A stretch of DNA of 64,000 nucleotides. It comes from Verminephrobacter eiseniae EF01-2 (lineage in GTDB: Bacteria > Pseudomonadota > Gammaproteobacteria > Burkholderiales > Burkholderiaceae_C). This document shows positions 1-64,000 of the stretch, piece by piece. A program made the position numbers and the translations under genes. Under the pieces are notes generated by a model. That model was given only the letters and a program-made list of their open reading frames with translations, did no database searches and was not told the origin of the DNA. The number at the start of each line of letters is the position of its first letter. Position 1 is the stretch's first letter. The stretch is taken from contig NC_008786.1 of assembly GCF_000015565.1 (NCBI RefSeq), forward strand, positions 3,956,501-4,020,500, written 5' to 3'.

Positions 1-751
1 TGGCATCGGGGCCGCCATCGCCATCGACCTGGCAGCCCATGGATTCGCCGTCGCCATGACCGATCTCGCCGACCCTGCCGATACCGCCGACCCCGGCGCC
101 GCGCACACCCTGCACGCGATCGAGTCGCGCGCTGGCCGGGCCCGTTTTTTCCCTTCGGACCTGGCCCGGGTCGAGGCCCATCCGGCGCTGGTGCAAGCCA
201 TCGCCGATTGGGGCGGGCCGGTCGAGGTGCTGGTCAACAACGCCGGCATCGCCGCACCGAGCCGTGGCGATCTGCTCGATGTGCAGCCCCGCGCCTTCGA
301 CGAGGTGCTGGGCGTGAACCTGCGCGGAACCTTCTTCATGACCCAGGCCGTCGCGCGCCACATGCTGCAAACGACGCCGGCGCATCCGGCACGCCCGCGC
401 ACGATAGTGACACTGTCCTCGGTCAGCGCCGAACTGGCCTCGATCGAACGCGCAGAGTATTGCCTGTCCAAGTCCGGGCTGCCCATGCTCACCAAACTGT
501 TTGCGCTGCGCCTGGCAGCGGCCGGCATCGCCGTGTTCGAGATCCGGCCCGGCATCATCCAAACGCCGATGACGCAGCCGGTGGCCGCCCAATACGGGCA
601 GCGCATCGCCGAAGGGCTGGTGCCCATGCAGCGCTGGGGGCAGCCCGAGGATGTGGCGCGCGCGGTGTCGGCACTGGCCAGCGGGCAGTTGGCTTTTGCC
701 ACCGGCAGCGCGCTGTCGGTGGACGGCGCGCTCTCCATTGCACGCTTATGA
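1..751 (+). CDS. SDR family NAD(P)-dependent oxidoreductase (5' partial)
   Basis: Short-chain dehydrogenase with a Rossmann fold, cut by the window edge. The frame is already open at base 2 and reads GIGAAIAIDLAAHGF before the first ATG at 56, so the end of the glycine-rich cofactor loop is present and the true start lies upstream. Further motifs in order are VNNAGIA, the catalytic serine region SSVSAE and the YxxxK pair in YCLSKSG near 458-478. The C-terminus ends in the usual SVDGALSI tail. It lies 21 bp before a GMC oxidoreductase on the same strand, so the two probably act on one alcohol or sugar-derived substrate. Substrate is unknown. Confidence 0.9.
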   Translation, partial: GIGAAIAIDLAAHGFAVAMTDLADPADTADPGAAHTLHAIESRAGRARFFPSDLARVEAHPALVQAIADWGGPVEVLVNNAGIAAPSRGDLLDVQPRAFDEVLGVNLRGTFFMTQAVARHMLQTTPAHPARPRTIVTLSSVSAELASIERAEYCLSKSGLPMLTKLFALRLAAAGIAVFEIRPGIIQTPMTQPVAAQYGQRIAEGLVPMQRWGQPEDVARAVSALASGQLAFATGSALSVDGALSIARL

Positions 752-772
752 CATCGACGACGCTGATCACGC

Positions 773-2392
773 ATGGAAAACTACGACTACATCATCGCCG
801 GCGGCGGCTCCGCCGGTTGCGTACTGGCCAACCGGCTGAGCGCTGACCCGTCGGTCAGCGTGTTGCTCATCGAGGCCGGAGGGCCGGACCGGCACCCGCT
901 GTTCCACTGGCCTGCCGGCTTTGCCAAGATGACCAAGGGCATTGCCTCCTGGGGCTGGAGCACGGTGCCGCAAAAGCACCTGCAAGGCCGGGTGCTGCGC
1001 TTTACCCAGGCCAAGGTCATCGGAGGCGGCTCATCGATCAATGCCCAGCTCTACACCCGTGGCGCCGCCGCAGATTACGAGACCTGGGTGCGGGACGCGG
1101 GCGCGCTCGGCTGGGGCTATGCCGACGTGCTGCCGTATTTCAAACGCTCGGAAAACAACCAGCGCTTTGCCAACGAGCACCACAGCTATGGCGGCCCGCT
1201 CGGGGTGTCCAACCCGGTCAGCCCATTGCCCATTTGCGAAGCCTTTTTTCAGGCCGGGCAGGAGCTTGGCATCCCGTTCAATGCCGATTTCAACGGCGCC
1301 GCCCAGGATGGCCTGGGCTACTACCAACTGACGCAGTTGAACGCCCGCCGCTCATCGGGCGCGACCGCCTTTCTGAACCCGGTCAAACAGCGGCCGAATT
1401 TGACGATCAAGCTGCACACCCGGGTGCTGAAAGTCCTGCTCGAAGGCCCGCGCGCAAGCCGCCGCGCAGCGGGTGTCACCTTGGTGACAGGCAAAAGCCG
1501 CAGCCCGGCGACCCTGCGGGCTCACCGCGAGGTGATCGTCTCGTCAGGCGCGATCGGCTCGCCCCAATTGCTGATGCTGTCAGGCATAGGCCCGGGCGCG
1601 CATTTGCGCAGCCTGGGATTGGACGTGGCCCATGACCTGCCCGGCGTGGGCGCAAACCTGCAAGACCATCTGGACCTGTTCGTGATCGCCGAATGCACCG
1701 GCGATCACAGCTACGACAAATACGAGCGCCCGCAGCACGCGGCCTGGGCCGGCTTGCAGTACCTGCTGTTCAAGCGCGGGCCGGTGGCATCGAGCCTGTT
1801 CGAGACCGGCGGCTTTTGGTACGCCGACCGCAGCCACCCGGCGCACTCGCCCGACATACAACTGCACCTGGGCCTGGGCTCGGGGATCGAGGCCGGCATG
1901 GCCAGGATGCAGAACTCCGGCGTGACCCTGAACAGCGCCTATCTGCGCCCCCAATCCCGGGGCAGCGTGCGGCTGGCCAGCGCCGACCCTGGCGCCGCAC
2001 CACTGATCGACCCCAACTACTGGGCCGACAGCCATGACCGCGCAATGGCCATCGGGGGCCTGCGGCTGGCGCGCGACATCATGCAGCAGCCGGCGCTCAG
2101 GCGCTATGTCAAAACCGAAGTACTGCCCGGCGCCCGGCGACAAAGCGACCAAGACCTGTACGACTACGCCTGCGCCCATGCCAAGACCGACCACCACCCG
2201 GTCGGAACCTGCCGGATCGGCCCGGAAAGCGACGCCCACAGCGTCGTGGCGCCAGACCTGAAGCTCATCGGCATCGAAGGCTTGCGCGTCGTCGATGCAT
2301 CGGTGATGCCCTTCGTGCCCTCCTGCAACACCAACGCGCCGACCATCATGGTGGCCGAAAAAGCCGCCGACCACATCCTTGCTCGTCTTTGA
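773..2392 (+). CDS. GMC family FAD-dependent oxidoreductase (choline dehydrogenase-like)
   Basis: Flavoprotein alcohol dehydrogenase/oxidase of the glucose-methanol-choline family, 539 residues, normal for BetA-like members. The N-terminal FAD-binding turn is AGGGSAGCVLANRLS, followed by the GMC signature region GGGSSINAQLYTRG. The second signature begins near SSGAIGSPQLLMLSGIGP. The C-terminal active-site stretch contains DHHPVGTCRIG and the final NTNAPTIMVAEKAA. It probably oxidises a primary or secondary alcohol to a carbonyl. It sits between an SDR gene and a DUF993 gene in one apparent operon. Choline itself is unlikely to be the substrate because no betaine aldehyde dehydrogenase or BetI is nearby. 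Confidence 0.9.
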   Translation: MENYDYIIAGGGSAGCVLANRLSADPSVSVLLIEAGGPDRHPLFHWPAGFAKMTKGIASWGWSTVPQKHLQGRVLRFTQAKVIGGGSSINAQLYTRGAAADYETWVRDAGALGWGYADVLPYFKRSENNQRFANEHHSYGGPLGVSNPVSPLPICEAFFQAGQELGIPFNADFNGAAQDGLGYYQLTQLNARRSSGATAFLNPVKQRPNLTIKLHTRVLKVLLEGPRASRRAAGVTLVTGKSRSPATLRAHREVIVSSGAIGSPQLLMLSGIGPGAHLRSLGLDVAHDLPGVGANLQDHLDLFVIAECTGDHSYDKYERPQHAAWAGLQYLLFKRGPVASSLFETGGFWYADRSHPAHSPDIQLHLGLGSGIEAGMARMQNSGVTLNSAYLRPQSRGSVRLASADPGAAPLIDPNYWADSHDRAMAIGGLRLARDIMQQPALRRYVKTEVLPGARRQSDQDLYDYACAHAKTDHHPVGTCRIGPESDAHSVVAPDLKLIGIEGLRVVDASVMPFVPSCNTNAPTIMVAEKAADHILARL

Positions 2393-2412
2393 CCCAGCCC
2401 CTGGAGAACGCC

Positions 2413-3597
2413 ATGCACATCCGTCTTCCGCAGATCGACGGGTCCGTCAAGACCTACGCCCTCAAAGCCAGCCCCATAGCGCCCGCGCCTGCGCCCGCGC
2501 CAGCGGCCCGGCCCGGCCCGTTCAACCGCAGCGTCTACGCCGCTGCGCATGTGGTCGTCGACCCGTGGGCCACGGTCGACCCCTGGGATGCAGCGCCGGT
2601 GATCGATTGGGACAGCACGCTGGCTTTCCGTGAACACCTCTACCGGCTCGGCTTCAAAGTCGCCGAGGCCATGGACACCGCGCAGCGCGGCATGGGCCTG
2701 GACTGGCCGGTGGCGCGTGAACTGATCCAACGCAGCATCGGCCATGCCCGCGCCGTCGGCGGAGAACTGGCCTGCGGGGTCGGCACCGACCAACTGGCCC
2801 CGGGGCCGCAGGTCTCATTGGCCCAGGTCGAGGCCGCCTACCGCGAGCAACTCGGCGTGGTCGAGGCCGAAGGCGGCCGGGTCATCCTGATGGCCAGCCG
2901 CGCACTGGCCCGGGCGGCCAACGGCGCCGATGACTACCACGCACTGTATGGCCGCATCCTGAACGATTGCTCGCAGCCGGTGATCCTGCATTGGCTCGGC
3001 CCGATGTTCGACCCGGCACTGGCGGCCTACTGGGGTTCGGCCGATCTGGCCACGGCGCTGGAGACCGTGGCCCGGCTGATTGCCGACAATGCGGCCAAGG
3101 TCGAAGGCATCAAGGTCTCCCTGCTCGACGCCCGATGGGAGCTGGAACTGCGCCGCCGCCTGCCCCCGGGCGTGAAGATGTACACCGGCGACGACTTCAA
3201 CTACGCCGAACTGATGGCCGGCGACGAGGCCGGCCACTCCCACGGCCTGCTGGGCATCTTCGACCCGATCGCCCCGGTGGCCGCCGTAGCGCTGGCGCAA
3301 CTGGCCGCCGGACGCCCCCGGGAATTTCGCCAACTGCTGGACCCCACGGTGGCCCTGTCGCGCGAAATCTTCCGCGCACCCACCCGCCACTACAAAGCCG
3401 GCGTGGTGTTTCTGGCCTGGCTCAACGGCCACCAAGCGCATTTCTCGATGGCCGCAGGGCTGTCATCGGCCCGTGGCCCGGTCCATTACGCGAAGCTGTT
3501 CGAGCTGGCCGACGCCTGCGGTGTGCTGTCCAATCCGGAACTGGCGCTGGCCCGGATGAAGCAGTTTCTGTCGGTGAACTGCGGGATTGCGGGCTGA
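2413..3597 (+). CDS. DUF993 / dihydrodipicolinate-synthase-like family protein
   Basis: About 394 residues of the DUF993 group, TIM-barrel proteins distantly related to the DapA/KDG aldolase family. The frame is open from 2389, but ATG 2413 follows CTGGAGAACGCC, a reasonable ribosome site, and begins MHIRLPQIDG as I recall for the family. Features seen are an IKVSLLDARWE segment, where such proteins carry a barrel-strand lysine, and MYTGDDFNYAELM. It follows the GMC oxidoreductase by 20 bp. Members usually lie in sugar or polyol catabolic clusters, which fits this run of three genes. The reaction is not known to me. Confidence 0.75.
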   Translation: MHIRLPQIDGSVKTYALKASPIAPAPAPAPAARPGPFNRSVYAAAHVVVDPWATVDPWDAAPVIDWDSTLAFREHLYRLGFKVAEAMDTAQRGMGLDWPVARELIQRSIGHARAVGGELACGVGTDQLAPGPQVSLAQVEAAYREQLGVVEAEGGRVILMASRALARAANGADDYHALYGRILNDCSQPVILHWLGPMFDPALAAYWGSADLATALETVARLIADNAAKVEGIKVSLLDARWELELRRRLPPGVKMYTGDDFNYAELMAGDEAGHSHGLLGIFDPIAPVAAVALAQLAAGRPREFRQLLDPTVALSREIFRAPTRHYKAGVVFLAWLNGHQAHFSMAAGLSSARGPVHYAKLFELADACGVLSNPELALARMKQFLSVNCGIAG

Positions 3598-3600
3598 GGA

Positions 3601-3945
3601 ATGGCAAAACCCTCGCCGGCTTGTATGGCCGAGGTGATGATGATGGCGCTTGGTGGCGTCAACCGCGACGCCAGCCCAGTGTCGCGTCACCGATCAGATG
3701 TCGTAGACTGCGCGCAGCCATCGGAGCGCAGCGCAAGGCGCATCGCTTGCCCATACCGAGCTGTATTGGCAAGCGATGCAACGCCGCGATGCGCTTCGAT
3801 GGCCAGCGCAGACCGACAGATGATCGGTGACGCGACACTAGCGGGCCTGCGCAGCTTCGACAAGGCGCTCGAGCCAGAACACTGGGCGCGCTACATCGCC
3901 CAATTCAGCAACCAGAGCACAGCAGTCGAGCAGGAGATCGCGTGA
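3601..3945 (+). pseudogene. Chimeric ORF: short leader, palindromic element, C-terminal gene remnant
   Basis: An open frame runs from ATG 3601 through the whole palindromic element at 3677-3841 and ends in an otherwise unexplained tail (LRSFDKALEPEHW through VEQEIA). The tail's stop TGA (3943-3945) overlaps the ATG of the next gene as GTGATGG, the usual sign of a translationally coupled partner. I therefore read the tail as the 3' end of a gene whose body was lost when the element inserted or recombined. I do not recognise the tail. Whether the chimera is translated is unknown. Confidence 0.45.
3677..3841. mobile_element. Palindromic MITE-like element, copy 1
   Basis: Terminal inverted repeats GTGTCGCGTCACCGATCA at the left and its complement at the right, flanked by CCAG and CTAG. 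The two arms are near-complementary across the whole length, meeting at a small loop around GCTGTAT. Contains no transposase. Confidence 0.9.
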
Positions 3946-4403
3946 TGGCCGCAGTGATGGAAAAGACAGTTCTGATCCACGGCCGCAGCCCCGACGAGGT
4001 ACTCGACTTCTGCTTGGACGGCGCCAACTTCCCGCTGATCTTCCCAGAGCCGATCCGCCCGATCGGCAAGGTCGACCCAACTCAGTTGAAGATCACTGTC
4101 GGCCGCGAGTTCGAATTCTTGCACTGGATGCTGTATTGCATCCCGTGCAAGTGGCGGGTACGCATAGCGCAGGTGCACCCCGGCACTGCCTTCGTCGATC
4201 AGATGCTGCGCGGCCCAATGAAGCGTTTGCGCCATGAGCACATCGTGAGACCAGATCCTTGCGGCACGCTGTACACCGACCTCGTCAGCTACGAGGCCTA
4301 CGGCGGCCGACTGGTTGAGAAGCTGTTCGTGAATCGATACATGAACCGGCTGTTCGAGGCACGCCACCGCAACATGCGCCGCTTGTTGGAGAACATCCCA
4401 TGA
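3945..4403 (+). CDS. SRPBCC-like (START-fold) protein
   Basis: About 152 residues. GTG 3942 is possible, but ATG 3945 overlaps the preceding stop and begins MAAVMEKTVLIHGRSPDEV. The sequence looks like a polyketide-cyclase/START-type ligand-binding domain, with an initial beta strand, a helix with FCLDGANFPLIFP, and a long C-terminal amphipathic helix ending RHRNMRRLLENIP. I have no catalytic motif to point to. Its stop overlaps the start of the following GNAT-like gene, now broken, so the pair was co-transcribed. Function is unknown. The family assignment rests on overall pattern only. Confidence 0.55.
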   Translation: MAAVMEKTVLIHGRSPDEVLDFCLDGANFPLIFPEPIRPIGKVDPTQLKITVGREFEFLHWMLYCIPCKWRVRIAQVHPGTAFVDQMLRGPMKRLRHEHIVRPDPCGTLYTDLVSYEAYGGRLVEKLFVNRYMNRLFEARHRNMRRLLENIP

Positions 4404-4890
4404 TCGACGTTCTTCCCGGCACCGACCGCCGCCCGACCGACCTTTACATCGACCTGCCTTTCCGGCTCTATCGTCACGATCCGCTCTGGGTGCCGCCACT
4501 GCGCGCCGACATCCGCAAGCTGATGTCGCCGAAAAAGAACCCGCTGTTTGCCGAGGCGGCCATCGAGCACTTTGTTGCATTCAACGAAGCTGGCGTGGTG
4601 GTGGGTCGTATCAGCGCGACGATCCACCACGACTACAACAGCCGCTTTGGCGAGCAGCACGTGTTCTTCGGCTATTTCCGATGACAAACCGCCAACTCTG
4701 CTGCAGACCTACAACCTGCCTTACTACCGCACTCTTCTGGAGCGAGCAGGACTCTCGTTAGCTTTTACCTTCAGCACCTTTGGCATAACCAGCCGAGCGA
4801 ACGGACGCACCGAGCGTTTGCGAAAGCTCGGTGAGCGGTTGCGCGAGCGCCACCGCATCACTGTGCGTAGCGCCACCCGACAGGACCTTA
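4400..4890 (+). pseudogene. Degraded GNAT-like acetyltransferase gene
   Basis: The intact-looking start (IDVLPGTDRRPTDLYIDLPF) and the stretch to HHDYNSRFGEQHVFFGYF match the N-terminus of a large GNAT-like family. The frame then hits TGA at 4682. The next recognisable piece, TYNLPYYRTLLERAGL, lies in another frame from about 4710. A further piece, RLRKLGERLRERHRITVRSA, continues to about 4885, with the acetyl-CoA-binding core missing between them. So there is at least one frameshift and one or more deletions. The start overlaps the stop of the SRPBCC-like gene. The family name is moderately sure; loss of function is clear. Confidence 0.65.
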
Positions 4891-4952
4891 AGCACAAAGA
4901 TGAAAAAACACGGAATCCGCCTTGCGCCGCAGGTCGCCGCCGGACGACGGCG

Positions 4953-5909
4953 CTACAAATCCAGTTCCAGGGTGGCACATGCGGCCCGTGACACGCACAG
5001 CATGATCCGGTCTTGCGCGCGCCGCTCATCTTCGTTCAGGTATTGATCGCGATGCTCGGCACTGCCTGACAGCAGGCGCGTCTCGCAAGTCCCGCAATAC
5101 CCTTCGCGGCACAGGCTTTGCACCTGCACCGGACTGCGCCGCTCGATGGCGTCGAGGATCGATTCGTCCTCGGCCACCACGAGCTCGCAACCGCTGCGGA
5201 CGAGCCGCACAGTGAACGCCGCGCTGGGCGCTGGCGCCGGTTGCGCAAACTGCTCTACATGCAGCCGCCGTTCGGCACGCAAGCGCCCCCCTGCGGCCTC
5301 GATCTCGTCGATCATCCGGCGCGGGCCGCAGACATACAGATGGTCGGCGTCATCGAGCGCGGCCAGCAGTTGCCGCAAATCGACACGCTGCCCCCGCGCG
5401 GCGTCATACAAACTGACGTTCCCGCGCGCACCGAGACCAGCGCAGAACGCGGCGTCTGCGGCGCTCCTGAACGCGTAGTGCAAGTGGCATGTCGCATCCT
5501 GCGCGCGCAGGGCTTGGAGGTGGGCCATGAACGGCGTAATTCCGATGCCGCCGGCGATGAACACATGCCGGCGCGCGCTCGGATCGAGCGCGAACAGGTT
5601 GCTCGGCGCGCTGATCCGGATCGCATCGCCCGGTTGCAGGGTATGCATCCAGGCCGAGCCTGCGCGCGACTGCGGCTCATGCCTGACCGCGATTCGCACC
5701 GTGGCGCCGCCGCCATGCGCGTCCAGCAGCGAGTAGGCATTGACGCCGCCGCCAAACCCATCCGCAATCCGCACCAGCAGGTGACTGCCGGACGTAAAGT
5801 GCGGGTAGACGCCCTGTCGGACCCGCAATGTGAACTGCTTGATCGCACGCGCCAGCGGCGCGGTATCGGACACCACGGCGTCGAACCAACCGATGTCTGT
5901 CATTGACAT
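4953..5909 (-). CDS. Oxygenase reductase component (PDR/VanB-type ferredoxin reductase)
   Basis: Electron-transfer subunit for a Rieske-type aromatic oxygenase, about 318 residues, the usual size for vanillate demethylase/phthalate dioxygenase reductases. Order of domains: FMN-binding barrel (HLLVRIADGFGGGVNAYSLL), NAD-binding domain (FIAGGIGITPFMAHLQAL and YVCGPRRMI), then a C-terminal plant-type [2Fe-2S] ferredoxin with CREGYCGTCETRLLSG and a last cysteine in IMLCVSRA. ATG 5909 (MSMTDIGWF) is chosen over the longer frame to 5972. The stop of an upstream minus-strand remnant overlaps this start, and a Rieske fragment lies at 6395-6592. The partner oxygenase therefore appears to be lost and the reductase orphaned. 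Confidence 0.85.
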   Translation of the reverse strand: MSMTDIGWFDAVVSDTAPLARAIKQFTLRVRQGVYPHFTSGSHLLVRIADGFGGGVNAYSLLDAHGGGATVRIAVRHEPQSRAGSAWMHTLQPGDAIRISAPSNLFALDPSARRHVFIAGGIGITPFMAHLQALRAQDATCHLHYAFRSAADAAFCAGLGARGNVSLYDAARGQRVDLRQLLAALDDADHLYVCGPRRMIDEIEAAGGRLRAERRLHVEQFAQPAPAPSAAFTVRLVRSGCELVVAEDESILDAIERRSPVQVQSLCREGYCGTCETRLLSGSAEHRDQYLNEDERRAQDRIMLCVSRAACATLELDL

Positions 5910-6600
5910 GCCTGCGACGACCTGTTGCGATGGATGCCGCCCATCATCCGGTGGAAATCCGCGACCGGGCACTCGCAGATCACGGCCACGGTAGCGCCGC
6001 CCGGCACTGCGTTGGACATCACACCTAGTGTCGCGTCACCGATCATCTGTCGGTCTGCGCTGGCCATCGAAGCGCATCGCGGCGTTGCATCGCTTGCCAA
6101 TACGCTCGGTATGGGCCGCGCGATGCGCCTTGCGCTGCGCTCCGATGGCTGCGCGCAGCCTACGACATCTGATCGGTGACGCGACACTAGCCATGCCCGG
6201 AAACCGTTGAACGCCTGGTTCTTCGCAATGCTGCCGAACGGATGGCCCGAGCCTGACGAGCGGCTGACACCATGCGGCAGCGTCCCGTGGCCATGGAAAG
6301 TGTGCGTGTAGCGGCGCGAATCGACGGAACTGGAAAAACCCGGATGTGCCGGCGGGCGGTGATGGTATTCCATAGGGTTGTCAACGATGATTTTTCAGTT
6401 TGCTGGTGTGTCGGTGATCGTGCGCGGTGCACGCTGCAACTGTGTTGCAACGTTCGCGCAATTGTTGGCAAATGCCAGTTCGCCGTCAAGTTGGAACCTC
6501 CACGCATGGTATCGACAGGCGATCACATTTTTTGCGCTCCCGCCGTCGTTGGCCGATTCGTGGCCCCGGCCGTTTTTCGGCAATCCGGTCATTCGATGCG
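5900..6600 (-). pseudogene. Remnants of a Rieske oxygenase alpha subunit, interrupted by element copy 2
   Basis: Between the reductase start and 6645 there is no intact gene. On the minus strand near 6491-6514 a frame reads VIACRYHAWRFQLDGEL, the second half of a Rieske [2Fe-2S] motif (C-x2-H-x-W-x-F). The first C-x-H cannot be found at the expected distance. A different frame continues as MEYHHRPPAHPGFSSS until the element at 6025-6190. Beyond the element a 38-residue tail ends with TGA 5900-5902, overlapping the reductase start. I read this as one oxygenase gene with frameshifts, deletions and an insertion. Only the Rieske piece is a firm recognition. Confidence 0.5.
6025..6190. mobile_element. 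Palindromic MITE-like element, copy 2
   Basis: Flanked by CTAG on both sides, with the same terminal inverted repeats as copy 1 but in the opposite orientation (GATCATCTGTCGGTC arm first). It lies inside the decayed Rieske gene. Confidence 0.92.
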
Positions 6601-6644
6601 GAGGTTCGCCTCCTTCACGATCGCGGCGTACTTTTTCAAATCGC

Positions 6645-6810
6645 CTAGTGTCGCGTCACCGATCAGATGTCGTAGGCTGCGCGCAGCCATCGGAGCGCAG
6701 CGCAAGGCGCATCGCGCAGCCAATACCGAGCGTATTGGCAAGCGATGCAACGCCGCGCTGCGCTTCGATGGCCAGCGCAGACCGACAGATGATCGGTGAC
6801 GCGACACTAG
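6645..6810. mobile_element. Palindromic MITE-like element, copy 3
   Basis: CTAG on both sides; orientation as copy 1 (GATCAGATGTCGTAGG arm first). It marks the upstream border of the decayed Rieske region. Only about 450 bp separates it from the inverted copy 2. The 262 bp after it (6811-7072) hold no gene I can support, only the leader of the Bug gene. Confidence 0.92.
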
Positions 6811-7072
6811 GAACTGGCGCCCGAACTCCGCCGGCCCATTGCCGCTGCCGCTGACGCTGGCGCTGATAGCCCCCGAAGGCGAGTGACACCAGCAGCCTGG
6901 CAAAGCCCGCAGTGCGGCACCCCTGGCATGGGTCGCGCCCGTTGCATGCGCCGCCGGTGGCGCGCAGCGCCATGGCCACTTGCAGGCCTGGTTTGCCTCG
7001 GGTTATTCCCTGGCTCGGTGCCATTCTTGCCAGCAATAATCGATTGACTCTGATGAAAATGGGAGACGACCA

Positions 7073-8077
7073 ATGAAAGCTGCTGCCGACTGCTCGCGCC
7101 GCCAGGCGCTGGGCACGGGCCTGGGTTTCGTTGCCACCGCTCTGGCGCCAGGGGTGGCGGCAGCGCAAGGCCCTGCCGCGTGGCCCGGCAAGGCCGTGAC
7201 GCTGGTGGTCGGCGCGCCGCCCGGCGGTCAGACCGACTTTGCGATCCGGGTGCAGATACCCGGCTTGCAGGCCGCGCTGGGCCAGCCTTGCGTGATCGAC
7301 AACCGCCCGGGCGCCGGCGGCAACATCAGCGTCGAGCATGTGCTCAAGGGCCCGAGCGACGGCTACCGCCTGCTGGTGGGCAACGGCGGCAACATGACCA
7401 TGAACCCCCACACCTACCGCAACACACCGATGGTCGACCCGCGCAGGCTGGTGCCGATCGGCCTGCTGCTGCAGTCGGCGCTGGTGCTCGCAGTGCATCC
7501 GGACGTGGGTGCGAAGAACTTCAGCGAGTTGCTCGCCTGGGTCAAGGCGCAGGACGGCATCGACTACGCCTCCTCCGGGCCTGGCAGTCTCACGCAGGCG
7601 GCGATGGAACTGCTGCGCGAGCGCATGGGCCGGCCGGCGATGACCCACATCGCCTACAAGGGCAGCGCGCCGGCGCTGCACGACTTGATCGCTGGCCGCG
7701 TGAAGCTGATGTTCGACGCGGTGTCGGTCATCGCACCCTTCGTCCGGTCAGGGCAGTTGCGGGCGCTGATGGTCACCAGCGACAGGCGCGTGCCCGCGCT
7801 GGCGCAGGTTCCGACGGCGGACGAACTCGGCCTGAAGGATTTCATCGTCACCTCGTTCATCGGCCTGTACGGCCCGCCCGGCCTGTCCCCCGAGATCGTC
7901 AGGAAGGCCAACGCAGCGCTGAACCAATCGATGGCCGATCCGGTCACGGTCAAGACGATCACCGATCGCGGCGACGAGCCGGGCGGCGGCACGCCCGAGC
8001 GCCTGATGGGCATGACCCACGGGTACTACGAGACTTGGAGGCAGGTCGTGCAGGCCAACGATATCCGGGCCGATTGA
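7073..8077 (+). CDS. Bug/TctC-family tripartite tricarboxylate transporter substrate-binding protein
   Basis: Periplasmic binding receptor, 334 residues, typical length. A twin-arginine-like leader CSRRQALGTGLGF with a hydrophobic stretch ends near GVAAAQG, so export by Tat or Sec is likely. The mature part shows the family hallmarks: VTLVVGAPPGGQTD at the start, then VIDNRPGAGGNI, the YKGSAPALHDLIAGRV motif and GLYGPPGLSPEIV. The start follows GGGAGACGACCA. No TctA/TctB membrane genes are adjacent, which is common for the expanded Bug families of Burkholderiales. The ligand, probably a carboxylate, cannot be read from sequence. The following gene is a disrupted solute-binding protein. Confidence 0.92.
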   Translation: MKAAADCSRRQALGTGLGFVATALAPGVAAAQGPAAWPGKAVTLVVGAPPGGQTDFAIRVQIPGLQAALGQPCVIDNRPGAGGNISVEHVLKGPSDGYRLLVGNGGNMTMNPHTYRNTPMVDPRRLVPIGLLLQSALVLAVHPDVGAKNFSELLAWVKAQDGIDYASSGPGSLTQAAMELLRERMGRPAMTHIAYKGSAPALHDLIAGRVKLMFDAVSVIAPFVRSGQLRALMVTSDRRVPALAQVPTADELGLKDFIVTSFIGLYGPPGLSPEIVRKANAALNQSMADPVTVKTITDRGDEPGGGTPERLMGMTHGYYETWRQVVQANDIRAD

Positions 8078-8111
8078 GCGCCTGTGCCATGGCGCCCCCG
8101 GTTCCCGGACC

Positions 8112-8174
8112 GTGGGCACCGCGCGGCCGCCCGAAGGCGCCCATACCGTAGCCGAAGGCAAAGGTTCCCCAGTG
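8112..8174 (+). repeat. 62-bp dispersed repeat, copy A
   Basis: GCCCGAAGGCGCC, ATACCG, AGCCGAAGGC and CCAGTGA follow in order and end on the GTG start of the next gene. The same arrangement, about 80% identical by eye over 62 bases, occurs on the minus strand at 46112-46172, also ending on a GTG. Confidence 0.6.
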
Positions 8175-9546
8175 AACGACAAGACCGAACCGATCACGCT
8201 CAAGGGACTGACCTGGGCGCATCCACGCGGCTACGACCCGCTCGTGGCCTGCGCGAGCCGTTACGCGCAACTGAGCGGCCATGTGCGCATCGAATGGCGC
8301 CAGCGCTCCTTGCATGACTTTGGCGCCGCGCCGATCTAGTGTCGCATCACCGATCATCTGTCGGTCCGCGCTGGCCATCGAAGCGCATCGCGGCGTTGCA
8401 TCGCTTGCCAATACAGCTCGGTATGGGCTGCGCGATGCGCCTTGCGCTGCGCTCCGATGGCTGCGCGCAGCCTACGACATCTGATCGGTGACGCGACACG
8501 AGGAACTGGCGCGCAGCTTCGACCTGCTGGTGATCGACCATCCCTTCATCGGGCAGGCCGATCGGACCGGCTGCTTTCGCGATCTCCGTGAACTGATCGC
8601 CGCCCCTGTGCTGTCGCGGCTGACGGCACAGGGCGCAGGCCCGTCCGGCCAAGCCTATGTCTGGCGCGGCAAGGTCTTCGCGCTGCCCACGGATGCCGCA
8701 GCCCAGGTCGCCAGCTACCGCGAAGACCTGCTCGCCGATCTTGCGCCCGAGCCGCCCAGGCGCTGGGCCGATGTGCTGCTGCTGGCCGAGCGCGCACGCG
8801 CAAACGGGCAGACGCTGTCCTGGGCCGGCACACCGACCGACGCCGCCTGCACCTTTCTGACGCTGGCCGCCAACCTGGGGCACCCGCTGGGCCGCAACGA
8901 AGGCGAGTTCCTGCCGGCCCATGTGACCGAACAGGTCATGCGGCACCTGCACTGGATCGTGCAACATGCGCAGCCGTCCTGCCTGGTCGACAACCCGATC
9001 CGCGTGTACGAGGCGATGCTGGCCGGCGAGCGCATGGTCTATTGCCCTGCGGCCTTTGGCTACTCCAACTACGCGCGCCAAGAGCGCAGGCCCTGGCTGC
9101 GGTTCGCGCCGCTGGCCGGGCCGGGTGCCGAGCCATCGTGTGGCGCCCTGCTCGGCGGCGCCGGCATGGCGATCTCCAGCCACAGCGTGGCACCGCGCGC
9201 GGCCGCCGCCTTTCTCGCCTGGTTGCACAGTGCCAAAGTGCAGCGCGGCCTCTACGCCAGCGCCGGGGGCCAGCCCGGCAACCTGGCTGCCTGGCGCGAC
9301 CGGAGCGTCAACGCCATGGCCCGCGACTTCTTCGCCGCCACGCTGACGACACTCGAAGCCGCCTGGGTGCGCCCGCGATTCGCCGGCATCGTTGCCTTCG
9401 TGGAAGCCGCCGGCGGCGAAATCAACCGCTGTCTGCGCGGTCAGACCGACATGCGCCGGCTGCACCGAGCGCTGACCGCGCTGTACCACCAAGCCTGGGC
9501 GGAGCGCGGCCAGGCGCTGTCGCCGGCGCTGAAACACGCACCATGA
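8172..9546 (+). pseudogene. Extracellular solute-binding protein gene split by element copy 4
   Basis: GTG 8172 opens a protein (VNDKTEPITLKGLTWAHPRG) that stops at TAG 8337-8339, inside the border of element copy 4. The rest resumes at GAG 8500 (EELARSFDLLVIDHPFIGQA) and runs to 9546. Joining ATC 8334-8336 to GAG 8500-8502 restores one continuous protein of about 404 residues across the junction API/EEL. The insertion is 163 nt, so it both adds a stop and shifts the frame. The protein resembles ABC-type solute-binding proteins without an obvious signal peptide. The downstream part is otherwise undamaged, which suggests a recent insertion. Confidence 0.85.
8336..8502. mobile_element. Palindromic MITE-like element, copy 4 (gene-disrupting)
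   Basis: CTAG at the left, CGAG at the right. The left terminal repeat carries one change (GTCGCATCAC instead of GTCGCGTCAC). It is inserted in the solute-binding gene. The coding frame shows exactly which bases are extra (8337-8499). Confidence 0.92.
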
Positions 9547-9836
9547 ACCGCGCCTCGGCGCCCCTTCTGGAAATGGAAATCTGCAGCCATGCCGCGCTCG
9601 TCCGCTGGAACCGGACCGGGTAGTTCGACGCAACGGACAGCCCGATGGCCGATCCGTCGTGCGCCGCGTTCAAGGCCGCCGGTACGACACCGGGCGTCTT
9701 GGGGCGCTTTGGGGCGCTTTGGGGCGTCTTGGGGTCTTGGGAAGGCCGACCGGGCGCATGGCCCCATTCCCCTGCGGATGCGGCCCCCTGCGGATGTGGG
9801 GTGGCAAATCCGGCGGGCCGAACGGGCCGCAGACCG
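9544..9836. other. Gene-poor stretch: possible enoyl-CoA hydratase start remnant and tandem repeats
   Basis: A 26-codon frame at 9544-9624 (LLEMEICSHAALVRWNRTG then stop) resembles the first strand of enoyl-CoA hydratases, but nothing follows it. Next come 10-base tandem repeats at 9691-9740 and a doubled CCCCTGCGGATG around 9768-9800. No intact gene is seen. Confidence 0.35.
9691..9740. repeat. 10-bp tandem repeat (GGGGCGCTTT, about 5 units)
   Basis: Consecutive units CGGGCGTCTT, GGGGCGCTTT, GGGGCGCTTT, GGGGCGTCTT and GGGGTCTTGG. It lies in non-coding sequence beyond the end of the SMP-30 gene. Confidence 0.85.
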
Positions 9837-10682
9837 TCAGCGGCCCGGGCTGGCAAGGGCGGCCAGATCGATCTCGGTGATGTGCCAGCGGCCAAGATTT
9901 GCCGTGTAGAGTTTGTCGCCCTTGAAGGCGATGTTGGTGGGATGCGCCAGCGTGGTCGCTGTCGGATCCTCCATCAGCACTTCGAGACCCCGATCTTTGC
10001 GCCAGCGATAAATCCGGCTTGGCTCGTAGCATGAAATGAACAGCGAACCGTCGGGCGCGCAGGCCACGCCGTCCGGAACGTTGTGCACCCCCTCGACGAC
10101 GACCCGCCGGGCTCCGGGCGCACCGTCGGCGAGGATCGGCACATAGCTGATGCACGGTGCATTGCTTTCCACCACATACAGGCCGTTGCCATCCGGCGCC
10201 ATGGCCATGCCATTGGCAAAGGACATGGCCTCGCGGCACCACAGGCCGCCGTCGCCGGTCTTCAGGTCGTAGCGGAAGATGCCGGAGCGGTTGTCTTGGC
10301 CGACACTGTCCGACACGAAGAGCCAGCCCCTCAGCTCGTCGACGACCGGGTAATTCGGCACGCGGATGCCCGCCGAAGCAAAGCGTTCCATCTGCGCTGT
10401 CCCGGCATCCCGGCGAAAGATCGCCGAGTGCTTCCAATCGCAGGCAAAACAGTTCCCGGCACCGTCGAAGGCAATGCCGAGCAGAAACCCTTGCGTGCCA
10501 CCCATGCGCTCGACCGAAGCACCATCGGCGGCCAGCCGCAGCAAATCGCCGGTTTCGGTGCCGCACCAGATGGATCCGTCGCGGTGGACGGCCACGCCCT
10601 CCGGGTGCGCGACGCGCGGGCTGGTGAAGATGCCGTCGAAGAAAACTTTCGCGGCCGACATTTCGAGCAACGGTTTTGCCAT
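9837..10682 (-). CDS. SMP-30/gluconolactonase family protein
   Basis: Six-bladed beta-propeller lactonase-type protein, about 281 residues. Metal-site regions are visible: HPEGVAVHRDGSIWCGTE near the N-terminus (glutamate ligand), FANGMAMAPDGNGLYVVES (asparagine) and NVPDGVACAPDGSLFISCY (aspartate), ending in HPTNIAFKGDKLYTANLGRW. ATG 10682 (MAKPLLEMS) is chosen over 10727 because GAAGGGA precedes it. It is the last gene of the nine-gene minus-strand operon, 85 bp after the epimerase-like gene. It probably hydrolyses a sugar lactone or similar ester made by the upstream dehydrogenase. This is inferred from the family and position. Confidence 0.85.
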   Translation of the reverse strand: MAKPLLEMSAAKVFFDGIFTSPRVAHPEGVAVHRDGSIWCGTETGDLLRLAADGASVERMGGTQGFLLGIAFDGAGNCFACDWKHSAIFRRDAGTAQMERFASAGIRVPNYPVVDELRGWLFVSDSVGQDNRSGIFRYDLKTGDGGLWCREAMSFANGMAMAPDGNGLYVVESNAPCISYVPILADGAPGARRVVVEGVHNVPDGVACAPDGSLFISCYEPSRIYRWRKDRGLEVLMEDPTATTLAHPTNIAFKGDKLYTANLGRWHITEIDLAALASPGR

Positions 10683-10767
10683 CGCAGGTCCCTTCACCCG
10701 TGCGGCAGCCCGGCAGCCCGTCGCCATCCGTCGAGCCGAGGCCGGTTCGGCATGGCTGCGCGCTCTT

Positions 10768-11784
10768 TCACAGCGCGGATGCCTCGATCCGGTAGCGGGT
10801 CACGAACGGCCTTTCGGGCGAGAATTCCAGCGCCGTCGCAATGCCGGATTGCGCGAGCGGATTGTCGGCCAGTGCGGTCGCCAGGCCGAGGCCGAAGGGC
10901 GAGCAGACCGGTTCGATGCCGATGGCGACATGGCGCCCATTCCACGGCGCGGCCTTGCGGCCCCGATGGGAGTACCAGAGCAGAAGGCTTGGGAAATGCG
11001 CCTTTTGCCACGAGAGTCGGACCCGGTAGCCGTCCGCATGGTTGGCAAGCGCCACCGTGCCGTCGAGTCCATGGACCTGCAGCAGTTCCTCCGTCACGGC
11101 GGCCAGTGGCAAGCGTGAGGCGTCCAGCATGCCGCCGGAGCGTGCCGGAACGCTGGCCAGATCGGTGAAGGTTTTGCCATCGGCAAACAAGGCAGCGCCC
11201 GGCTCGACCTCGTGTGGATAGGTGTGGCCATGATCGAAATGGCCGAGTTCCAGCGTGGCGGCACCGGTCTTTTCCGGCAGCCGGAAGACAGGATGCAGGC
11301 CAATGGGCAGGCGGCAGGCACGGCGGACGATGACTTTCAATTCAATGTCGATGGCCGGCGCCGACGGGTCGGGCACCACCGTCCGTTCGACGCGCTCGAC
11401 CGGGCTTGCGGTGGGATAGGCAAGCGCCAGGGCCAATGACTGGCGCTCGCTGGCGCGCCAATCCCAGTCATGGTTCGATCCATGGCCATGGACTTCTTCG
11501 TCAGGCTCCGGCGCAAGCATCACGCGCGACCAGTCCCCGGGCCATCCGTCGGCCGGCACCGAATAGCCGAAGGGGACGCACGGCCATTCGCCGCGCAGCT
11601 TGCGCAGAACGCCCGGCAGCGCTTGCGCCTGCGGTTCGTGCGACCAGGGGGCGATGTGCAGCGGCGAAATCTGCCGACCATCCGCAAGCACGAATGTCAC
11701 GGGCGCAAGCATCGCGCCGAGCCGCTGGACGGTCAGCGCGCCATGCGCCCAGCCGAGTCCGCGGTAGTTGTCGCTGTCCTTCAT
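10768..11784 (-). CDS. Aldose 1-epimerase-like protein (galactose mutarotase superfamily)
   Basis: 338 residues with the fold pattern of the mutarotase-like family. Seen are a HGHGSNHDWDW segment, the LPIGLHPVFRLPEK stretch with a conserved histidine, and AIGIEPVCSPFGLG, which holds a glutamate where mutarotases have their catalytic base. It may interconvert sugar anomers for the neighbouring dehydrogenase and lactonase, but many members are non-classical. Its ATG overlaps the stop of the enoyl-CoA hydratase gene by 4 bases, so the two are translationally coupled. Substrate unknown. Confidence 0.75.
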   Translation of the reverse strand: MKDSDNYRGLGWAHGALTVQRLGAMLAPVTFVLADGRQISPLHIAPWSHEPQAQALPGVLRKLRGEWPCVPFGYSVPADGWPGDWSRVMLAPEPDEEVHGHGSNHDWDWRASERQSLALALAYPTASPVERVERTVVPDPSAPAIDIELKVIVRRACRLPIGLHPVFRLPEKTGAATLELGHFDHGHTYPHEVEPGAALFADGKTFTDLASVPARSGGMLDASRLPLAAVTEELLQVHGLDGTVALANHADGYRVRLSWQKAHFPSLLLWYSHRGRKAAPWNGRHVAIGIEPVCSPFGLGLATALADNPLAQSGIATALEFSPERPFVTRYRIEASAL

Positions 11785-12569
11785 GGTGGCTCCTTCTTCG
11801 TTGGTGTTGCGTTTTTTCCGGCGAACGCCTCGATCCGCCGCTGGCCGGTCTCGCTGCGGTAGAGGCGGCCCAGGATATCGCGCTCCATGGCGAGGCCGCC
11901 GGCCAGATCTCCCGACACGGCATGCGCCGTCAACGCTTTCATGCCTTCGATCGCGCTGGCAGGCTCGGCGGCCATCATCCGGGCCAGTTCCAGCGCGCGC
12001 GGTATCAGCCTTTCGGCATCGACGACCTCGTTGACCAGGCCGGCAGCGATGAATTCGCAGGCCGGCACAATGGCGCCGGTCATCAGCAGGAGGTTGGCGC
12101 GGTTGCGCCCGAGCTTGGCGACGCTGCGTTGTGTGCCGCCACCGCCAGGGATCAGCCCGAGCTTGATCTCCGGCAGACCGAGCTTGGCGAATGGGTTGGC
12201 GATCACGATGTCACAGCACAGCACCAGTTCCATGCCGCCGCCCAACGCGAAGCCGTTGACCGCTGCGATCACCGGTTTGCGGTTGTTCTCGATGGCCGCG
12301 TACATGCGCGCTCCGGCTGCCTGGAAGGCGTCGAATTCCGGCGCCGTTTGCGCGGCGTATTCCTTGATGTCGGCACCGGCCATAAAGCCGCGCCCTTCGC
12401 CGGTGACCACGATCGCACCGACGCCCGCATCGCTGGACAGCGCCTCGAAAGCCTGCGTGATCTCGCTTTGCATCAGCCGGTTCATGGCATTGAGTTGGTC
12501 GGCGCGCCGGAAGGTGACGAGCGCGACGCGGCCCGAAGTTTCGACCGTGAGGGTTTGACAGGCGCTCAT
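11781..12569 (-). CDS. Enoyl-CoA hydratase/isomerase family protein
   Basis: Crotonase-fold enzyme, 262 residues, full length. The oxyanion-hole strands are AFMAGADIKEYA-like (GRGFMAGADIKEY) and ALGGGMELVLCCD. A glutamate is present in GLPEIKLGLIPGGGGTQR at the usual position for a hydratase. Unusual context: it follows a CaiB-type CoA-transferase by 4 bp inside an operon headed by a sugar ABC transporter. This suggests that the imported compound, or a product of it, is handled as a CoA thioester. The precise substrate cannot be inferred. Confidence 0.9.
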   Translation of the reverse strand: MSACQTLTVETSGRVALVTFRRADQLNAMNRLMQSEITQAFEALSSDAGVGAIVVTGEGRGFMAGADIKEYAAQTAPEFDAFQAAGARMYAAIENNRKPVIAAVNGFALGGGMELVLCCDIVIANPFAKLGLPEIKLGLIPGGGGTQRSVAKLGRNRANLLLMTGAIVPACEFIAAGLVNEVVDAERLIPRALELARMMAAEPASAIEGMKALTAHAVSGDLAGGLAMERDILGRLYRSETGQRRIEAFAGKNATPTKKEPP

Positions 12570-12573
12570 GGTG

Positions 12574-13779
12574 TCAGGCCATGTCCACGGTCATGTCGCC
12601 GCACGCCTCCAGAGCGGCAATCTCCTGGCTGGACAGGCCGAGCTCGGCCAGTATCTCGCGGCCATGCTGGCCGACCAGCGGGGCCGGCCGTTCGATGGTT
12701 GCGGGCGTCTCGCTCATTTTGACCGCCGGCCCGACCACCCTGACCTTGCCGCCGCGCGGATGCTCGTAACTGGTGATCATGCCCATGTGCATGACCTGCG
12801 GATCTTCCGCCGCGCGGCGGATATCCTTCACCTCGGCGCACCAGATGTCGACGGCCAGCAGCCGTGCCAGCAGATCCTGCGTGGCGAACTTTCTGGTCTC
12901 GGCATTGACCTTGCCGAACACCTCGTCACGCTGGTCGAAAAGGGTCTTGAGATCGTCGTAGACCGCAAGCTGCGGTGCTTGCAGCACTTGGTAGAGCGCC
13001 TTGAACGGGCTCATCGCGATCGATATGTAGCCACCGTCCCTGGTTTCGTAGATGCCGAACGGCGCCTGCATGCCGGGATGGCCGATCCCGGAGTTCGGCC
13101 GCACGAAATCCTCGCCGAGGTTGAGCACGGCGACATATTCCTGGTTCAGATGCGCCAGCAGGCCGGCCAGCAGATTGACCTCGATCTTCTGGCCCTTGCC
13201 GGTCTTTTCGCGATAGTAGAGTGCCGACAGGATGCCGTAGACCATGTTCATGGCGCCGATCTGATCCGCCAGGCCGGCGCCAACGGGAACCGGCGCCTGG
13301 TCGCCCCGGCCGGTATTGGCAATCAGCCCGCACAGCCCCTGGATCAGCATGTCCTGGCCGGGGCGCTCGACATAGGGGCCTTCCTCGCCATAGCCGGAAC
13401 CCGAGCAATAGATGATGCCCGGATTGACGGCCTTGAAGTCCTCGTAGCCATAGCCGAGCCTGGCCAGCACGCCGGGGCGGAAATTTTGCACCACCACGTC
13501 GGCGGTCTGCGCCATCTCCATGATGATGGCGTGCACCTTGCGGCTCTTCAGATTCAGGGCGATCGAGCGCTTGTTGCGGTTCCAGGCCAGGAAATTCGGG
13601 CTTTCCGAGCCGCCCACCCATTTGGCAAAAAAGGTCATGCCACGGAACATGTCGCCGGCACCGGCGCGCTCGATCTTGATGACGTCGGCGCCCATGTCCC
13701 CGAGCAGTTGCGTGGCAAACGGCCCCTGTAGCAGATGGCTGAAATCGAGGATGCGGATGCCTTCGAGGGCCTTGTTCAT
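12574..13779 (-). CDS. CaiB/BaiF family (class III) CoA-transferase
   Basis: 401 residues, full length. Family features: LDFSHLLQGPFATQLLGDMG at the N-terminus with GADVIKIE, SPNFLAWNRNKRSIALNLK, and VVVQNFRPGVLARLGYGYED, where the N-F-R-P-G segment precedes the substrate pocket. A catalytic aspartate is expected near GRGDQAPVPVGAGLADQIGA. It moves CoA between carboxylic acids. ATG 13779 follows AAAGAGA. It sits 20 bp after the SDR gene and 4 bp before the enoyl-CoA hydratase gene in the same operon. A second, different family III transferase is encoded at 44093-45292. Confidence 0.9.
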   Translation of the reverse strand: MNKALEGIRILDFSHLLQGPFATQLLGDMGADVIKIERAGAGDMFRGMTFFAKWVGGSESPNFLAWNRNKRSIALNLKSRKVHAIIMEMAQTADVVVQNFRPGVLARLGYGYEDFKAVNPGIIYCSGSGYGEEGPYVERPGQDMLIQGLCGLIANTGRGDQAPVPVGAGLADQIGAMNMVYGILSALYYREKTGKGQKIEVNLLAGLLAHLNQEYVAVLNLGEDFVRPNSGIGHPGMQAPFGIYETRDGGYISIAMSPFKALYQVLQAPQLAVYDDLKTLFDQRDEVFGKVNAETRKFATQDLLARLLAVDIWCAEVKDIRRAAEDPQVMHMGMITSYEHPRGGKVRVVGPAVKMSETPATIERPAPLVGQHGREILAELGLSSQEIAALEACGDMTVDMA

Positions 13780-13799
13780 TTCATGTCTCTTTCATGTCG

Positions 13800-14585
13800 T
13801 CAAAGCAGTTCCGGGACGTAGCGCGGCGCGGCGGTCAGCCCGCCATCGACGCGCAGGTCGGTGCCGCTCGTAAAGCCGGCGGCGTCGGAGGCGAGATAGA
13901 CGGCGGCCTCGGCCACTTCGCAAGGCTTGCCGATACGACCGAGCGGATGCATCTTCACCCACGCCTTGGCGAGGTTGCCGCCGATCTGCCGGGCCAGCCG
14001 GTCATTCATCGGCGTGTCGATGGTGCCCGGCGAGATCGAGTTGACGCGGATGTTCACCGGACCGAATTCGACCGCCATCTGGCGCGTCATCGCCATCACC
14101 GCACCCTTGGCGCCGGCATAGGCGGTCCAGCCATCGAGACCGATATGGCCCTGGGCCGAGGCCATGTTGATGATCGATCCCGACTTTTGCGCGATCATGT
14201 GCGGCAACGCGCACTTGCAGCCGCGAAACACGCTGGTCAGGTTGATCTCGATCAGGCGCTGCCATTGTTCGTCGGTCATCTCGTGGACGGGCATGCCGCC
14301 GATGGCGATCGCGGCGTTGTTGACCATCACGTCGAGATGCCCGGTCTGACGGACGGCGGTGTCGACCAGGCGGGCGATGTCGTCCGCCTTGGCCACGTCG
14401 CAATGCAGATAGTCGGCAAGATGGCCTGCCGCGCGCAGTTGCGCAGCGCAACGCTCGCCCTGCGCGTCGCTGATGTCGCTCAGAAAGACATGCGCACCCT
14501 CGCGCGCCATCGCCTGCGCGATCGCATGGCCGATGCCGTCGGCGGCACCGGTGATGACGGCGGTTTTTCCTTCGAGTCGAGCCAT
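13800..14585 (-). CDS. SDR family oxidoreductase
   Basis: Classical short-chain dehydrogenase, 261 residues. TGAADGIGHAIA is the cofactor loop, VNNAAIAI the NNAG motif, MASAQGHIG carries the serine and YAGAKGA the YxxxK pair. An aspartate in SDISDAQGE after the second strand points to NAD rather than NADP. The start has an excellent ribosome site (CAGGAGGCTGAA). It lies 1 bp after the permease gene and is the first catabolic gene behind the transporter genes. It is likely to oxidise the imported sugar or polyol. Confidence 0.92.
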   Translation of the reverse strand: MARLEGKTAVITGAADGIGHAIAQAMAREGAHVFLSDISDAQGERCAAQLRAAGHLADYLHCDVAKADDIARLVDTAVRQTGHLDVMVNNAAIAIGGMPVHEMTDEQWQRLIEINLTSVFRGCKCALPHMIAQKSGSIINMASAQGHIGLDGWTAYAGAKGAVMAMTRQMAVEFGPVNIRVNSISPGTIDTPMNDRLARQIGGNLAKAWVKMHPLGRIGKPCEVAEAAVYLASDAAGFTSGTDLRVDGGLTAAPRYVPELL

Positions 14586-14586
14586 T

Positions 14587-15585
14587 TCAGCCTCCTGTTG
14601 CGCGCCGGCGCTTGGCTTCGTCGAAAGCCACTGCGGCGATGATGATCATGCCGGTGATGACCAGTTGCCATTCGGTCGGCAGCCCAAGCCCGCGCAGGCC
14701 ATTGGACAGGAACTGCAGAATCAGCACACCGAGCGCCATGCCACCCAGGTTGCCGATGCCGCCGGCGAGACTGACCCCGCCAAGCACGGTCGCGGCGACC
14801 ACCTGGAATTCGAAATTGAGCCCCGCCGTGTGCTGCGCCGAACCGACGCGGGCTGCCAAAATGATGCCGGCGACGGTGGCCAGCAACGAGCTGATGATCA
14901 TGCACAGGAACTTCACCCGCCGCACATCGTAACCGGCAAGGCGCGCGACTTCCGGATTGCCGCCAACGGCATAGACCTGCCGCCCGAAAGGACGATGGCG
15001 CATCATGTAGGCGAAGAGCGAAAGCAAAATGATGGCGATCACGGCCGCATAGGGAATGACGCCGAACAGCCGTCCATCGGACAGCGCGATGAAGCTGTCC
15101 AGCGCGGCATCGTCGGAGATGGCGCGCTGGCCGGTGTAGAGGTAGACGCCCCCGCGCATGACGAACATCATGCCCAGCGTGACAATCAGCGAGTTGATGC
15201 CGGCATAGGCGGTGAGCCAGCCGTTGACGACCCCGATCGCCAGCCCGAACATCAAGGCGGCCGAGACACCGAGGGCCAGCGATTGCGTATCGTTCATGAC
15301 GACGATCAGCGGCAGCGCAATGGTCGCCAGCAGCGCGCCGATCGAAATATCCACTTCGCCGGAAATGAAGACGATGGCGCAGCCCGTGCCGGCAATCAGC
15401 GGCAGCGACGCCTGGCCAAGCACGTTGCTGATATTGCGCACGGAAAAGAAGTTCTCTGCCGCCACGGAAAAAAAGGCGATGACCAGGATCAGGCAAACCA
15501 GCAGCGCCATTTCCTGACGCCGCAACAGGCGCGCAAGCAAGGACGGTTGCGCCCGCACAGGGGCAGACATCGGGGCGCTGGTCAT
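14587..15585 (-). CDS. Sugar ABC transporter permease (CUT2/RbsC-like), second permease
   Basis: Integral membrane subunit with about eight to ten hydrophobic segments. Family signatures seen are FISGEVDISIGALLA, INSLIVTLGMMFVMRGG and VLGGVSLAGGIGNLGG (the coupling loop to the ATPase) near the C-terminus. ATG 15585 (MTSAPMSAP) gives about 332 residues and is preferred to 15627, though the ribosome site is weak. The gap to the ATPase gene is about 110 bp, wider than others in the operon. With the permease at 17213-18172 it probably forms a heterodimeric channel. Confidence 0.9.
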   Translation of the reverse strand: MTSAPMSAPVRAQPSLLARLLRRQEMALLVCLILVIAFFSVAAENFFSVRNISNVLGQASLPLIAGTGCAIVFISGEVDISIGALLATIALPLIVVMNDTQSLALGVSAALMFGLAIGVVNGWLTAYAGINSLIVTLGMMFVMRGGVYLYTGQRAISDDAALDSFIALSDGRLFGVIPYAAVIAIILLSLFAYMMRHRPFGRQVYAVGGNPEVARLAGYDVRRVKFLCMIISSLLATVAGIILAARVGSAQHTAGLNFEFQVVAATVLGGVSLAGGIGNLGGMALGVLILQFLSNGLRGLGLPTEWQLVITGMIIIAAVAFDEAKRRRATGG

Positions 15586-15693
15586 GGCATGCCGGCCTGT
15601 GCCGCGGCGTGGAAACACAACCGACACGCCCGGAATGACCGGCCGAACCCGATGGGTTCGACCGGAATTCCGGCGTGCGCAAACAGGGCCATC

Positions 15694-17212
<1,519 letters not shown>

Positions 17213-17223
<11 letters not shown>

Positions 17224-18172
17224 TGGCTTTGCTCCGCACGACATCGAGATAGGTCGCCAAAATGATGACGACGCCCGGCACGATCATCTGCAAGTCCTGG
17301 TTCCAGCCGAGGAGGATGATGCCGTTGTCGATGACTTTCAGCACCAACACACCGAGCAATGTGCCGAAAAGAGAGCCGCGACCGCCAGCCAGGCTGGTTC
17401 CGCCCAGAATGACAGCGGCAATGACCGTGAGCTCGAAGCCGCGCCCGGCCGTCGGCTGACCGGCATTCATCAGCGACGACAGGATCATGCCGGCCACGCC
17501 GACGCACAGGCCGGTCAGGACAAAGGCGAACAGTTTCAGCCGTTCGGAACGGACACCCGACAGGCGCAGCGCCCTTTCGTTGGCGCCGACGGCGTAGATG
17601 AAACGCCCCAGCACCGTCAGGCGCAGCGTCATCCAGGCGATCAGGAAAATCACCGCCGCGACGATGACCGGAATTGGCACCACCCCGGCATGGCCCGCGC
17701 CGAGCGCGGTAAACCCCGCCAACTGGTGCTGGTTCTGCACCGCCTCGCGGGTGAAAAGATAGACGCCGCCTTGCAGCATCATCATGGTGCCGATCGTGGC
17801 GATCAGTGAATTGACTTTCAGGCGCGTGACGATCAAACCGTTGGCAAGGCCGACCCCGCCGGCAAAAGCCAGCGCCGCCAACATGCCCAGCGCAAGGCTA
17901 TGCGTCGCATTGAGCACGGCCATGCCGATGCAACCGACAAAGGCCAGCGAGGCACCGACCGACAAATCGACCTCGGCGGCAATGACGAGCATGGTCATTG
18001 CGCACGCAGCGATCAACACCAAGGCGCATTGGCGCAAGATGGCGATGATGTTGGCCCCGGAATGAAATCGTGGCTCTGCGGCCGAGATGGCGATGCAAAG
18101 CGTGGCCAGCACCAGCGCCAGAACGAGCGAGCCCGATTGACCGAACCGTATCGACATCGAACGCCGGGGCAT
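17213..18172 (-). CDS. Sugar ABC transporter permease (CUT2/RbsC-like), first permease
   Basis: 319 residues, multiple membrane-spanning segments. Motifs: VIAAEVDLSVGASLAF, VNSLIATIGTMMMLQGG and ILGGTSLAGGRGSLFG, the last being the ATPase-contact loop. The start lies 13 bp after the binding-protein stop. It partners the permease at 14587-15585. The order of binding protein, permease, ATPase and permease, with the ATPase between the two permeases, is a common CUT2 arrangement. Confidence 0.9.
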
Positions 18173-18185
18173 CCTGAGGGAATGC

Positions 18186-19226
18186 CTATTTCTTCAGATC
18201 TGCAGCGGTCTTCATGCACTTGGCCGGTGGCGTCAGCGCATTGACGGCGTCCCACTTGATGGTGCGGGTGGTGCCGTCATAACTGTAATATTTCTTCCAG
18301 TCGTCGCCATTCATCGGCGCGGTCGGGCTGACGATGTGCTGCGGCACCTTCTCCTGGTTGAAGAGCTTCACCGCCGCGTCGATGGCTGTGTACCCTTCCT
18401 TTTCCGGGAACATGGCCGCCTCGATGCGGTAGGACGGTTCCTTCTCGATGGCGTTGATGAAGGCCAGCCCCTCACCGCCGGTGCCAACGGTCAGCAGGTT
18501 GTCCTGCGACTTTCCGGCCGCCTTCCACGCTTGCAGGCCGCCCAGCGACGACGAGTCATTGATGCCGTAGATGATGTTGATGTCGGCATTCTTGGCCAGA
18601 GCCGCCGAGGAGACTTCGAGCGCCCGATCCGGATTGCCGCCGCCATCGAGGTCGTGCACCATCGTTGCGCCGGGAATGACCGTCCTGATCCCATCCATGA
18701 AGCCCTTCGAGCGCAGCACGGTGGCCGACAGGAGCGGCAAACCGACATTCATCACTTTGGCTGTCCCGCCCAATTTTTTCTTGGCGTATTTGCCGGCCTC
18801 GATGCCTGAAAAATAGCCGGTGTCATAGTCGCAAATGGCGACCATGGTCGTCATGCCCTTGACCGGGTTGCCTTCCAGCACCACCGGGATGTTGGCTGCC
18901 TTGGCCTTGCGCAAAAGTGGCACCACGCCCTCTTCGTTGACCGGCGTGATGATCAGGACATCGACGCCCTTGGCAATGAAATCCTCGGCCGCAGCCACCT
19001 GCTTTGCGATATCGAGATTGGCATCCTGCACCTCCACCTCGATGCCGAGGTCCTTGCCATGCGCTTTCATGCCCTTGATGACATTCTGGTACCACTCATG
19101 GGTGGCGTAGTTCGTGACGTAGCCGATCTTCCTGGGCATGTTCCGCGCCTGCGCCGGGGCCGCAAAGGTTGCCGCGAGGGTGACCGCTGCTACCGGGATG
19201 AACAGCAGCGTTTTGGACCAGTTCAT
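18186..19226 (-). CDS. Sugar ABC transporter substrate-binding protein (CUT2)
   Basis: Periplasmic binding protein of the RbsB/type 1 family, about 346 residues. ATG 19226 is chosen because CAAGGAGACAATAA precedes it. The signal peptide [20 protein letters not shown] ends near APAQA. Mature features are [38 protein letters not shown] and [20 protein letters not shown]. It heads the operon that includes the ABC importer and five enzymes. The ligand is probably a sugar or sugar-like compound. The ligand pocket cannot be read with confidence. Confidence 0.92.
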
Positions 19227-19599
19227 ATTTATTGTCTCCTTGTCAAAGTTCATCGGCACGGGCTTGCCCATCGAGCGCCAGGTCGAAAGCCGGCTGCCGG
19301 GTCGGGCCATCGTCACTCGGCTGGCGCACGCAAGATGGCCGCACTCTGTTGCATCGAGTTGCAGATTATGGTCTACGGCAAAAACGGGAAATACGGGTAG
19401 TTACCCAGTCCGGATTCCATGCGCTGCATGCACGGATCGATCACACGCCGATGGCTCGCAAAATGGTGGTCAATGCGGGTCCACAGAGCGATCGACGCGC
19501 CATCGTCCGATGAACGCCAGTCCGCCCCGCGCCCGGGCGCGGCCCTTGAAACCAGGCTGGCCGTGCCTCATGTGCCTTGCAATTCGGAGGATCCCCAAC
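19227..19599. other. Divergent intergenic region between the ABC operon and clpB
   Basis: 373 bp without a gene. It holds the clpB heat-shock promoter at 19545-19573 and must hold the promoter of the minus-strand ABC operon, for which I could not point to a clear -35/-10 pair. Longer readings of the clpB frame back to 19138 overlap the binding-protein gene and are not credible. Confidence 0.6.
19545..19573 (+). promoter_or_regulatory. Sigma-32 (RpoH) promoter of clpB
   Basis: CTTGAAA at 19545-19551, a 14-base spacer, then CCTCATGT at 19566-19573. The RpoH consensus is CTTGAAA, 13-15 bases, CCCCATNT: the -35 is exact and the -10 differs at one base. It lies 27 bp before the clpB start codon, so the RNA leader is short. 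Confidence 0.8.
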
Positions 19600-22203
<2,604 letters not shown>

Positions 22204-22245
22204 GGCCGGGGACGGGTTCCGCGTTGTCTGAAGGAGAGGTGTCGT

Positions 22246-22557
22246 TTGAACCAGATCGTTACGACTTGTTTGCGCTGGCTGCTGCGCGCGCTGCTGCTGG
22301 TCATGGGGCTGGTGTTCTTTGTCAGCCTGCTGGCCGCCGCCATGGTGCTGGCGCTGGCGTGGGCGCTGTGCGCGCTGTGGGCCAGGCTGACGGGCCGTCC
22401 GATGAGCCCCTGGGGGCGGTTCATGGGGCGCGTCGATCCGCGCACCGGGTTCCATGCCGCTTTTCGTTCGGGCGCGCGCTGGACCACGCCACGCCGTGGC
22501 GGCGGCCTGCCCGGTGCGGACGAGGTGACGGATGTCGAACCCCGGGACATGCGCTGA
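22246..22557 (+). CDS. Small membrane protein, function unknown
   Basis: 103 residues beginning at TTG 22246, which follows AAGGAGAGGTGTCG, a strong ribosome site at good spacing. One long hydrophobic stretch (LLRALLLVMGLVFFVSLLAA onward to LWARLTG, residues about 11-50) could make one or two membrane helices, followed by a basic, disordered cytoplasmic or periplasmic tail ending DVEPRDMR. It lies 42 bp after clpB and 18 bp before the aldehyde dehydrogenase gene. I do not recognise the family. Confidence 0.65.
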   Translation: MNQIVTTCLRWLLRALLLVMGLVFFVSLLAAAMVLALAWALCALWARLTGRPMSPWGRFMGRVDPRTGFHAAFRSGARWTTPRRGGGLPGADEVTDVEPRDMR

Positions 22558-22575
22558 GGGTGCGCTGATCCGCCC

Positions 22576-24021
22576 ATGACCGCCGCCGAACTCCAGGCTT
22601 GCTTCGATCTGCAACACCGGGCCAGCCGCGCGCAGCCCGATGTGCCGCTGCAACTGCGCCGCGAGCGCCTGCTGCGCCTGCGCCGGCTGCTCGACGAGCA
22701 TGGCCCGGTGCTGGCGGCGGCAGTGCAGGCCGACTTCGGCATCCGCTCGCCGCGCCTGACCGAGATGGCCGATTTCCTGCTGCTGCGTGCCCTGCTGTCG
22801 CACACCCTGCGCCATCTGGCCCGGTGGATGAAGCCGCAAAAGCTGCGCACACCGCTGTATCTGCAGCCCGCCAGCGCCTGGGTGCAGCGCCAGCCCCTGG
22901 GGGTGGTGGGCGTGATCGCGCCATGGAACTACCCGGTGCAACGGGCCTTGGCGCCCACCATCACGGCGCTGGCCGCAGGCAACCGCGTGCTGCTCAAGCC
23001 CAGCGAGCACACGCCGCACCTGGCGGCCCAGTTGACGGCCCTGGTGGCGCAGCTTTTTGCGCCCGACGAATGGTGTGTGCTGCCGGGCGATGCCGCACTG
23101 GCGGCCCGGTTTGCCGCGCTGCCGTTCGACCACCTGGTGTTCACCGGCTCCAGCGCCGTGGGGCGCCTGGTGGCGCAGGCAGCAGCGCAGAACCTGACCC
23201 CCACCACGCTGGAGTTGGGCGGCAAGTCGCCCTGCATCATCGACGCCGATTGCAATCTGCAGGACGCAGCGCTGAAGATTGCCCATGGCAAGCTGCTCAA
23301 CGCCGGCCAGACCTGCATTGCGCCCGACTACCTGTTGCTGCCCCGGGGGCGCGAGGGCGCGTTTGCGCAGGCTTACCGGGCGGCGGTGGCGCGCCTGTTC
23401 CCCGCCGGCATCGAGGGCAATCCCGACTACGCCGCCATCATCACGGCGCGCCACCATGCACGCTTGCAGGCCCTGCTGCAGCAAGCGCAGGCCCAGGGGG
23501 CCGATGTGCAGACCGTGGCGCCGGTGCCGCTGCCGAAAACCAAACCCAAGGCCCAACCGGCGCTCGGCGATGGCGCCAGCCGCCAGATGGCGCCATCGCT
23601 GGTGTTTGGCGCCACAGCGGCGATGGCGCTGATGCAGGAGGAGATTTTCGGCCCCATCCTGCCAGTGCTCCCCTACGAGCACCTCGACGACGCGCTGGCC
23701 CATGTCAACGCCGGGCCGCGCCCGCTGGCGCTGTACTGGTTCGGTCGGAACCCGGCAGCGCGCGCGGCGGTGCTGCGCGGCACCGTGAGCGGGGGCGTGA
23801 CGCTGAACGACACGCTGCTGCACATGGCGCACCCCGGCTTGCCGTTCGGTGGTGTGGGCCACAGTGGCTGGGGCGCCTGCCACGGCGAGCAGGGCTTTGC
23901 CCGCCTGTGCCAGCAAAAAGCGGTGCTGCAGCAATCGCGCTGGTCCCTGGCGGCCTGGTGCTACCCGCCGTATGGGGCCCGCTTCGACCGGGTCATGGCC
24001 TTGCTGCGCCGCTGGCTGTAG
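22576..24021 (+). CDS. Coniferyl-aldehyde-dehydrogenase-like NAD(P)-dependent aldehyde dehydrogenase
   Basis: 481 residues. Landmarks: GVVGVIAPWNYPVQRA in the cofactor domain, VFTGSSAVGRLVAQAA, ELGGKSPCIIDADCNL with the general-base glutamate, and NAGQTCIAPDYLLLP, whose cysteine is the nucleophile. NYP and C-I-A-P-D-Y are typical of the CalB/class 3-like branch, which oxidises coniferyl and medium-chain aldehydes. The C-terminal HPGLPFGGVGHSGWGACHGE also fits that branch. No lignin-monomer genes are nearby, so the true substrate is open. It may be co-transcribed with the small membrane protein. Confidence 0.88.
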   Translation: MTAAELQACFDLQHRASRAQPDVPLQLRRERLLRLRRLLDEHGPVLAAAVQADFGIRSPRLTEMADFLLLRALLSHTLRHLARWMKPQKLRTPLYLQPASAWVQRQPLGVVGVIAPWNYPVQRALAPTITALAAGNRVLLKPSEHTPHLAAQLTALVAQLFAPDEWCVLPGDAALAARFAALPFDHLVFTGSSAVGRLVAQAAAQNLTPTTLELGGKSPCIIDADCNLQDAALKIAHGKLLNAGQTCIAPDYLLLPRGREGAFAQAYRAAVARLFPAGIEGNPDYAAIITARHHARLQALLQQAQAQGADVQTVAPVPLPKTKPKAQPALGDGASRQMAPSLVFGATAAMALMQEEIFGPILPVLPYEHLDDALAHVNAGPRPLALYWFGRNPAARAAVLRGTVSGGVTLNDTLLHMAHPGLPFGGVGHSGWGACHGEQGFARLCQQKAVLQQSRWSLAAWCYPPYGARFDRVMALLRRWL

Positions 24022-24094
24022 CGGCCTGGCCCGGCCCCGGCGTTTGCGGCGACAATGCCGGTCTTTTCATTTCCTGTTTTCGTTCGGTTGTTCC

Positions 24095-24655
24095 ATGTCC
24101 AGCATCCAGGTTCGCCCCGCCACGCTGCGCGATGCCAAAGCCATTGCCCAGATCCACACCGTCGCCTCCCAAGAAGTCTACAAAGAGCTGGTGCCCAGCG
24201 CGCAGTTGAAATCCCTGACCCTCGAAGAGCGCCATGCCTACTGGCGCGAGGCCATCGAATATTGCGAGCCCCAGGTCCAGGTGGCCGTCGCCGGCGAGAA
24301 GATCGTCGGCTTTGTCGGCTACGACCGCTCGCGCGATGAGCAATCGCGCCCCACCACCGGCGAAATCTGGGCCATCTACGCCGCCCCCAGCCATTGGAGC
24401 CAAGGCGTGGGCCTGGCCCTGTGGGATGCCGCCCGTGACGGCTTGCATGAAGAGGGTTGCACCAACGTCACGGCCTGGGTGCCGCTGCGCAACGAGCGCG
24501 CGCTGCGCTTTCACGAATTGGCCGGCTTCAAGCGCGATCTGGCCAGCGCCAAGACGGCGCTGATCGGCGGTGTGAAGATCGAAGAAGTGCGCCTCAAACG
24601 CCCGCTCAACAGCCAGAGCAGCCTGGCCGGCGCACCCCGATACCCCGGCAAATGA
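24095..24655 (+). CDS. GNAT family N-acetyltransferase
   Basis: 186 residues. Standard GNAT layout: IQVRPATLRDAKAIAQIHT, then EIWAIYAAPSHWSQGVGLAL with the acetyl-CoA loop (W-S-Q-G-V-G-L-A-L in place of Q-x-x-G-x-G/A), and the late VTAWVPLRNERALRFHELAG motif. ATG 24095 (MSSIQVRPA) is chosen; the longer frame from 23849 overlaps the aldehyde dehydrogenase gene. The acceptor substrate cannot be predicted. It stands alone, with a 74-bp gap behind the aldehyde dehydrogenase gene. Confidence 0.85.
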   Translation: MSSIQVRPATLRDAKAIAQIHTVASQEVYKELVPSAQLKSLTLEERHAYWREAIEYCEPQVQVAVAGEKIVGFVGYDRSRDEQSRPTTGEIWAIYAAPSHWSQGVGLALWDAARDGLHEEGCTNVTAWVPLRNERALRFHELAGFKRDLASAKTALIGGVKIEEVRLKRPLNSQSSLAGAPRYPGK

Positions 24656-24911
24656 TCGAATGGCGCCAGCAGGATTGGGCCACGACAAAGGCTTTGCGGT
24701 GTTTGAGCGCCACTGCGGCCCACCGCAGTCAGGCTGAAAGCCATCGGGCGCAAGCGCCCGCAAGTGGAAAACCGGCATGGACCCGAAGCGGGTCGGTGCC
24801 GGCGCGGGCCACAGGCCGGGTTGGCTGCGCATGCGCCACCTGCCGGCGGGCAGTGGCGCTCGCACACTCGCGGCAGGCCCGGGCGGCGAGGAAGGGATAC
24901 GGATTCAGGCG
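24656..24911. other. Gene-free leader before the iron-uptake operon
   Basis: No supportable gene. Open frames here are extensions of neighbouring frames. The region leads into the Fur-like operator at 24912-24937. Confidence 0.6.
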
Positions 24912-24937
24912 TATGATAGCGATTCGCATTCGCTATC
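24912..24937 (+). promoter_or_regulatory. Fur-like operator overlapping a -10 box before the ftr operon
   Basis: GATAGCGA and TCGCTATC form an exact 8-base inverted repeat around TTCGCAT (24915-24937). The ends GATA/TATC and the 23-bp span resemble a Fur box. A TATGAT -10 candidate at 24912-24917 overlaps its left arm, the geometry expected for repression when iron is plentiful. It lies 35 bp before the P19 gene. Confidence 0.7.
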
Positions 24938-24972
24938 AGATGCGCTCCCCAACCTTTCAAGGAATGACAGAC

Positions 24973-25509
24973 ATGAACAAATGGTTCTCCGCGTCGCTTG
25001 CGCTGCTCCTCGGAGCGAGCATTGCCCATGCTGCCGAAACACCGATCGGCAAGCATCAGATCGTCAAAGGGATGGAGATTGGTGCCGTCTATCTGCAGCC
25101 CGTCAAAATGGACCCGGACGGCATGATGAAGAAGGTCGAAGAATCCGACATCCATCTGGAAGCCGACATCCACGCAGCGAAGGACAATCCCAACGGATTT
25201 GCCGAAGGCGACTGGATGCCCTATCTGGTCGTCAAGTTCGAGCTTGTCAAGCCGGGCAGCAGCTTTCGTCTCGATGGCGAACTGATGCCGATGGTTGCCA
25301 ATGACGGGCCGCACTATGGCGATAACGTCAAATTGGCCGGTCCCGGCAAGTACAAGCTGAAATTCACGATCCAGCCGCCGACGGCCAACTCCCACGCGCA
25401 CTTTGGTCGCCATGTCGACAAAGAAACCGGGGTCGGTCCATGGTTCGCCCCCTTCGAGTTGAACTACGACTTCGTCTACGCGGGCACGGGCAAAAAAGGC
25501 GGGTACTGA
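24973..25509 (+). CDS. ftrA: P19/Tp34-family periplasmic iron-uptake protein (FtrA-like)
   Basis: Periplasmic metal-binding protein, 178 residues, with a signal peptide (NKWFSASLALLLGASIAHA). It keeps the copper/iron-site residues of the P19 family: EADIHA, a methionine in GMEIGAV, DGPHYGDN, and the late HAHFGRHVDKETGVGPWF. ATG 24973 follows AAGGAATGACAGAC; ATG 24964 is an alternative. It is first in a four-gene operon with a cupredoxin, an FTR1 permease and a polyferredoxin, matching the FtrABCD ferrous-iron system described in Bordetella and Burkholderia. It would bind and perhaps oxidise Fe(II) for transfer to the permease. Confidence 0.9.
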   Translation: MNKWFSASLALLLGASIAHAAETPIGKHQIVKGMEIGAVYLQPVKMDPDGMMKKVEESDIHLEADIHAAKDNPNGFAEGDWMPYLVVKFELVKPGSSFRLDGELMPMVANDGPHYGDNVKLAGPGKYKLKFTIQPPTANSHAHFGRHVDKETGVGPWFAPFELNYDFVYAGTGKKGGY

Positions 25510-25574
25510 CTGAGGGTGAGGGCGGGCACTGGCACCGCTTGGCAATGGCAGTGAATCCTCTCGAAAGGCGCGGC

Positions 25575-25913
25575 ATGCTGAATAAACGATGGTGTTTGGC
25601 GTTCCTTGGAATGTCGATGGCAATGTCGGCGTTGGCCGCCGGGGAGGATTTGCCGGTTTTCAGGCTGGACTGCAACAACGGGGTATTCACACCGAAGCAG
25701 TTGCTGGTGCCCGCAGGCAAGAAATTCAAGATCGAAATCTACAACACCGGCACCGAGGCGATTGAATTCGAGAGCCGGCAGTTGCGCAAGGAAAAGGCAC
25801 TGAGCCCCCAATCCAACTCCTTCGTGGTGGTGTTTCCCCTCGAACCTGGTGAATACAAGTTCTTCGACGACTTCCACATCCAGACAGGTCAGGGCAGCAT
25901 CATCGCCAAGTGA
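25575..25913 (+). CDS. ftrB: Cupredoxin-domain protein of the ferrous-iron system (FtrB-like)
   Basis: 112 residues with a signal peptide (CLAFLGMSMAMSALAAGE) and a small cupredoxin-like beta sandwich: VFTPKQLLVPAGKKFKIEIY, NTGTEAIEFES and LEPGEYKFFDDFHIQ. The late FFDDFHI segment keeps a histidine where such proteins bind copper. In FtrABCD systems this subunit probably assists Fe(II) oxidation at the permease. The start at 25575 lies 65 bp after ftrA, with AAAGGCGCGGC upstream. Identification depends strongly on the operon context. Confidence 0.85.
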   Translation: MLNKRWCLAFLGMSMAMSALAAGEDLPVFRLDCNNGVFTPKQLLVPAGKKFKIEIYNTGTEAIEFESRQLRKEKALSPQSNSFVVVFPLEPGEYKFFDDFHIQTGQGSIIAK

Positions 25914-25946
25914 CGGCGCTGCGCGTTCTCATCGGGCCAAGCACTC

Positions 25947-26777
25947 ATGCAAAACCTGGGACAAATCCTTTTCGTGATGTGGCGCGAGACGGTCGAGGCC
26001 ATGCTGGTCGTCGGCATCCTGCATGCATGGCTGGCACATGATCCTTCGGGTCGGCGCGGCAAGAAATACCTGTGGCTCGGCGTCCTGGCTGGCCTGGCCC
26101 TGGCGTTGCTCCTTGGTTTGGGTATCGAAGCCATGGGTTCCATTTTGTCGGACGAGGGGCAAGAGTATTTCCAAGCCGCAATGCTGTTGGTGGCTGCCGC
26201 ATTGATCGTTCAGATGGTGTTCTGGATGCGCATGCATGGCCGGCGTTTGAAGCAAGACCTGGAGCAATCGCTGTCCAGGAGCACCCGGACACAGCATTGG
26301 TGGGGCGTATTTTCCCTGGCCGCCATTGCCGTCGCCCGGGAAGGCAGCGAGACGGTGGTGTATCTGTCGAGCCTGGCAATGGGAGAAAACGGCTTTGCAT
26401 CGCCCCGGTTCTGGCTGGCATCCGCGCTGGGGGTGGTGTTGGCTGGCACCACGTTCTATCTGTTGCAACTCGGGGGTAAACTTTTTTCGTGGCGTATTTT
26501 TTTCCAACTGACTGAAATTCTTTTGCTGCTGTTTGGCTGCGCGTTGCTGATGAACGGTGTCGAAAAGCTGATGGACATGCAGTTGTTGCCCGTTTTGAAG
26601 TCCCAGGTCTGGGACAGCTCGATGTGGCTGGATGACGGAAGCATTTTTGGCGGCATTGTCTCGTCCTTCACCGGTTATCGATCCAGACCAGCACTGATGA
26701 GCCTTCTGGTATTTTCCGGCTACTGGCTGGCCATCACCGGAATGCTGAAGGCGCCGCGATTTCCGGGCCGACAATGA
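25947..26777 (+). CDS. ftrC: FTR1-family high-affinity iron permease (FtrC-like)
   Basis: Inner-membrane permease, 276 residues, about seven hydrophobic segments. It carries both REXXE iron-transfer motifs: WRETVEAML near residue 12 and VAREGSETVVYL near residue 129. The second has the R-E-G-S-E form common in bacterial FTR1/EfeU proteins. It moves iron into the cytoplasm after oxidation by the periplasmic partners. It begins 33 bp after the cupredoxin gene and overlaps the following polyferredoxin gene by 4 bases. Confidence 0.93.
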   Translation: MQNLGQILFVMWRETVEAMLVVGILHAWLAHDPSGRRGKKYLWLGVLAGLALALLLGLGIEAMGSILSDEGQEYFQAAMLLVAAALIVQMVFWMRMHGRRLKQDLEQSLSRSTRTQHWWGVFSLAAIAVAREGSETVVYLSSLAMGENGFASPRFWLASALGVVLAGTTFYLLQLGGKLFSWRIFFQLTEILLLLFGCALLMNGVEKLMDMQLLPVLKSQVWDSSMWLDDGSIFGGIVSSFTGYRSRPALMSLLVFSGYWLAITGMLKAPRFPGRQ

Positions 26778-28159
26778 ATTCCATGCATTCCAGCGCATTG
26801 TCTGCGGCGGGCGATTGGCTGCAGGCGCATGGCCAGGCGCTGCGGCGCCTGCAATGGGTGGTGGTGCTGGTCTATGCCGTGCTGCTCGTCGTTCCGGCCC
26901 TGCTCCCTTTGCCAGACGAAACCGCGCACATATGGTCGAATCTGACGGTTTTTGCGCAATTCGTCTTTTGGGGCATCTGGTGGCCGTTCGTTCTTCTGAG
27001 CATGATTTTGGTCGGGCGCGCCTGGTGTGGCATTTTGTGTCCCGAAGGCGCCCTCGCGGAATGGGCCAGCGGCAAAGGCCGCAACCGTGCCATTGCGCAC
27101 TGGGTGCGCTGGAAGGGATGGCCTTTCACGGCTTTTGCCGTGACGACCATTTACGGGCAAATGATCAGTGTGTACCAATACCCGAAGGCGGTGCTGCTGG
27201 TCTTGGGCGGCTCCACGGCTGCGGCCATGGCCGTGGGCTATCTTTACGGCCGTGAAAAGCGCGTCTGGTGCAAATACCTGTGCCCGGTCAACGGGGTATT
27301 TGGTTTGCTCAGCAAGCTCGCACCTTTGCATTTTGCCGTCGATGTGGGTGCGTGGCGCCGCTCTTATGGGAAACCCATTCGCATCCAGGCGGTGAATTGC
27401 GCACCCCTGGTCGCGCTGCGCCACATGGAAGGCGCCAGCGATTGCCACATGTGCGGTCGTTGCAGCGGCCACCGCCAGGCCATTGCGTTGACCGCCAGAT
27501 CGCCCAACGAAGAGGTTGTCCAACGGGGCGCCCGTCTGGCCAACGGGTGGCAAACCGTGCTGATTTTGTTTGGCCTGTTGGGCATTGCCATCGGCGCATT
27601 CCAATGGTCCGCCAATCCGCACTTCGTCGTGATGAAACAATGGATTGCGCAATGGCTGGTGGAGCACGATATTCTGTGGCCGCTGCATGACGACACGCCC
27701 TGGTGGCTATTGACGAATTACCCGGAGCAAAGGGATGTTTTCTCCTGGCTGGATGGTGGCCTGGTGGTCGGGTACATCCTGGGAGTGGGCGCGGCCATGG
27801 GCGCGGTGCTCGCGCTGATCCTCGCAGGAACCTGCCGCCTATGGGGGCCATGGAAAACGCAGCGCTTTCACCATATTGCCCAGGCCCTCATTCCTGTGGC
27901 CGGCTGCGGCGTTTTCCTGGGCTTGTCAGCGCTGACCATCCAGCTTTTGAAGGCTGACGGCGTCCCCGTGCATTGGGCCAATGGCGTTCGCCTCGTGCTG
28001 CTGGCCGCCGCCAATCTTTGGTCTTTGTGCCTGGCCCATGGAATTGCCAAACAATATTCGCCGTCCCCGTGGCTGCGGGGACTCGGTTTGGCGGTGTTTG
28101 GCATTTCCTTGGCATGGGTGGACTACGCCTGGATCCTGATGTTTTGGCTCTGGTCCTGA
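26774..28159 (+). CDS. ftrD: Membrane polyferredoxin (FtrD-like, NapH/CcoG-type)
   Basis: 461 residues, several membrane helices and cysteine motifs: RAWCGILCPEGALAEW (C-x3-C-P), VWCKYLCPVNGVFGLL (C-x3-C-P) and DCHMCGRCSGH (C-x2-C-x2-C). These resemble the NapH/CcoG electron carriers that pass electrons across the membrane. In FtrABCD systems this subunit is thought to accept electrons released when Fe(II) is oxidised. Its start overlaps the permease stop (ATGA). It is the last gene of the operon; no clear terminator follows. Confidence 0.88.
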   Translation: MNSMHSSALSAAGDWLQAHGQALRRLQWVVVLVYAVLLVVPALLPLPDETAHIWSNLTVFAQFVFWGIWWPFVLLSMILVGRAWCGILCPEGALAEWASGKGRNRAIAHWVRWKGWPFTAFAVTTIYGQMISVYQYPKAVLLVLGGSTAAAMAVGYLYGREKRVWCKYLCPVNGVFGLLSKLAPLHFAVDVGAWRRSYGKPIRIQAVNCAPLVALRHMEGASDCHMCGRCSGHRQAIALTARSPNEEVVQRGARLANGWQTVLILFGLLGIAIGAFQWSANPHFVVMKQWIAQWLVEHDILWPLHDDTPWWLLTNYPEQRDVFSWLDGGLVVGYILGVGAAMGAVLALILAGTCRLWGPWKTQRFHHIAQALIPVAGCGVFLGLSALTIQLLKADGVPVHWANGVRLVLLAAANLWSLCLAHGIAKQYSPSPWLRGLGLAVFGISLAWVDYAWILMFWLWS

Positions 28160-28338
28160 ATCCGCGCCCCCCATTGCATTGCTGAAACCGGGGCACGCAG
28201 GCCGGTGCATGGCCTGTGGCAAGAAAGACGGCAGTCGGCCGGCCGGGCCGGGCGGCCAGCCCGGCGCTGGCAAGGCCGCCCTGATCTACCGCAGCATCCG
28301 CTGCGGCCTGAGCGCTGGCGCCAATTCAGTGCCAGTCA
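28160..28338. other. Convergent intergenic region
   Basis: 179 bp between the polyferredoxin gene and the 3' end of the Ig-repeat gene. GC-rich, with no intrinsic terminator or gene that I can support. Confidence 0.5.
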
Positions 28339-31300
28339 TCAGTACCAAAAGCCAAACGAATGGGCATCCGACGCCTGCCCGACGATGGACAGCGGCATCT
28401 TCGCCACGGCGCCGGGCGCGCTGATGCTGCCGTTGACCAGTCCGTCGGCGTCGTACTCGCCGCCGTCCTGGATCTGAAAGTCCAGCCTCATGCGCCCGCC
28501 TTCGCTGCTTACCTTGCCGCCGTAGGGTTCGCTGGCCAGGTTCACCCAGGTGCCGGCGCTGTTCTTGACCCAGTAGCCGGTGGCGCCGGTGGCCGGGTCC
28601 ACATACAGGCTGAAGCTCTCGGTGCTGCGGCCTTCGGCCAGAGATACCTTGAATGAGGTCAGGCCGATCGGCATCTCCATGCCCTTGGGCAGATTGGCCG
28701 GGGCATCGCTGCGCACCAGTTCGGTGATGCGCGCGTTGCTGTCGGGGATCAGTTTGCCGTCCCGACTGCCGGCCACCAGGGTCAGGTCGCGGGTCGAAGC
28801 GACGGCGGCCTGCTGGCTGTCTTTGACGCCGTCGCCGTTGCCGTCACCAGACAGGCCGGCCGAGCCATCGGGGCGCAGCAAGCCGGGGGTCTGGTCCTCT
28901 TGGTCGTTGGGCACACCGTCGCGGTCGGCGTCCGGTGCGCCCGACGCATCCGGTGCGGGGGGGGGGGGGGGGGGGGGTGAGGTTGGTCACCGGCCTGGCC
29001 GCGAAACTGGCCGCGTCGTCGCCGGTGCCGGCTTCCTGTAGCGCTTTGTTGTCGCTGGTATCGGTGTCCTGGTAGGCGATGCTCACCTGCTGGCCGGCAG
29101 CCACGGCGCGGGCCAGGGTCAGCGTGACCGTCCTGGCCGCTGCATCCACCGTCACCCGGCTGACATCGATGCGCGTGCCATCGACCAGCACGGTAAAGGA
29201 CTCGTTGGTCGGGGCACGGTCCGCGTTCCCGTCGAGCGCCGTTGCGTCGCTGTAGCTCAGCACCAACTGGTCGCGGTTCGCCGTGGCGCTGCTGAGCGCA
29301 AAGACCATGGTGTCTACGGTGTACTGGTTGAACGCGTAGGTGTTGTTGGCGACGGTGTTGCCTGCGGCATTCCTGACATTGGCCAGGTTCAGGGTGAGCC
29401 GGTGGTTGGTGGTGCGCGCCAGGTTGGCCGTGGGTGTGAAGGTGGCGGTCCAGACTTTGCCGTCGGTGCCGACCGCCGTCAGGTCGCCGAGCGTGCCGTT
29501 GGCCTGGGACAGGTCGATGGCATCTTTCGTGAAGCCGGTGACGCGCTCGTTGAAGGTGATGGTGATGGTGGCGCTTTCGCCAGCGGTGAGGCGGTTATCG
29601 CTGATCGTCACGTTGACCGTGGGGCGCACGGTGTCGATGCTGAAGTTGCCGCTGCTGGGGATGCCCGATCCGGCGTTGCCCTGCGCGTCCCGGACGCCGG
29701 CGAGGTTCACGCGGATGGTGTTGTTGGCGCTCTCGGTGTCGGGCCGGGGCGTGTAGGTGGCTGTCCAGACCTTGCCGTCGGTGCCGGCCGCCGTCAGAGC
29801 GCCCAGCGTGCCTTTGCTGGTGTCGTACTGGATGTCCTCGGTACCAAAGCCGGTGACGCTCTCGCTGAAGGTGAAGGTGACGGTGGCGCTTTCGCCAGCG
29901 GTCAGGCGGTTGTCGCTGATCGTCACCGTGACCTCGGGCGGCTTGGTGTCGATGCTGAAGTTGCCGCTGGTGCCGGTGCCCTCTCCGGCGTTGCCCTGCG
30001 CGTCCCGGACGTCGCTGAGGTTCACGCGGATGGTGTTTTCGGCGCTCTCGATGTCGGTCCGGGGCGTGTAGGTGGCGGTCCAGACCTTGCCGTCGGTGCC
30101 GACCGCCGTCGGAGCGCCCAGCGTGCCTTTGCTGGCGTCGTACTGAGCCTGAGCGTATTCGAAACCCATGCCGTCGGAACCGACGAAGCCGGTGACGCGC
30201 TCGCTGAAGGTGAAGGTGATGGTGGCGGTTTCGCCAACGGTGAGGCGGTTGTCGCTGATCGCTACCGTGACTTCGGGGCGCTTGGTGTCGATGCTGATGG
30301 TGGATTGGTCGAACGGCTGAGAGCCATTGTTGACGTTGCCGGCGCTGTCCCTGAGGCCGTTCAGATTGATGCTGATCGAGCTGCTGGTGCTCGGCAGGTT
30401 CGCCGTGGGTGTGAAGGTGGCCCTCCAGATTCTGCCGTCGGTCGTGTCCTGCCTCAGGTTGCTCACTGAACCGTTGGCGATCTGAATGGCAGCTTCGGTG
30501 AAGCCACTGACGCTCTCGTTGAAGGTGACGGTGACGGTGGCGGTTTCTCCGGCAGCAAGGTGGGTTTTGTCAAACGTGGCGCTGATGGGAACGGGAGCCT
30601 TGGTGTCGATCTCGAAGTTGTTGCTGGTGGGGCTGACCGTTGCGGCGTTGCCTGCGGCGTCACGGATGGTATTGAGGTTGCGCAGGCTGATGGTGTTGGT
30701 GGCATCCTCGGTGTCCGGACTGGCCGTGTAGGTGATGGTGTAGGTGCGGCCGTCGGCTGAGCGGTTCAGCGTTCCTATCCGGTTGGTGCCATAGGGCGTG
30801 ACATGGGCGTTGCTGAAATCGATGTTGTCTACCGTGAAGCCGGTGACTGCCTCGTCGAAGGTGATGGTGACGGTGACCAGTCTGTCATTGCTGCTCGTGA
30901 CGGGGTTGGGGGTCACGGCGATGGTGGCGCTGGGCGGCTTGTTGTCGATGGTGTAGGTGGCGAGGTTGACGTTGCCCGTGCCCGGGTTGCCCGCGACATC
31001 GGTGATGCCGGCCATGTTGATGCCGATCTGCAGGTCCTTCGCTTCGGTGTTGGCCGCCAGGTTGGCCGGCGCCCTCAGGTCTACCTGCCAAGACCTGCCG
31101 CCGTCGGTGGTGCGCAGGTTCTCCAGCGTGCCCATGCCCGCCGGTATCGTCAGGTCAGCCGTCGTGAAGCTGGCCTGATTCAACGGCTCGGAGAAGACAA
31201 AGGTGATGGTGCTTACTTGGTTGGCGCGGATCAGGTTGGGGTTGCTGATCGTCGGGGTGCCCGTGATGGTGGGCGCCCGGGTGTCGACGATGAAGATGGC

Positions 31301-31600
31301 GCTGGTGGCGTCGTTGGCGGTGCCGTCAGGGTTGTAGCGGATGGTGCACTCGGTTCTGTCCAGGTTCGGGGTAGGCGTGAAGTCGGCTTGATAGACCTGG
31401 GTGGTGGGGGTGCTGAGGGCCTCGACGTATCGGAAGTCGTAGCCGGCGGATATGGTGCCGCCAGTGATGGTCACGTCATTGACTGTCCTGACGCCAGACC
31501 TATTGGTGGTGCCCATGAAGTGGGTCTTCTCGACAGTAAAGGTGACTACGGCGGTCTCGCCGGCTTTGATGGTTGTCTTGTCAAGCGTGATGGTGGCCAT
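28339..31600 (-). CDS. Ig-like repeat surface/secreted protein, currently out of frame at a poly-G tract
   Basis: ATG 31600 (MATITLDKTTIKAGETAV) follows AAAGGATAGCGCC. The protein is a string of about seven Ig-like modules of roughly 90-105 residues with repeated T-x-I-S-D-N-R-L-T-A-G-E-S-A-T-V starts and S-I-D-T-K-P-P junctions. A SwmB-like module follows (LVLSYSDATALDGN). The frame then meets 21 consecutive C's on the coding strand (28957-28977), reads PPPPPP and terminates at 28844. One C fewer would continue into a calcium-site-like DADRDGVPNDQEDQTPG segment and end at 28339, giving about 1,086 residues. No signal peptide is seen; such proteins often leave by type I secretion. Probable adhesin or matrix protein. 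Confidence 0.8.
28957..28977. repeat. 21-base homopolymeric G tract (C on the coding strand)
   Basis: Twenty-one G's in a row inside the Ig-repeat gene. Twenty or 23 would keep the downstream frame open. Twenty-one gives early termination. This is the kind of tract that slips during replication. Confidence 0.9.
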
Positions 31601-31929
31601 GGCGCTATCCTTTCGATCGGGCGAGGATTGCGCTGATGCGCTGATCAGGGGATGGGTGGGCGGTGGCCACGGTGCTTTCCTTTCAATGAAATGGATGGAT
31701 GCAGGAGCTTGATCGGGTTTCGTTCGCCCCTCGTGGCCAGTGCCACGGCGGACGGGGGTGTCAGCGATGCCCGTCGTCCGCCCGGTGGGGCGCAACGGCT
31801 TGCATTGCTGACAATGGTGAAACAAATTCCGCTGCGTGGAATATAGCCCAGCGGCAACCCGTCACCCGGCGAGCACCCACCGGCGGGTCGGCCGCAATGC
31901 GCGTTGGCAGATGGACCCCAGGCAGCAGG
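31601..31929. other. Upstream region of the Ig-repeat gene with a small uORF
   Basis: On the minus strand GTG 31670 opens a 21-codon frame ending TAG 31605-31607. The sequence around this GTG (GAAAGGAAAGCACCGTGGCC) is nearly the same as that around the main start (GAAAGGATAGCGCCATGGCC), so the translation start appears duplicated. The rest, up to the element at 31930, holds no gene I can support. Confidence 0.5.
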
Positions 31930-32094
31930 CTAGTGTCGCGTCACCGATCATCTGTCGGTCTGCGCTGGCCATCGAAGCGCATCGCGGCGTTGCATCGCTT
32001 GCCAATACAGCTCGGTATGGGCAAGCGATGCGCCTTGCGCTGCGCTCCGATGGCTGCGCGCAGCCTACGACATCTGATCCGTGACGCGACACTG
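31930..32094. mobile_element. Palindromic MITE-like element, copy 5
   Basis: CTAG at the left, CTGG at the right. The inner arm reads GGGCAAGCGATGC, an exact complement to GCATCGCTTGCC, so this copy is the more perfectly palindromic form. It lies 20 bp beyond the purL stop. Confidence 0.92.
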
Positions 32095-32113
32095 GTTCGT
32101 GCGCAATGGGTGG

Positions 32114-35100
32114 CTACCCCACCCACCGGCGCGCATTGCGCCACAGGCGCATCCAGGGGCTGAGTGCGCTGCGCTCGCCCGGGGTCCAGCTCATCTGGAT
32201 GTTGCGGAACACGCGCTCGGGGTGCGGCATCAGCGCCGTGAAGCGGCCGTCGGCCGTGGTCACGCCCGTCAGGCCGCCGGGGCTGCCGTTCGGGTTGAAC
32301 GGGTAGCGCTCGGTGACCGCGCCGTGGTTGTCGACGAAGCGCAGGGCCGCGATCGCTTGCGCGGCATCGCCGCGCTGCCTGAAGTCGGCGTAGCCCTCGC
32401 CATGCGCGACGGGAACCGGCAGGCGGCTGCCGGCCATGCCTTGCAGGAACAGGCTGGGCGATTCGGTCACTTGCACCAGCGACAGGCGGGACTCGAAGCG
32501 CTGGCTCTGGTTGGTCGTAAAGCGCGGCCAGTACTGCGCGCCGGGGATGATGTCGGCCAGTTCGGCAAACATCTGGCAGCCGTTGCACACTCCCAGGCCG
32601 AAGGTGTCGCCGCGCGCAAAAAAGCCCTGGAACTGCGCCGCCAGCGCCGGGTTGAAGCTGATGCTGCGCGCCCAGCCGATGCCGGCGCCCAGCGTGTCGC
32701 CGTAGCTGAACCCGCCGCAGGCCACCAGGCCCTTGAAGTCTGCCAGCCGGACGCGGCCGGTTTGCAGGTCGGTCATGTGCACGTCGCAGGCGGCAAAGCC
32801 GGCCTCGGTGAAGGCATAGGCCATTTCGACATGCGAGTTCACGCCCTGCTCGCGCAAGATGGCGACCCGGGGACGGGCCAGGCGCAGGCCGGGCGCGGCC
32901 GGGGGCTCTGGCGCGTCGAACGTCGGTTGCAGGTGCAGGTGCAGGCCAGGGTCGGTGGGGTCTCCGGCTGCGGCATGTTCGGCATCGGCGCTGTCCGGGT
33001 TGTCGCGCTGGCGGCAAATCTTCCAGCTCACCGTATCCCAGGCCCGCTGCAAATCGGCCAGCGGCGCGCTGAACACGGGCTGCGCATCGCGCCAGACTTG
33101 CAACACGCGCGGGCCGGCCGGGCGCGTGCTGCCAATGAAGTGGCTCCAGCGCGCCAGGCCATGCGCGCGCAGGGTCTGCATCACCTCGTTGCGCTCGGCC
33201 GTGCGCACTTGCAGCACCACGCCGAGTTCTTCGCTGAACAGCGCCTCGAGCGTGCGCTCTTCACGGCGCGCGTGCACTTGCCCGGCCCAGTTTTTCGCAT
33301 CGCCGGTGTCCATGCGGCTGTCGCCGATGCCGTCGCCCTCGGTCACCAGCAGATCCACGTTCAGCGCCACGCCGACCTGGCCGGCAAAGGCCATCTCGGC
33401 GACCGTCGCCAGCAAGCCGCCGTCGCTGCGGTCGTGGTAGGCCAGCAGCCGGCCCTGGGCGCGCAGGGCGTTGACGGCGTCGACCAGCGCGAGCAGGTCT
33501 TGCGGCGCATCGAGATCGGGCACCCCGTCTTTTTCCGGGCAGCCGCTTTGCTCGAGCGTCTGGCCCAGGATGCTGGCGCCCATGCGGTTGCGGCCCCGGC
33601 CCAGGTCGATCAGCACCAGTGTGGTCTCGGCTTCGGTGGCGTCGAGCTGCGGCGTCAGGCTGCCGCGCACGTCGGTCAGCGCGGCAAAGGCGCTGACGAT
33701 CAGGCTCACGGGCGAACTGACCGTCGTCTGCCCGGCGCCTTCGCGCCACTGCGTGCGCATCGACAGGCTGTCCTTGCCGACGGGGATGGCCAGGCCCAGC
33801 GCCGGGCATAGCTCCAGGCCCACGGCCTCGACGGTGGCGTACAGCGCCGCGTCCTCGCCGGGTTCGCCGCAGGCGGCCATCCAGTTGGCGCTGAGCTTGA
33901 CGCGCGCCAGTTCGATCGGGGCGGCCAGCAGGTTGGTGATGGCCTCGGCCACCGCCATGCGGCCCGAGGCCGGGGCATCGAGCGCGGCCAGCGGCGTGCG
34001 CTCGCCAATGGCCATGGCCGCGCCGGCAAAGCCCTGGTAGTCGGCCAGCGTGATCGCGCAATCGGCCACCGGCACCTGCCAGGGGCCGACCATCTGGTCG
34101 CGGTGCACCAGCCCCCCCACGGTGCGATCGCCGATGCTGACCAAAAAGCGCTTGGACGCGACCGTGGGGTGGGCCAGCACGTCGGTCACCGCCTTGTGCA
34201 GTGGCAGGCCGCTCAGGTCGAGCGGGACAAAGCGGCGCCGCAGGCTGCTTGCGTTGCGCTGCATCCGGGGCGGCTGGCCCAGCAGCACGCCCATCGGCAG
34301 GTTTACCGGCAGTTGCTGGTCGGCGGCCGTGGCGGCGCTGTCGTGCAGCACCAGTTGGCGCTCTTCGGTGGCGCTGCCGAGCACGGCCAACGGGCAGCGC
34401 TCGCGCTCGCAAAAAGAGCGCAGTTGCGCCAGCGATTCGGGCGCGATGGCCAGCACATAGCGCTCCTGGCTTTCGTTGCTCCAGATTTCCATGGCAGACA
34501 TGCCGCTGTCTTCCAGCGGCACGGCGCGCAGATCGAGGCGCGCACCACGGCCGGCGTCGTGGATCAGTTCCGGCAAGGCGTTGGACAGGCCGCCCGCGCC
34601 CACATCGTGAATCGCCAAAATGGGGTTGGCCGCGCCCTGCGCCGCGCAGTGGTTGATGACCTCTTGCGCCCGGCGCTGGATCTCGGGGTTGCCGCGCTGC
34701 ACCGAGTCGAAGTCCAGCCCGGCCGCATTGCTGCCCGTGGCCATCGAACTGGCCGCGCCGCCGCCCATGCCGATGCGCATGCCCGGCCCGCCCAGTTGCA
34801 CCAGCAGTGTGCCGGCGGGAAAGGCAATTTTTCTGACCAGCGCGGCATCGATCACGCCCAGACCGCCGGCGAGCATGATGGGCTTGTGGTAGCCGCGCAC
34901 CACGGCGTCAGCGCCGCAACCCACGCGCTGCTCGTATTCGCGAAAGTAGCCCGCCAGATTCGGGCGTCCGAATTCGTTGTTGAACGCGGCAGCGCCCAAG
35001 GGGCCTTCGAGCATGATCTGCAGCGCGCTGGCAATGTGCCCGGGTCGGCCGATCTGGCTGCCCCATAGCCGGGACACGCTAAAGCCCGTCAGCCCCGCCC

Positions 35101-36127
35101 TGGGCCGGGCGCCCCGGCCGGTGGCGCCCTCGTCGCGGATTTCACCGCCGGCGCCGGTGGCTGCGCCGGGCCAGGGCGAGATCGCCGTGGGGTGGTTGTG
35201 CGTTTCCACCTTCATCAGCAAATGCTCGGTGGAGCTACTTTTTTGATAGCTGTAGGCGTATGTATGGGCGCATGATGGGTCTGCGCCATCGGTCATTTTT
35301 GCGGCAAATTGCTCGACCAGGTGGCCTTGCATCACGGCGGCGTTGTCCGAGTACGCGACCAGCGTGTGCCCGGGCGCGCGCTGGTGCGTGTGGCGGATCA
35401 TGTCGAACAGGCTTGGCTCCTGCGCCACGCCGTCGATGGCAAAGCGCGCGTTGAATATCTTGTGCCGGCAATGCTCGCTGTTGGCCTGCGCGAACATCAT
35501 CAGTTCGACCTCGGTGGGGTTGCGCGCCAGGCCGGTGAAGGCGCTGACCAGGTACTCCATCTCCTGATCGGCCAGGGCCAGGCCCAAGCGGGTGTTGGCC
35601 GCTGCCAGCGCCGCCAGGCCGGCGCCGAGCACATCCACATGCTCCATGCGGGCCGGTGGCAGCGCAGTGAACAGCGCCGCCAGGCCAGCCGGGTCGAACA
35701 GCACCGACTCGGTCATGCGGTCATGCAGCAAGGCGGCTATCCGGTCGCGCTCGGCATCGGTCAGCCGGCCCGCCCGCAGGCGGATGCGGTATTCGGTGCT
35801 GCGCTCCAGATGGCGCACGGCCAGGCCGCAGTTGCGCGCAATGTCGGTGGCCTTGGACGCCCAGGGCGACAAGGTGCCCAGGCGCGGGGTGACGATGATG
35901 GCGCAGCCATCGACGGGGCCGGCGTAAGGGTCGCCGTAGCGCAGCAAGGCCGCCAGGCGCTGCTGCTGCGCGGGCGCAGGGGCGGTATCGGTGAGCACCA
36001 GATGCACGAAGCGCGCTGCGATGCCGGTGATGCCGGGGTGAATGTCCGCCAGCGCGGATTGCAGTTGTCGGGCGCGAAAGGGGCTGAGGGCGTTGCCGCC
36101 CGCCAGCGTGGTCATGTGCAAGGTCAC
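32114..36127 (-). CDS. purL: Phosphoribosylformylglycinamidine synthase (single-chain PurL)
   Basis: Converts FGAR and glutamine to FGAM in purine synthesis; about 1,337 residues, the large single-chain form. Seen in order: the linker/substrate stretch [14 protein letters not shown], the ATP-binding [13 protein letters not shown], a second synthetase half, and a C-terminal class I glutaminase with [14 protein letters not shown], the nucleophile region GVCNGCQMF and [10 protein letters not shown] place the start at GTG 36127 because homologues begin with MTLH; ATG 36115 is the alternative. A single gene for all domains fits beta- and gammaproteobacteria. Confidence 0.97.
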
Positions 36128-36325
36128 GGAAGCGGCCTGTAGGGGGGTGGGAGGGCGCCGGGCCGATGGGGGCCGCAAGCAGGGTGGTCAGAGCGCGGCA
36201 TTTTACCGGCGGGTGCCGCGCCCCGGCGTTCGGGCCGTCGGGCCATTGGGCCGTAGGCGGGCGCCGGCGGTGTCCATCGAAGTGCCGGCGCGGACAGGAA
36301 CGGGATGGCTATGGATAATCGCGCC

Positions 36326-37141
36326 ATGAGCATCACCATCAAAAGCGCACAGGACATTGCCGGCATGCGCCTGGCGTGTCGCCTGGCTTCCGAAGTGCTG
36401 GACTCGATTGCTGCGCATATACAGCCGGGCATCACCACCCGCGACATCGACCGGATCGGGGCCGAGTGCATGGCCCGGCAGGGCACGGTATCGGCCACCG
36501 TCGGCTACCAGCCGCCCGGCTATCCGCCCTACCCGGCGTCGCTGTGCACCTCGGTCAACCATGTGGTCTGCCATGGCATCCCGAACGACAAGCCGCTGAA
36601 AAAGGGCGACATCGTCAATGTCGACGTGACCGTCATCACCCCCGAGGGCTGGTATGGCGACAGCAGCCGCATGTACCTGATCGGCGAGGCCTCGATCGCC
36701 GCCCGGCGCCTGTGCGCCCTCACCTACGACGCGATGTGGCACGGCATCGTGCAGGTGCGGCCCGGCGCCCATCTGGGCGATGTGGGGCATGCGATACAGC
36801 AGTTCGCCGAAAGCCAGGGCTGCTCCGTCGTGCGCGAGTTCTGCGGCCACGGCATCGGCAGAAAGTTCCATGAAGAGCCTCAGGTGCTGCACTACGGCCG
36901 CCCCGGCACGCTGGCCGAGCTCAGGCCCGGCATGGTCTTCACCATCGAGCCCATGATCAACGCCGGGCGCCGCGAGGTCAAAGAATTCGGCAACGACGGC
37001 TGGACCATCGTGACCAAAGACCACAGCCTGTCGGCACAGTGGGAGCACACCGTGCTGGTCACGCCCACCGGGTATGAGGTGTTGACCCTGTCGGCAGGCT
37101 CGCCGCCATTGCCGAACTTCGTCGCGGCCACTGCGACCTGA
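36326..37141 (+). CDS. map: Methionine aminopeptidase, type I
   Basis: Removes the N-terminal methionine from new proteins using a two-metal centre. About 271 residues. Metal ligands and substrate histidine lie in VNHVVCHGIPND, VNVDVTVITPEGWYGDSS (two aspartates), EFCGHGIGRKFHEEP (histidine), FTIEPMIN (glutamate) and WEHTVLVT (glutamate). ATG 36326 (MSITIKSAQDIAGM) is chosen because homologues start there; upstream ATGs at 36305 and 36311 are in frame. It is on the opposite strand to purL and 84 bp before glnD. In many proteobacteria map and glnD are neighbours, as here. Confidence 0.96.
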   Translation: MSITIKSAQDIAGMRLACRLASEVLDSIAAHIQPGITTRDIDRIGAECMARQGTVSATVGYQPPGYPPYPASLCTSVNHVVCHGIPNDKPLKKGDIVNVDVTVITPEGWYGDSSRMYLIGEASIAARRLCALTYDAMWHGIVQVRPGAHLGDVGHAIQQFAESQGCSVVREFCGHGIGRKFHEEPQVLHYGRPGTLAELRPGMVFTIEPMINAGRREVKEFGNDGWTIVTKDHSLSAQWEHTVLVTPTGYEVLTLSAGSPPLPNFVAATAT

Positions 37142-37225
37142 GCGCAGTCTATGGCCTCGGCCCGAGCGCAACGACACGACGCCGGTGCGGCACCCAGGCA
37201 ACCCCGAGCCGACACACCGGAGCGC

Positions 37226-39832
37226 ATGCGCACCACGACCATGACCGAACTGCCTGCCCTGCGCGCCGCCTATCGCCACGACAAAGCCACGCTGCTGGCC
37301 GCGCTGCAGGCCACCGGCGCATCCGCGCGCGGTATCCGCGTCTTGCTGCGCAAGCTGTCCACGCTGGCCGGCAAGCTGCTGCAAACGCTGTGGCAGCGCG
37401 CCCGCTTGCCCGACGACATGGCCTTGGTGGCGGTGGGCGGCTTCGGGCGCGAGCAACTTTTCCCCTACTCCGACGTCGATGTCCTGCTGCTGCTGCCCGA
37501 GGCCCTGGCGCCCGAGACCGGCAACGCATTGCGCGCGCAGATCGAGGGCTTCATCGGCAGTTGCTGGGACGCGGGGCTGGAGATCGGATCGAGCGTGCGC
37601 ACGGTGGCCGAATGCCTGGCCGAGAGCGCCGGCGACGTCACCGTGCAGACCTCGCTGCTCGAAGCGCGCCTGCTGTGCGGCAGCGCGGCGCTGTTCGGCC
37701 AATTCCAGCGGCAGTACCGCGCGCAGCTCAACCCCGAAGCCTTCGTGCTGGCCAAGACGCTGGAGATGCGCCAGCGCCACACCAAGTACGAAAACACCCC
37801 CTACGCGCTGGAGCCCAATTGCAAGGAATCCCCGGGCGGGCTGCGCGACCTGCAAATGATCCTGTGGGTGGCGCAGGCCGCCGGCCTGGGCAGCGGCTGG
37901 AAGGAATTGGCCGCCAACGGCATGGCGACCGCGCTGGAACTGCGCCAGATCGAACGCAATGAGGCGCTGCTGTGCCTGATCCGCGCGCGCCTGCACGCCG
38001 CCGCAGGCCGGCGCGAAGACCGTCTGGTGTTCGACCTGCAAACGGCAGTGGCCGAGTCGTTCGGCTACCGCTCGCAAGCCCCCGACGGCTCGCGCCTGCC
38101 GATGCGCGCCAGCGAAACCCTGATGCGCCGCTACTACTGGGCGGCCAAGGCGGTGTCGCAGTTGAGCCAGATCCTGCTGCTGAACATTGAAGAATCTCTG
38201 GCCCCGTCAACCCACGAACCGCGCGCCATCAACGCCCGCTTTTTCGAGAAGGCCGGCCTCATCGAAGTGGCCAGCGACGACCTGTACAGCCGCGACCCGC
38301 ACGCCATCCTGGAGACCTTTTTGCTCTACCAGACCACGCTCGGGCTCAAGGACCTGTCGGCCCGCACGCTGCGCGCGCTCTACAACGCCCGCAGCGTGAT
38401 GGACAGCGCCTTCCGGCGCGACCCGGTCAACCGCGCGACCTTCATGCGCATCCTGCAACAGCCCTCGGGCATCACGCACGCGATGCGGCTGATGAACCAG
38501 ACCTCGGTGCTCGGGCGCTACCTGTGGCCGTTTCGCCGCATCGTGGGGCAGATGCAGCACGACCTGTTCCATGTGTACACGGTAGACCAGCATATCCTGA
38601 TGGTGCTGCGCAACATGCGCCGCTTCTTCATGGCCGAGCATGCGCACGAATACCCCTTTTGCTCGCAACTGGCCGGCGGCTGGGACCAGCCCTGGGTCCT
38701 GTACATCGCCGCCCTGTACCACGACATCGGCAAGGGCCGCGGCGGCGACCATTCGCGCATCGGGGCGCAAGAAGTGCAGCGCTTTTGCCGCCAGCACGGC
38801 GTGGCCCGCGCGCAGGCCCGGCTGATCGAATTCCTGGTGCGCGAGCACCTGACGATGAGCACCGTGGCACAAAAACAAGACCTGAGCGACCCGGACGTGA
38901 TCGCCGCCTTTGCGCGCCAAGTCGGCAACGAGCGCAACCTCACGGCCATGTACCTGCTGACCGTGGCCGACATCCGCGGCACCAGCCCCAAGGTCTGGAA
39001 CGCCTGGAAGGGCAAACTGCTGGAAGACCTGTACCGCGCCACACTGCGCGTCCTGGGCGGGCGGGCGCCCGACGCCGCCGCCGAGATCGAGGCCCGCAAG
39101 CGCCAGGCGCTGGTCCAACTGGCGCTCAGCGCCCTGCCGTTCGAGGCGCACAAAGCATTGTGGGCAACGCTGGACGTGAGCTACTTCATGCGCCACGACG
39201 CCGCCGACATTGCCTGGCATACGCGCCACCTGTCGCGCCAGGTAGGCACGGCCAAGCCCGTGGTGCGCTCGCGCCAGTCGCTGGCCGGCGACGGGCTGCA
39301 AGTGATGGTCTACGCCGCCGACCAGACCGACCTGTTCGCGCGCATCTGCGGCTACTTCGACCGCGCGGGCTTCAGCATCCTCGACGCGCGGGTGCACACC
39401 GCCCACAACGGCTATGCGCTCGACACCTTCCAGGTCGTGGCCTCGTCGCAGCCGGGGCATTACCGCGAACTCACGCACATGGTCGAAAGCGACCTCAGGC
39501 ATGTGCTCGAAGAAGACGGCCCGCTGCCCGAGCCTGCCCGCAGGCGGGTATCGCGCCGGGTCCAGAGCTTTCCGGTCGCGCCGCGCGTGAGCCTGCGGCC
39601 GGACGAAAAAGCGCAGCGCTGGCTGCTCGCGATATCGGCCAGCGACCGCGCCGGCCTGCTCTACTTGGTGGCGCGCATCCTGGCCAGACACCATCTGAGC
39701 GTGCAACTGGCCAAAATCAGCACGCTGGGCGAGCGCGTCGAAGACAGCTTCCTGATACAAGGCCCCGAGCTACAGAACAACGCCCGCCAAATCCAGATCG
39801 AGACCGAGCTGCTGCGCGAATTGTCTGCATGA
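37226..39832 (+). CDS. glnD: Bifunctional PII uridylyltransferase/uridylyl-removing enzyme GlnD
   Basis: Nitrogen-status sensor that adds UMP to PII when glutamine is low and removes it when high. About 868 residues. N-terminal nucleotidyltransferase motif [20 protein letters not shown], a central HD domain with [13 protein letters not shown] for uridylyl removal, and two C-terminal ACT domains ([20 protein letters not shown] and [20 protein letters not shown]) that bind glutamine. ATG 37226 is preceded by CCGGAGCGC. ATG 37241 is possible. It converges on the def gene with an 18-bp gap. Confidence 0.97.
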
Positions 39833-39850
39833 GCGCTGCCCGGCCAGCCC

Positions 39851-40411
39851 TCAGCCATCCAGCGCCTCCACGCCATCGTCTTCGGCGGCCCGGGTGTCCG
39901 GAAACAGGACCTGCGTGAAGCCAAACTGCCTGAAATCCCGCACCCGCATCGGGTACAGCTTGCCAACGAGGTGATCGCATTCATGCTGCACCACGCGGGC
40001 ATGAAAACCATCGACCGAGCGATCGATCGGATGGCCATACGGATCGACACCCGTGTAACGGATGCGCGACCAACGCGGCACCATGCCACGCAAACCGGGC
40101 ACGGAAAGACAGCCCTCCCAGTCCTCTTTCTCGTCTTGGCCCAAGGGCGTGATCACCGGGTTCAGCAGCACGGTGAGCGGCACCGGTGGCCGGCCCGGGT
40201 AGCGCGGGTTGTGCTCGCCGGAGCCAAAGACCACGAGCTGCAAATCCACGCCGATCTGCGGCGCCGCAAGCCCGGCGCCATTGGCGTCATGCATGGTGTC
40301 GAGCATGTCACGCACCAGGCCATGCAGGGCCTCGGTGTCAAACCCGGTCACCGGCCGGGCAATGCGCAGCAAGCGGGGGTCGCCCATTTTCAGGATGCGG
40401 TGGATGGTCAT
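39851..40411 (-). CDS. def: Peptide deformylase
   Basis: Removes the formyl group from initiator methionine. 186 residues. All three metal-site motifs are present: [11 protein letters not shown] (motif I), [11 protein letters not shown] (motif II, cysteine ligand) and [13 protein letters not shown] (motif III, H-E-C-D-H with both histidines and the glutamate). ATG 40411 ([15 protein letters not shown]) is chosen over 40516, whose extra residues come from low-complexity GCCGATGG repeats. The motif III form HECDH is that of the type I/III-like second copies seen in many proteobacteria. So another def near fmt may exist elsewhere. Confidence 0.95.
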
Positions 40412-40443
40412 GGGACAAAAAATCTCCACAAAGATGCATGCCG

Positions 40444-40486
40444 GCCGGCAGCCGCCGATGGCAGCCGATGGCCGCCGATGACAACC
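40444..40486. repeat. Short GCCGATGGC tandem repeat
   Basis: CAGCCGCCGATGGCAGCCGATGGCCGCCGATGA-type direct copies lie just upstream of def. Similar short runs occur at 44036-44085 and 52249-52270. Confidence 0.5.
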
Positions 40487-40532
40487 AAGGGCAGCATAAC
40501 CGCTGCGCAGCGCCATGGAATCCGCGCCTCGT

Positions 40533-40608
40533 TCCTCGATAGCTCCGTCGGTAGAGCGCCGGACTGTTCATCCGTAGGTCCCTGGTTCGAGCCCGGGTCG
40601 AGGGGCCA
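40533..40608 (+). pseudogene. Degenerate tRNA-Asn copy
   Basis: 76 nt aligned without gaps to the tRNA-Asn at 50453-50528, with four differences. Position 14 in the D loop is C, where A is nearly universal. The base after the GTT anticodon is C instead of A. One T-stem pair and the first acceptor pair become G-T pairs. No TATAAT promoter precedes it, unlike the intact copy. CCA is encoded. I judge it a pseudo-tRNA. Confidence 0.75.
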
Positions 40609-40647
40609 GTCCCAGTCCCCCGCCACGAAAAAAGCCTGCCTGTGCAT

Positions 40648-42930
40648 TCAGGCGTGCCCGGCAAAATTTTCGATCGACACCAGGCAGGTATGGGCAGCGC
40701 AACCTTGGCCGAAGTGCGAACTGCCCTTGTCGATCGTGAGCACGTTCGGGTTGCCCGACAGGTCCAGCGCGTTGCTGCCCTCGTCCTGCGGGTCGTACCA
40801 GGAGCCGGTGGGCAGCATCAGCACGCCGGGGCGCACGGTGTCCGTCAGCCATGCGCTCGCCAGGCACTGGCCGCGCGCATTCCAGAGCCGCACGGTGGCG
40901 CCGTCGACGATGCCGCGCAGCGCTGCGTCGCGGGGGTGGATGCGCACCTGCTCGCGACCATGCCGCTTGGCCGCCATGCTGGCGGGCGCATCGTCGAGCT
41001 GGCTGTGCAGCTTGCTTTCAGGCTGGCGCGAAATCAGGTGCAGCGCGTTGCGCTCGCCCGCGCCAGCGGCGCCGAGCCATTCGGCCGGCTCGATCCAGGC
41101 GGGGTGTGGCGGGCAGTCGTCGAAACCCAGGGCCTCCAGCGCCTGGCTCCAGAGGACGATGCGGCCGCTTTCCGTGTTCAGCGGATGCGCGCCAGGGTCG
41201 GCGCGAAAGCTCTGAAGGCAGGTGAAGTGCGGGCGGGTCGGCACCTCGGCGGCACCCTCGGCCCAGAAGGTGTCGAAGTCCGGCATCTGCTGCTGAAAGC
41301 GCCGGGCGACATCCTCGCGCGTCACCTCGTAGAGATGGCGCAGCCAGTCCATCTCGTCGCGGCCCTCACTGAAAGCGGCTTCCACGCCGAGCCGTTGCGC
41401 AATCGCGCGAAAGATGTCGTAGTCGGAGCGGGCCTGGCCCAGCGGCTCGATCGCCTTCTGCATCGCGATCAGATGGCTGGAGCGCCGATTGCCGGCGATG
41501 TCGTTGCGCTCGATCGAGGTGGTGGCCGGCAACACGATGTCGGCGCGGCGCGCGGTCGCGGTCCACATCGGCTCCTGCACGATGATGGTCTCGGGCCGCG
41601 CCCATGCGCGCCGCAGCCGATTCAGGTCCTGGTGGTGGTGGAACGGGTTGCCCCCCGCCCAGTACACCAGCCTCGTGTCGGGGTAGCGCAGCACCTTGCC
41701 CTCGTAGGTGAAACTGTCGCCCGGGTGCAGCAGCAGGTCTGCGATGCGCGCCACTGGAATGAATGGTGCATTCGGCTTGCGCAGCGCCGGCAGCGCCGGT
41801 GACTTTGCCATTGCGATCGGGGCGCCCACGCCGCCCAGCGAGCCATAGCCGTAGCCGATGCCGCCGCCGGGCAGGCCGATCTGGCCCAGCGTGGCGGCCA
41901 GCGCCAGGCCGGCCCAAAAGGGTTGCTCGCCATGGTCGGCACGTTGCAGGCTCCAGCTCACGCAAAGCATCGATCGGGTGCCGGACAACTGGCGTGCCAG
42001 CGCGCGGATGCGGGGCGCATCGATGCCGGTGATGCCCGCCGCCCAGTCTGCGTCCTTGCGCACGCCGTCTTGCGCGCCGAGCAAATAGCGCAGGAAGCCG
42101 TCGGCGCCGCTGCAGCAGCGCGCGAGGAAGTCTGCGTCGTGCGCGCCGGCGGCGACCACTTCGCCGGCCAGCGCCAGCATCAGCGCGGTATCCGTGTTCG
42201 GTCGCACCGGCCACCACTGGGCCGGCACCCATTCGGGCAGGTCATCGCGCAACGGCGAGATCAGCACGATCGGCACCTTGCGCGCGACCAATTGCCGCAG
42301 GTGCGATTCGAGCGTGTGGCGGGCAATGCCGCCGGCCTCGCTCTGCGCCGTGCGGGGCGAGAGTGCGCCGAAGATCACGAGCGTTTCGGTGTGCTCGGCC
42401 ACCGTGTCGAGCGTGCTCGACTCCCCGCGGCAAACCTCGGCGTTGCCCAGGACATGGCGCAGGATCACCGTCCCGGCCGCGAGGCTGTAGGTCTCGGCAT
42501 GGCCGGTGTAGCCGCCGACCAGATCGAGCATGCGCTTGAGCTGCGACGGCGCATGGTGAAAGCGCCCGCTGCTCGTCCAGCCGTAGGAGCCGGCAAAGAT
42601 CGATGCGTTGCCATGCGTGCTGCGCACGCGCTCGATCTCGTCCGCCACCAGTTGCAGGGCGTCGTCCCAACTGACCGGCACAAAGGCCTCCTTGCCCGGA
42701 GCGCGCGCGTTGGGGCCGCGCTGTGCGCGCCACGAGGCGCGCACCATCGGCTGCGCGATGCGGTGCGCGGAATCGGCCCATGTCGCCACCGAGTGGATGA
42801 TCGGCGAAGGGGCGGGGTCGTCGACGAATGCCTCGACGCCCTGGATGCGCCCGTCCTTGACCAGCAATGTGTAGGCGCCCCAGTGACTGCAGTGGGACAC
42901 GCGGCGCACGGAATCGGCAGACGGCGGCAT
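40648..42930 (-). CDS. Molybdopterin-dependent oxidoreductase (BisC/TorA/DMSO-reductase family)
   Basis: About 760 residues, the length of biotin-sulfoxide/TMAO reductase-type enzymes. ATG 42930 (MPPSADSVRRVSHCSHWG) has GAGGCGGTGATGTG before it. The longer frame to 43263 runs into an element and is rejected. No N-terminal iron-sulfur cysteines. The molybdenum ligand is expected in YGWTSSGRFHHAPSQLKRML, where BisC/TorA enzymes have serine. Later landmarks are PAQWWPVRPNTDTALMLALA, QEPMWTATARRADIVLPATT, and a C-terminal dinucleotide domain ending HFGQGCAAHTCLVSIE. No Tat leader, so a cytoplasmic sulfoxide or N-oxide reductase is likely. Sulfur-compound genes lie upstream. Confidence 0.88.
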   Translation of the reverse strand: MPPSADSVRRVSHCSHWGAYTLLVKDGRIQGVEAFVDDPAPSPIIHSVATWADSAHRIAQPMVRASWRAQRGPNARAPGKEAFVPVSWDDALQLVADEIERVRSTHGNASIFAGSYGWTSSGRFHHAPSQLKRMLDLVGGYTGHAETYSLAAGTVILRHVLGNAEVCRGESSTLDTVAEHTETLVIFGALSPRTAQSEAGGIARHTLESHLRQLVARKVPIVLISPLRDDLPEWVPAQWWPVRPNTDTALMLALAGEVVAAGAHDADFLARCCSGADGFLRYLLGAQDGVRKDADWAAGITGIDAPRIRALARQLSGTRSMLCVSWSLQRADHGEQPFWAGLALAATLGQIGLPGGGIGYGYGSLGGVGAPIAMAKSPALPALRKPNAPFIPVARIADLLLHPGDSFTYEGKVLRYPDTRLVYWAGGNPFHHHQDLNRLRRAWARPETIIVQEPMWTATARRADIVLPATTSIERNDIAGNRRSSHLIAMQKAIEPLGQARSDYDIFRAIAQRLGVEAAFSEGRDEMDWLRHLYEVTREDVARRFQQQMPDFDTFWAEGAAEVPTRPHFTCLQSFRADPGAHPLNTESGRIVLWSQALEALGFDDCPPHPAWIEPAEWLGAAGAGERNALHLISRQPESKLHSQLDDAPASMAAKRHGREQVRIHPRDAALRGIVDGATVRLWNARGQCLASAWLTDTVRPGVLMLPTGSWYDPQDEGSNALDLSGNPNVLTIDKGSSHFGQGCAAHTCLVSIENFAGHA

Positions 42931-43171
42931 CACATCACCGCCTCGATCATGCCAGGGGCCGCGACGGCGGAGCGCCGCAGCCGCCTGGGCGCTGGCATCC
43001 GGCGCGTGCCGGTGGGCAGCGGGGGTTGCGCCGGCGCCGAACAACGGACCGGCAGGCAGCGGATGCCGGTCTGGCGCCGCGACGAAGTGCAGCGGCGCGG
43101 CGCCGGCAGGCGCCAAGCACATGCCGGCAGCATGGCCGGCCGGGGTTGCACAAAGAAGGGGGGTGTGCCAT
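42931..43171. other. Gene-free stretch upstream of the molybdopterin oxidoreductase
   Basis: No supportable gene. Minus-strand frames here are extensions of the oxidoreductase or of the element-crossing pseudogene, with repetitive arginine/proline content. Confidence 0.5.
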
Positions 43172-43249
43172 TCATCGGCTGTCTCCTCGTAGGTTGTCGA
43201 GGCGCTCGGCCTCGGCCTGTAGCGCAGAGATGTCCGGCCACAGCGGGGC

Positions 43250-43402
43250 GAGTGTCGCGTCATCGGTCATCTGTCGGTCTGCGCTGGCCATCGGAGCGCA
43301 GCGCGGCCTTGCATCGCTTGCCAATACGCTCGGTATGGGCTGCGCGCTGCGCTCCGATGGCTGCGCGCAGCCTACGACATCTGACCGATGACGCGACACC
43401 AG
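43250..43402. mobile_element. Palindromic MITE-like element, copy 6 (short variant)
   Basis: About 12 bp shorter in the right arm. Its terminal repeats read GTCATCGGTCA and the exact complement TGACCGATGAC, so both ends differ from the other copies by matching substitutions. Flanked by CGAG and CCAG. Confidence 0.9.
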
Positions 43403-43541
43403 GCTTTCGAGAAGCCGCAGATGCAGTGCATATTTGCGCTGCAAGAAAGCCGCCTGCGGCGCGTCCTCTGATTCTGGTGCGCCCAGCCGGCCCTGACGCG
43501 CCCGCCAAGTCCGGGCCAGGTCGCACAAGCTGCCGTGGCCT

Positions 43542-43705
43542 AGTGTCGCGTCACCGATCATCTGTCGGTCTGCGCTGGCCATCGAAGCGCATCGCGGCGT
43601 TGCATCGCTTGCCAATACGCTCGGTATGGGCTGCGCGATGCGCCTTGCGCTGCGCTCCGATGGCTGCGCGCAGCCTACGACATCTGATCCGTGACGCGAC
43701 ACTAG
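43542..43705. mobile_element. Palindromic MITE-like element, copy 7
   Basis: CTAG on both sides, 164 bp, without the extra base in the loop (ATACGCTCGG), so the minus-strand frame stays open through it. Confidence 0.92.
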
Positions 43706-44035
43706 GTGGTGGGCCGCGATCAGCCGCAGCCGCGGCGCACGCGTCATGGTCTGCCCGGTGACCGGGGCCAGGTGCGTGATCAGGATGTCGAGGCCGGCGA
43801 CGATGTCGAAGTCGTCCTCGGGCCGCCGCACGCATTCGGCGATCGGCAAGCACGACTCCTTCTTCGTCGATACCAGCCGCAGGGGCCCGTCGAGTTGCAT
43901 GCTGCGCAGTGCGAAGGAATGCTTGGCCAGGCATGCGCGCAACGCCTTCCCGAAGAACGCGGGCGGCATGAAACCGTCGCCAGCGATGCCGATGTTCAGG
44001 TTGGAATCGGACACGGGCGGGAGTTTCCGGGCAAT

Positions 44036-44085
44036 GGACGGCAATCGGCGGCAATCGGCGGTAATCCGGCAGCCATCGGCGGCAC
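44036..44085. repeat. Short AATCGGCGG direct repeats
   Basis: GGCAATCGGCGGCAATCGGC continuing with GGTAATCCGGCAGCCATCGGCGG. It lies between the CoA-transferase and the chimeric pseudogene. Confidence 0.5.
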
Positions 44086-44092
44086 TGCGCCA

Positions 44093-45292
44093 TCAGACGC
44101 CCGGGTGGCGGGGCAGCACGTCGGCGAAAGCCTCGGGATCGATCCCGCGCTCGCGCAGGATCTGGTCCGTATGCTGGGCGAAAGCCGGCGGACGGCTGAT
44201 GTAGCTGGCCGGCGTGCGGGACAGCTTGATCGGGTTGCCCGTGCCACGGTAGCCGTCCACCTCCACGATCATCTGGCGGTGGCGCGTGTGCGGGTCGGCC
44301 ACGACCTGGTCGATGGTGCGCACGGGCGCACAGGGCACACCGGCCGCGATCAGTTGCCGTGCCACCTCCTCGCAGTCGCGCTCGGCGAGCAGGCGCGTGA
44401 GTTCGGCGCATAGCAGGGCGCGGTGGCTGTTGCGCGCAGCGTTGCTGGCAAAGCGTTCGTCCCGTGGCAGGTCGTCGCGGCCGAGCAGGCGGCACAGTAT
44501 CGCGAACTGCCGGTTGTTGCCGACGGCCAGGAAGATCGGCGTGGTGCGCGTGTCGAACGCATCGTAGGGGCAGATGTTGGGGTGTTTGTTGCCGCTGCGC
44601 CGGGGCGTCTTGCCGCTGAGGTAGTAGTTCGCAAGCTGCGGGTGCAGCAACGCGATGCCCGAGTCGTAGAGCGTGGCCTCGATCAGCTGGCCCCGGCCGC
44701 TGCGCTGGCGCTCCTGCAGCGCGAGCAGGATGCCGATGACGGCGTTCTGGCCGGTGGCCAGGTCGATCACCGGCACGCCGACGCGCAGCGCGCCGCCGTC
44801 GGCCTCGCCATTGACGCTCATGATTCCGCACAGGGCTTGCACAGCGGCGTCGTAGCCGGGCTGTGCGCCATAAGGGCCATCGGCGCCGAAGCCCGACACG
44901 CGGCAATGGATGAGCCGGGGAAAGCGCTCGCGCAGGGCCTCGCTGCCCAGCCCCCAGCGCTCGAGTGTGCCGATCTTGAAGTTCTCGATGAACACGTCGG
45001 CATCCGAGAGAAGTTCCATCAGCAGTTGCTGGCCGGCCGGCTGCGCGCAGTCGATGGCGATGCCGCGCTTGTTGCGGTTCACGCCGACGAAATAGCTGGC
45101 CGCATCGCCGTCGAAGGGAGGGCCCCAGCCCCGGGTCTCGTCGCCGCCGGGGGGCTCGACCTTGATCACATCGGCGCCATGGTCGGCGAGCATCTGCCCC
45201 GCGTAGGGGCCGCCAAGCACGCGGCTGGCGTCGATGACCCGCAGGCCGTTGAGAGCGCCGCGCAGGCAGGCGGTTGGGTGGGGGGCAGTCAC
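44093..45292 (-). CDS. CaiB/BaiF (class III) CoA-transferase, candidate 3-sulfinopropionate CoA-transferase
   Basis: 399 residues, full length. Features: VIDASRVLGGPYAGQMLADH, GADVIKVEPPGGDETRGWGP, YFVGVNRNKRGIAIDCAQ, and the catalytic-aspartate region LRVGVPVIDLATGQNAVIG. Class III enzymes move CoA from one acid to another, for example from succinyl-CoA. As I recall, Variovorax paradoxus TBEA6 uses a class III transferase (Act) to activate 3-sulfinopropionate. The neighbours here, a thiol dioxygenase and an acyl-CoA-dehydrogenase-like desulfinase candidate, make the same role plausible. It is the last gene of the run starting at 46987. The substrate is inference from context. Confidence 0.88.
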   Translation of the reverse strand: MTAPHPTACLRGALNGLRVIDASRVLGGPYAGQMLADHGADVIKVEPPGGDETRGWGPPFDGDAASYFVGVNRNKRGIAIDCAQPAGQQLLMELLSDADVFIENFKIGTLERWGLGSEALRERFPRLIHCRVSGFGADGPYGAQPGYDAAVQALCGIMSVNGEADGGALRVGVPVIDLATGQNAVIGILLALQERQRSGRGQLIEATLYDSGIALLHPQLANYYLSGKTPRRSGNKHPNICPYDAFDTRTTPIFLAVGNNRQFAILCRLLGRDDLPRDERFASNAARNSHRALLCAELTRLLAERDCEEVARQLIAAGVPCAPVRTIDQVVADPHTRHRQMIVEVDGYRGTGNPIKLSRTPASYISRPPAFAQHTDQILRERGIDPEAFADVLPRHPGV

Positions 45293-45296
45293 GGTG

Positions 45297-46172
45297 TCAG
45301 GTCCTCGGAGCGGGAAGTGGGTCGGTCGAGCGGGTCGGTCGGTCGAGCGGGTCGGCCGCGCCTTTGCGGGCCAGGTCGGTGTGGAACCGGGCTGCGAAGT
45401 CCGGATAGGTCTGCGCGAGTTCGGTCAGCACGCAGCCCCTGAGCAGCGCCAGCTCGGAGGCAGAGGGCGGCGGGGTTTCGCCGAGCGCAGGATCGACATC
45501 GAAGTCAAAGCCGGTCGCCGCGCGCAAATCAGCCAGCGAGCGGCCCGGGTGCATGCTGACCAGCCGAAAACAGGCGCGCTGCGGGTCGAACATGAAGACT
45601 CCCATCGACGTCAGCAGCGCATGGGGCCCGCCGGTGCGGTAGATGCCCTTGGCGCTGCTGCCCGGCGCGCTCACGAAATCGACCCGATCGACCAGCACGC
45701 GCCGCGAATGCTCTTCACGAAAAAGGATCACGCGCGGCACCACGAAATACAGGTAGGCCGAACCGAAGGAGCCGGGCCAGCGCACGCTGCTTTCGGGGTA
45801 GCTGCCAGTGCCGACCAGGTTGACGTTGCCGTGGCCGTCGATCTGTCCGCCGCCCAGAAAGAAGGCGTCGATGCGGCCCTGGCCAGCACAGTCGAACAGT
45901 TCGCCCGAGCCGTTGGTGAAAAAGTTGTGCTGCACGGAGCCGAGGATCGACAGCCGCACCGGCGGCGCGCCCTCGGCCTCGCTGCGGGCGCGCAGCAGCA
46001 TCGCTGCGGCAGCGGGGATCGGCGACGAAGCGCCCACGGCCACATGGCGCACGCCTTTGAGCAGGCGGGCGATGGTGACGATCAGGAGTTCGCGTGGCGC
46101 TGCGGCGCTCACTGGAGTGCCTGCGCCTTCGGCTGCGGTATCGGCGCCTTCGGGCAGTCGGGCAGTGCTCAT
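45297..46172 (-). CDS. Class I CoA-transferase, beta subunit (glutaconate CoA-transferase-like)
   Basis: About 291 residues from ATG 46172, which overlaps the alpha-subunit stop (ATGA). GTG 46112 gives 271 residues and may be the older start, because the 60 bp between them are a dispersed repeat also found at 8112-8174. The conserved body begins RELLIVTIARLLKGVRHVAV and continues with SVQHNFFTNGSGELFD, GRIDAFFLGGGQIDGHGNVN and FVSAPGSSAKGIYRTGG. The F-F-L-G-G-G-Q-I-D-G stretch is typical of the B chain. It forms an A2B2-type enzyme with the next gene. Acid substrate unknown. Confidence 0.87.
   Translation of the reverse strand: MSTARLPEGADTAAEGAGTPVSAAAPRELLIVTIARLLKGVRHVAVGASSPIPAAAAMLLRARSEAEGAPPVRLSILGSVQHNFFTNGSGELFDCAGQGRIDAFFLGGGQIDGHGNVNLVGTGSYPESSVRWPGSFGSAYLYFVVPRVILFREEHSRRVLVDRVDFVSAPGSSAKGIYRTGGPHALLTSMGVFMFDPQRACFRLVSMHPGRSLADLRAATGFDFDVDPALGETPPPSASELALLRGCVLTELAQTYPDFAARFHTDLARKGAADPLDRPTRSTDPLPAPRT
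46112..46172 (-). repeat. 62-bp dispersed repeat, copy B
   Basis: The minus strand reads GCCCGAAGGCGCC, GATACCGCAGCCGAAGGC and CCAGTGAGC in the same order and spacing as 8112-8174, again ending on a GTG that can start the downstream protein. Confidence 0.6.
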
Positions 46173-46987
46173 GATGTGGCGCACTCGGCAGCGGCGGTTT
46201 CCAGGTAGGCGCGAAACCCTTGCCCGGTGCGTGCCGCGCGCGCATAGCGGATCAGTTCGGCGGTGTCGGTGCCGTACTCGCCCCACAAGCCATAGGGCAG
46301 CGCGCCGCGCGGGGCCAGCGCAATGCCTTCGACGTAGAGCGCAGGCAGCACGCCGGCGGCGACCGTCTCGTCGCTCAGCAGGCTGCGTTCGACGATGCGC
46401 TCGACCGTCGCGAACGCCCGGCGGCTGGCATAGACCATGGTGGCCAGCTCACGCCGGCGGCCAATCCAGACGTTGCCCTCGCGGTCCGCCATCGGCGCGT
46501 GCAAAAGCGCAATGTCGGGCCGGATCGCAGGCACCAGGACGACCGGGTCCGGGCTTTCGGCGAAGGGGTTGTCGATGACGCGCCAGTCGGCGCGGTGCTT
46601 GAGCACGTCGGTGCCGATGAGCCCGCGCATCGACGCGAAGGGCGCGCCTTTCTGGGCTGCCGTCAGGCCCGCATGGACAGCGGGGCAGGTGCTGTCGAGC
46701 AGTTCGATCGCGCCGAGCGATACCGCGCGGTTGAAGCAAGGCGCGCCGCCAGCCTCGCCCAGGCTCACGGCGCTGGTCTCGATGGTGCGAACCAGGCCGG
46801 CGCCGATCAGCATGTCGACCTGCATGCCGCCTGTCGGCACGCAGACCAGGCAGAGGTCGCGGGGCGCGCAGCGGATCAGCGGCAGTGTGACGGCCATGGC
46901 AACGCCGGCATAGTCCGCCGGCAGTGCGAGCCGGCAGCCAGAGGGTATGGCCCGCGCGATGTCATCGATGCTGACGATCGGGTTCAT
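46169..46987 (-). CDS. Class I CoA-transferase, alpha subunit
   Basis: 272 residues of the glutaconate/3-oxoacid CoA-transferase A-chain type. Visible landmarks: LPADYAGVAMAVTLPLI, VPTGGMQVDMLIGAGLV, a PFASMRGLIGTDVLKHR segment and PDIALLHAPMADREGNVWIG. It is paired with the beta gene by a 4-base stop/start overlap. Together they exchange CoA between carboxylic acids. The two class I subunits sit just upstream of the class III transferase and are probably co-transcribed with it. The 280 bp beyond its start (46988-47267) hold no gene. Confidence 0.88.
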   Translation of the reverse strand: MNPIVSIDDIARAIPSGCRLALPADYAGVAMAVTLPLIRCAPRDLCLVCVPTGGMQVDMLIGAGLVRTIETSAVSLGEAGGAPCFNRAVSLGAIELLDSTCPAVHAGLTAAQKGAPFASMRGLIGTDVLKHRADWRVIDNPFAESPDPVVLVPAIRPDIALLHAPMADREGNVWIGRRRELATMVYASRRAFATVERIVERSLLSDETVAAGVLPALYVEGIALAPRGALPYGLWGEYGTDTAELIRYARAARTGQGFRAYLETAAAECATS

Positions 46988-47267
46988 GGCATGCCTGCCG
47001 AGGAAAGGGACAAAAGAGAAACGGACATCTGCAAATCCTTTCGCGACCGGGCGGCAGGGACGGCGCGGCGCGGCGTGCGCGGCCGTTGCCGGTGTGTATG
47101 TGCATGTGTGGCTTGTAACTCATTCGGTTGGCCAGCAGTGTATGGGGCTTTTCCTGGAGGTACTCCTCGTTGCTGCGGCCATCGGGACCAATGGCGACGG
47201 CACCGGCACCGCGTAGAACTGCGCCCACCTGGCCGCACGCACGGCGTCCAGCCGAATCAGCCGAGGA

Positions 47268-47834
47268 TCAGCCGATGGTTGGGGGCTCGTTGGTGTAGCC
47301 GGAGATGAAGGACTTGCGGCTGCCGGTTTGCGCGTCGTAGACATGCCGGTTGATGCGGCCGATGTTGCCGCCGTAGGCATGGATGCTGATGGACACGCGG
47401 TCCTCGAAAGCATTGGACACGCGGTGGATATCCCCGATCGAAGGCGAGACGCAGTCGACCTCGCCGGGCCGGAGCATGTTCGTGCCCAGGCTGTGCATGG
47501 GGCGGCCTTCTTGCGGCACGGCGAAGCGCTCGCCATATTCGGCTCCGCGCAACATGCCGATCAGCGCCCACACGGTGTGATCGTGGATCGGCGTCTTCTG
47601 GCCCGGCCCCCAGACGAAGCTGACGACCGAGAAGCGCTGCCGTGGATCGCAGTACAGCAGGTATTGGCTGTAGTACTGCGGATGCGGTTGCGCGAACTCG
47701 GCGGGCAGCCAGTCGTCGCGCGCGACCAGTTTGGCCAGCAGGGCACGGCCGAGGTCGAGGATGCGCGGCTCATCGCTGTGCGCATCGACGAGCCGGGTCA
47801 ATGCGCGGCTGAAGTCTTCAAAGTGGGGGGCCAT
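47268..47834 (-). CDS. Cysteine-dioxygenase-family thiol dioxygenase, probably 3-mercaptopropionate dioxygenase
   Basis: Cupin iron enzyme adding O2 to a thiol to give a sulfinate. About 188 residues. ATG 47834 (MAPHFEDFSRAL) follows CGGAGACAACACC. The iron histidines are in TPIHDHTVW (H-x-H) and the later DIHRVSNAF. The segment YYSQYLLYCDPRQRFSVVSF then VWGPGQKTP matches bacterial 3-mercaptopropionate dioxygenases as I know them: glutamine rather than arginine in the substrate pocket, and glycine (MLRGAEYG) where mammalian CDO has its cross-linked cysteine. It is divergent from a LysR gene with an 80-bp gap. Confidence 0.82.
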   Translation of the reverse strand: MAPHFEDFSRALTRLVDAHSDEPRILDLGRALLAKLVARDDWLPAEFAQPHPQYYSQYLLYCDPRQRFSVVSFVWGPGQKTPIHDHTVWALIGMLRGAEYGERFAVPQEGRPMHSLGTNMLRPGEVDCVSPSIGDIHRVSNAFEDRVSISIHAYGGNIGRINRHVYDAQTGSRKSFISGYTNEPPTIG

Positions 47835-47914
47835 GGTGTTGTCTCCGTTGTGTTGATTCATCGCGGCGATCTGCGCTATGGTGCGCTGTTCCGACCCCAC
47901 CGTCCCGGCACTTC

Positions 47915-48793
47915 ATGTTCATCCGCACACTGCGCGCTTTTCTGGCTTTGCATCGCGCGGGCACGGTGGTTGCGGCGGCCGAGGATGTCCACCTCTCGCA
48001 AGCGGCGGTCAGCGTCCAGCTCAAGAATCTGGAGACCGAGCTCGGGCTGTCTCTTTTTGCGCGCACCAAGCGCTCGCTCTGCCTGACACCGACGGGCCGG
48101 CAACTGGTGCCGTTGGCCGAGCAGATGGTCTCGATCTACGAGCAGATGAAACGGCTCGACAAGGACGGCCCGGTGGCCGGGCTGCTCTCGCTGGGCGTGA
48201 TCAACAGCGCCTGGACCGGTGTGCTGCCGCGCTTGCTCAAGAAGATCACGGCCGGGCACCCGAACCTGGAGATCAAGGTCACGGCGGGCATCTCCGGCGA
48301 TCTGGTCGCCAAGGTCGATGCCGGCATCGTCGATGCCGCCATCGTGACGCAGCCGCCACGGCACTTTTCGACCCATCTCGTCGCCCACCACCTCTATGCC
48401 GAGCCCTTTGTGCTGATCGCGCCGGCGCAGATGGAGTTCAGCGACCTGGCGACGAGCATGGGCGCCGCGCCCTATGTCGCGTTCGACCGCAGCGCATGGG
48501 CAGGACAGTTGATCGACGAGTACCTCGGCGCGCGCGGTTTGCGGGTGCGCCCGGCGATGGAGGTCAACTCGCTCGACGCCATCATCGCCGTGGTGAGCCA
48601 TGGGCTGGGCGTGTCGATCGTGCCATTGATCCTCGGCGCGAACTGGCACACCAGCCCGGCGCTGCGCATCGTGCGCTTGTCCGGGTTCGACCGGCCGGTG
48701 TCGCTGATCGAGCGCAGGCAGCATCTGCGCTCGGCACTCACGGCCACGGTGCTGGCCTCGTTCGAAGAAATCACCGCTGTGGCGGCGCCCTGA
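47915..48793 (+). CDS. LysR family transcriptional regulator
   Basis: 292 residues. N-terminal winged helix-turn-helix (TLRAFLALHRAGTVVAAAED then VHLSQAAVSVQLKNLE), followed by a periplasmic-binding-protein-like effector domain. It is divergent from the thiol dioxygenase gene across only 80 bp, the classic arrangement for a LysR controlling its neighbour. That gap contains a small inverted repeat ATCG-CGG-CGAT at 47870-47880, a possible half of a binding site. It converges on the acyl-CoA-dehydrogenase-like gene. The inducer is probably the thiol or sulfinate substrate, by inference. Confidence 0.9.
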   Translation: MFIRTLRAFLALHRAGTVVAAAEDVHLSQAAVSVQLKNLETELGLSLFARTKRSLCLTPTGRQLVPLAEQMVSIYEQMKRLDKDGPVAGLLSLGVINSAWTGVLPRLLKKITAGHPNLEIKVTAGISGDLVAKVDAGIVDAAIVTQPPRHFSTHLVAHHLYAEPFVLIAPAQMEFSDLATSMGAAPYVAFDRSAWAGQLIDEYLGARGLRVRPAMEVNSLDAIIAVVSHGLGVSIVPLILGANWHTSPALRIVRLSGFDRPVSLIERRQHLRSALTATVLASFEEITAVAAP

Positions 48794-48809
48794 GGTGGCA
48801 GGCATTGGT

Positions 48810-50003
48810 TCAGCGCTGCCCGAAGGGCTGGCGCACATAGCCATCGCGCGTCTGCGGCAGTTTCTCGCCCAAAATCCTGCTCGCCACCTGCGTGCGCAGC
48901 ACCTGCGCGGTGCCGCCAGAAATCGTGAACATGCGGGCATCGCGCACCATGCGTTCCAGCGGGCGATCGCGGCCATAGCCGGCCGAACCGTGGATTTGCA
49001 GCGCATCGTTGGTCACCGCGATGGCGGTATCGGCCGCAAAGACCTTGGCCTGCGCCGCCGCCTGCATGTCGGGAAACTCGTCGCCGCTGGTGGCTGCGCG
49101 GTAGATCAGTGCGCGCGCTGCCTCCAACTGCACCGACATGTCGGCCAGCATCCACTGCACCCCCTGGAATTCGCCAATCGGGCGGCCGAACTGCTGGCGT
49201 TCCTTGGCATAGGCGACGGCGAGTTCGAAGGCCCCCTGGGCAATGCCGAGGCCCACCGTCGCGGCACCCACGCGCTGCGCGTTGTAGGCGTTCATCAGGC
49301 CCGCGAAACCGCGTTCCACGCCGCCCGGAGGGCACACCCTCATCGCGGCAGGCACCTCGACCCGGTCGAAGCCGATATGGCCCTCCGGCACCCCGCGAAT
49401 GCCCATCGCAAAAAGGCGCCGGATGCTCATGCCGGGCACATCGGGGCCCACCACGATGAAGCCGCCAATCCCTCGGTCGACGCCGTCCTCGATGACCCGC
49501 GCGAAGACGAAATGCAGGCGCGAGACGCCGGCGCCGGTGATCCAGTGCTTGGCGCCATCGAGGATGTAGCTGTCACCGCGGCGCGTGGCCGTGGTGCGCA
49601 TGTCGGTCGCGGCGCTGCCGGCTTCGGGCTCGGTGATGCAGATGGCGGGTTTGTCGCCGTCGAGCACGAGCGCGGCGGCCAGGCGCTTTTGCGCGTCGCT
49701 GCCGTACTTCATGATCGCGCCGATCGCACCCATGTTCGACTCGACCATGATCCGGCCGGAGGCAGCGCAGACCTTGGCGAACTCCTCGATCGCAATCACC
49801 GCATCCAGGTAGCTGGCGCCTTTGCCGCCATATTCGACCGGCATGGTCATGCCCATGAACCCATGCCCGCGCAGCGCCTGAACCGTGTGCCAGGGGTAAG
49901 CCTCGGTGCGATCGACCTCGGCAGCGCGCGGCAGCATCGCGTCCTGCGCAAGCGCGCGGGCATGGCGTTGGAGGGTGCGTTGCTCGGGGCTGAGGTTCGA
50001 CAT
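48810..50003 (-). CDS. Acyl-CoA-dehydrogenase-family protein, candidate 3-sulfinopropanoyl-CoA desulfinase
   Basis: 397 residues with the FAD fold of acyl-CoA dehydrogenases (PAICITEPEAGSAATDMRTT, QIHGSAGYGRDRPLERMVRD). Two features set it apart. Where ordinary enzymes carry the catalytic glutamate in an I-Y-E-G-T motif, it reads FTISGGTAQVLR, so the base is lost. Residue 84, counted from ATG 50003, is arginine (ASGR). From memory, the 3SP-CoA desulfinase of Advenella mimigardefordensis (Acd) is in this superfamily and depends on Arg84. The thiol dioxygenase and CoA-transferase nearby support that role: release of sulfite to leave propionyl-CoA. An ordinary dehydrogenase is the alternative. 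Confidence 0.75.
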   Translation of the reverse strand: MSNLSPEQRTLQRHARALAQDAMLPRAAEVDRTEAYPWHTVQALRGHGFMGMTMPVEYGGKGASYLDAVIAIEEFAKVCAASGRIMVESNMGAIGAIMKYGSDAQKRLAAALVLDGDKPAICITEPEAGSAATDMRTTATRRGDSYILDGAKHWITGAGVSRLHFVFARVIEDGVDRGIGGFIVVGPDVPGMSIRRLFAMGIRGVPEGHIGFDRVEVPAAMRVCPPGGVERGFAGLMNAYNAQRVGAATVGLGIAQGAFELAVAYAKERQQFGRPIGEFQGVQWMLADMSVQLEAARALIYRAATSGDEFPDMQAAAQAKVFAADTAIAVTNDALQIHGSAGYGRDRPLERMVRDARMFTISGGTAQVLRTQVASRILGEKLPQTRDGYVRQPFGQR

Positions 50004-50150
50004 GGGGAATCCGGAAGACGGAAAAAGGAGCCACGGCAAGGCCCTGTGGCAGCACGGGAATTCATGCCGAGGCCAATGATAGGCGTCGGCATTGGTCAGC
50101 GAAACCGCAAAATTTTCCGACTCAGAATCGTAAAAAACGAATCTCACGCG

Positions 50151-50317
50151 CTAGTGTCGCGTCACCGATCAGATGTCGTAGGCTGCGCGCCGCCATCGGA
50201 GCGCAGCGCAAGGCGCATCGCGCAGCCCATACCGAGCTGTATTGGCAAGCGATGCAACGCCGCGATGCGCTTCGATGGCCAGCGCAGACCGACAGATGAT
50301 CGGTGACGCGACACTAG
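50151..50317. mobile_element. Palindromic MITE-like element, copy 8
   Basis: CTAG on both sides, orientation as copy 1. It lies between the acyl-CoA-dehydrogenase-like gene and tRNA-Asn, close to the right end of the accessory block. Confidence 0.92.
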
Positions 50318-50452
50318 CCCGGAATGCATGGATGGGGGTTGCGCCCGTCTCTGCCTGCGATTCGGGCGCGTTGGGCGTTGCTGCATCGCTCGGCGCAGGC
50401 TGGCGTCTGAGCATCTGCGGCGCATGTTCCGTGTATATAATCGCGGGCTTGT

Positions 50453-50528
50453 TCCTCGATAGCTCAGTCGGTAGAGCGCCGGACTGTTAATCCGTAGGTC
50501 CCTGGTTCGAGCCCAGGTCGAGGAGCCA
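50453..50528 (+). tRNA. tRNA-Asn (anticodon GTT)
   Basis: Complete cloverleaf: acceptor TCCTCGA paired with TCGAGGA, D arm with AGCTCAGTCGGTAGAGC, anticodon arm CCGGACTGTTAATCCGT with GTT, T arm CCTGGTTCGAGCCCAGG and encoded CCA. A TATAAT box at 50436-50441 lies 11 bases upstream and an intrinsic terminator follows at 50534-50569. A degenerate copy is at 40533-40608. Confidence 0.97.
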
Positions 50529-50533
50529 TTTGC

Positions 50534-50569
50534 AAAGCCCTGCACCCCATGTTCCGTGCAGGGCTTTTT
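50534..50569 (+). terminator. Intrinsic terminator of tRNA-Asn
   Basis: AAAGCCCTGCAC and GTGCAGGGCTTT form a 12-bp stem around CCCATGTTCC, followed by a T run. Confidence 0.93.
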
Positions 50570-50647
50570 CATTGCGCAGCCGCTGCCATCGCGGCTGCGG
50601 CGCATGCCGGACAATCGGCGCATCGACGTCTTTGGCCCCTCTGTTCC

Positions 50648-51427
50648 ATGACACCCCCGCAACTGCCCTGGCTGGAGCCTGACGATCCGCTGCCGCTGCC
50701 GGCCGCCGCATGGGGGCCGAACGACCCGGCGCCGGGTCTGTTGGCCGCAGGCGGGGCGCTCAGCATTGCCTACCTGTGCGCGGCCTACGGACAGGGCTGC
50801 TTTCCCTGGTATGGCCCGGGCCAACCCATTTTGTGGTGGACACCCGACCCGCGCATGGTGCTGCCGGTGTCGGCGTTGCGCTTGCATCGCTCGCTGCGCA
50901 AGACGTTGCAGGCTTTTCGCCGCGATGCCGCTTGCGCGATCCGGGTGGACTGTGCCTTCGAGGAGGTCATCACCCGCTGCGCCAGCCAGCAGCGCAAAGG
51001 CCAGGCCGGCACCTGGATCGTGCCCGAGATGGTGGCGGCTTACATCGACCTGCATGCCGCAGGACATGCCCATAGCGTGGAAACCTGGGTCGACGGCGAA
51101 CTGGTCGGCGGTCTTTACTGCGTGGCATTGGGCCGCGCGGTGTTTGGCGAATCGATGTTTGCCGATGCCACCGATGCCTCCAAGATCGCACTCTCGGCGC
51201 TGGTGGGCCTGTGCCTGCACCATGGCATCGGGATGATCGATTGCCAGCAAAACACGCCGCACCTGGCCTCGCTGGGCGCGCGCGAAATACCGCGCGCGCA
51301 GTTCCTGCGGCATGTCGAAAAAGCCCGCCAGCAGCACCCAATGGCCTGGACCTTCGAGCCCGTATACTGGGACGGGCTGCTCGGGCCGCGCTCCCTTGGC
51401 TCCCTTGCCGATCCCTTACGACATTGA
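50648..51427 (+). CDS. aat: Leucyl/phenylalanyl-tRNA--protein transferase
   Basis: Adds leucine or phenylalanine to proteins starting with lysine or arginine, marking them for ClpS/ClpAP (N-end rule). 259 residues. Signature [19 protein letters not shown] then TPDPRMVLP, and later [15 protein letters not shown] and [19 protein letters not shown] 50648 ([11 protein letters not shown]) is used; the frame extends to 50549 without support. It is followed after 16 bp by bpt, the second N-end-rule transferase, a pairing typical of betaproteobacteria. Confidence 0.95.
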
Positions 51428-51443
51428 CGACGGCTCTTACGGC

Positions 51444-52199
51444 ATGACGCAACTGAACGACCTTCCGCTGCAGTCCCTGCAGTTTTATGCGACGGCCCCC
51501 TACCCCTGCAGTTACTTGCCGCAGCGGCAGGCGCGCTCGCAGGTCGCCACGCCCGGTCACCTGATTCAAAGCGATATTTACTCCGACCTGGTCACCAAGG
51601 GGTTTCGCCGCAGCGGCATGTTCACCTACCGGCCGTATTGCGATGGCTGCCAGGCTTGCACGCCGTTGCGGATCGTCGTCGATGGGTTCCGGCCCGACCG
51701 CAGTCAAAAGCGCGCCGTCGCCCGCCACGGCAAGTTGCAGACGCGGGTTTTGCGCCTGTGCTTCGTGCCCGAGCATTACCAGTTGTACCTGCGCTATCAG
51801 AACGGGCGCCATGCCGGCGGCGGCATGGACCATGACAGCATCGACCAGTACACGCAGTTCCTGCTGCAAAGCCGGGTGAACTCGCGCCTGGTGGAGTTCC
51901 GTGAGGTCGACGACACCGGCGCCACCGGCGGGCCGGGCGTGCTGAAGATGGTGTCGCTGCTGGATCTGCTCGACGACGGCCTGTCGGCGGTCTACACCTT
52001 CTACGAGCCCGAGCCGCGTTGCAGTTATGGCACCTACAACGTGCTGTGGCAGATTGCGCAGGCGCGCGCCCTGAGCCTGCCCCATGTGTACCTGGGCTAC
52101 TGGATCGCCGTCAGCCCGAAGATGAACTACAAGGCCGGTTTCCATCCGCACGAAATTCTCACCGACGGGCGCTGGCACCGGGTGGACATGCCGCTGTGA
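51444..52199 (+). CDS. bpt: Aspartate/glutamate leucyltransferase (Bpt)
   Basis: Transfers leucine to proteins beginning with aspartate or glutamate. 251 residues. Family pattern: [19 protein letters not shown] at the N-terminus, [20 protein letters not shown] with its cysteine cluster, and the acetyltransferase-like C-terminal half with [13 protein letters not shown] and [21 protein letters not shown] 51444 is preferred to 51312, which overlaps aat. Co-transcribed with aat. Confidence 0.95.
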
Positions 52200-52292
52200 A
52201 CCCGCGCGCGCATTTCACAAGCTAAGATGCGGCGGCGTCCGACCCTTTGCCGCTGATGGCCGCCGATGGCGGCATCCGACCCCTTGCCGCTC

Positions 52293-53126
52293 ATGAAAAA
52301 ACTGGTTCCCGGTGTCCCCGTCAAACCCAGCGTTCAGGTGCTGGAGCGCATGTTTGCGCTGATCGATGTGCTGGCCTCGCGCGAGGAGGCCATCTCGCTG
52401 AAGGAGATCAGCGCCAAGACCGGCCTGCATCCGTCGACCGCACACCGCATCCTGAACGACTTGGCGCTGGGCCGCTTCGTGGACCACCCGGAGTCCGGCA
52501 GCTATCGCCTGGGCATGCGCTTGCTGGAGTTGGGCAATCTGGTCAAGGCCCGGCTGAGCGTGCGCGATGCCGCACTGATCCCCATGCGCAACCTGCATCG
52601 ATCGATCCAGCAGCCGGTCAATCTGAGCCTGCGCCAGGGCGACGAAATCGTGTATGTCGAGCGCGCCTACAGCGAGCGCTCCGGCATGCAGGTGGTGCGC
52701 GCCATCGGAGGGCGGGCGCCGCTGCACCTGACCTCCACCGGCAAGCTGTTTCTCGCGCTCGACGACCCGCAGCGGGTGCGCGCCTATGCCATGCGCACCG
52801 GGCTTGCCGGCCACACGCGCAACAGCATTACCCAGTTGCCGGCGCTGGAGCGGGAACTGGCAAAAGCGCGGCAGTCCGGCATCGCACGCGACAACGAGGA
52901 ACTGGAACTGGGTGTGCGCTGCATGGCCGCAGGGGTGCATGACGACCAGGGCAAGCTGATTGCCGGCCTGTCGATATCCGCGCCCGCTGACCGACTCGAT
53001 GAAAGCTGGTTGCCCAAACTGCAGGCCACGGCCAGCGCAATATCACTGGCCTTGGGCTACACGCCCGGCGCCCAGGCCCGCAGCGAAACGGCAGCCGGCC
53101 GGCGCACCGATGTGCGCGCGGAATGA
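52293..53126 (+). CDS. IclR family transcriptional regulator
   Basis: About 277 residues. N-terminal helix-turn-helix (ISLKEISAKTGLHPSTAHRI then LNDL), a linker helix, and an effector domain with RAIGGRAPLHLTSTGKLFLA and the late AAGVHDDQGKLIAGLSIS strand typical of IclR proteins. ATG 52293 (MKKLVPGVPVKPSV) gives the usual start; ATG 52266 is in frame. The region before it has GCCGATGG repeats. No catabolic genes are adjacent, so its regulon is unclear. Confidence 0.88.
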   Translation: MKKLVPGVPVKPSVQVLERMFALIDVLASREEAISLKEISAKTGLHPSTAHRILNDLALGRFVDHPESGSYRLGMRLLELGNLVKARLSVRDAALIPMRNLHRSIQQPVNLSLRQGDEIVYVERAYSERSGMQVVRAIGGRAPLHLTSTGKLFLALDDPQRVRAYAMRTGLAGHTRNSITQLPALERELAKARQSGIARDNEELELGVRCMAAGVHDDQGKLIAGLSISAPADRLDESWLPKLQATASAISLALGYTPGAQARSETAAGRRTDVRAE

Positions 53127-53139
53127 GCCCGGCGGCACT

Positions 53140-54258
53140 TCATCCGCTGGAATTGCGCGCAGGCGCCGTCAATGACGGCATGGATTCGATCCAGTGGCGC
53201 ACCCGCTCGGCATCTGCGATCCGGCTGAACTTGCCGGCCGAATCCAGGAACACCATGATCAGTTTGCGCCCGGCAACCTGTGCCTGCATCACCAGGCAAC
53301 GCCCGGCCTCGGAGATGTAGCCGGTCTTTTGTAGCCCGATATCCCAGGTCGGGTTCTTCACCAGCCGGTTGGTGTTGTTGTATTGCAGGGTCTTGCGCCC
53401 TACCTCGACTTCATAGTCCGGCGAGGTGGAAAGCTCGCGCAGCAGCGGGTCGGCATGGGTCACATTCACCAGCGTGGCCAGGTCGCGGGCACTCGATTGG
53501 TTGCGGCTGGACAAGCCCGTAGGCTCGGCATAGTGCGTGTCGGTCATGCCCAGCCTGCGTGCCTGGGCGTTCATCTGCGCGACGAAAGCCGCGAGCCCCC
53601 CGGGGTAGGTGCGGCCCAGCGCATGCGCCGCCCGGTTTTCGCTGGCCATCAGCGCCAGGTGCAGCATCGCGCCGCGCGTCAGGGTGGTTCCTACCGTCAG
53701 GCGCGAGCGGCTGCCTTTTTCCATGTCCACATCGTCCTGGGTGATCGTCAAAAGCTCATCCATCGGCAGCTTGGCCTGGGAGATCAGCAGGCCCGTCATC
53801 AGCTTGGTCAGCGACGCAATGGGCAGCACGGCGTGGTCGTTCTTGCTGAGCAGCACTTCGTTCGTGTCCTGGTCTACCACCAGCGCCACACTGGACCGGA
53901 GGGCCAGCGGATCACTGACCTCGTGCAGGCCCGCGATTTGCCCGAACGACGGCCGGGCGGGCACGAAGGCCACCCCCCGGGCCGGCATCCTGGCGGTTTT
54001 GGCGCTGGCGCGCGCCACCCTGGCATGCGCGGCCGCTTTGCGCGTTGCCGTGGCCTTGGTGCTGCCCCTGTTGCCCTTGCTGCCGGTTGCGCTCTGTGAC
54101 TGCTTTTTGCTCAGGGTCTTTTGGGACCCGCCGGCCTGTGCAGCGGGCGCCAGCAGGGCCGCGATCAAGGCCGCAACCAGGGCCACGCTCGTCAGCGCCC
54201 GGCCCATCGGGCGAAAAAAACGGTTCACTGCGTGGCGGTGGACGGGGCGAAGGCGCAT
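53140..54258 (-). CDS. D-alanyl-D-alanine endopeptidase (PBP7/PbpG-like)
   Basis: Penicillin-binding serine peptidase of the S11 family acting on peptidoglycan cross-links. About 372 residues. Signal sequence GRALTSVALVAALIAALLAP then AAQA, a lysine/arginine/alanine-rich linker (about residues 50-105), then the catalytic triad of motifs: LPIASLTKLMTGLL (S-x-x-K), SSRNQSSARD (S-x-N) and LQKTGYISEAG (K-T-G). The basic, disordered linker is longer than in E. coli PBP7. ATG 54258 is chosen; 54360 is also in frame. It is convergent with the IclR gene. Confidence 0.9.
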   Translation of the reverse strand: MRLRPVHRHAVNRFFRPMGRALTSVALVAALIAALLAPAAQAGGSQKTLSKKQSQSATGSKGNRGSTKATATRKAAAHARVARASAKTARMPARGVAFVPARPSFGQIAGLHEVSDPLALRSSVALVVDQDTNEVLLSKNDHAVLPIASLTKLMTGLLISQAKLPMDELLTITQDDVDMEKGSRSRLTVGTTLTRGAMLHLALMASENRAAHALGRTYPGGLAAFVAQMNAQARRLGMTDTHYAEPTGLSSRNQSSARDLATLVNVTHADPLLRELSTSPDYEVEVGRKTLQYNNTNRLVKNPTWDIGLQKTGYISEAGRCLVMQAQVAGRKLIMVFLDSAGKFSRIADAERVRHWIESMPSLTAPARNSSG

Positions 54259-54379
54259 CAAAGTGGTTCCCCAACGGCAATCGCTGCCGGGTCTGTTCAT
54301 GAAATCCGCAAAAAAATCGCGCAAGATCAACATCTTGCGCGACCTTCCAAGAAAGTGCATGAAATTATAGATAGATCAT

Positions 54380-55918
54380 TCAACCCTGCGCCGCCACCCG
54401 ATCGGCTTTATTTTGTAACTTGTTCAGCGCACTGAAATAGGCTTTCGCCGAAGCGACCACGATGTCCGGGTCGGCTCCCACCCCATTGACGATACGGCCG
54501 CTGTTTTGCAGGCGCACGGTCACCTCCCCCTGGCTCTCGGTCGAGCCGCTGATGGCGTTGACCGAATACAGCACCATCTCGGCGCCACTGTGGACATGCG
54601 CCTCGATGGCTTTGAGCGAGGCATCGACCGGCCCATTGCCCTGGGCCTCGGCGTGCACATTTTGTCCGTTGACCGTGAACACGATGCGCGCGTGCGGCTG
54701 CTTGCCGGTCTCGCTTTGCTGGAACAGCGAGACAAAGCCGTACTGCTCGTTGTCGCCGCTGACGCTCTCGTCGCTGACCAGCGCCAGAATGTCTTCGTCG
54801 AAAATCTCGCTCTTGCGGTCGGCCAGTTCCTTGAAGCGCGCGAACGCCAGGTTGATTTCGGCCTCGCTGTCCAGGCTCACACCGAGCTCCTGCAGGCGCT
54901 GCTTGAAGGCGCTGCGGCCGCTGAGCTTGCCCAGCACCATCTTGTTCGCGCTCCAGCCCACATCCTGCGCGCGCATGATTTCGTAGGTGTCGCGGGCCTT
55001 GAGCACGCCGTCCTGGTGAATTCCGCTGGCATGCGCGAACGCATTCGCACCCACGATCGCCTTGTTCAGTTGCACGGCAAAACCCGTGGTCTGACTGACC
55101 ATGCGGCTGGCCGCCAGGATATGCTGCGTGGCGATGCCAAGGTCCAGGCCAAAGTAGTCGCGCCGCGTCTTGACGGCCATCACCACCTCTTCCAGCGAGC
55201 AATTGCCGGCGCGCTCGCCCAGGCCGTTGATCGTGCACTCGACCTGGCGCGCGCCGCCCATCTTCACGCCGGCCAGCGAGTTTGCCACCGCCATGCCCAG
55301 GTCGTTGTGGCAATGCACGGACCAGATCGCCTTGTCACTGTTCGGCACCCGTTCACGCAGCATCTTGATGAAGTTGCCATACAACTCGGGAATGGCGTAG
55401 CCGACGGTGTCGGGCACATTGATCGTCGTGGCGCCCTCGGCGATCGCGGCCTCGATCACGCGGCACAGGAAATCCGGGTCGCTGCGGTAGCCGTCCTCGG
55501 GGCTGAACTCGATGTCGGCCACGAGATTGCGGGCGAAACGGACCGATTGCAGCGACTGCTCGAGCACCTGCCCGGGCGTCATGCGCAGCTTCTTTTCCAT
55601 GTGCAGCGCCGAGGTGGCAATGAAGATATGGATGCGCGCATTGGCCGCCCCTTCGAGCGCCTGCGCAGCACGGGCGATATCACGGTCATTGGCGCGGGCC
55701 AGCGAGCAGATGGTGGCCTCCCGGATGGTGCTGGCGATCGCCCGAACCGCGTCGAAATCGCCGTTGGAACTGGCGGCAAAGCCGGCCTCGATCACATCCA
55801 CCTTCAGCCGCTCGAGTTGGCGCGCAATGCGCAGTTTTTCGTCCTTGGTCATCGAGGCCCCGGGGGACTGCTCGCCGTCGCGCAAGGTGGTGTCGAAAAT
55901 GATCAATTTGTCAGCCAT
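54380..55918 (-). CDS. leuA: 2-isopropylmalate synthase
   Basis: First committed step of leucine synthesis (acetyl-CoA plus 2-oxoisovalerate). 512 residues. ATG 55918 ([20 protein letters not shown]) follows CAGGAGAGACGTC. The catalytic domain has [30 protein letters not shown] and [15 protein letters not shown]; metal-binding and substrate residues are intact. The C-terminal regulatory LeuA dimer domain for leucine feedback is present. Upstream lie a leucine-rich leader peptide and a hairpin with a T run, so attenuation by leucyl-tRNA supply is likely. Confidence 0.97.
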
Positions 55919-55968
55919 GACGTCTCTCCTGGTACTACCTGGGTTGGCCCGCAACATAAAAACTCTGG

Positions 55969-56013
55969 CGCCGAAAAAACAAAAGGCCCGTTGCGGGTGC
56001 ATACGGGCCTTTT
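55969..56013 (-). terminator. leuA attenuator hairpin
   Basis: On the minus strand AAAAGGCCCGT and ACGGGCCTTTT form an 11-bp stem, directly followed by GTTTTTTC. It lies 50 bp before leuA and about 20 bp after the stop of the leader peptide, as in amino-acid attenuators. Confidence 0.88.
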
Positions 56014-56033
56014 GGAAAAGTGTGCGCGTGCGC

Positions 56034-56087
56034 CTACCGTCTCCGCCCGTAAGGGGATAGCAATAGGGCCAGTGCCAACTCGTTCAT
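56034..56087 (-). CDS. leuL: leu operon leader peptide
   Basis: A 17-codon frame, [17 protein letters not shown], with five leucines in eight residues (codons TTG, CTG, CTA, TTG, CTA). The stop lies about 20 nt before the terminator hairpin. Slow translation at the leucine codons when Leu-tRNA is scarce would let an alternative structure form and leuA be read. A possible promoter has TTGCGG at 56122-56117 and TACATT at 56100-56095. That would start RNA close to the ATG, which fits the absence of a visible ribosome site. Confidence 0.82.
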
Positions 56088-56145
56088 GACGCGCAATGTA
56101 GCACAGACCGCGCTTGCCGCAACCATCGAACGGCGTCCCCTGTCC

Positions 56146-56655
56146 TCAGGCATTGCCGGCCATGATGCCCCAGCGCGCCAACGCCGCGTCGTCGCTGACC
56201 CGGGCGTCCACCCAGCGCACGCCCTGGGGAGTGTGTTCCTTTTTCCAGAAAGGCGCCTGGGTCTTGAGGTAGTCGATCAGAAACTCGCAGGCCTGAAAGC
56301 CCTGCCCCCGGTGGGCACTGGCCACGGCCACCAGCACGATCTGCTCGAGCGGTTGCAGCCGCCCGACGCGGTGGATGACGCGCGCGCCAACGATGTCGAA
56401 GCGCCGCACCGCCTCATCGACCATCGCCTCGATGGATTTTTCAGTCATGCCGGGATAATGCTCCAACTCGATCGACAGCACGGCATCGCCCGCGTCCTCG
56501 ACCGGCAGGCCGCCCCGGGAAGGCGGATTCCTGTCGCGCACCACGCCGACAAAGCTGCAGACGGCGCCCACGCCCCTGTTGTCGCGGCGCAAGGCAGCGA
56601 TTTCGCTGGACAGGTCAAAGTCCTGGGTCTGGATGACGACGCGGGGCAGGCCCAT
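56146..56655 (-). CDS. moaE: Molybdopterin synthase catalytic subunit MoaE
   Basis: Inserts sulfur into precursor Z to make molybdopterin, working with MoaD. 169 residues. Pattern: GAVCSFVGVVRDRN, LELEHYPGMTE-like (IELEHYPGMTEKSIE), VASAHRGQGFQACEFLIDYL and the catalytic-lysine region KTQAPFWKKEH. The gene would serve the molybdoenzyme at 40648-42930 among others. MoaD and MoeA, often adjacent, would lie beyond leuA or elsewhere; they are not in this window. Confidence 0.95.
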   Translation of the reverse strand: MGLPRVVIQTQDFDLSSEIAALRRDNRGVGAVCSFVGVVRDRNPPSRGGLPVEDAGDAVLSIELEHYPGMTEKSIEAMVDEAVRRFDIVGARVIHRVGRLQPLEQIVLVAVASAHRGQGFQACEFLIDYLKTQAPFWKKEHTPQGVRWVDARVSDDAALARWGIMAGNA

Positions 56656-56712
56656 GGCAAGACCGCTGTCTGTGTCCCGTGCTGCGCGGCAACGATGCCT
56701 GGCCCCGGGCGC

Positions 56713-57471
56713 TCAAGCCGGCGGCCGGGGTGCGCAGGCGCTGCAAGCACCTGACTGCCCCCATCCGGAGATGGGCAGCGCCCGCGCGCTGGCCACCTGG
56801 CGCAGACGCGCATGCTCGGCCATGACCCGTGCGGCGTAGCCGCCATCGTCGACCATGTTGGCGCTGCCCACGTAATGGCGCAGGCCGCCCTCGATGGAAC
56901 CGGCGCGCGCAATGCATTCCTGCAAGATCTCGACCCCCACGCGCAGGTTGCTCACCGGGTCGAAGGCCGCCAACTGGCCGCCGAAGTTCTGGTACTTGTC
57001 GGTGTGCACCCGGGTCATCACTTGCATCAGGCCCTGGGCGCCGACGGCGCTTTGGGCAAACGGATTGAAGCCCGATTCGATGCCCATGACGGCCAGGATC
57101 AGCGTCGGGTCGATGCCCGATTGCGTGCCGGCGTCATAGGCCCGGGCCACCAACACGCTCAGCGGCTCGGGGGCCACGCGGTACTTCTTGCTGAGCCAGA
57201 AGGTCACGGCGGCCTGATCCCTGGGCAGGTCTTCGGGCTTGCCCGCCTTGGCGCGCGCGCCGGCTTTTGCTGCGTCGAGCGGGCCAGAGGGCATTTGGCG
57301 GGCTTGCAGCCAGTTCATCAACTGCGCCTCGCCCGCTTCGCGCAGGTCCGGGCGGGCCACCAAGGCCATGACGACAAAGGCCACGGCCAGGCCGACAAAG
57401 TCCAGGCTGTGCCGGGCGGCGGCCATACAAGCGGCGATCATGCCGGAGATCATCTTTCCTGAAGCGGTCAT
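56713..57471 (-). CDS. Lytic transglycosylase (SLT domain)
   Basis: Peptidoglycan-cleaving enzyme, 252 residues. An N-terminal membrane segment (SLDFVGLAVAFVVMALVARP) acts as signal or anchor. The catalytic domain follows LILAVMGIESGFNPFAQSAV, where the ES glutamate is the acid/base residue, and GAQGLMQVM. It ends with a short cysteine-containing tail. Homologues with this layout are the small family 1 transglycosylases of Burkholderiales. Confidence 0.9.
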   Translation of the reverse strand: MTASGKMISGMIAACMAAARHSLDFVGLAVAFVVMALVARPDLREAGEAQLMNWLQARQMPSGPLDAAKAGARAKAGKPEDLPRDQAAVTFWLSKKYRVAPEPLSVLVARAYDAGTQSGIDPTLILAVMGIESGFNPFAQSAVGAQGLMQVMTRVHTDKYQNFGGQLAAFDPVSNLRVGVEILQECIARAGSIEGGLRHYVGSANMVDDGGYAARVMAEHARLRQVASARALPISGWGQSGACSACAPRPPA

Positions 57472-57639
57472 GGATCCTCCTTATTTTGTCAAGCGCAACG
57501 GAAAAGCGCCGTCGCCGTTCGGGGCGGCGCCTTCCCGGCAGCTCGCTTGGAGGCCGGCAGTTCGCCATCGAAATCGGGCGGCGCGCCGTTGGAGCGCCGG
57601 GTTGCCCTGGTGGGACTCAAGCCGACCTGGGGTTTTTAC

Positions 57640-57806
57640 CTAGTGTCGCGTCACCGATCATCTGTCGGTCTGCGCTGACCATCGAAGCGCATCGCGGCGT
57701 TGCATCGCTTGCCAATACAGCTCGGTATGGGCTGCGCGATGCGCCTTGCGCTGCGCTCCGATGGCTGCGCGCAGCCTACGACATCTGATCGGTGACGCGA
57801 CACTAG
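57640..57806. mobile_element. Palindromic MITE-like element, copy 9
   Basis: CTAG on both sides; orientation as copy 2. It lies upstream of the transglycosylase gene in non-coding DNA (57472-57639 also has no gene). Confidence 0.92.
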
Positions 57807-58060
57807 TTCAGGCCCGTTGGAGAGTTCGGCGGATTCTAAAAGCCCTCTTAATGCTTAGTCAACAATAACGAAGTTGACGTTGAGATATTTAAGTCATGAA
57901 AAATACCGAAAAACCACGGTCTAGGGTGGTTTTGCAAGACCCCGGCATGCCCGTAGTGGGCGGCGCCGGCGTGACCGGCCCCGGTCCAATCCAATCGGTC
58001 AATCGGCCGTCTGGCGCCCATTGGAAATCCGGTTTGAGTTGTCACGGCGACTTTGCTAAG
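57807..58060. other. Non-coding region with AT-rich stretch
   Basis: An AT-rich patch at 57835-57910 contrasts with the rest of the window. AAAACCAC...GTGGTTTT makes an 8-bp hairpin at 57909-57933. No convincing gene; the frame from ATG 57896 is low-complexity downstream. Confidence 0.45.
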
Positions 58061-58300
58061 GTGCGCTTGGCCTGCAAGATTGCAGGCCGCGCCGGACGAA
58101 GCCGAATCTCCCGCCGAAGGCAGGCAATGCCAAGGGTTGTAGATGACGCTTGCATGGCACCCCCCTGGAGGCAATCCCTTGCCTCCCTGCCCTGCGCAGC
58201 CGCATTTGCGCAGGGCCATCGATGGCAAAGACCGTTGTGTCAGCCGTCAAGCCCGGCGGACAGGCCGCAAGGCACTGCCCGCCGGGCTTTCTTCGGTTTT
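58061..58300 (+). ncRNA. Candidate structured small RNA with terminator
   Basis: Three perfect hairpins, GGCCTGCA-AGAT-TGCAGGCC (58069-58088), GGAGGCAA-TCCC-TTGCCTCC (58167-58186) and CCCTGCGCA...TGCGCAGGG (58190-58215), followed by a fourth stem (58249-58289) that ends in T-rich sequence. A weak promoter, TTGAGT at 58034-58039 with TAAGGT 17 bases later, lies just upstream. No protein frame explains the conservation of the stems. I do not recognise a known RNA family. Confidence 0.5.
58249..58300 (+). terminator. Intrinsic terminator upstream of the DUF349 gene
   Basis: AAGCCCGGCGG and CCGCCGGGCTT pair over 11 bp, followed by TCTTCGGTTTTTC. It ends whatever is transcribed from 58.06 kb. Confidence 0.75.
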
Positions 58301-58496
58301 TCGCAGGCTCGATGCCCTGCTCCGACATTCGGGCCGATGGTTGGGCGCGGTCATCGATCGCGGTCATACGCGGTTATAGATAATGGGCGCTCCCCGGTGT
58401 CGCCCTGACCAGGGATCGCAGCGTCAGCCGGTCTGGCACCATGGCTTGCCCTCAGGCAATGAGTTCGGGGGCGCCCTCGTCCATCCACTGGATACC

Positions 58497-61238
58497 ATGT
58501 TTTCATTTTTTCCCCGCAGCAAAATGTCCGAAGCACCTGAAGTGAATCCGGCCCCGGCCAAAACCCACGAGCCGCAGCCACTCGATGCGCTGACCGGTGG
58601 CGCCTTTTCCGCCGCCACCTCCGGCGAGCGCGCCGCCCGCATTCGCGACTGGCTGCTCACCGAGCCCGCGCCGGAACAATTGCAGGAAGTCTTCAAGGAA
58701 CTGAGCCGGCGTGACAAGGGCGCCGCCCGTGCAGTGCGCGAGCGCCTGGACGAAATCCGCCGCGCCAAGGGGCAGCAAGCCATCGCTGCCGAATGGGCGG
58801 AAAAGGCCCAGGCCCTGCTGGCGACCCCCAAGCTCAACATTGCCGATGCGATGGCCTGGCAGCGCGATGCCGCCAAGGCCGGCGCCCCGCTGTCGCGCGA
58901 GCCGCTGTCGCTGCTCAAGATACAGGTGGCGCAGCGGGTGCAGGTCATCGAAGACCTGCAGCACCGCGTGCAGGTGCAGCGCGAAGCGGCGGTGCTGCTG
59001 GCCCAGCGCATCGAGGTGCTGTCCACCAAGCCCTGGCGCGATGCGCTGGCCGCGCTCGACGCGCTGCGCGCCGATGTCGCCCACTGGCAGGAGCAGGCCC
59101 TGCAACTGAGCAGCGATGCCAGTTGGGCCAGCGTGGACCTGCGCTTTCCGCCGCTGCTGGAGGCATCGCGCAGCCAACTGCTGGTGGTGTGGGAGGCGTT
59201 CCAGCCGGCGCTGGCCCAGGCCGCTGCGGCCGCCGAAGACGCCGCTGCGCCGCTGCCGCCAGTGCCCGTGTGGGCCGACGAGTTGCGCGCCGCGCGCGGC
59301 TTGCTCGCCGAGGCCGCTGCCAAACCCGCCCGCGCCGCCCGGCCCAAGCCCGACCCCGAAGTGCTGGCGCAAGCGACCGAACTGGTGCGCGCAGCCCTGG
59401 CGACGCTGGAAAAGGCAACCGCCGAAGGCCATGGCAAGGCCAGCGCCGGCGCCGCAGCGGCGCTGCGCGCCGTGCTCAAGGCGCAGGGCAAGCATATCGA
59501 TGACAAACTGGAGCAGCAGGTGCATGCCGCGCTGGTGGCAGCCGGCGAACTCGAAGGCTGGCAGCGCTGGAGCACCGACCAAGTGCGCGAAGACCTGGTG
59601 GCCAAGGCCGAGGCGCTGCTCACCCGCCCCGAAGGCCAGACCCTGGGCGGACGCAAGATGCAGGAAACCCTGCGCCATCTGCGCGACCAATGGAAACAGG
59701 CCGACCAAGGCGGCGCGCCGAACCACGCGCTGTGGAAGCGGTTCGACGAGGCTTGCAACGCCGCGCACAAGGTGGTCGAGCTCTGGCTGGACAATATCCG
59801 CAGCGAAGCCGCCGAGCACAAGGCGCAGCGCCTGGCCCTGATCGAAGAGCTCAAGGACTGGGCGCAGCAGCCGGCCGCCTCGGGGGATTGGAAAGCCGTC
59901 CACCGCGCGCTGCAGCAGTTTGGCGAGCGCTGGCGCGAAGGCGGCCATGTGGGCGAGAAGATCTTCGCCGAGTTGCAGCCGCTGTGGAAGCAGGCCCTGG
60001 CCCTGGCGGCCGCGCCGTTGGAAGCGGCGCAAAAAGAGAGCCTGGCCCGGCGCCAGGCGATGATCGAAGAGGCCAACGCGCTGGGCGCCGCAGCCACGCT
60101 GCGCATCGACGCCGTCAAGGCCCTGCAGCAGCGCTGGCAGGCCGAAGCGCAGACCGTGCCGCTGGAGCGCAAGCATGAGCAAAAGCTCTGGGAGGCTTTC
60201 CGCAAACCGTTGGACGAAGCCTTCCAGCGCAAGTCGACCGAGCGCGAGCGCGCCGTCTCCGAACTGAGCGCGCGCGACCGCATGGTCCTCGACGCGGCCA
60301 ATGCCCTGCAAGCGGCCAATGCCAGCGCTGACGCGCAGCAGATTCGCGCTGCGATGCAGGCGCTCGAAGCCGCCTTGCGCGGCCAGGCCCAGGCGGCGCA
60401 AGTGCTGGCCTCGGCGCCCAAGGATGCACAAGATCAGGTACAGGTACAGGTACAGGTGCAGGTGCAGGAAGAATCTGCACAGGATGCGACGAAAAGCGTA
60501 GCCCATCAGACACCGGAAGAAGGGGCTGACCCGGCCAGTGCGGCGGCGGCGCCTGCCGCCGCGCCCAAGCCTGCGCCACGCCCGGTGGTGGCCGTGCGTG
60601 GCGATGACCGCCCCGGCATGAAGAAGGACATGCTGCCCGCCCCGGGCCGGGGTGGGCGTCCCGGCGAGCGCCGCGCCGACCGGCCGGGAGAGCGCGACCG
60701 CAATCCGCGTGCCGATGGCCGCAGGGGCGAGCGCAGCGAGCGTGCTGGCCACGGCGCCGACCGCCCGCTGCCCGAAGAGCGCGGTCCGCGCCTGGGCGAC
60801 ACCGCTTTCCGCGCCCAGCGCGACGCGATGGAGCAGGCCCAACTGGCGCTGAAGAAACTGGCCGCGTTGGCCCATGGCGAGGCGCTGACCCAGTTGCTCA
60901 CGGCCTGGCAACAGCGCGACGCAACCCAGGTGCCCGGCACGCAGGAGCTTGGCGTGCCGGCCGCGATGCGCAGCGCCTGGACGCAAGCGCTGTCAGCGCC
61001 ACCCCGGGGCGATGCGTCCGAAGCGCTGCTGCGCCTGGAGATAGCGGCACAAACGCCCACCCCCGCCGAGCACATCGACGCGCGCCGGATGTTGCAACTG
61101 CAATTGCTCACGCGCCGCAACGACCCGGGCCCCGCCCAGACCTGGGGCCAGGACACGGCCCTGGTGCTGGCCAGTGCCAACGACGCCGCCAACACCCACC
61201 GGCTGCAACGGGCGTTGAAGGCATTGCTGCGCAAGTAG
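58497..61238 (+). CDS. DUF349 domain-containing protein
   Basis: 913 residues. ATG 58497 (MFSFFPRSKMSEAPEV) starts a mostly helical protein with several DUF349 repeats: charged helical modules with tryptophans, for example LRDQWKQADQGGAPNHALWK near residue 400 and RWQAEAQTVPLERKHEQKLW near residue 550. Residues about 645-660 are a (VQ)n stretch encoded by a hexanucleotide repeat, followed by a basic, disordered segment (GGRPGERRADRPGERDRN). A last conserved helical part ends KALLRK. Function is not established for bacterial DUF349 proteins. Confidence 0.85.
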   Translation: MFSFFPRSKMSEAPEVNPAPAKTHEPQPLDALTGGAFSAATSGERAARIRDWLLTEPAPEQLQEVFKELSRRDKGAARAVRERLDEIRRAKGQQAIAAEWAEKAQALLATPKLNIADAMAWQRDAAKAGAPLSREPLSLLKIQVAQRVQVIEDLQHRVQVQREAAVLLAQRIEVLSTKPWRDALAALDALRADVAHWQEQALQLSSDASWASVDLRFPPLLEASRSQLLVVWEAFQPALAQAAAAAEDAAAPLPPVPVWADELRAARGLLAEAAAKPARAARPKPDPEVLAQATELVRAALATLEKATAEGHGKASAGAAAALRAVLKAQGKHIDDKLEQQVHAALVAAGELEGWQRWSTDQVREDLVAKAEALLTRPEGQTLGGRKMQETLRHLRDQWKQADQGGAPNHALWKRFDEACNAAHKVVELWLDNIRSEAAEHKAQRLALIEELKDWAQQPAASGDWKAVHRALQQFGERWREGGHVGEKIFAELQPLWKQALALAAAPLEAAQKESLARRQAMIEEANALGAAATLRIDAVKALQQRWQAEAQTVPLERKHEQKLWEAFRKPLDEAFQRKSTERERAVSELSARDRMVLDAANALQAANASADAQQIRAAMQALEAALRGQAQAAQVLASAPKDAQDQVQVQVQVQVQEESAQDATKSVAHQTPEEGADPASAAAAPAAAPKPAPRPVVAVRGDDRPGMKKDMLPAPGRGGRPGERRADRPGERDRNPRADGRRGERSERAGHGADRPLPEERGPRLGDTAFRAQRDAMEQAQLALKKLAALAHGEALTQLLTAWQQRDATQVPGTQELGVPAAMRSAWTQALSAPPRGDASEALLRLEIAAQTPTPAEHIDARRMLQLQLLTRRNDPGPAQTWGQDTALVLASANDAANTHRLQRALKALLRK
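60435..60468. repeat. In-frame hexanucleotide repeat (CAGGTA/CAGGTG)
   Basis: Five CAGGTR units plus a partial one inside the DUF349 gene, coding for alternating valine and glutamine. Unit-number changes would keep the frame. Confidence 0.85.
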
Positions 61239-61589
61239 CTGCCGGCGGCCGCCCCGGCCGGACTTGCGGCAAGGCCGGGTTCATGGCAGGTTCATGGAAC
61301 AGGGCCTCGGCGCGGTCGGCGCGCTGTGCACCCCGGATCGCCTGTGGTTCGCCAGTGCTTCGCCGCCCGCGCCCTGGCCCGGCGCTTACCCGGCGTTTGC
61401 CCGGCGCCTGCGCCATGCGCAGCCGGGGCGCACCCGCAGATCGATGGGGCAGCGCCTTTTGCCGGGCGACCCCGTCCCGGGCGATGCGCACGCCATCGGA
61501 CACGGCGAGCGGCCGTGCGGCACGGGCAGCAACCGCCGCGCTACCGGCCCGGGGCGCAGTTTGGCCGCGCCCGGATCGCACGCCGGGCG
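61239..61589. other. Gene-free stretch before element copy 10
   Basis: 351 bp of GC-rich sequence without a supportable gene or clear signal. Open frames there have low-complexity, arginine/proline-rich translations and no ribosome site. Confidence 0.5.
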
Positions 61590-61755
61590 CTAGTGTCGCG
61601 TCACCGATCAGATGTCGTAGGCTGCGCGCAGCCATCGGAGCGCAGCGCAAGGCGCATCGCTTGCCCATACCGAGCTGTATTGGCAAGCGATGCAACGCCG
61701 CGATGCGCTTCGATGGCCAGCGCAGACCGACAGATGATCGGTGACGCGACACCAG
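61590..61755. mobile_element. Palindromic MITE-like element, copy 10
   Basis: CTAG at the left, CCAG at the right; orientation as copy 1. It lies 6 bp beyond the stop of the thioesterase gene. Confidence 0.92.
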
Positions 61756-61761
61756 GCCGGT

Positions 61762-62232
61762 TCACTGCGCCACCAAGCCCGACAGCGCAGGCCCGATCTT
61801 GAACACCCCGCTGGTGCGGGCGCAGGGTATGCCATCGGCGCTCACCAGCCCTTGCGCAAACACCAGCGAGCGGGTCACGCGCAGGGGCTGGGCCTGGCCT
61901 TCCACCCATGCGCCCAGCGGGACGGCGGCCAGGTAGTCGATCTGCAGGCTGATGGTGGGCAAAAAGCGGTCGGCGACCTCGGCGCTTTTGTCGTGCACGG
62001 ACAGCGGCAGCAGCATGTCGCAAAAGCTGGCCATCATGCCGCCGTGCAGGATGTCCAGCGGGTTGACATGCCGCCGTTCGACGCGAAAGCCGAACTTGAC
62101 CAGATCGCCCTGGCGCAGCCTGTACAGCGGCCCGATGTGGTGCATGTAGGGGCCGCCCGAGTCGGCCAGCGCCACGAAGCCGGGGGGAATCGGCGCGGGG
62201 CCGGGCGGCGGGGTGTGCTGCTGCGTCGTCAT
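61762..62232 (-). CDS. PaaI-family (hotdog-fold) thioesterase
   Basis: 156 residues. ATG 62232 overlaps the preceding stop (ATGA). The hotdog motif with the catalytic region NPLDILHGGMMASFCDMLL (H-G-G-x-x-x-x-x-x-D) is clear, followed by SLQIDYLAAVPLGAWVEGQA. Such enzymes hydrolyse acyl- or aryl-CoA thioesters. It is translationally coupled to a transglutaminase-like gene. Substrate unknown. Confidence 0.9.
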   Translation of the reverse strand: MTTQQHTPPPGPAPIPPGFVALADSGGPYMHHIGPLYRLRQGDLVKFGFRVERRHVNPLDILHGGMMASFCDMLLPLSVHDKSAEVADRFLPTISLQIDYLAAVPLGAWVEGQAQPLRVTRSLVFAQGLVSADGIPCARTSGVFKIGPALSGLVAQ

Positions 62233-62906
62233 TGCGTCTCCTGCTCCACATCGCGGGCAAAGTTGGCGCTCTGCAAGCTGTTGCCGGCGCTCAGCCAGTT
62301 GCCGTACATGCGCCGGAAATCGGCCGTGATCTGCGCCAGGGGCAGGTCGTCGAATGTGCCGCGCTGGTTCACGTATTCCATATGGCGCTGGCCGGCCTTG
62401 TCGAAGGGGTGGTAGATCGAATCGCTGCGTCCGTCGAAGGCCAGCGGCAGCAGCCCGAAGCGCTCGCACAGTTCGATGTTGAAGGCGGGCGTGGCCTTGA
62501 CCCAGCGGCGGTCGAGCCAGATGTCGGTGTAGCCATGCCAGATGAAAAGGTCGGTCTGCATGGTCTGGCGCATGCGTTCGGTGCTCAGGTGGTTGCACAC
62601 ATCGGCAAACCCCATGCGGGCCGGGATGCCCGCAGCGCGGCAGGCCGCCGTCAGCAAAGCCGCCTTGGGCACGCACCAGCCATGGCCATTGCCCAGCACG
62701 CGGCTGGCCGCCATGCCTTCGGGCGACAGGTCGACGCGGTAAGGGTCGTAGCGAAAGCCGTCGCGCACGGCCAAATACAGGGCGACGGCGCGTTCGCGTT
62801 CGCTGTCACCACGCGCATGCGCGTCGGCAAAGGCACGCACTGCGGGCGCATCGCTGTCGATCAGCGCGGTGGCGCGCAGGGTGGCGGGGGTGGGTTGGTC
62901 GGTCAT
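62229..62906 (-). CDS. Transglutaminase-like cysteine peptidase family protein
   Basis: 225 residues with the transglutaminase-like core. The nucleophile cysteine is in NGHGWCVPKAALLTAACRAA, the histidine in LFIWHGYTDIWLDRRWV and the aspartate or asparagine in KATPAFNIELCERFG. These proteins can be peptidases or amidases; the bacterial role is unknown. It shares a stop/start overlap with the thioesterase gene. Confidence 0.88.
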   Translation of the reverse strand: MTDQPTPATLRATALIDSDAPAVRAFADAHARGDSERERAVALYLAVRDGFRYDPYRVDLSPEGMAASRVLGNGHGWCVPKAALLTAACRAAGIPARMGFADVCNHLSTERMRQTMQTDLFIWHGYTDIWLDRRWVKATPAFNIELCERFGLLPLAFDGRSDSIYHPFDKAGQRHMEYVNQRGTFDDLPLAQITADFRRMYGNWLSAGNSLQSANFARDVEQETQ

Positions 62907-63274
62907 TGGACGAGTGGCGGGGTGTCAGTGGCGGGGGATGTCATGGCAGCGAATCCATGGGCGCCATTGTGCCGTGCCGGGTGCGGGCCGGGTTGCCCTG
63001 CGCAGGCCCGGCGCTTTGCCATTGCAGGGCCACTGCGCAGTCCATCAGGCCCACGGCCCGGAGCAGCCACCAAGGCACGCCTGACGCAGTGCCTGCCACG
63101 GCAGGTGGCCGATCATCATCGGGCACGAGAAGGCGCAGGTCTTTGGCCTTGCGCCTGTCCCTGGTCATTCAGCGGCCCTTGGTCCCTGGGGCCCTTGGCG
63201 TGTCATCACGGCAGGCGCCCTGCGGCGGCATGGCCCGATGGCGCTCTTGACGGTCTGGGCGCGCGGACGGGGCT
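62907..63274. other. Gene-free stretch between the transglutaminase-like and Fic genes
   Basis: 368 bp. It lies upstream of the transglutaminase-like gene and beyond the end of the Fic gene, so it should hold the promoter of the former. I see no gene and no clear promoter. Confidence 0.5.
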
Positions 63275-64000
63275 TCATGCCGCATCCTTGGCCCCGGTGT
63301 GTTGCCACTTGGCGCCGCGCCCTTTGCCGGTGGGGGCGATCAGCCCTTGCGCCTTCATGCTGCGCAGCACCACGCGCACCATGTCGCGGCTGATGCCGGG
63401 GCAGGCGGCTTCGATCCCGGAAATCGAGAACGGCCGGTGGCGCGCAAGAATCTCGGCACGCACCCGCTCGCCTTTGGCGCCGCGCCCGCGCACTATGCTG
63501 CCAACGCGCTCTTCGAACTCCCCGTAGGCCCGCAGCAGCGCGCGCCAAAAGTAGTTCAGCCATGGGGCGACGTCGTGCCTGTCTTCGTGCCAGCCTTGCG
63601 CGCTGGCCTGCAGCGTCTCGCCGTAGCCCGCTTTCGCTTCCTCGAAGATGCGCTCCAGGCTGATGAAGCGGCCCACGGCGTAACCACAGTGGCTCAGCAA
63701 TTGCAGCGTCAGCAGCCGCGCCATGCGGCCGTTGCCATCCGGGAACGGGTGGATGCAGAAGAAATCGAGAATGGCCAGCGGCACCAGCACCAGCGGGTCG
63801 GCCCAATGCCGATCGAGCGCGCTGCGATGGCGCGCAACCATGTCCGACAGCACCATCGGCGCGCGGTGCGCGGCCACCGGGCGCCAGCGAATGCGCGCGT
63901 TGCCCTCCGCGCGGCGCTCGATGATGTCGTCGGCGGCGCTCTTCCAGTGCCCGCCGGGCTGCGCCCTGTAGCGGCACAAAATGCCGTGCAATTGCAAGAT
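63275..64000 (-). CDS. Fic family protein (5' partial)
   Basis: Fic-fold AMP-transferase (or related nucleotidyl/phosphotransferase), running out of the window. The active-site loop is HPFPDGNGRMARLL, matching HxFx(D/E)GNGRxxR, so the catalytic histidine is intact. C-terminal to it are a helical domain (WLNYFWRALLRAYGEFEERV) and a winged-helix-like end (GISRDMVRVVLRSMKAQGLI). The LHGILCRYRAQPGGHWKSA segment at the window edge is the usual strand before the Fic core. The frame has an ATG at 63997, but family length suggests that the true start is beyond 64000. An inhibitory helix, if any, is not visible here. Confidence 0.9.
   Translation of the reverse strand: MLQLHGILCRYRAQPGGHWKSAADDIIERRAEGNARIRWRPVAAHRAPMVLSDMVARHRSALDRHWADPLVLVPLAILDFFCIHPFPDGNGRMARLLTLQLLSHCGYAVGRFISLERIFEEAKAGYGETLQASAQGWHEDRHDVAPWLNYFWRALLRAYGEFEERVGSIVRGRGAKGERVRAEILARHRPFSISGIEAACPGISRDMVRVVLRSMKAQGLIAPTGKGRGAKWQHTGAKDAA

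Follow-up and report, generated by a model that had tools for sequence, protein, structure and literature searches.

Introduction

A palindromic repeat of Verminephrobacter eiseniae, named VeiPR1, is stated in passages of PMC3975124, which cites the Pinel 2009 thesis, to make up 2.3% of the genome, and these passages (PMC3975124) call it 'unique to V. eiseniae'. According to excerpts of PMC2170065, ISY100 duplicates TA on insertion, and REP sequences are outlined in parts of PMC3733652 as hairpins of 20-40 bases that carry an unpaired tag, GTAG or CGTC, at one of their sides. Here we analysed a 64,000-base stretch of the V. eiseniae EF01-2 genome (the window), in which a sequence-only reading had noticed a family of palindromic elements. 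This family is very probably a non-autonomous IS630-family (Tc1/mariner-like) MITE that inserts at the TA of CTAG, and no transposase with the same ends was found in the genome.

Results

Copies in the window and in the genome

With at most three mismatches, TGTCGCGTCACCGATCA gave 20 matches in the window, compared with 0.23 expected from shuffles, and these form ten inverted pairs lying at all ten positions where palindromic copies had been read. With strand denoting orientation only, the copies in orientation A (+) occupy 6029..6186 (158 bases, flanks CTAG / CTAG), 8340..8498 (159 bases, CTAG / CGAG), 31934..32091 (158 bases, CTAG / CTGG), 43544..43701 (158 bases, CTAG / CTAG) and 57644..57802 (159 bases, CTAG / CTAG), and those in orientation B (-) occupy 3680..3837 (158 bases, CCAG / CTAG), 6649..6806 (158 bases, CTAG / CTAG), 50155..50313 (159 bases, CTAG / CTAG) and 61594..61751 (158 bases, CTAG / CCAG). 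The tenth, at 43253..43398 (+, CGAG / CCAG), is a 146-base variant with TGTCGCGTCATCGGTCA at both ends, a matched change in both arms. Measured from TGTC to GACA, nine of the ten copies are thus 158-159 bases long, and the size of ~165 bp given earlier is reached with CTAG counted on both sides. As the sequence-only reading had held, every copy folds as RNA into a single long hairpin, at -97 to -121 kcal/mol; its term 'near-perfect' goes too far, for the arms are imperfect, and a consensus fold computed from 136 genome copies has 64 pairs. CTAG stands on both sides of five of the ten copies, and the rest are mostly one letter off on one or both sides.

The genome comprises 5,597,943 bases in two contigs, C2 (5,566,749 bases, with the window at C2:3,956,501-4,020,500) and C1 (31,194 bases). 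Searching all of it with the terminal repeat, as the sequence-only reading had proposed, returned 312 forward and 315 reverse ends at up to two mismatches (1 and 1 for a reversed control pattern), and the genome holds about 313 copies. A sample of 2.464 Mb including the window, 44% of the genome, contains 151 paired elements, among which 136 are 157-159 bases long and the other 15 range from 47 to 179 bases. These 151 include 4,397,070, a mis-paired duplicate of 4,397,091, and 1,734,577/1,734,738, a tandem with one base missing whose odd flanks are no evidence for TA; the flank counts contain both. In a profile search, the family covered 0.94% of the sampled 2.464 Mb and 2.45% of the window. 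Both orientations are equally frequent among the 136 standard copies (68 each), which represent 101 distinct sequences with a mean pairwise difference of 3.3%. All four combinations were present in 71 pairs of variable sites out of 120, and in 54 of these pairs every combination occurred two or more times. Such incompatible site pairs indicate either an exchange of interior variants between copies or repeated change, and gene conversion would be the simplest reading of an exchange.

The 46 genus mates have at most two MITE ends per strand, not above the control pattern. A MITE copy used as query in a plasmid search and an exact-pattern scan of the genome contigs each returned no match. At gathering score, Rfam found two tRNAs in the window, neither of them on a MITE copy; of further Rfam searches, one gave a match far below its cut-off (29.4 versus 124 bits) and one gave none. 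The best 80 of 157 seeds placed CRISPR-like and coding-like repeats first among the commonest 16-mers. One repeat pieced together from these 16-mers, GTTCACTGCCGGATAGGCAGCTCAGAAA, which we take to belong to a CRISPR, occurs ~290 times in the 2.464-Mb sample. V. eiseniae is reported to carry Xylella-like genes on a plasmid, and the first 4 kb of C1 (31,194 bases), the plasmid, matched five Xylella taiwanensis plasmid records (82.5% over 31%), in which a zeta toxin family protein and an antitoxin are annotated.

Insertion sites and reading frames

The elements are short, carry no gene, have terminal inverted repeats and are present in many copies, and target duplication together with an empty site in relatives was found at one locus, an insertion in SURF1; the description of the family as MITE-like, with no transposase inside, therefore stands. 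All 46 genus mates match the gene, and none of the matches listed spans the element. In total, 29 loci were fetched and 18 aligned; two alignments were off-site, four were spurious and 12 were usable. Each usable alignment has a single 4-mer at the site (CTGG in eight, CTCG in two, TTGG and CAGG in one each) under an empty-site model that removes 162 bases (160 bases plus TA) from V. eiseniae. Counting against a clean empty site, gaps lie slightly to the left of it in several relatives.

A reading frame runs across the modelled empty site of 29 of the 148 copies examined, and across none of the other 119. Through the MITE itself, 19 of the 29 frames are open and ten are not: five of these ten sit immediately before an apparent gene start, four encode no recognised protein and one is a frameshift, caused by a 157-base copy in a thiolase-like gene. 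Ten junctions picked from the open frames were compared with Pfam, placing eight clearly within a match, one at its edge and one outside any match. In 741 long coding frames, CTAG occurs 27 times in the phase CTA-G and 8 times as nCT-AGn, and in the commonest phase a gain of 162 bases (160 bases plus TA) can be read as an open 54-codon insert. Open inserts are thus likely from the CTAG phase alone, which explains most of what might be taken for an in-frame bias.

Flanks and target-site duplication

The flanks had been described as CNAG, mostly CTAG on both sides. CTAG / CTAG is found in 75 of the 151 sampled copies, and the others depart mostly by one letter. The flank profile of the 136 oriented copies is symmetric. 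In eight of them an outer flank base departs from C..G but the inner bases remain G..C: three read CTAG/CTAC, one reads GTAG/CTAA and four have TTAG on the left. This would fit NTAN targets in which TA is duplicated. A duplication of all four CTAG bases by another DDE family, with the element running only from TGTC to GACA, has to be weighed against this. It would explain directly the two copies with GTAC on both sides, and among the 151 it would also accommodate CCAG/CCAG three times and CTGG/CTGG and CTCG/CTCG once each; left and right 4-mers agree in 79 of 136 copies, slightly above the 67.7 of shuffles, but the middle two letters alone show a like excess (88 against 78.6). The eight outer-base departures with the inner G..C kept speak against it, as does the IS630 chemistry of the same-ended IS described below, which predicts TA. 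We consider the four-base duplication improbable, and read the GTAC/GTAC copies as elements that may end in C..G, given that TACTGTC is the start of some IS in the clade. The inner base differs in two further copies, at 372,267 and 2,671,155. With these two and the two GTAC/GTAC copies as exceptions, the family shows the TA duplication and the CTAG preference of an IS630 member. IS630 insertion at the TA of CTAG was reportedly described by Tenzen and Ohtsubo in 1991, and the IS630-type IS of this genome likewise sit in CTAG.

Because 71 of 544 T and A letters of the duplication have changed (13%), compared with 364 of 21,461 interior letters (1.7%), the flanks appear to predate the interior, unless CTAG is lost quickly. 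Most changed flanks read CTGG or CCAG, and whatever depletes CTAG in this genome would also explain these changes.

CTAG occurs 435 times in the sample, where 1,823 would be expected from the counts of CTA, TAG and TA. The MITE flanks that read CTAG number 199 and correspond to 193 different sites, because tandem neighbours share a CTAG; the other CTAGs number 242. The sequence is so rare that 193 of the 435 sampled CTAGs adjoin a copy, which goes beyond an ordinary MITE. Six tandem pairs with one common CTAG (CTA in one of the six) were found among 145 neighbour gaps, compared with 0.06 expected. At C2:2,851,704-2,854,089, the left CTAG of a single MITE contains one IS630-type element and its right CTAG another, different one. 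The host genome contains at least four different IS630-type elements that have the CTAG target in common and differ in their ends.

Elements with the same ends in other genera

DNA similarity was searched over 349 genomes of Comamonadaceae, with two candidates scored per genome. Full-length relatives of the MITE, at 70-89% identity, were found in six genomes of five other genera (G405, G421, G423, G061, G393 and G330), and any MITE match in 61 of the 349 (own genome included), with shorter core matches outside the six. Counts of the end pattern are 40+37 in G423, 31+26 in G393 and 0 to 4 per strand in the other four (controls 0 to 5); G061 has no MITE end within one mismatch.

G423 carries two 1,182-base elements (L316:298-1479 and L317:259-1440), bounded on one side by CTAG followed by TGTCGCGTCA and on the other by TGACGCGACA followed by CTAG. 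Each adjoins a MITE, the CTAG being common to IS and MITE, and a third identical transposase lies at 2,639,608. The transposase is encoded in two overlapping frames, of which ORF1 matches HTH_32/HTH_29 and ORF2 matches DDE_3 (E 3.4e-32); against the NCBIfam IS630 model, ORF2 scored 164.5 bits (cut-off 100) and ORF1 alone 63.4, under the cut-off. At least 9 of 11 IS inspected have an A6-A8 run in the overlap, as would be expected for programmed frameshifting. The MITE ends are therefore common with those of an element that carries an IS630 transposase.

Searching nine genomes with ORF2 returned close homologues in G423 (100%) and G393 (72%). When 399 family genomes were searched with at most six candidates scored per genome, nine (own genome included) passed E 1e-60, and G104 was one of these, at 73%. 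Named genomes, when scanned, yielded at least 80 loci at 57-77%, the best in Polaromonas sp. CG9_12. Of the 80 loci fetched, 28 were checked; TA, then G or C, then TGTNNNGTCA is present at both ends in 22 of the 28, as read from the rows of the IS-end listing (a TGTCG-only tally gives 4 of 28), and two more are one letter off.

MITE and IS are alike over 10 bases at the ends in V. eiseniae, and over 25 bases at 92% (E 7e-5) between the MITE of G393 and the IS end of G423; beyond these 10-25 bases, a comparison of the MITE interior with the IS revealed nothing convincing in common. Because the two share only ends as far as seen, a simple deletion inside an IS does not appear to have given rise to the MITE.

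Search for a partner in the same genome

The sequence-only reading had supposed that a resident element moves the copies in trans and had proposed looking for a transposase gene bounded by the same ends, but no transposase with MITE ends was found in this genome. The exact end TGTCGCGTCA with a base other than T at position 20 gave 13 matches, compared with 9 in the reversed control, a search blind to IS with diverged ends or with T at position 20. Six of the 13 are in or beside MITE variants, and for the other seven no opposite end lies within 1.5 kb. Pfam DDE_5, looked for in the partner search, was absent.

Several candidates were rejected individually. The best ORF2 homologue of V. eiseniae (51%; others 21-33%) has the ends GTACCNCTGCACAGAGG, unlike those of the MITE. 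An IS630 gene near a lone MITE end at C2:2,960,476 belongs to an IS bounded by different ends, GTATTTCGTTTC, and the MITE fragment there is a truncated copy ~50 bases outside that IS. For the lone end at 2,600,168, near a gene that we take to be cobA-like, the 6 kb downstream contain no opposite end. The copy at 574,227-576,011 is a MITE split by another IS, which sits in its loop. Separately, at L195 (C2:1,521,633), a MITE-like end, TGTCGCGTCACCG, runs directly into a stretch also present in an IS630 transposase gene of this genome, perhaps by a chance match or a fusion.

From the CTAG flanks, a resident IS5-family element had been proposed as the mover. IS5-type genes are indeed present, presumably including a ~1.62-kb IS in a MITE loop and an 842-base element with CTAG on both sides in one of two copies, but their ends, GTCGGNCCTGC and GGCGYGTTAACA respectively, differ from those of the MITE. 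Throughout the 44% of the genome sampled, the ends of multi-copy IS differ likewise, and no IS5 element with MITE ends was found; such ends bound IS630-family transposases in other genera, and a four-base duplication would leave the CTAG/CTAC and GTAG/CTAA flank pairs unexplained. We consider an IS5 mover very unlikely. The ~1.62-kb IS, with its transposase frame, occupies C2:574,309-575,930, and the 842-base IS5-like element lies in CTAG at C2:2,958,248-2,959,089, beside an IS630-type element with which it has that CTAG in common.

A single Y1_Tnp (RAYT-like) match was found in the genome, at L041:1438-2157, between neighbours that we take to be rppH-like and gltB-like, with a MITE ~150 bases downstream. 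This proximity and the hundreds of hairpin copies would suit a REP/RAYT-type system, in which a Y1 (HUH) transposase moves single-stranded hairpins beside a tetranucleotide tag. With 151 copies in 2.46 Mb, however, such proximity to a given gene arises by chance in a few per cent of cases. The flanks, symmetric whichever way a copy is oriented, fit duplication of TA on double-stranded DNA, IS630 elements with identical ends exist, and REP-like features were not seen in the copies, mostly 157-159 bases long with symmetric CTAG. This mode of movement appears most improbable, and mobilisation by an IS630-family transposase is the reading we retain.

Hairpin body

In 20 sequences from nine genomes, 28 of 49 pairs have changes on both sides, 96.6% of cells are in pairing state (81.1% when shuffled), and arm covariation reaches 0.422 (0.149 when shuffled), with 0 of 500 shuffles as high and slid controls at most 0.063, the structure being drawn from the same alignment and the shuffles ignoring relatedness. 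An interior unlike the IS, combined with arms that appear to covary over their whole length in nine genomes, also goes beyond an ordinary MITE. Among the 136 V. eiseniae copies, compensatory change is hardly seen (2 cells, compared with 186 cells changed on one side), and one-sided changes are as expected of a young burst.

The 55 bases at positions 54-108 form a core that is also present in larger hairpins of genus mates and in other genera. In many of 18 genus-mate loci (L238-L255, ~300 bases each), a larger hairpin reads AGAACCTGTTCA ... CTTGCCGGG, the 55-base core, CCCGGCAAG ..., having the MITE core including its asymmetry in common and different ends. At L236:335-492 and L237:344-501, in two genus mates (genomes G034 and G041), a 158-base relative lies in apparently the same flanking sequence and without CTAG, possibly an old fixed insertion.

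The hairpin could itself be functional, as RNA or cruciform DNA, and be kept by selection, with transposition only spreading it. The two-sided changes and the recurrence of the core within other hairpin elements would favour this, but the covariation values carry the dependence on alignment and relatedness given above, changes within V. eiseniae are nearly all one-sided, template switching between the arms would give covariation in the absence of selection, and the copies have no Rfam match at gathering score. We regard it as rather unlikely that function accounts for the family, and fold selection and template switching are each possible as causes of the covariation. A further reading, to which we give less than even odds, is a hairpin module with a conserved core, slightly asymmetric, that related genera carry within different outer shells; one shell would have gained IS630 ends and become mobile, the full palindrome being kept by selection or by arm-to-arm correction, and in V. 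eiseniae the mobile form would have filled a large share of the scarce CTAG and then lost its transposase.

Discussion

The mobile unit would be G-TGTCGCGTCA ... TGACGCGACA-C, excised by a transposase that recognises TGTCGCGTCA ends and inserted at the TA of CTAG, so that TA is duplicated and CTAG comes to stand on both sides. Its body would be a long imperfect hairpin unlike the IS, with a core found also in other hairpin elements of related genomes. In V. eiseniae the family would have grown to about 313 copies, which swap interior variants, most simply by gene conversion, and are now probably stranded, or moved by an outside transposase. The family looks orphaned in this genome, where the search for a transposase with such ends found none. 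Several points count against placing it with IS630: the evidence comes from sequence, the GTAC/GTAC and inner-base copies are exceptions, the flanks look older than the interior, gaps lie near the SURF1 site, the coverage differs from that published for VeiPR1, and the genome with the most copies yielded no cognate IS.

A palindromic repeat of an earthworm symbiont can now be assigned to a family and linked with a target site, with relatives and with a probable partner transposase. It offers a clean case for asking whether the fold is the reason that palindromic MITEs retain their hairpin, and for following the fate of a transposon whose target is almost absent from the genome. Because strong rearrangement of the V. 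eiseniae genome is reported in passages of PMC3975124, some 300 similar copies would be a plausible substrate for it.

The family may be VeiPR1, to which it is likened by description only, as far as the passages go: organism, palindromy and very high copy number agree, whereas 2.3% is published compared with 0.94% of our sample, and 'unique to V. eiseniae' contrasts with full-length relatives in other genera. If the two are the same, the open literature found holds only a name and a percentage; no link of VeiPR1 to IS630 was found in the open literature searched. The Correia elements of Neisseria show TA duplication and palindromy, as does the present family. They are also short MITEs with >100 copies, according to portions of PMC10969869. 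They belong to another host, and the likeness is one of description, not of ends. We know of no transposase for the Rickettsia palindromic elements (RPE). Sections of PMC10969869 describe these as ~150-base palindromes, some of them open in frame inside genes, whereas our family has no spanning frame at 119 of 148 copies and has ends that match the IS630 clade. REP/RAYT systems are similar in their abundant hairpins and in the one Y1 transposase match of this genome, but, judged by the REP description excerpted above, the MITE is about four times longer and has terminal inverted repeats, TA duplication and an IS630 partner. With IS630/ISY100 the family has TA duplication and, with IS630, the CTAG preference in common, and the IS with the same ends has an HTH and DDE transposase, although the MITE has no gene and nothing convincing in common with the IS beyond 10-25 bases at the ends. 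The family is a new, well-anchored member of a known element type, whose body covaries unusually and whose target is in unusually short supply.
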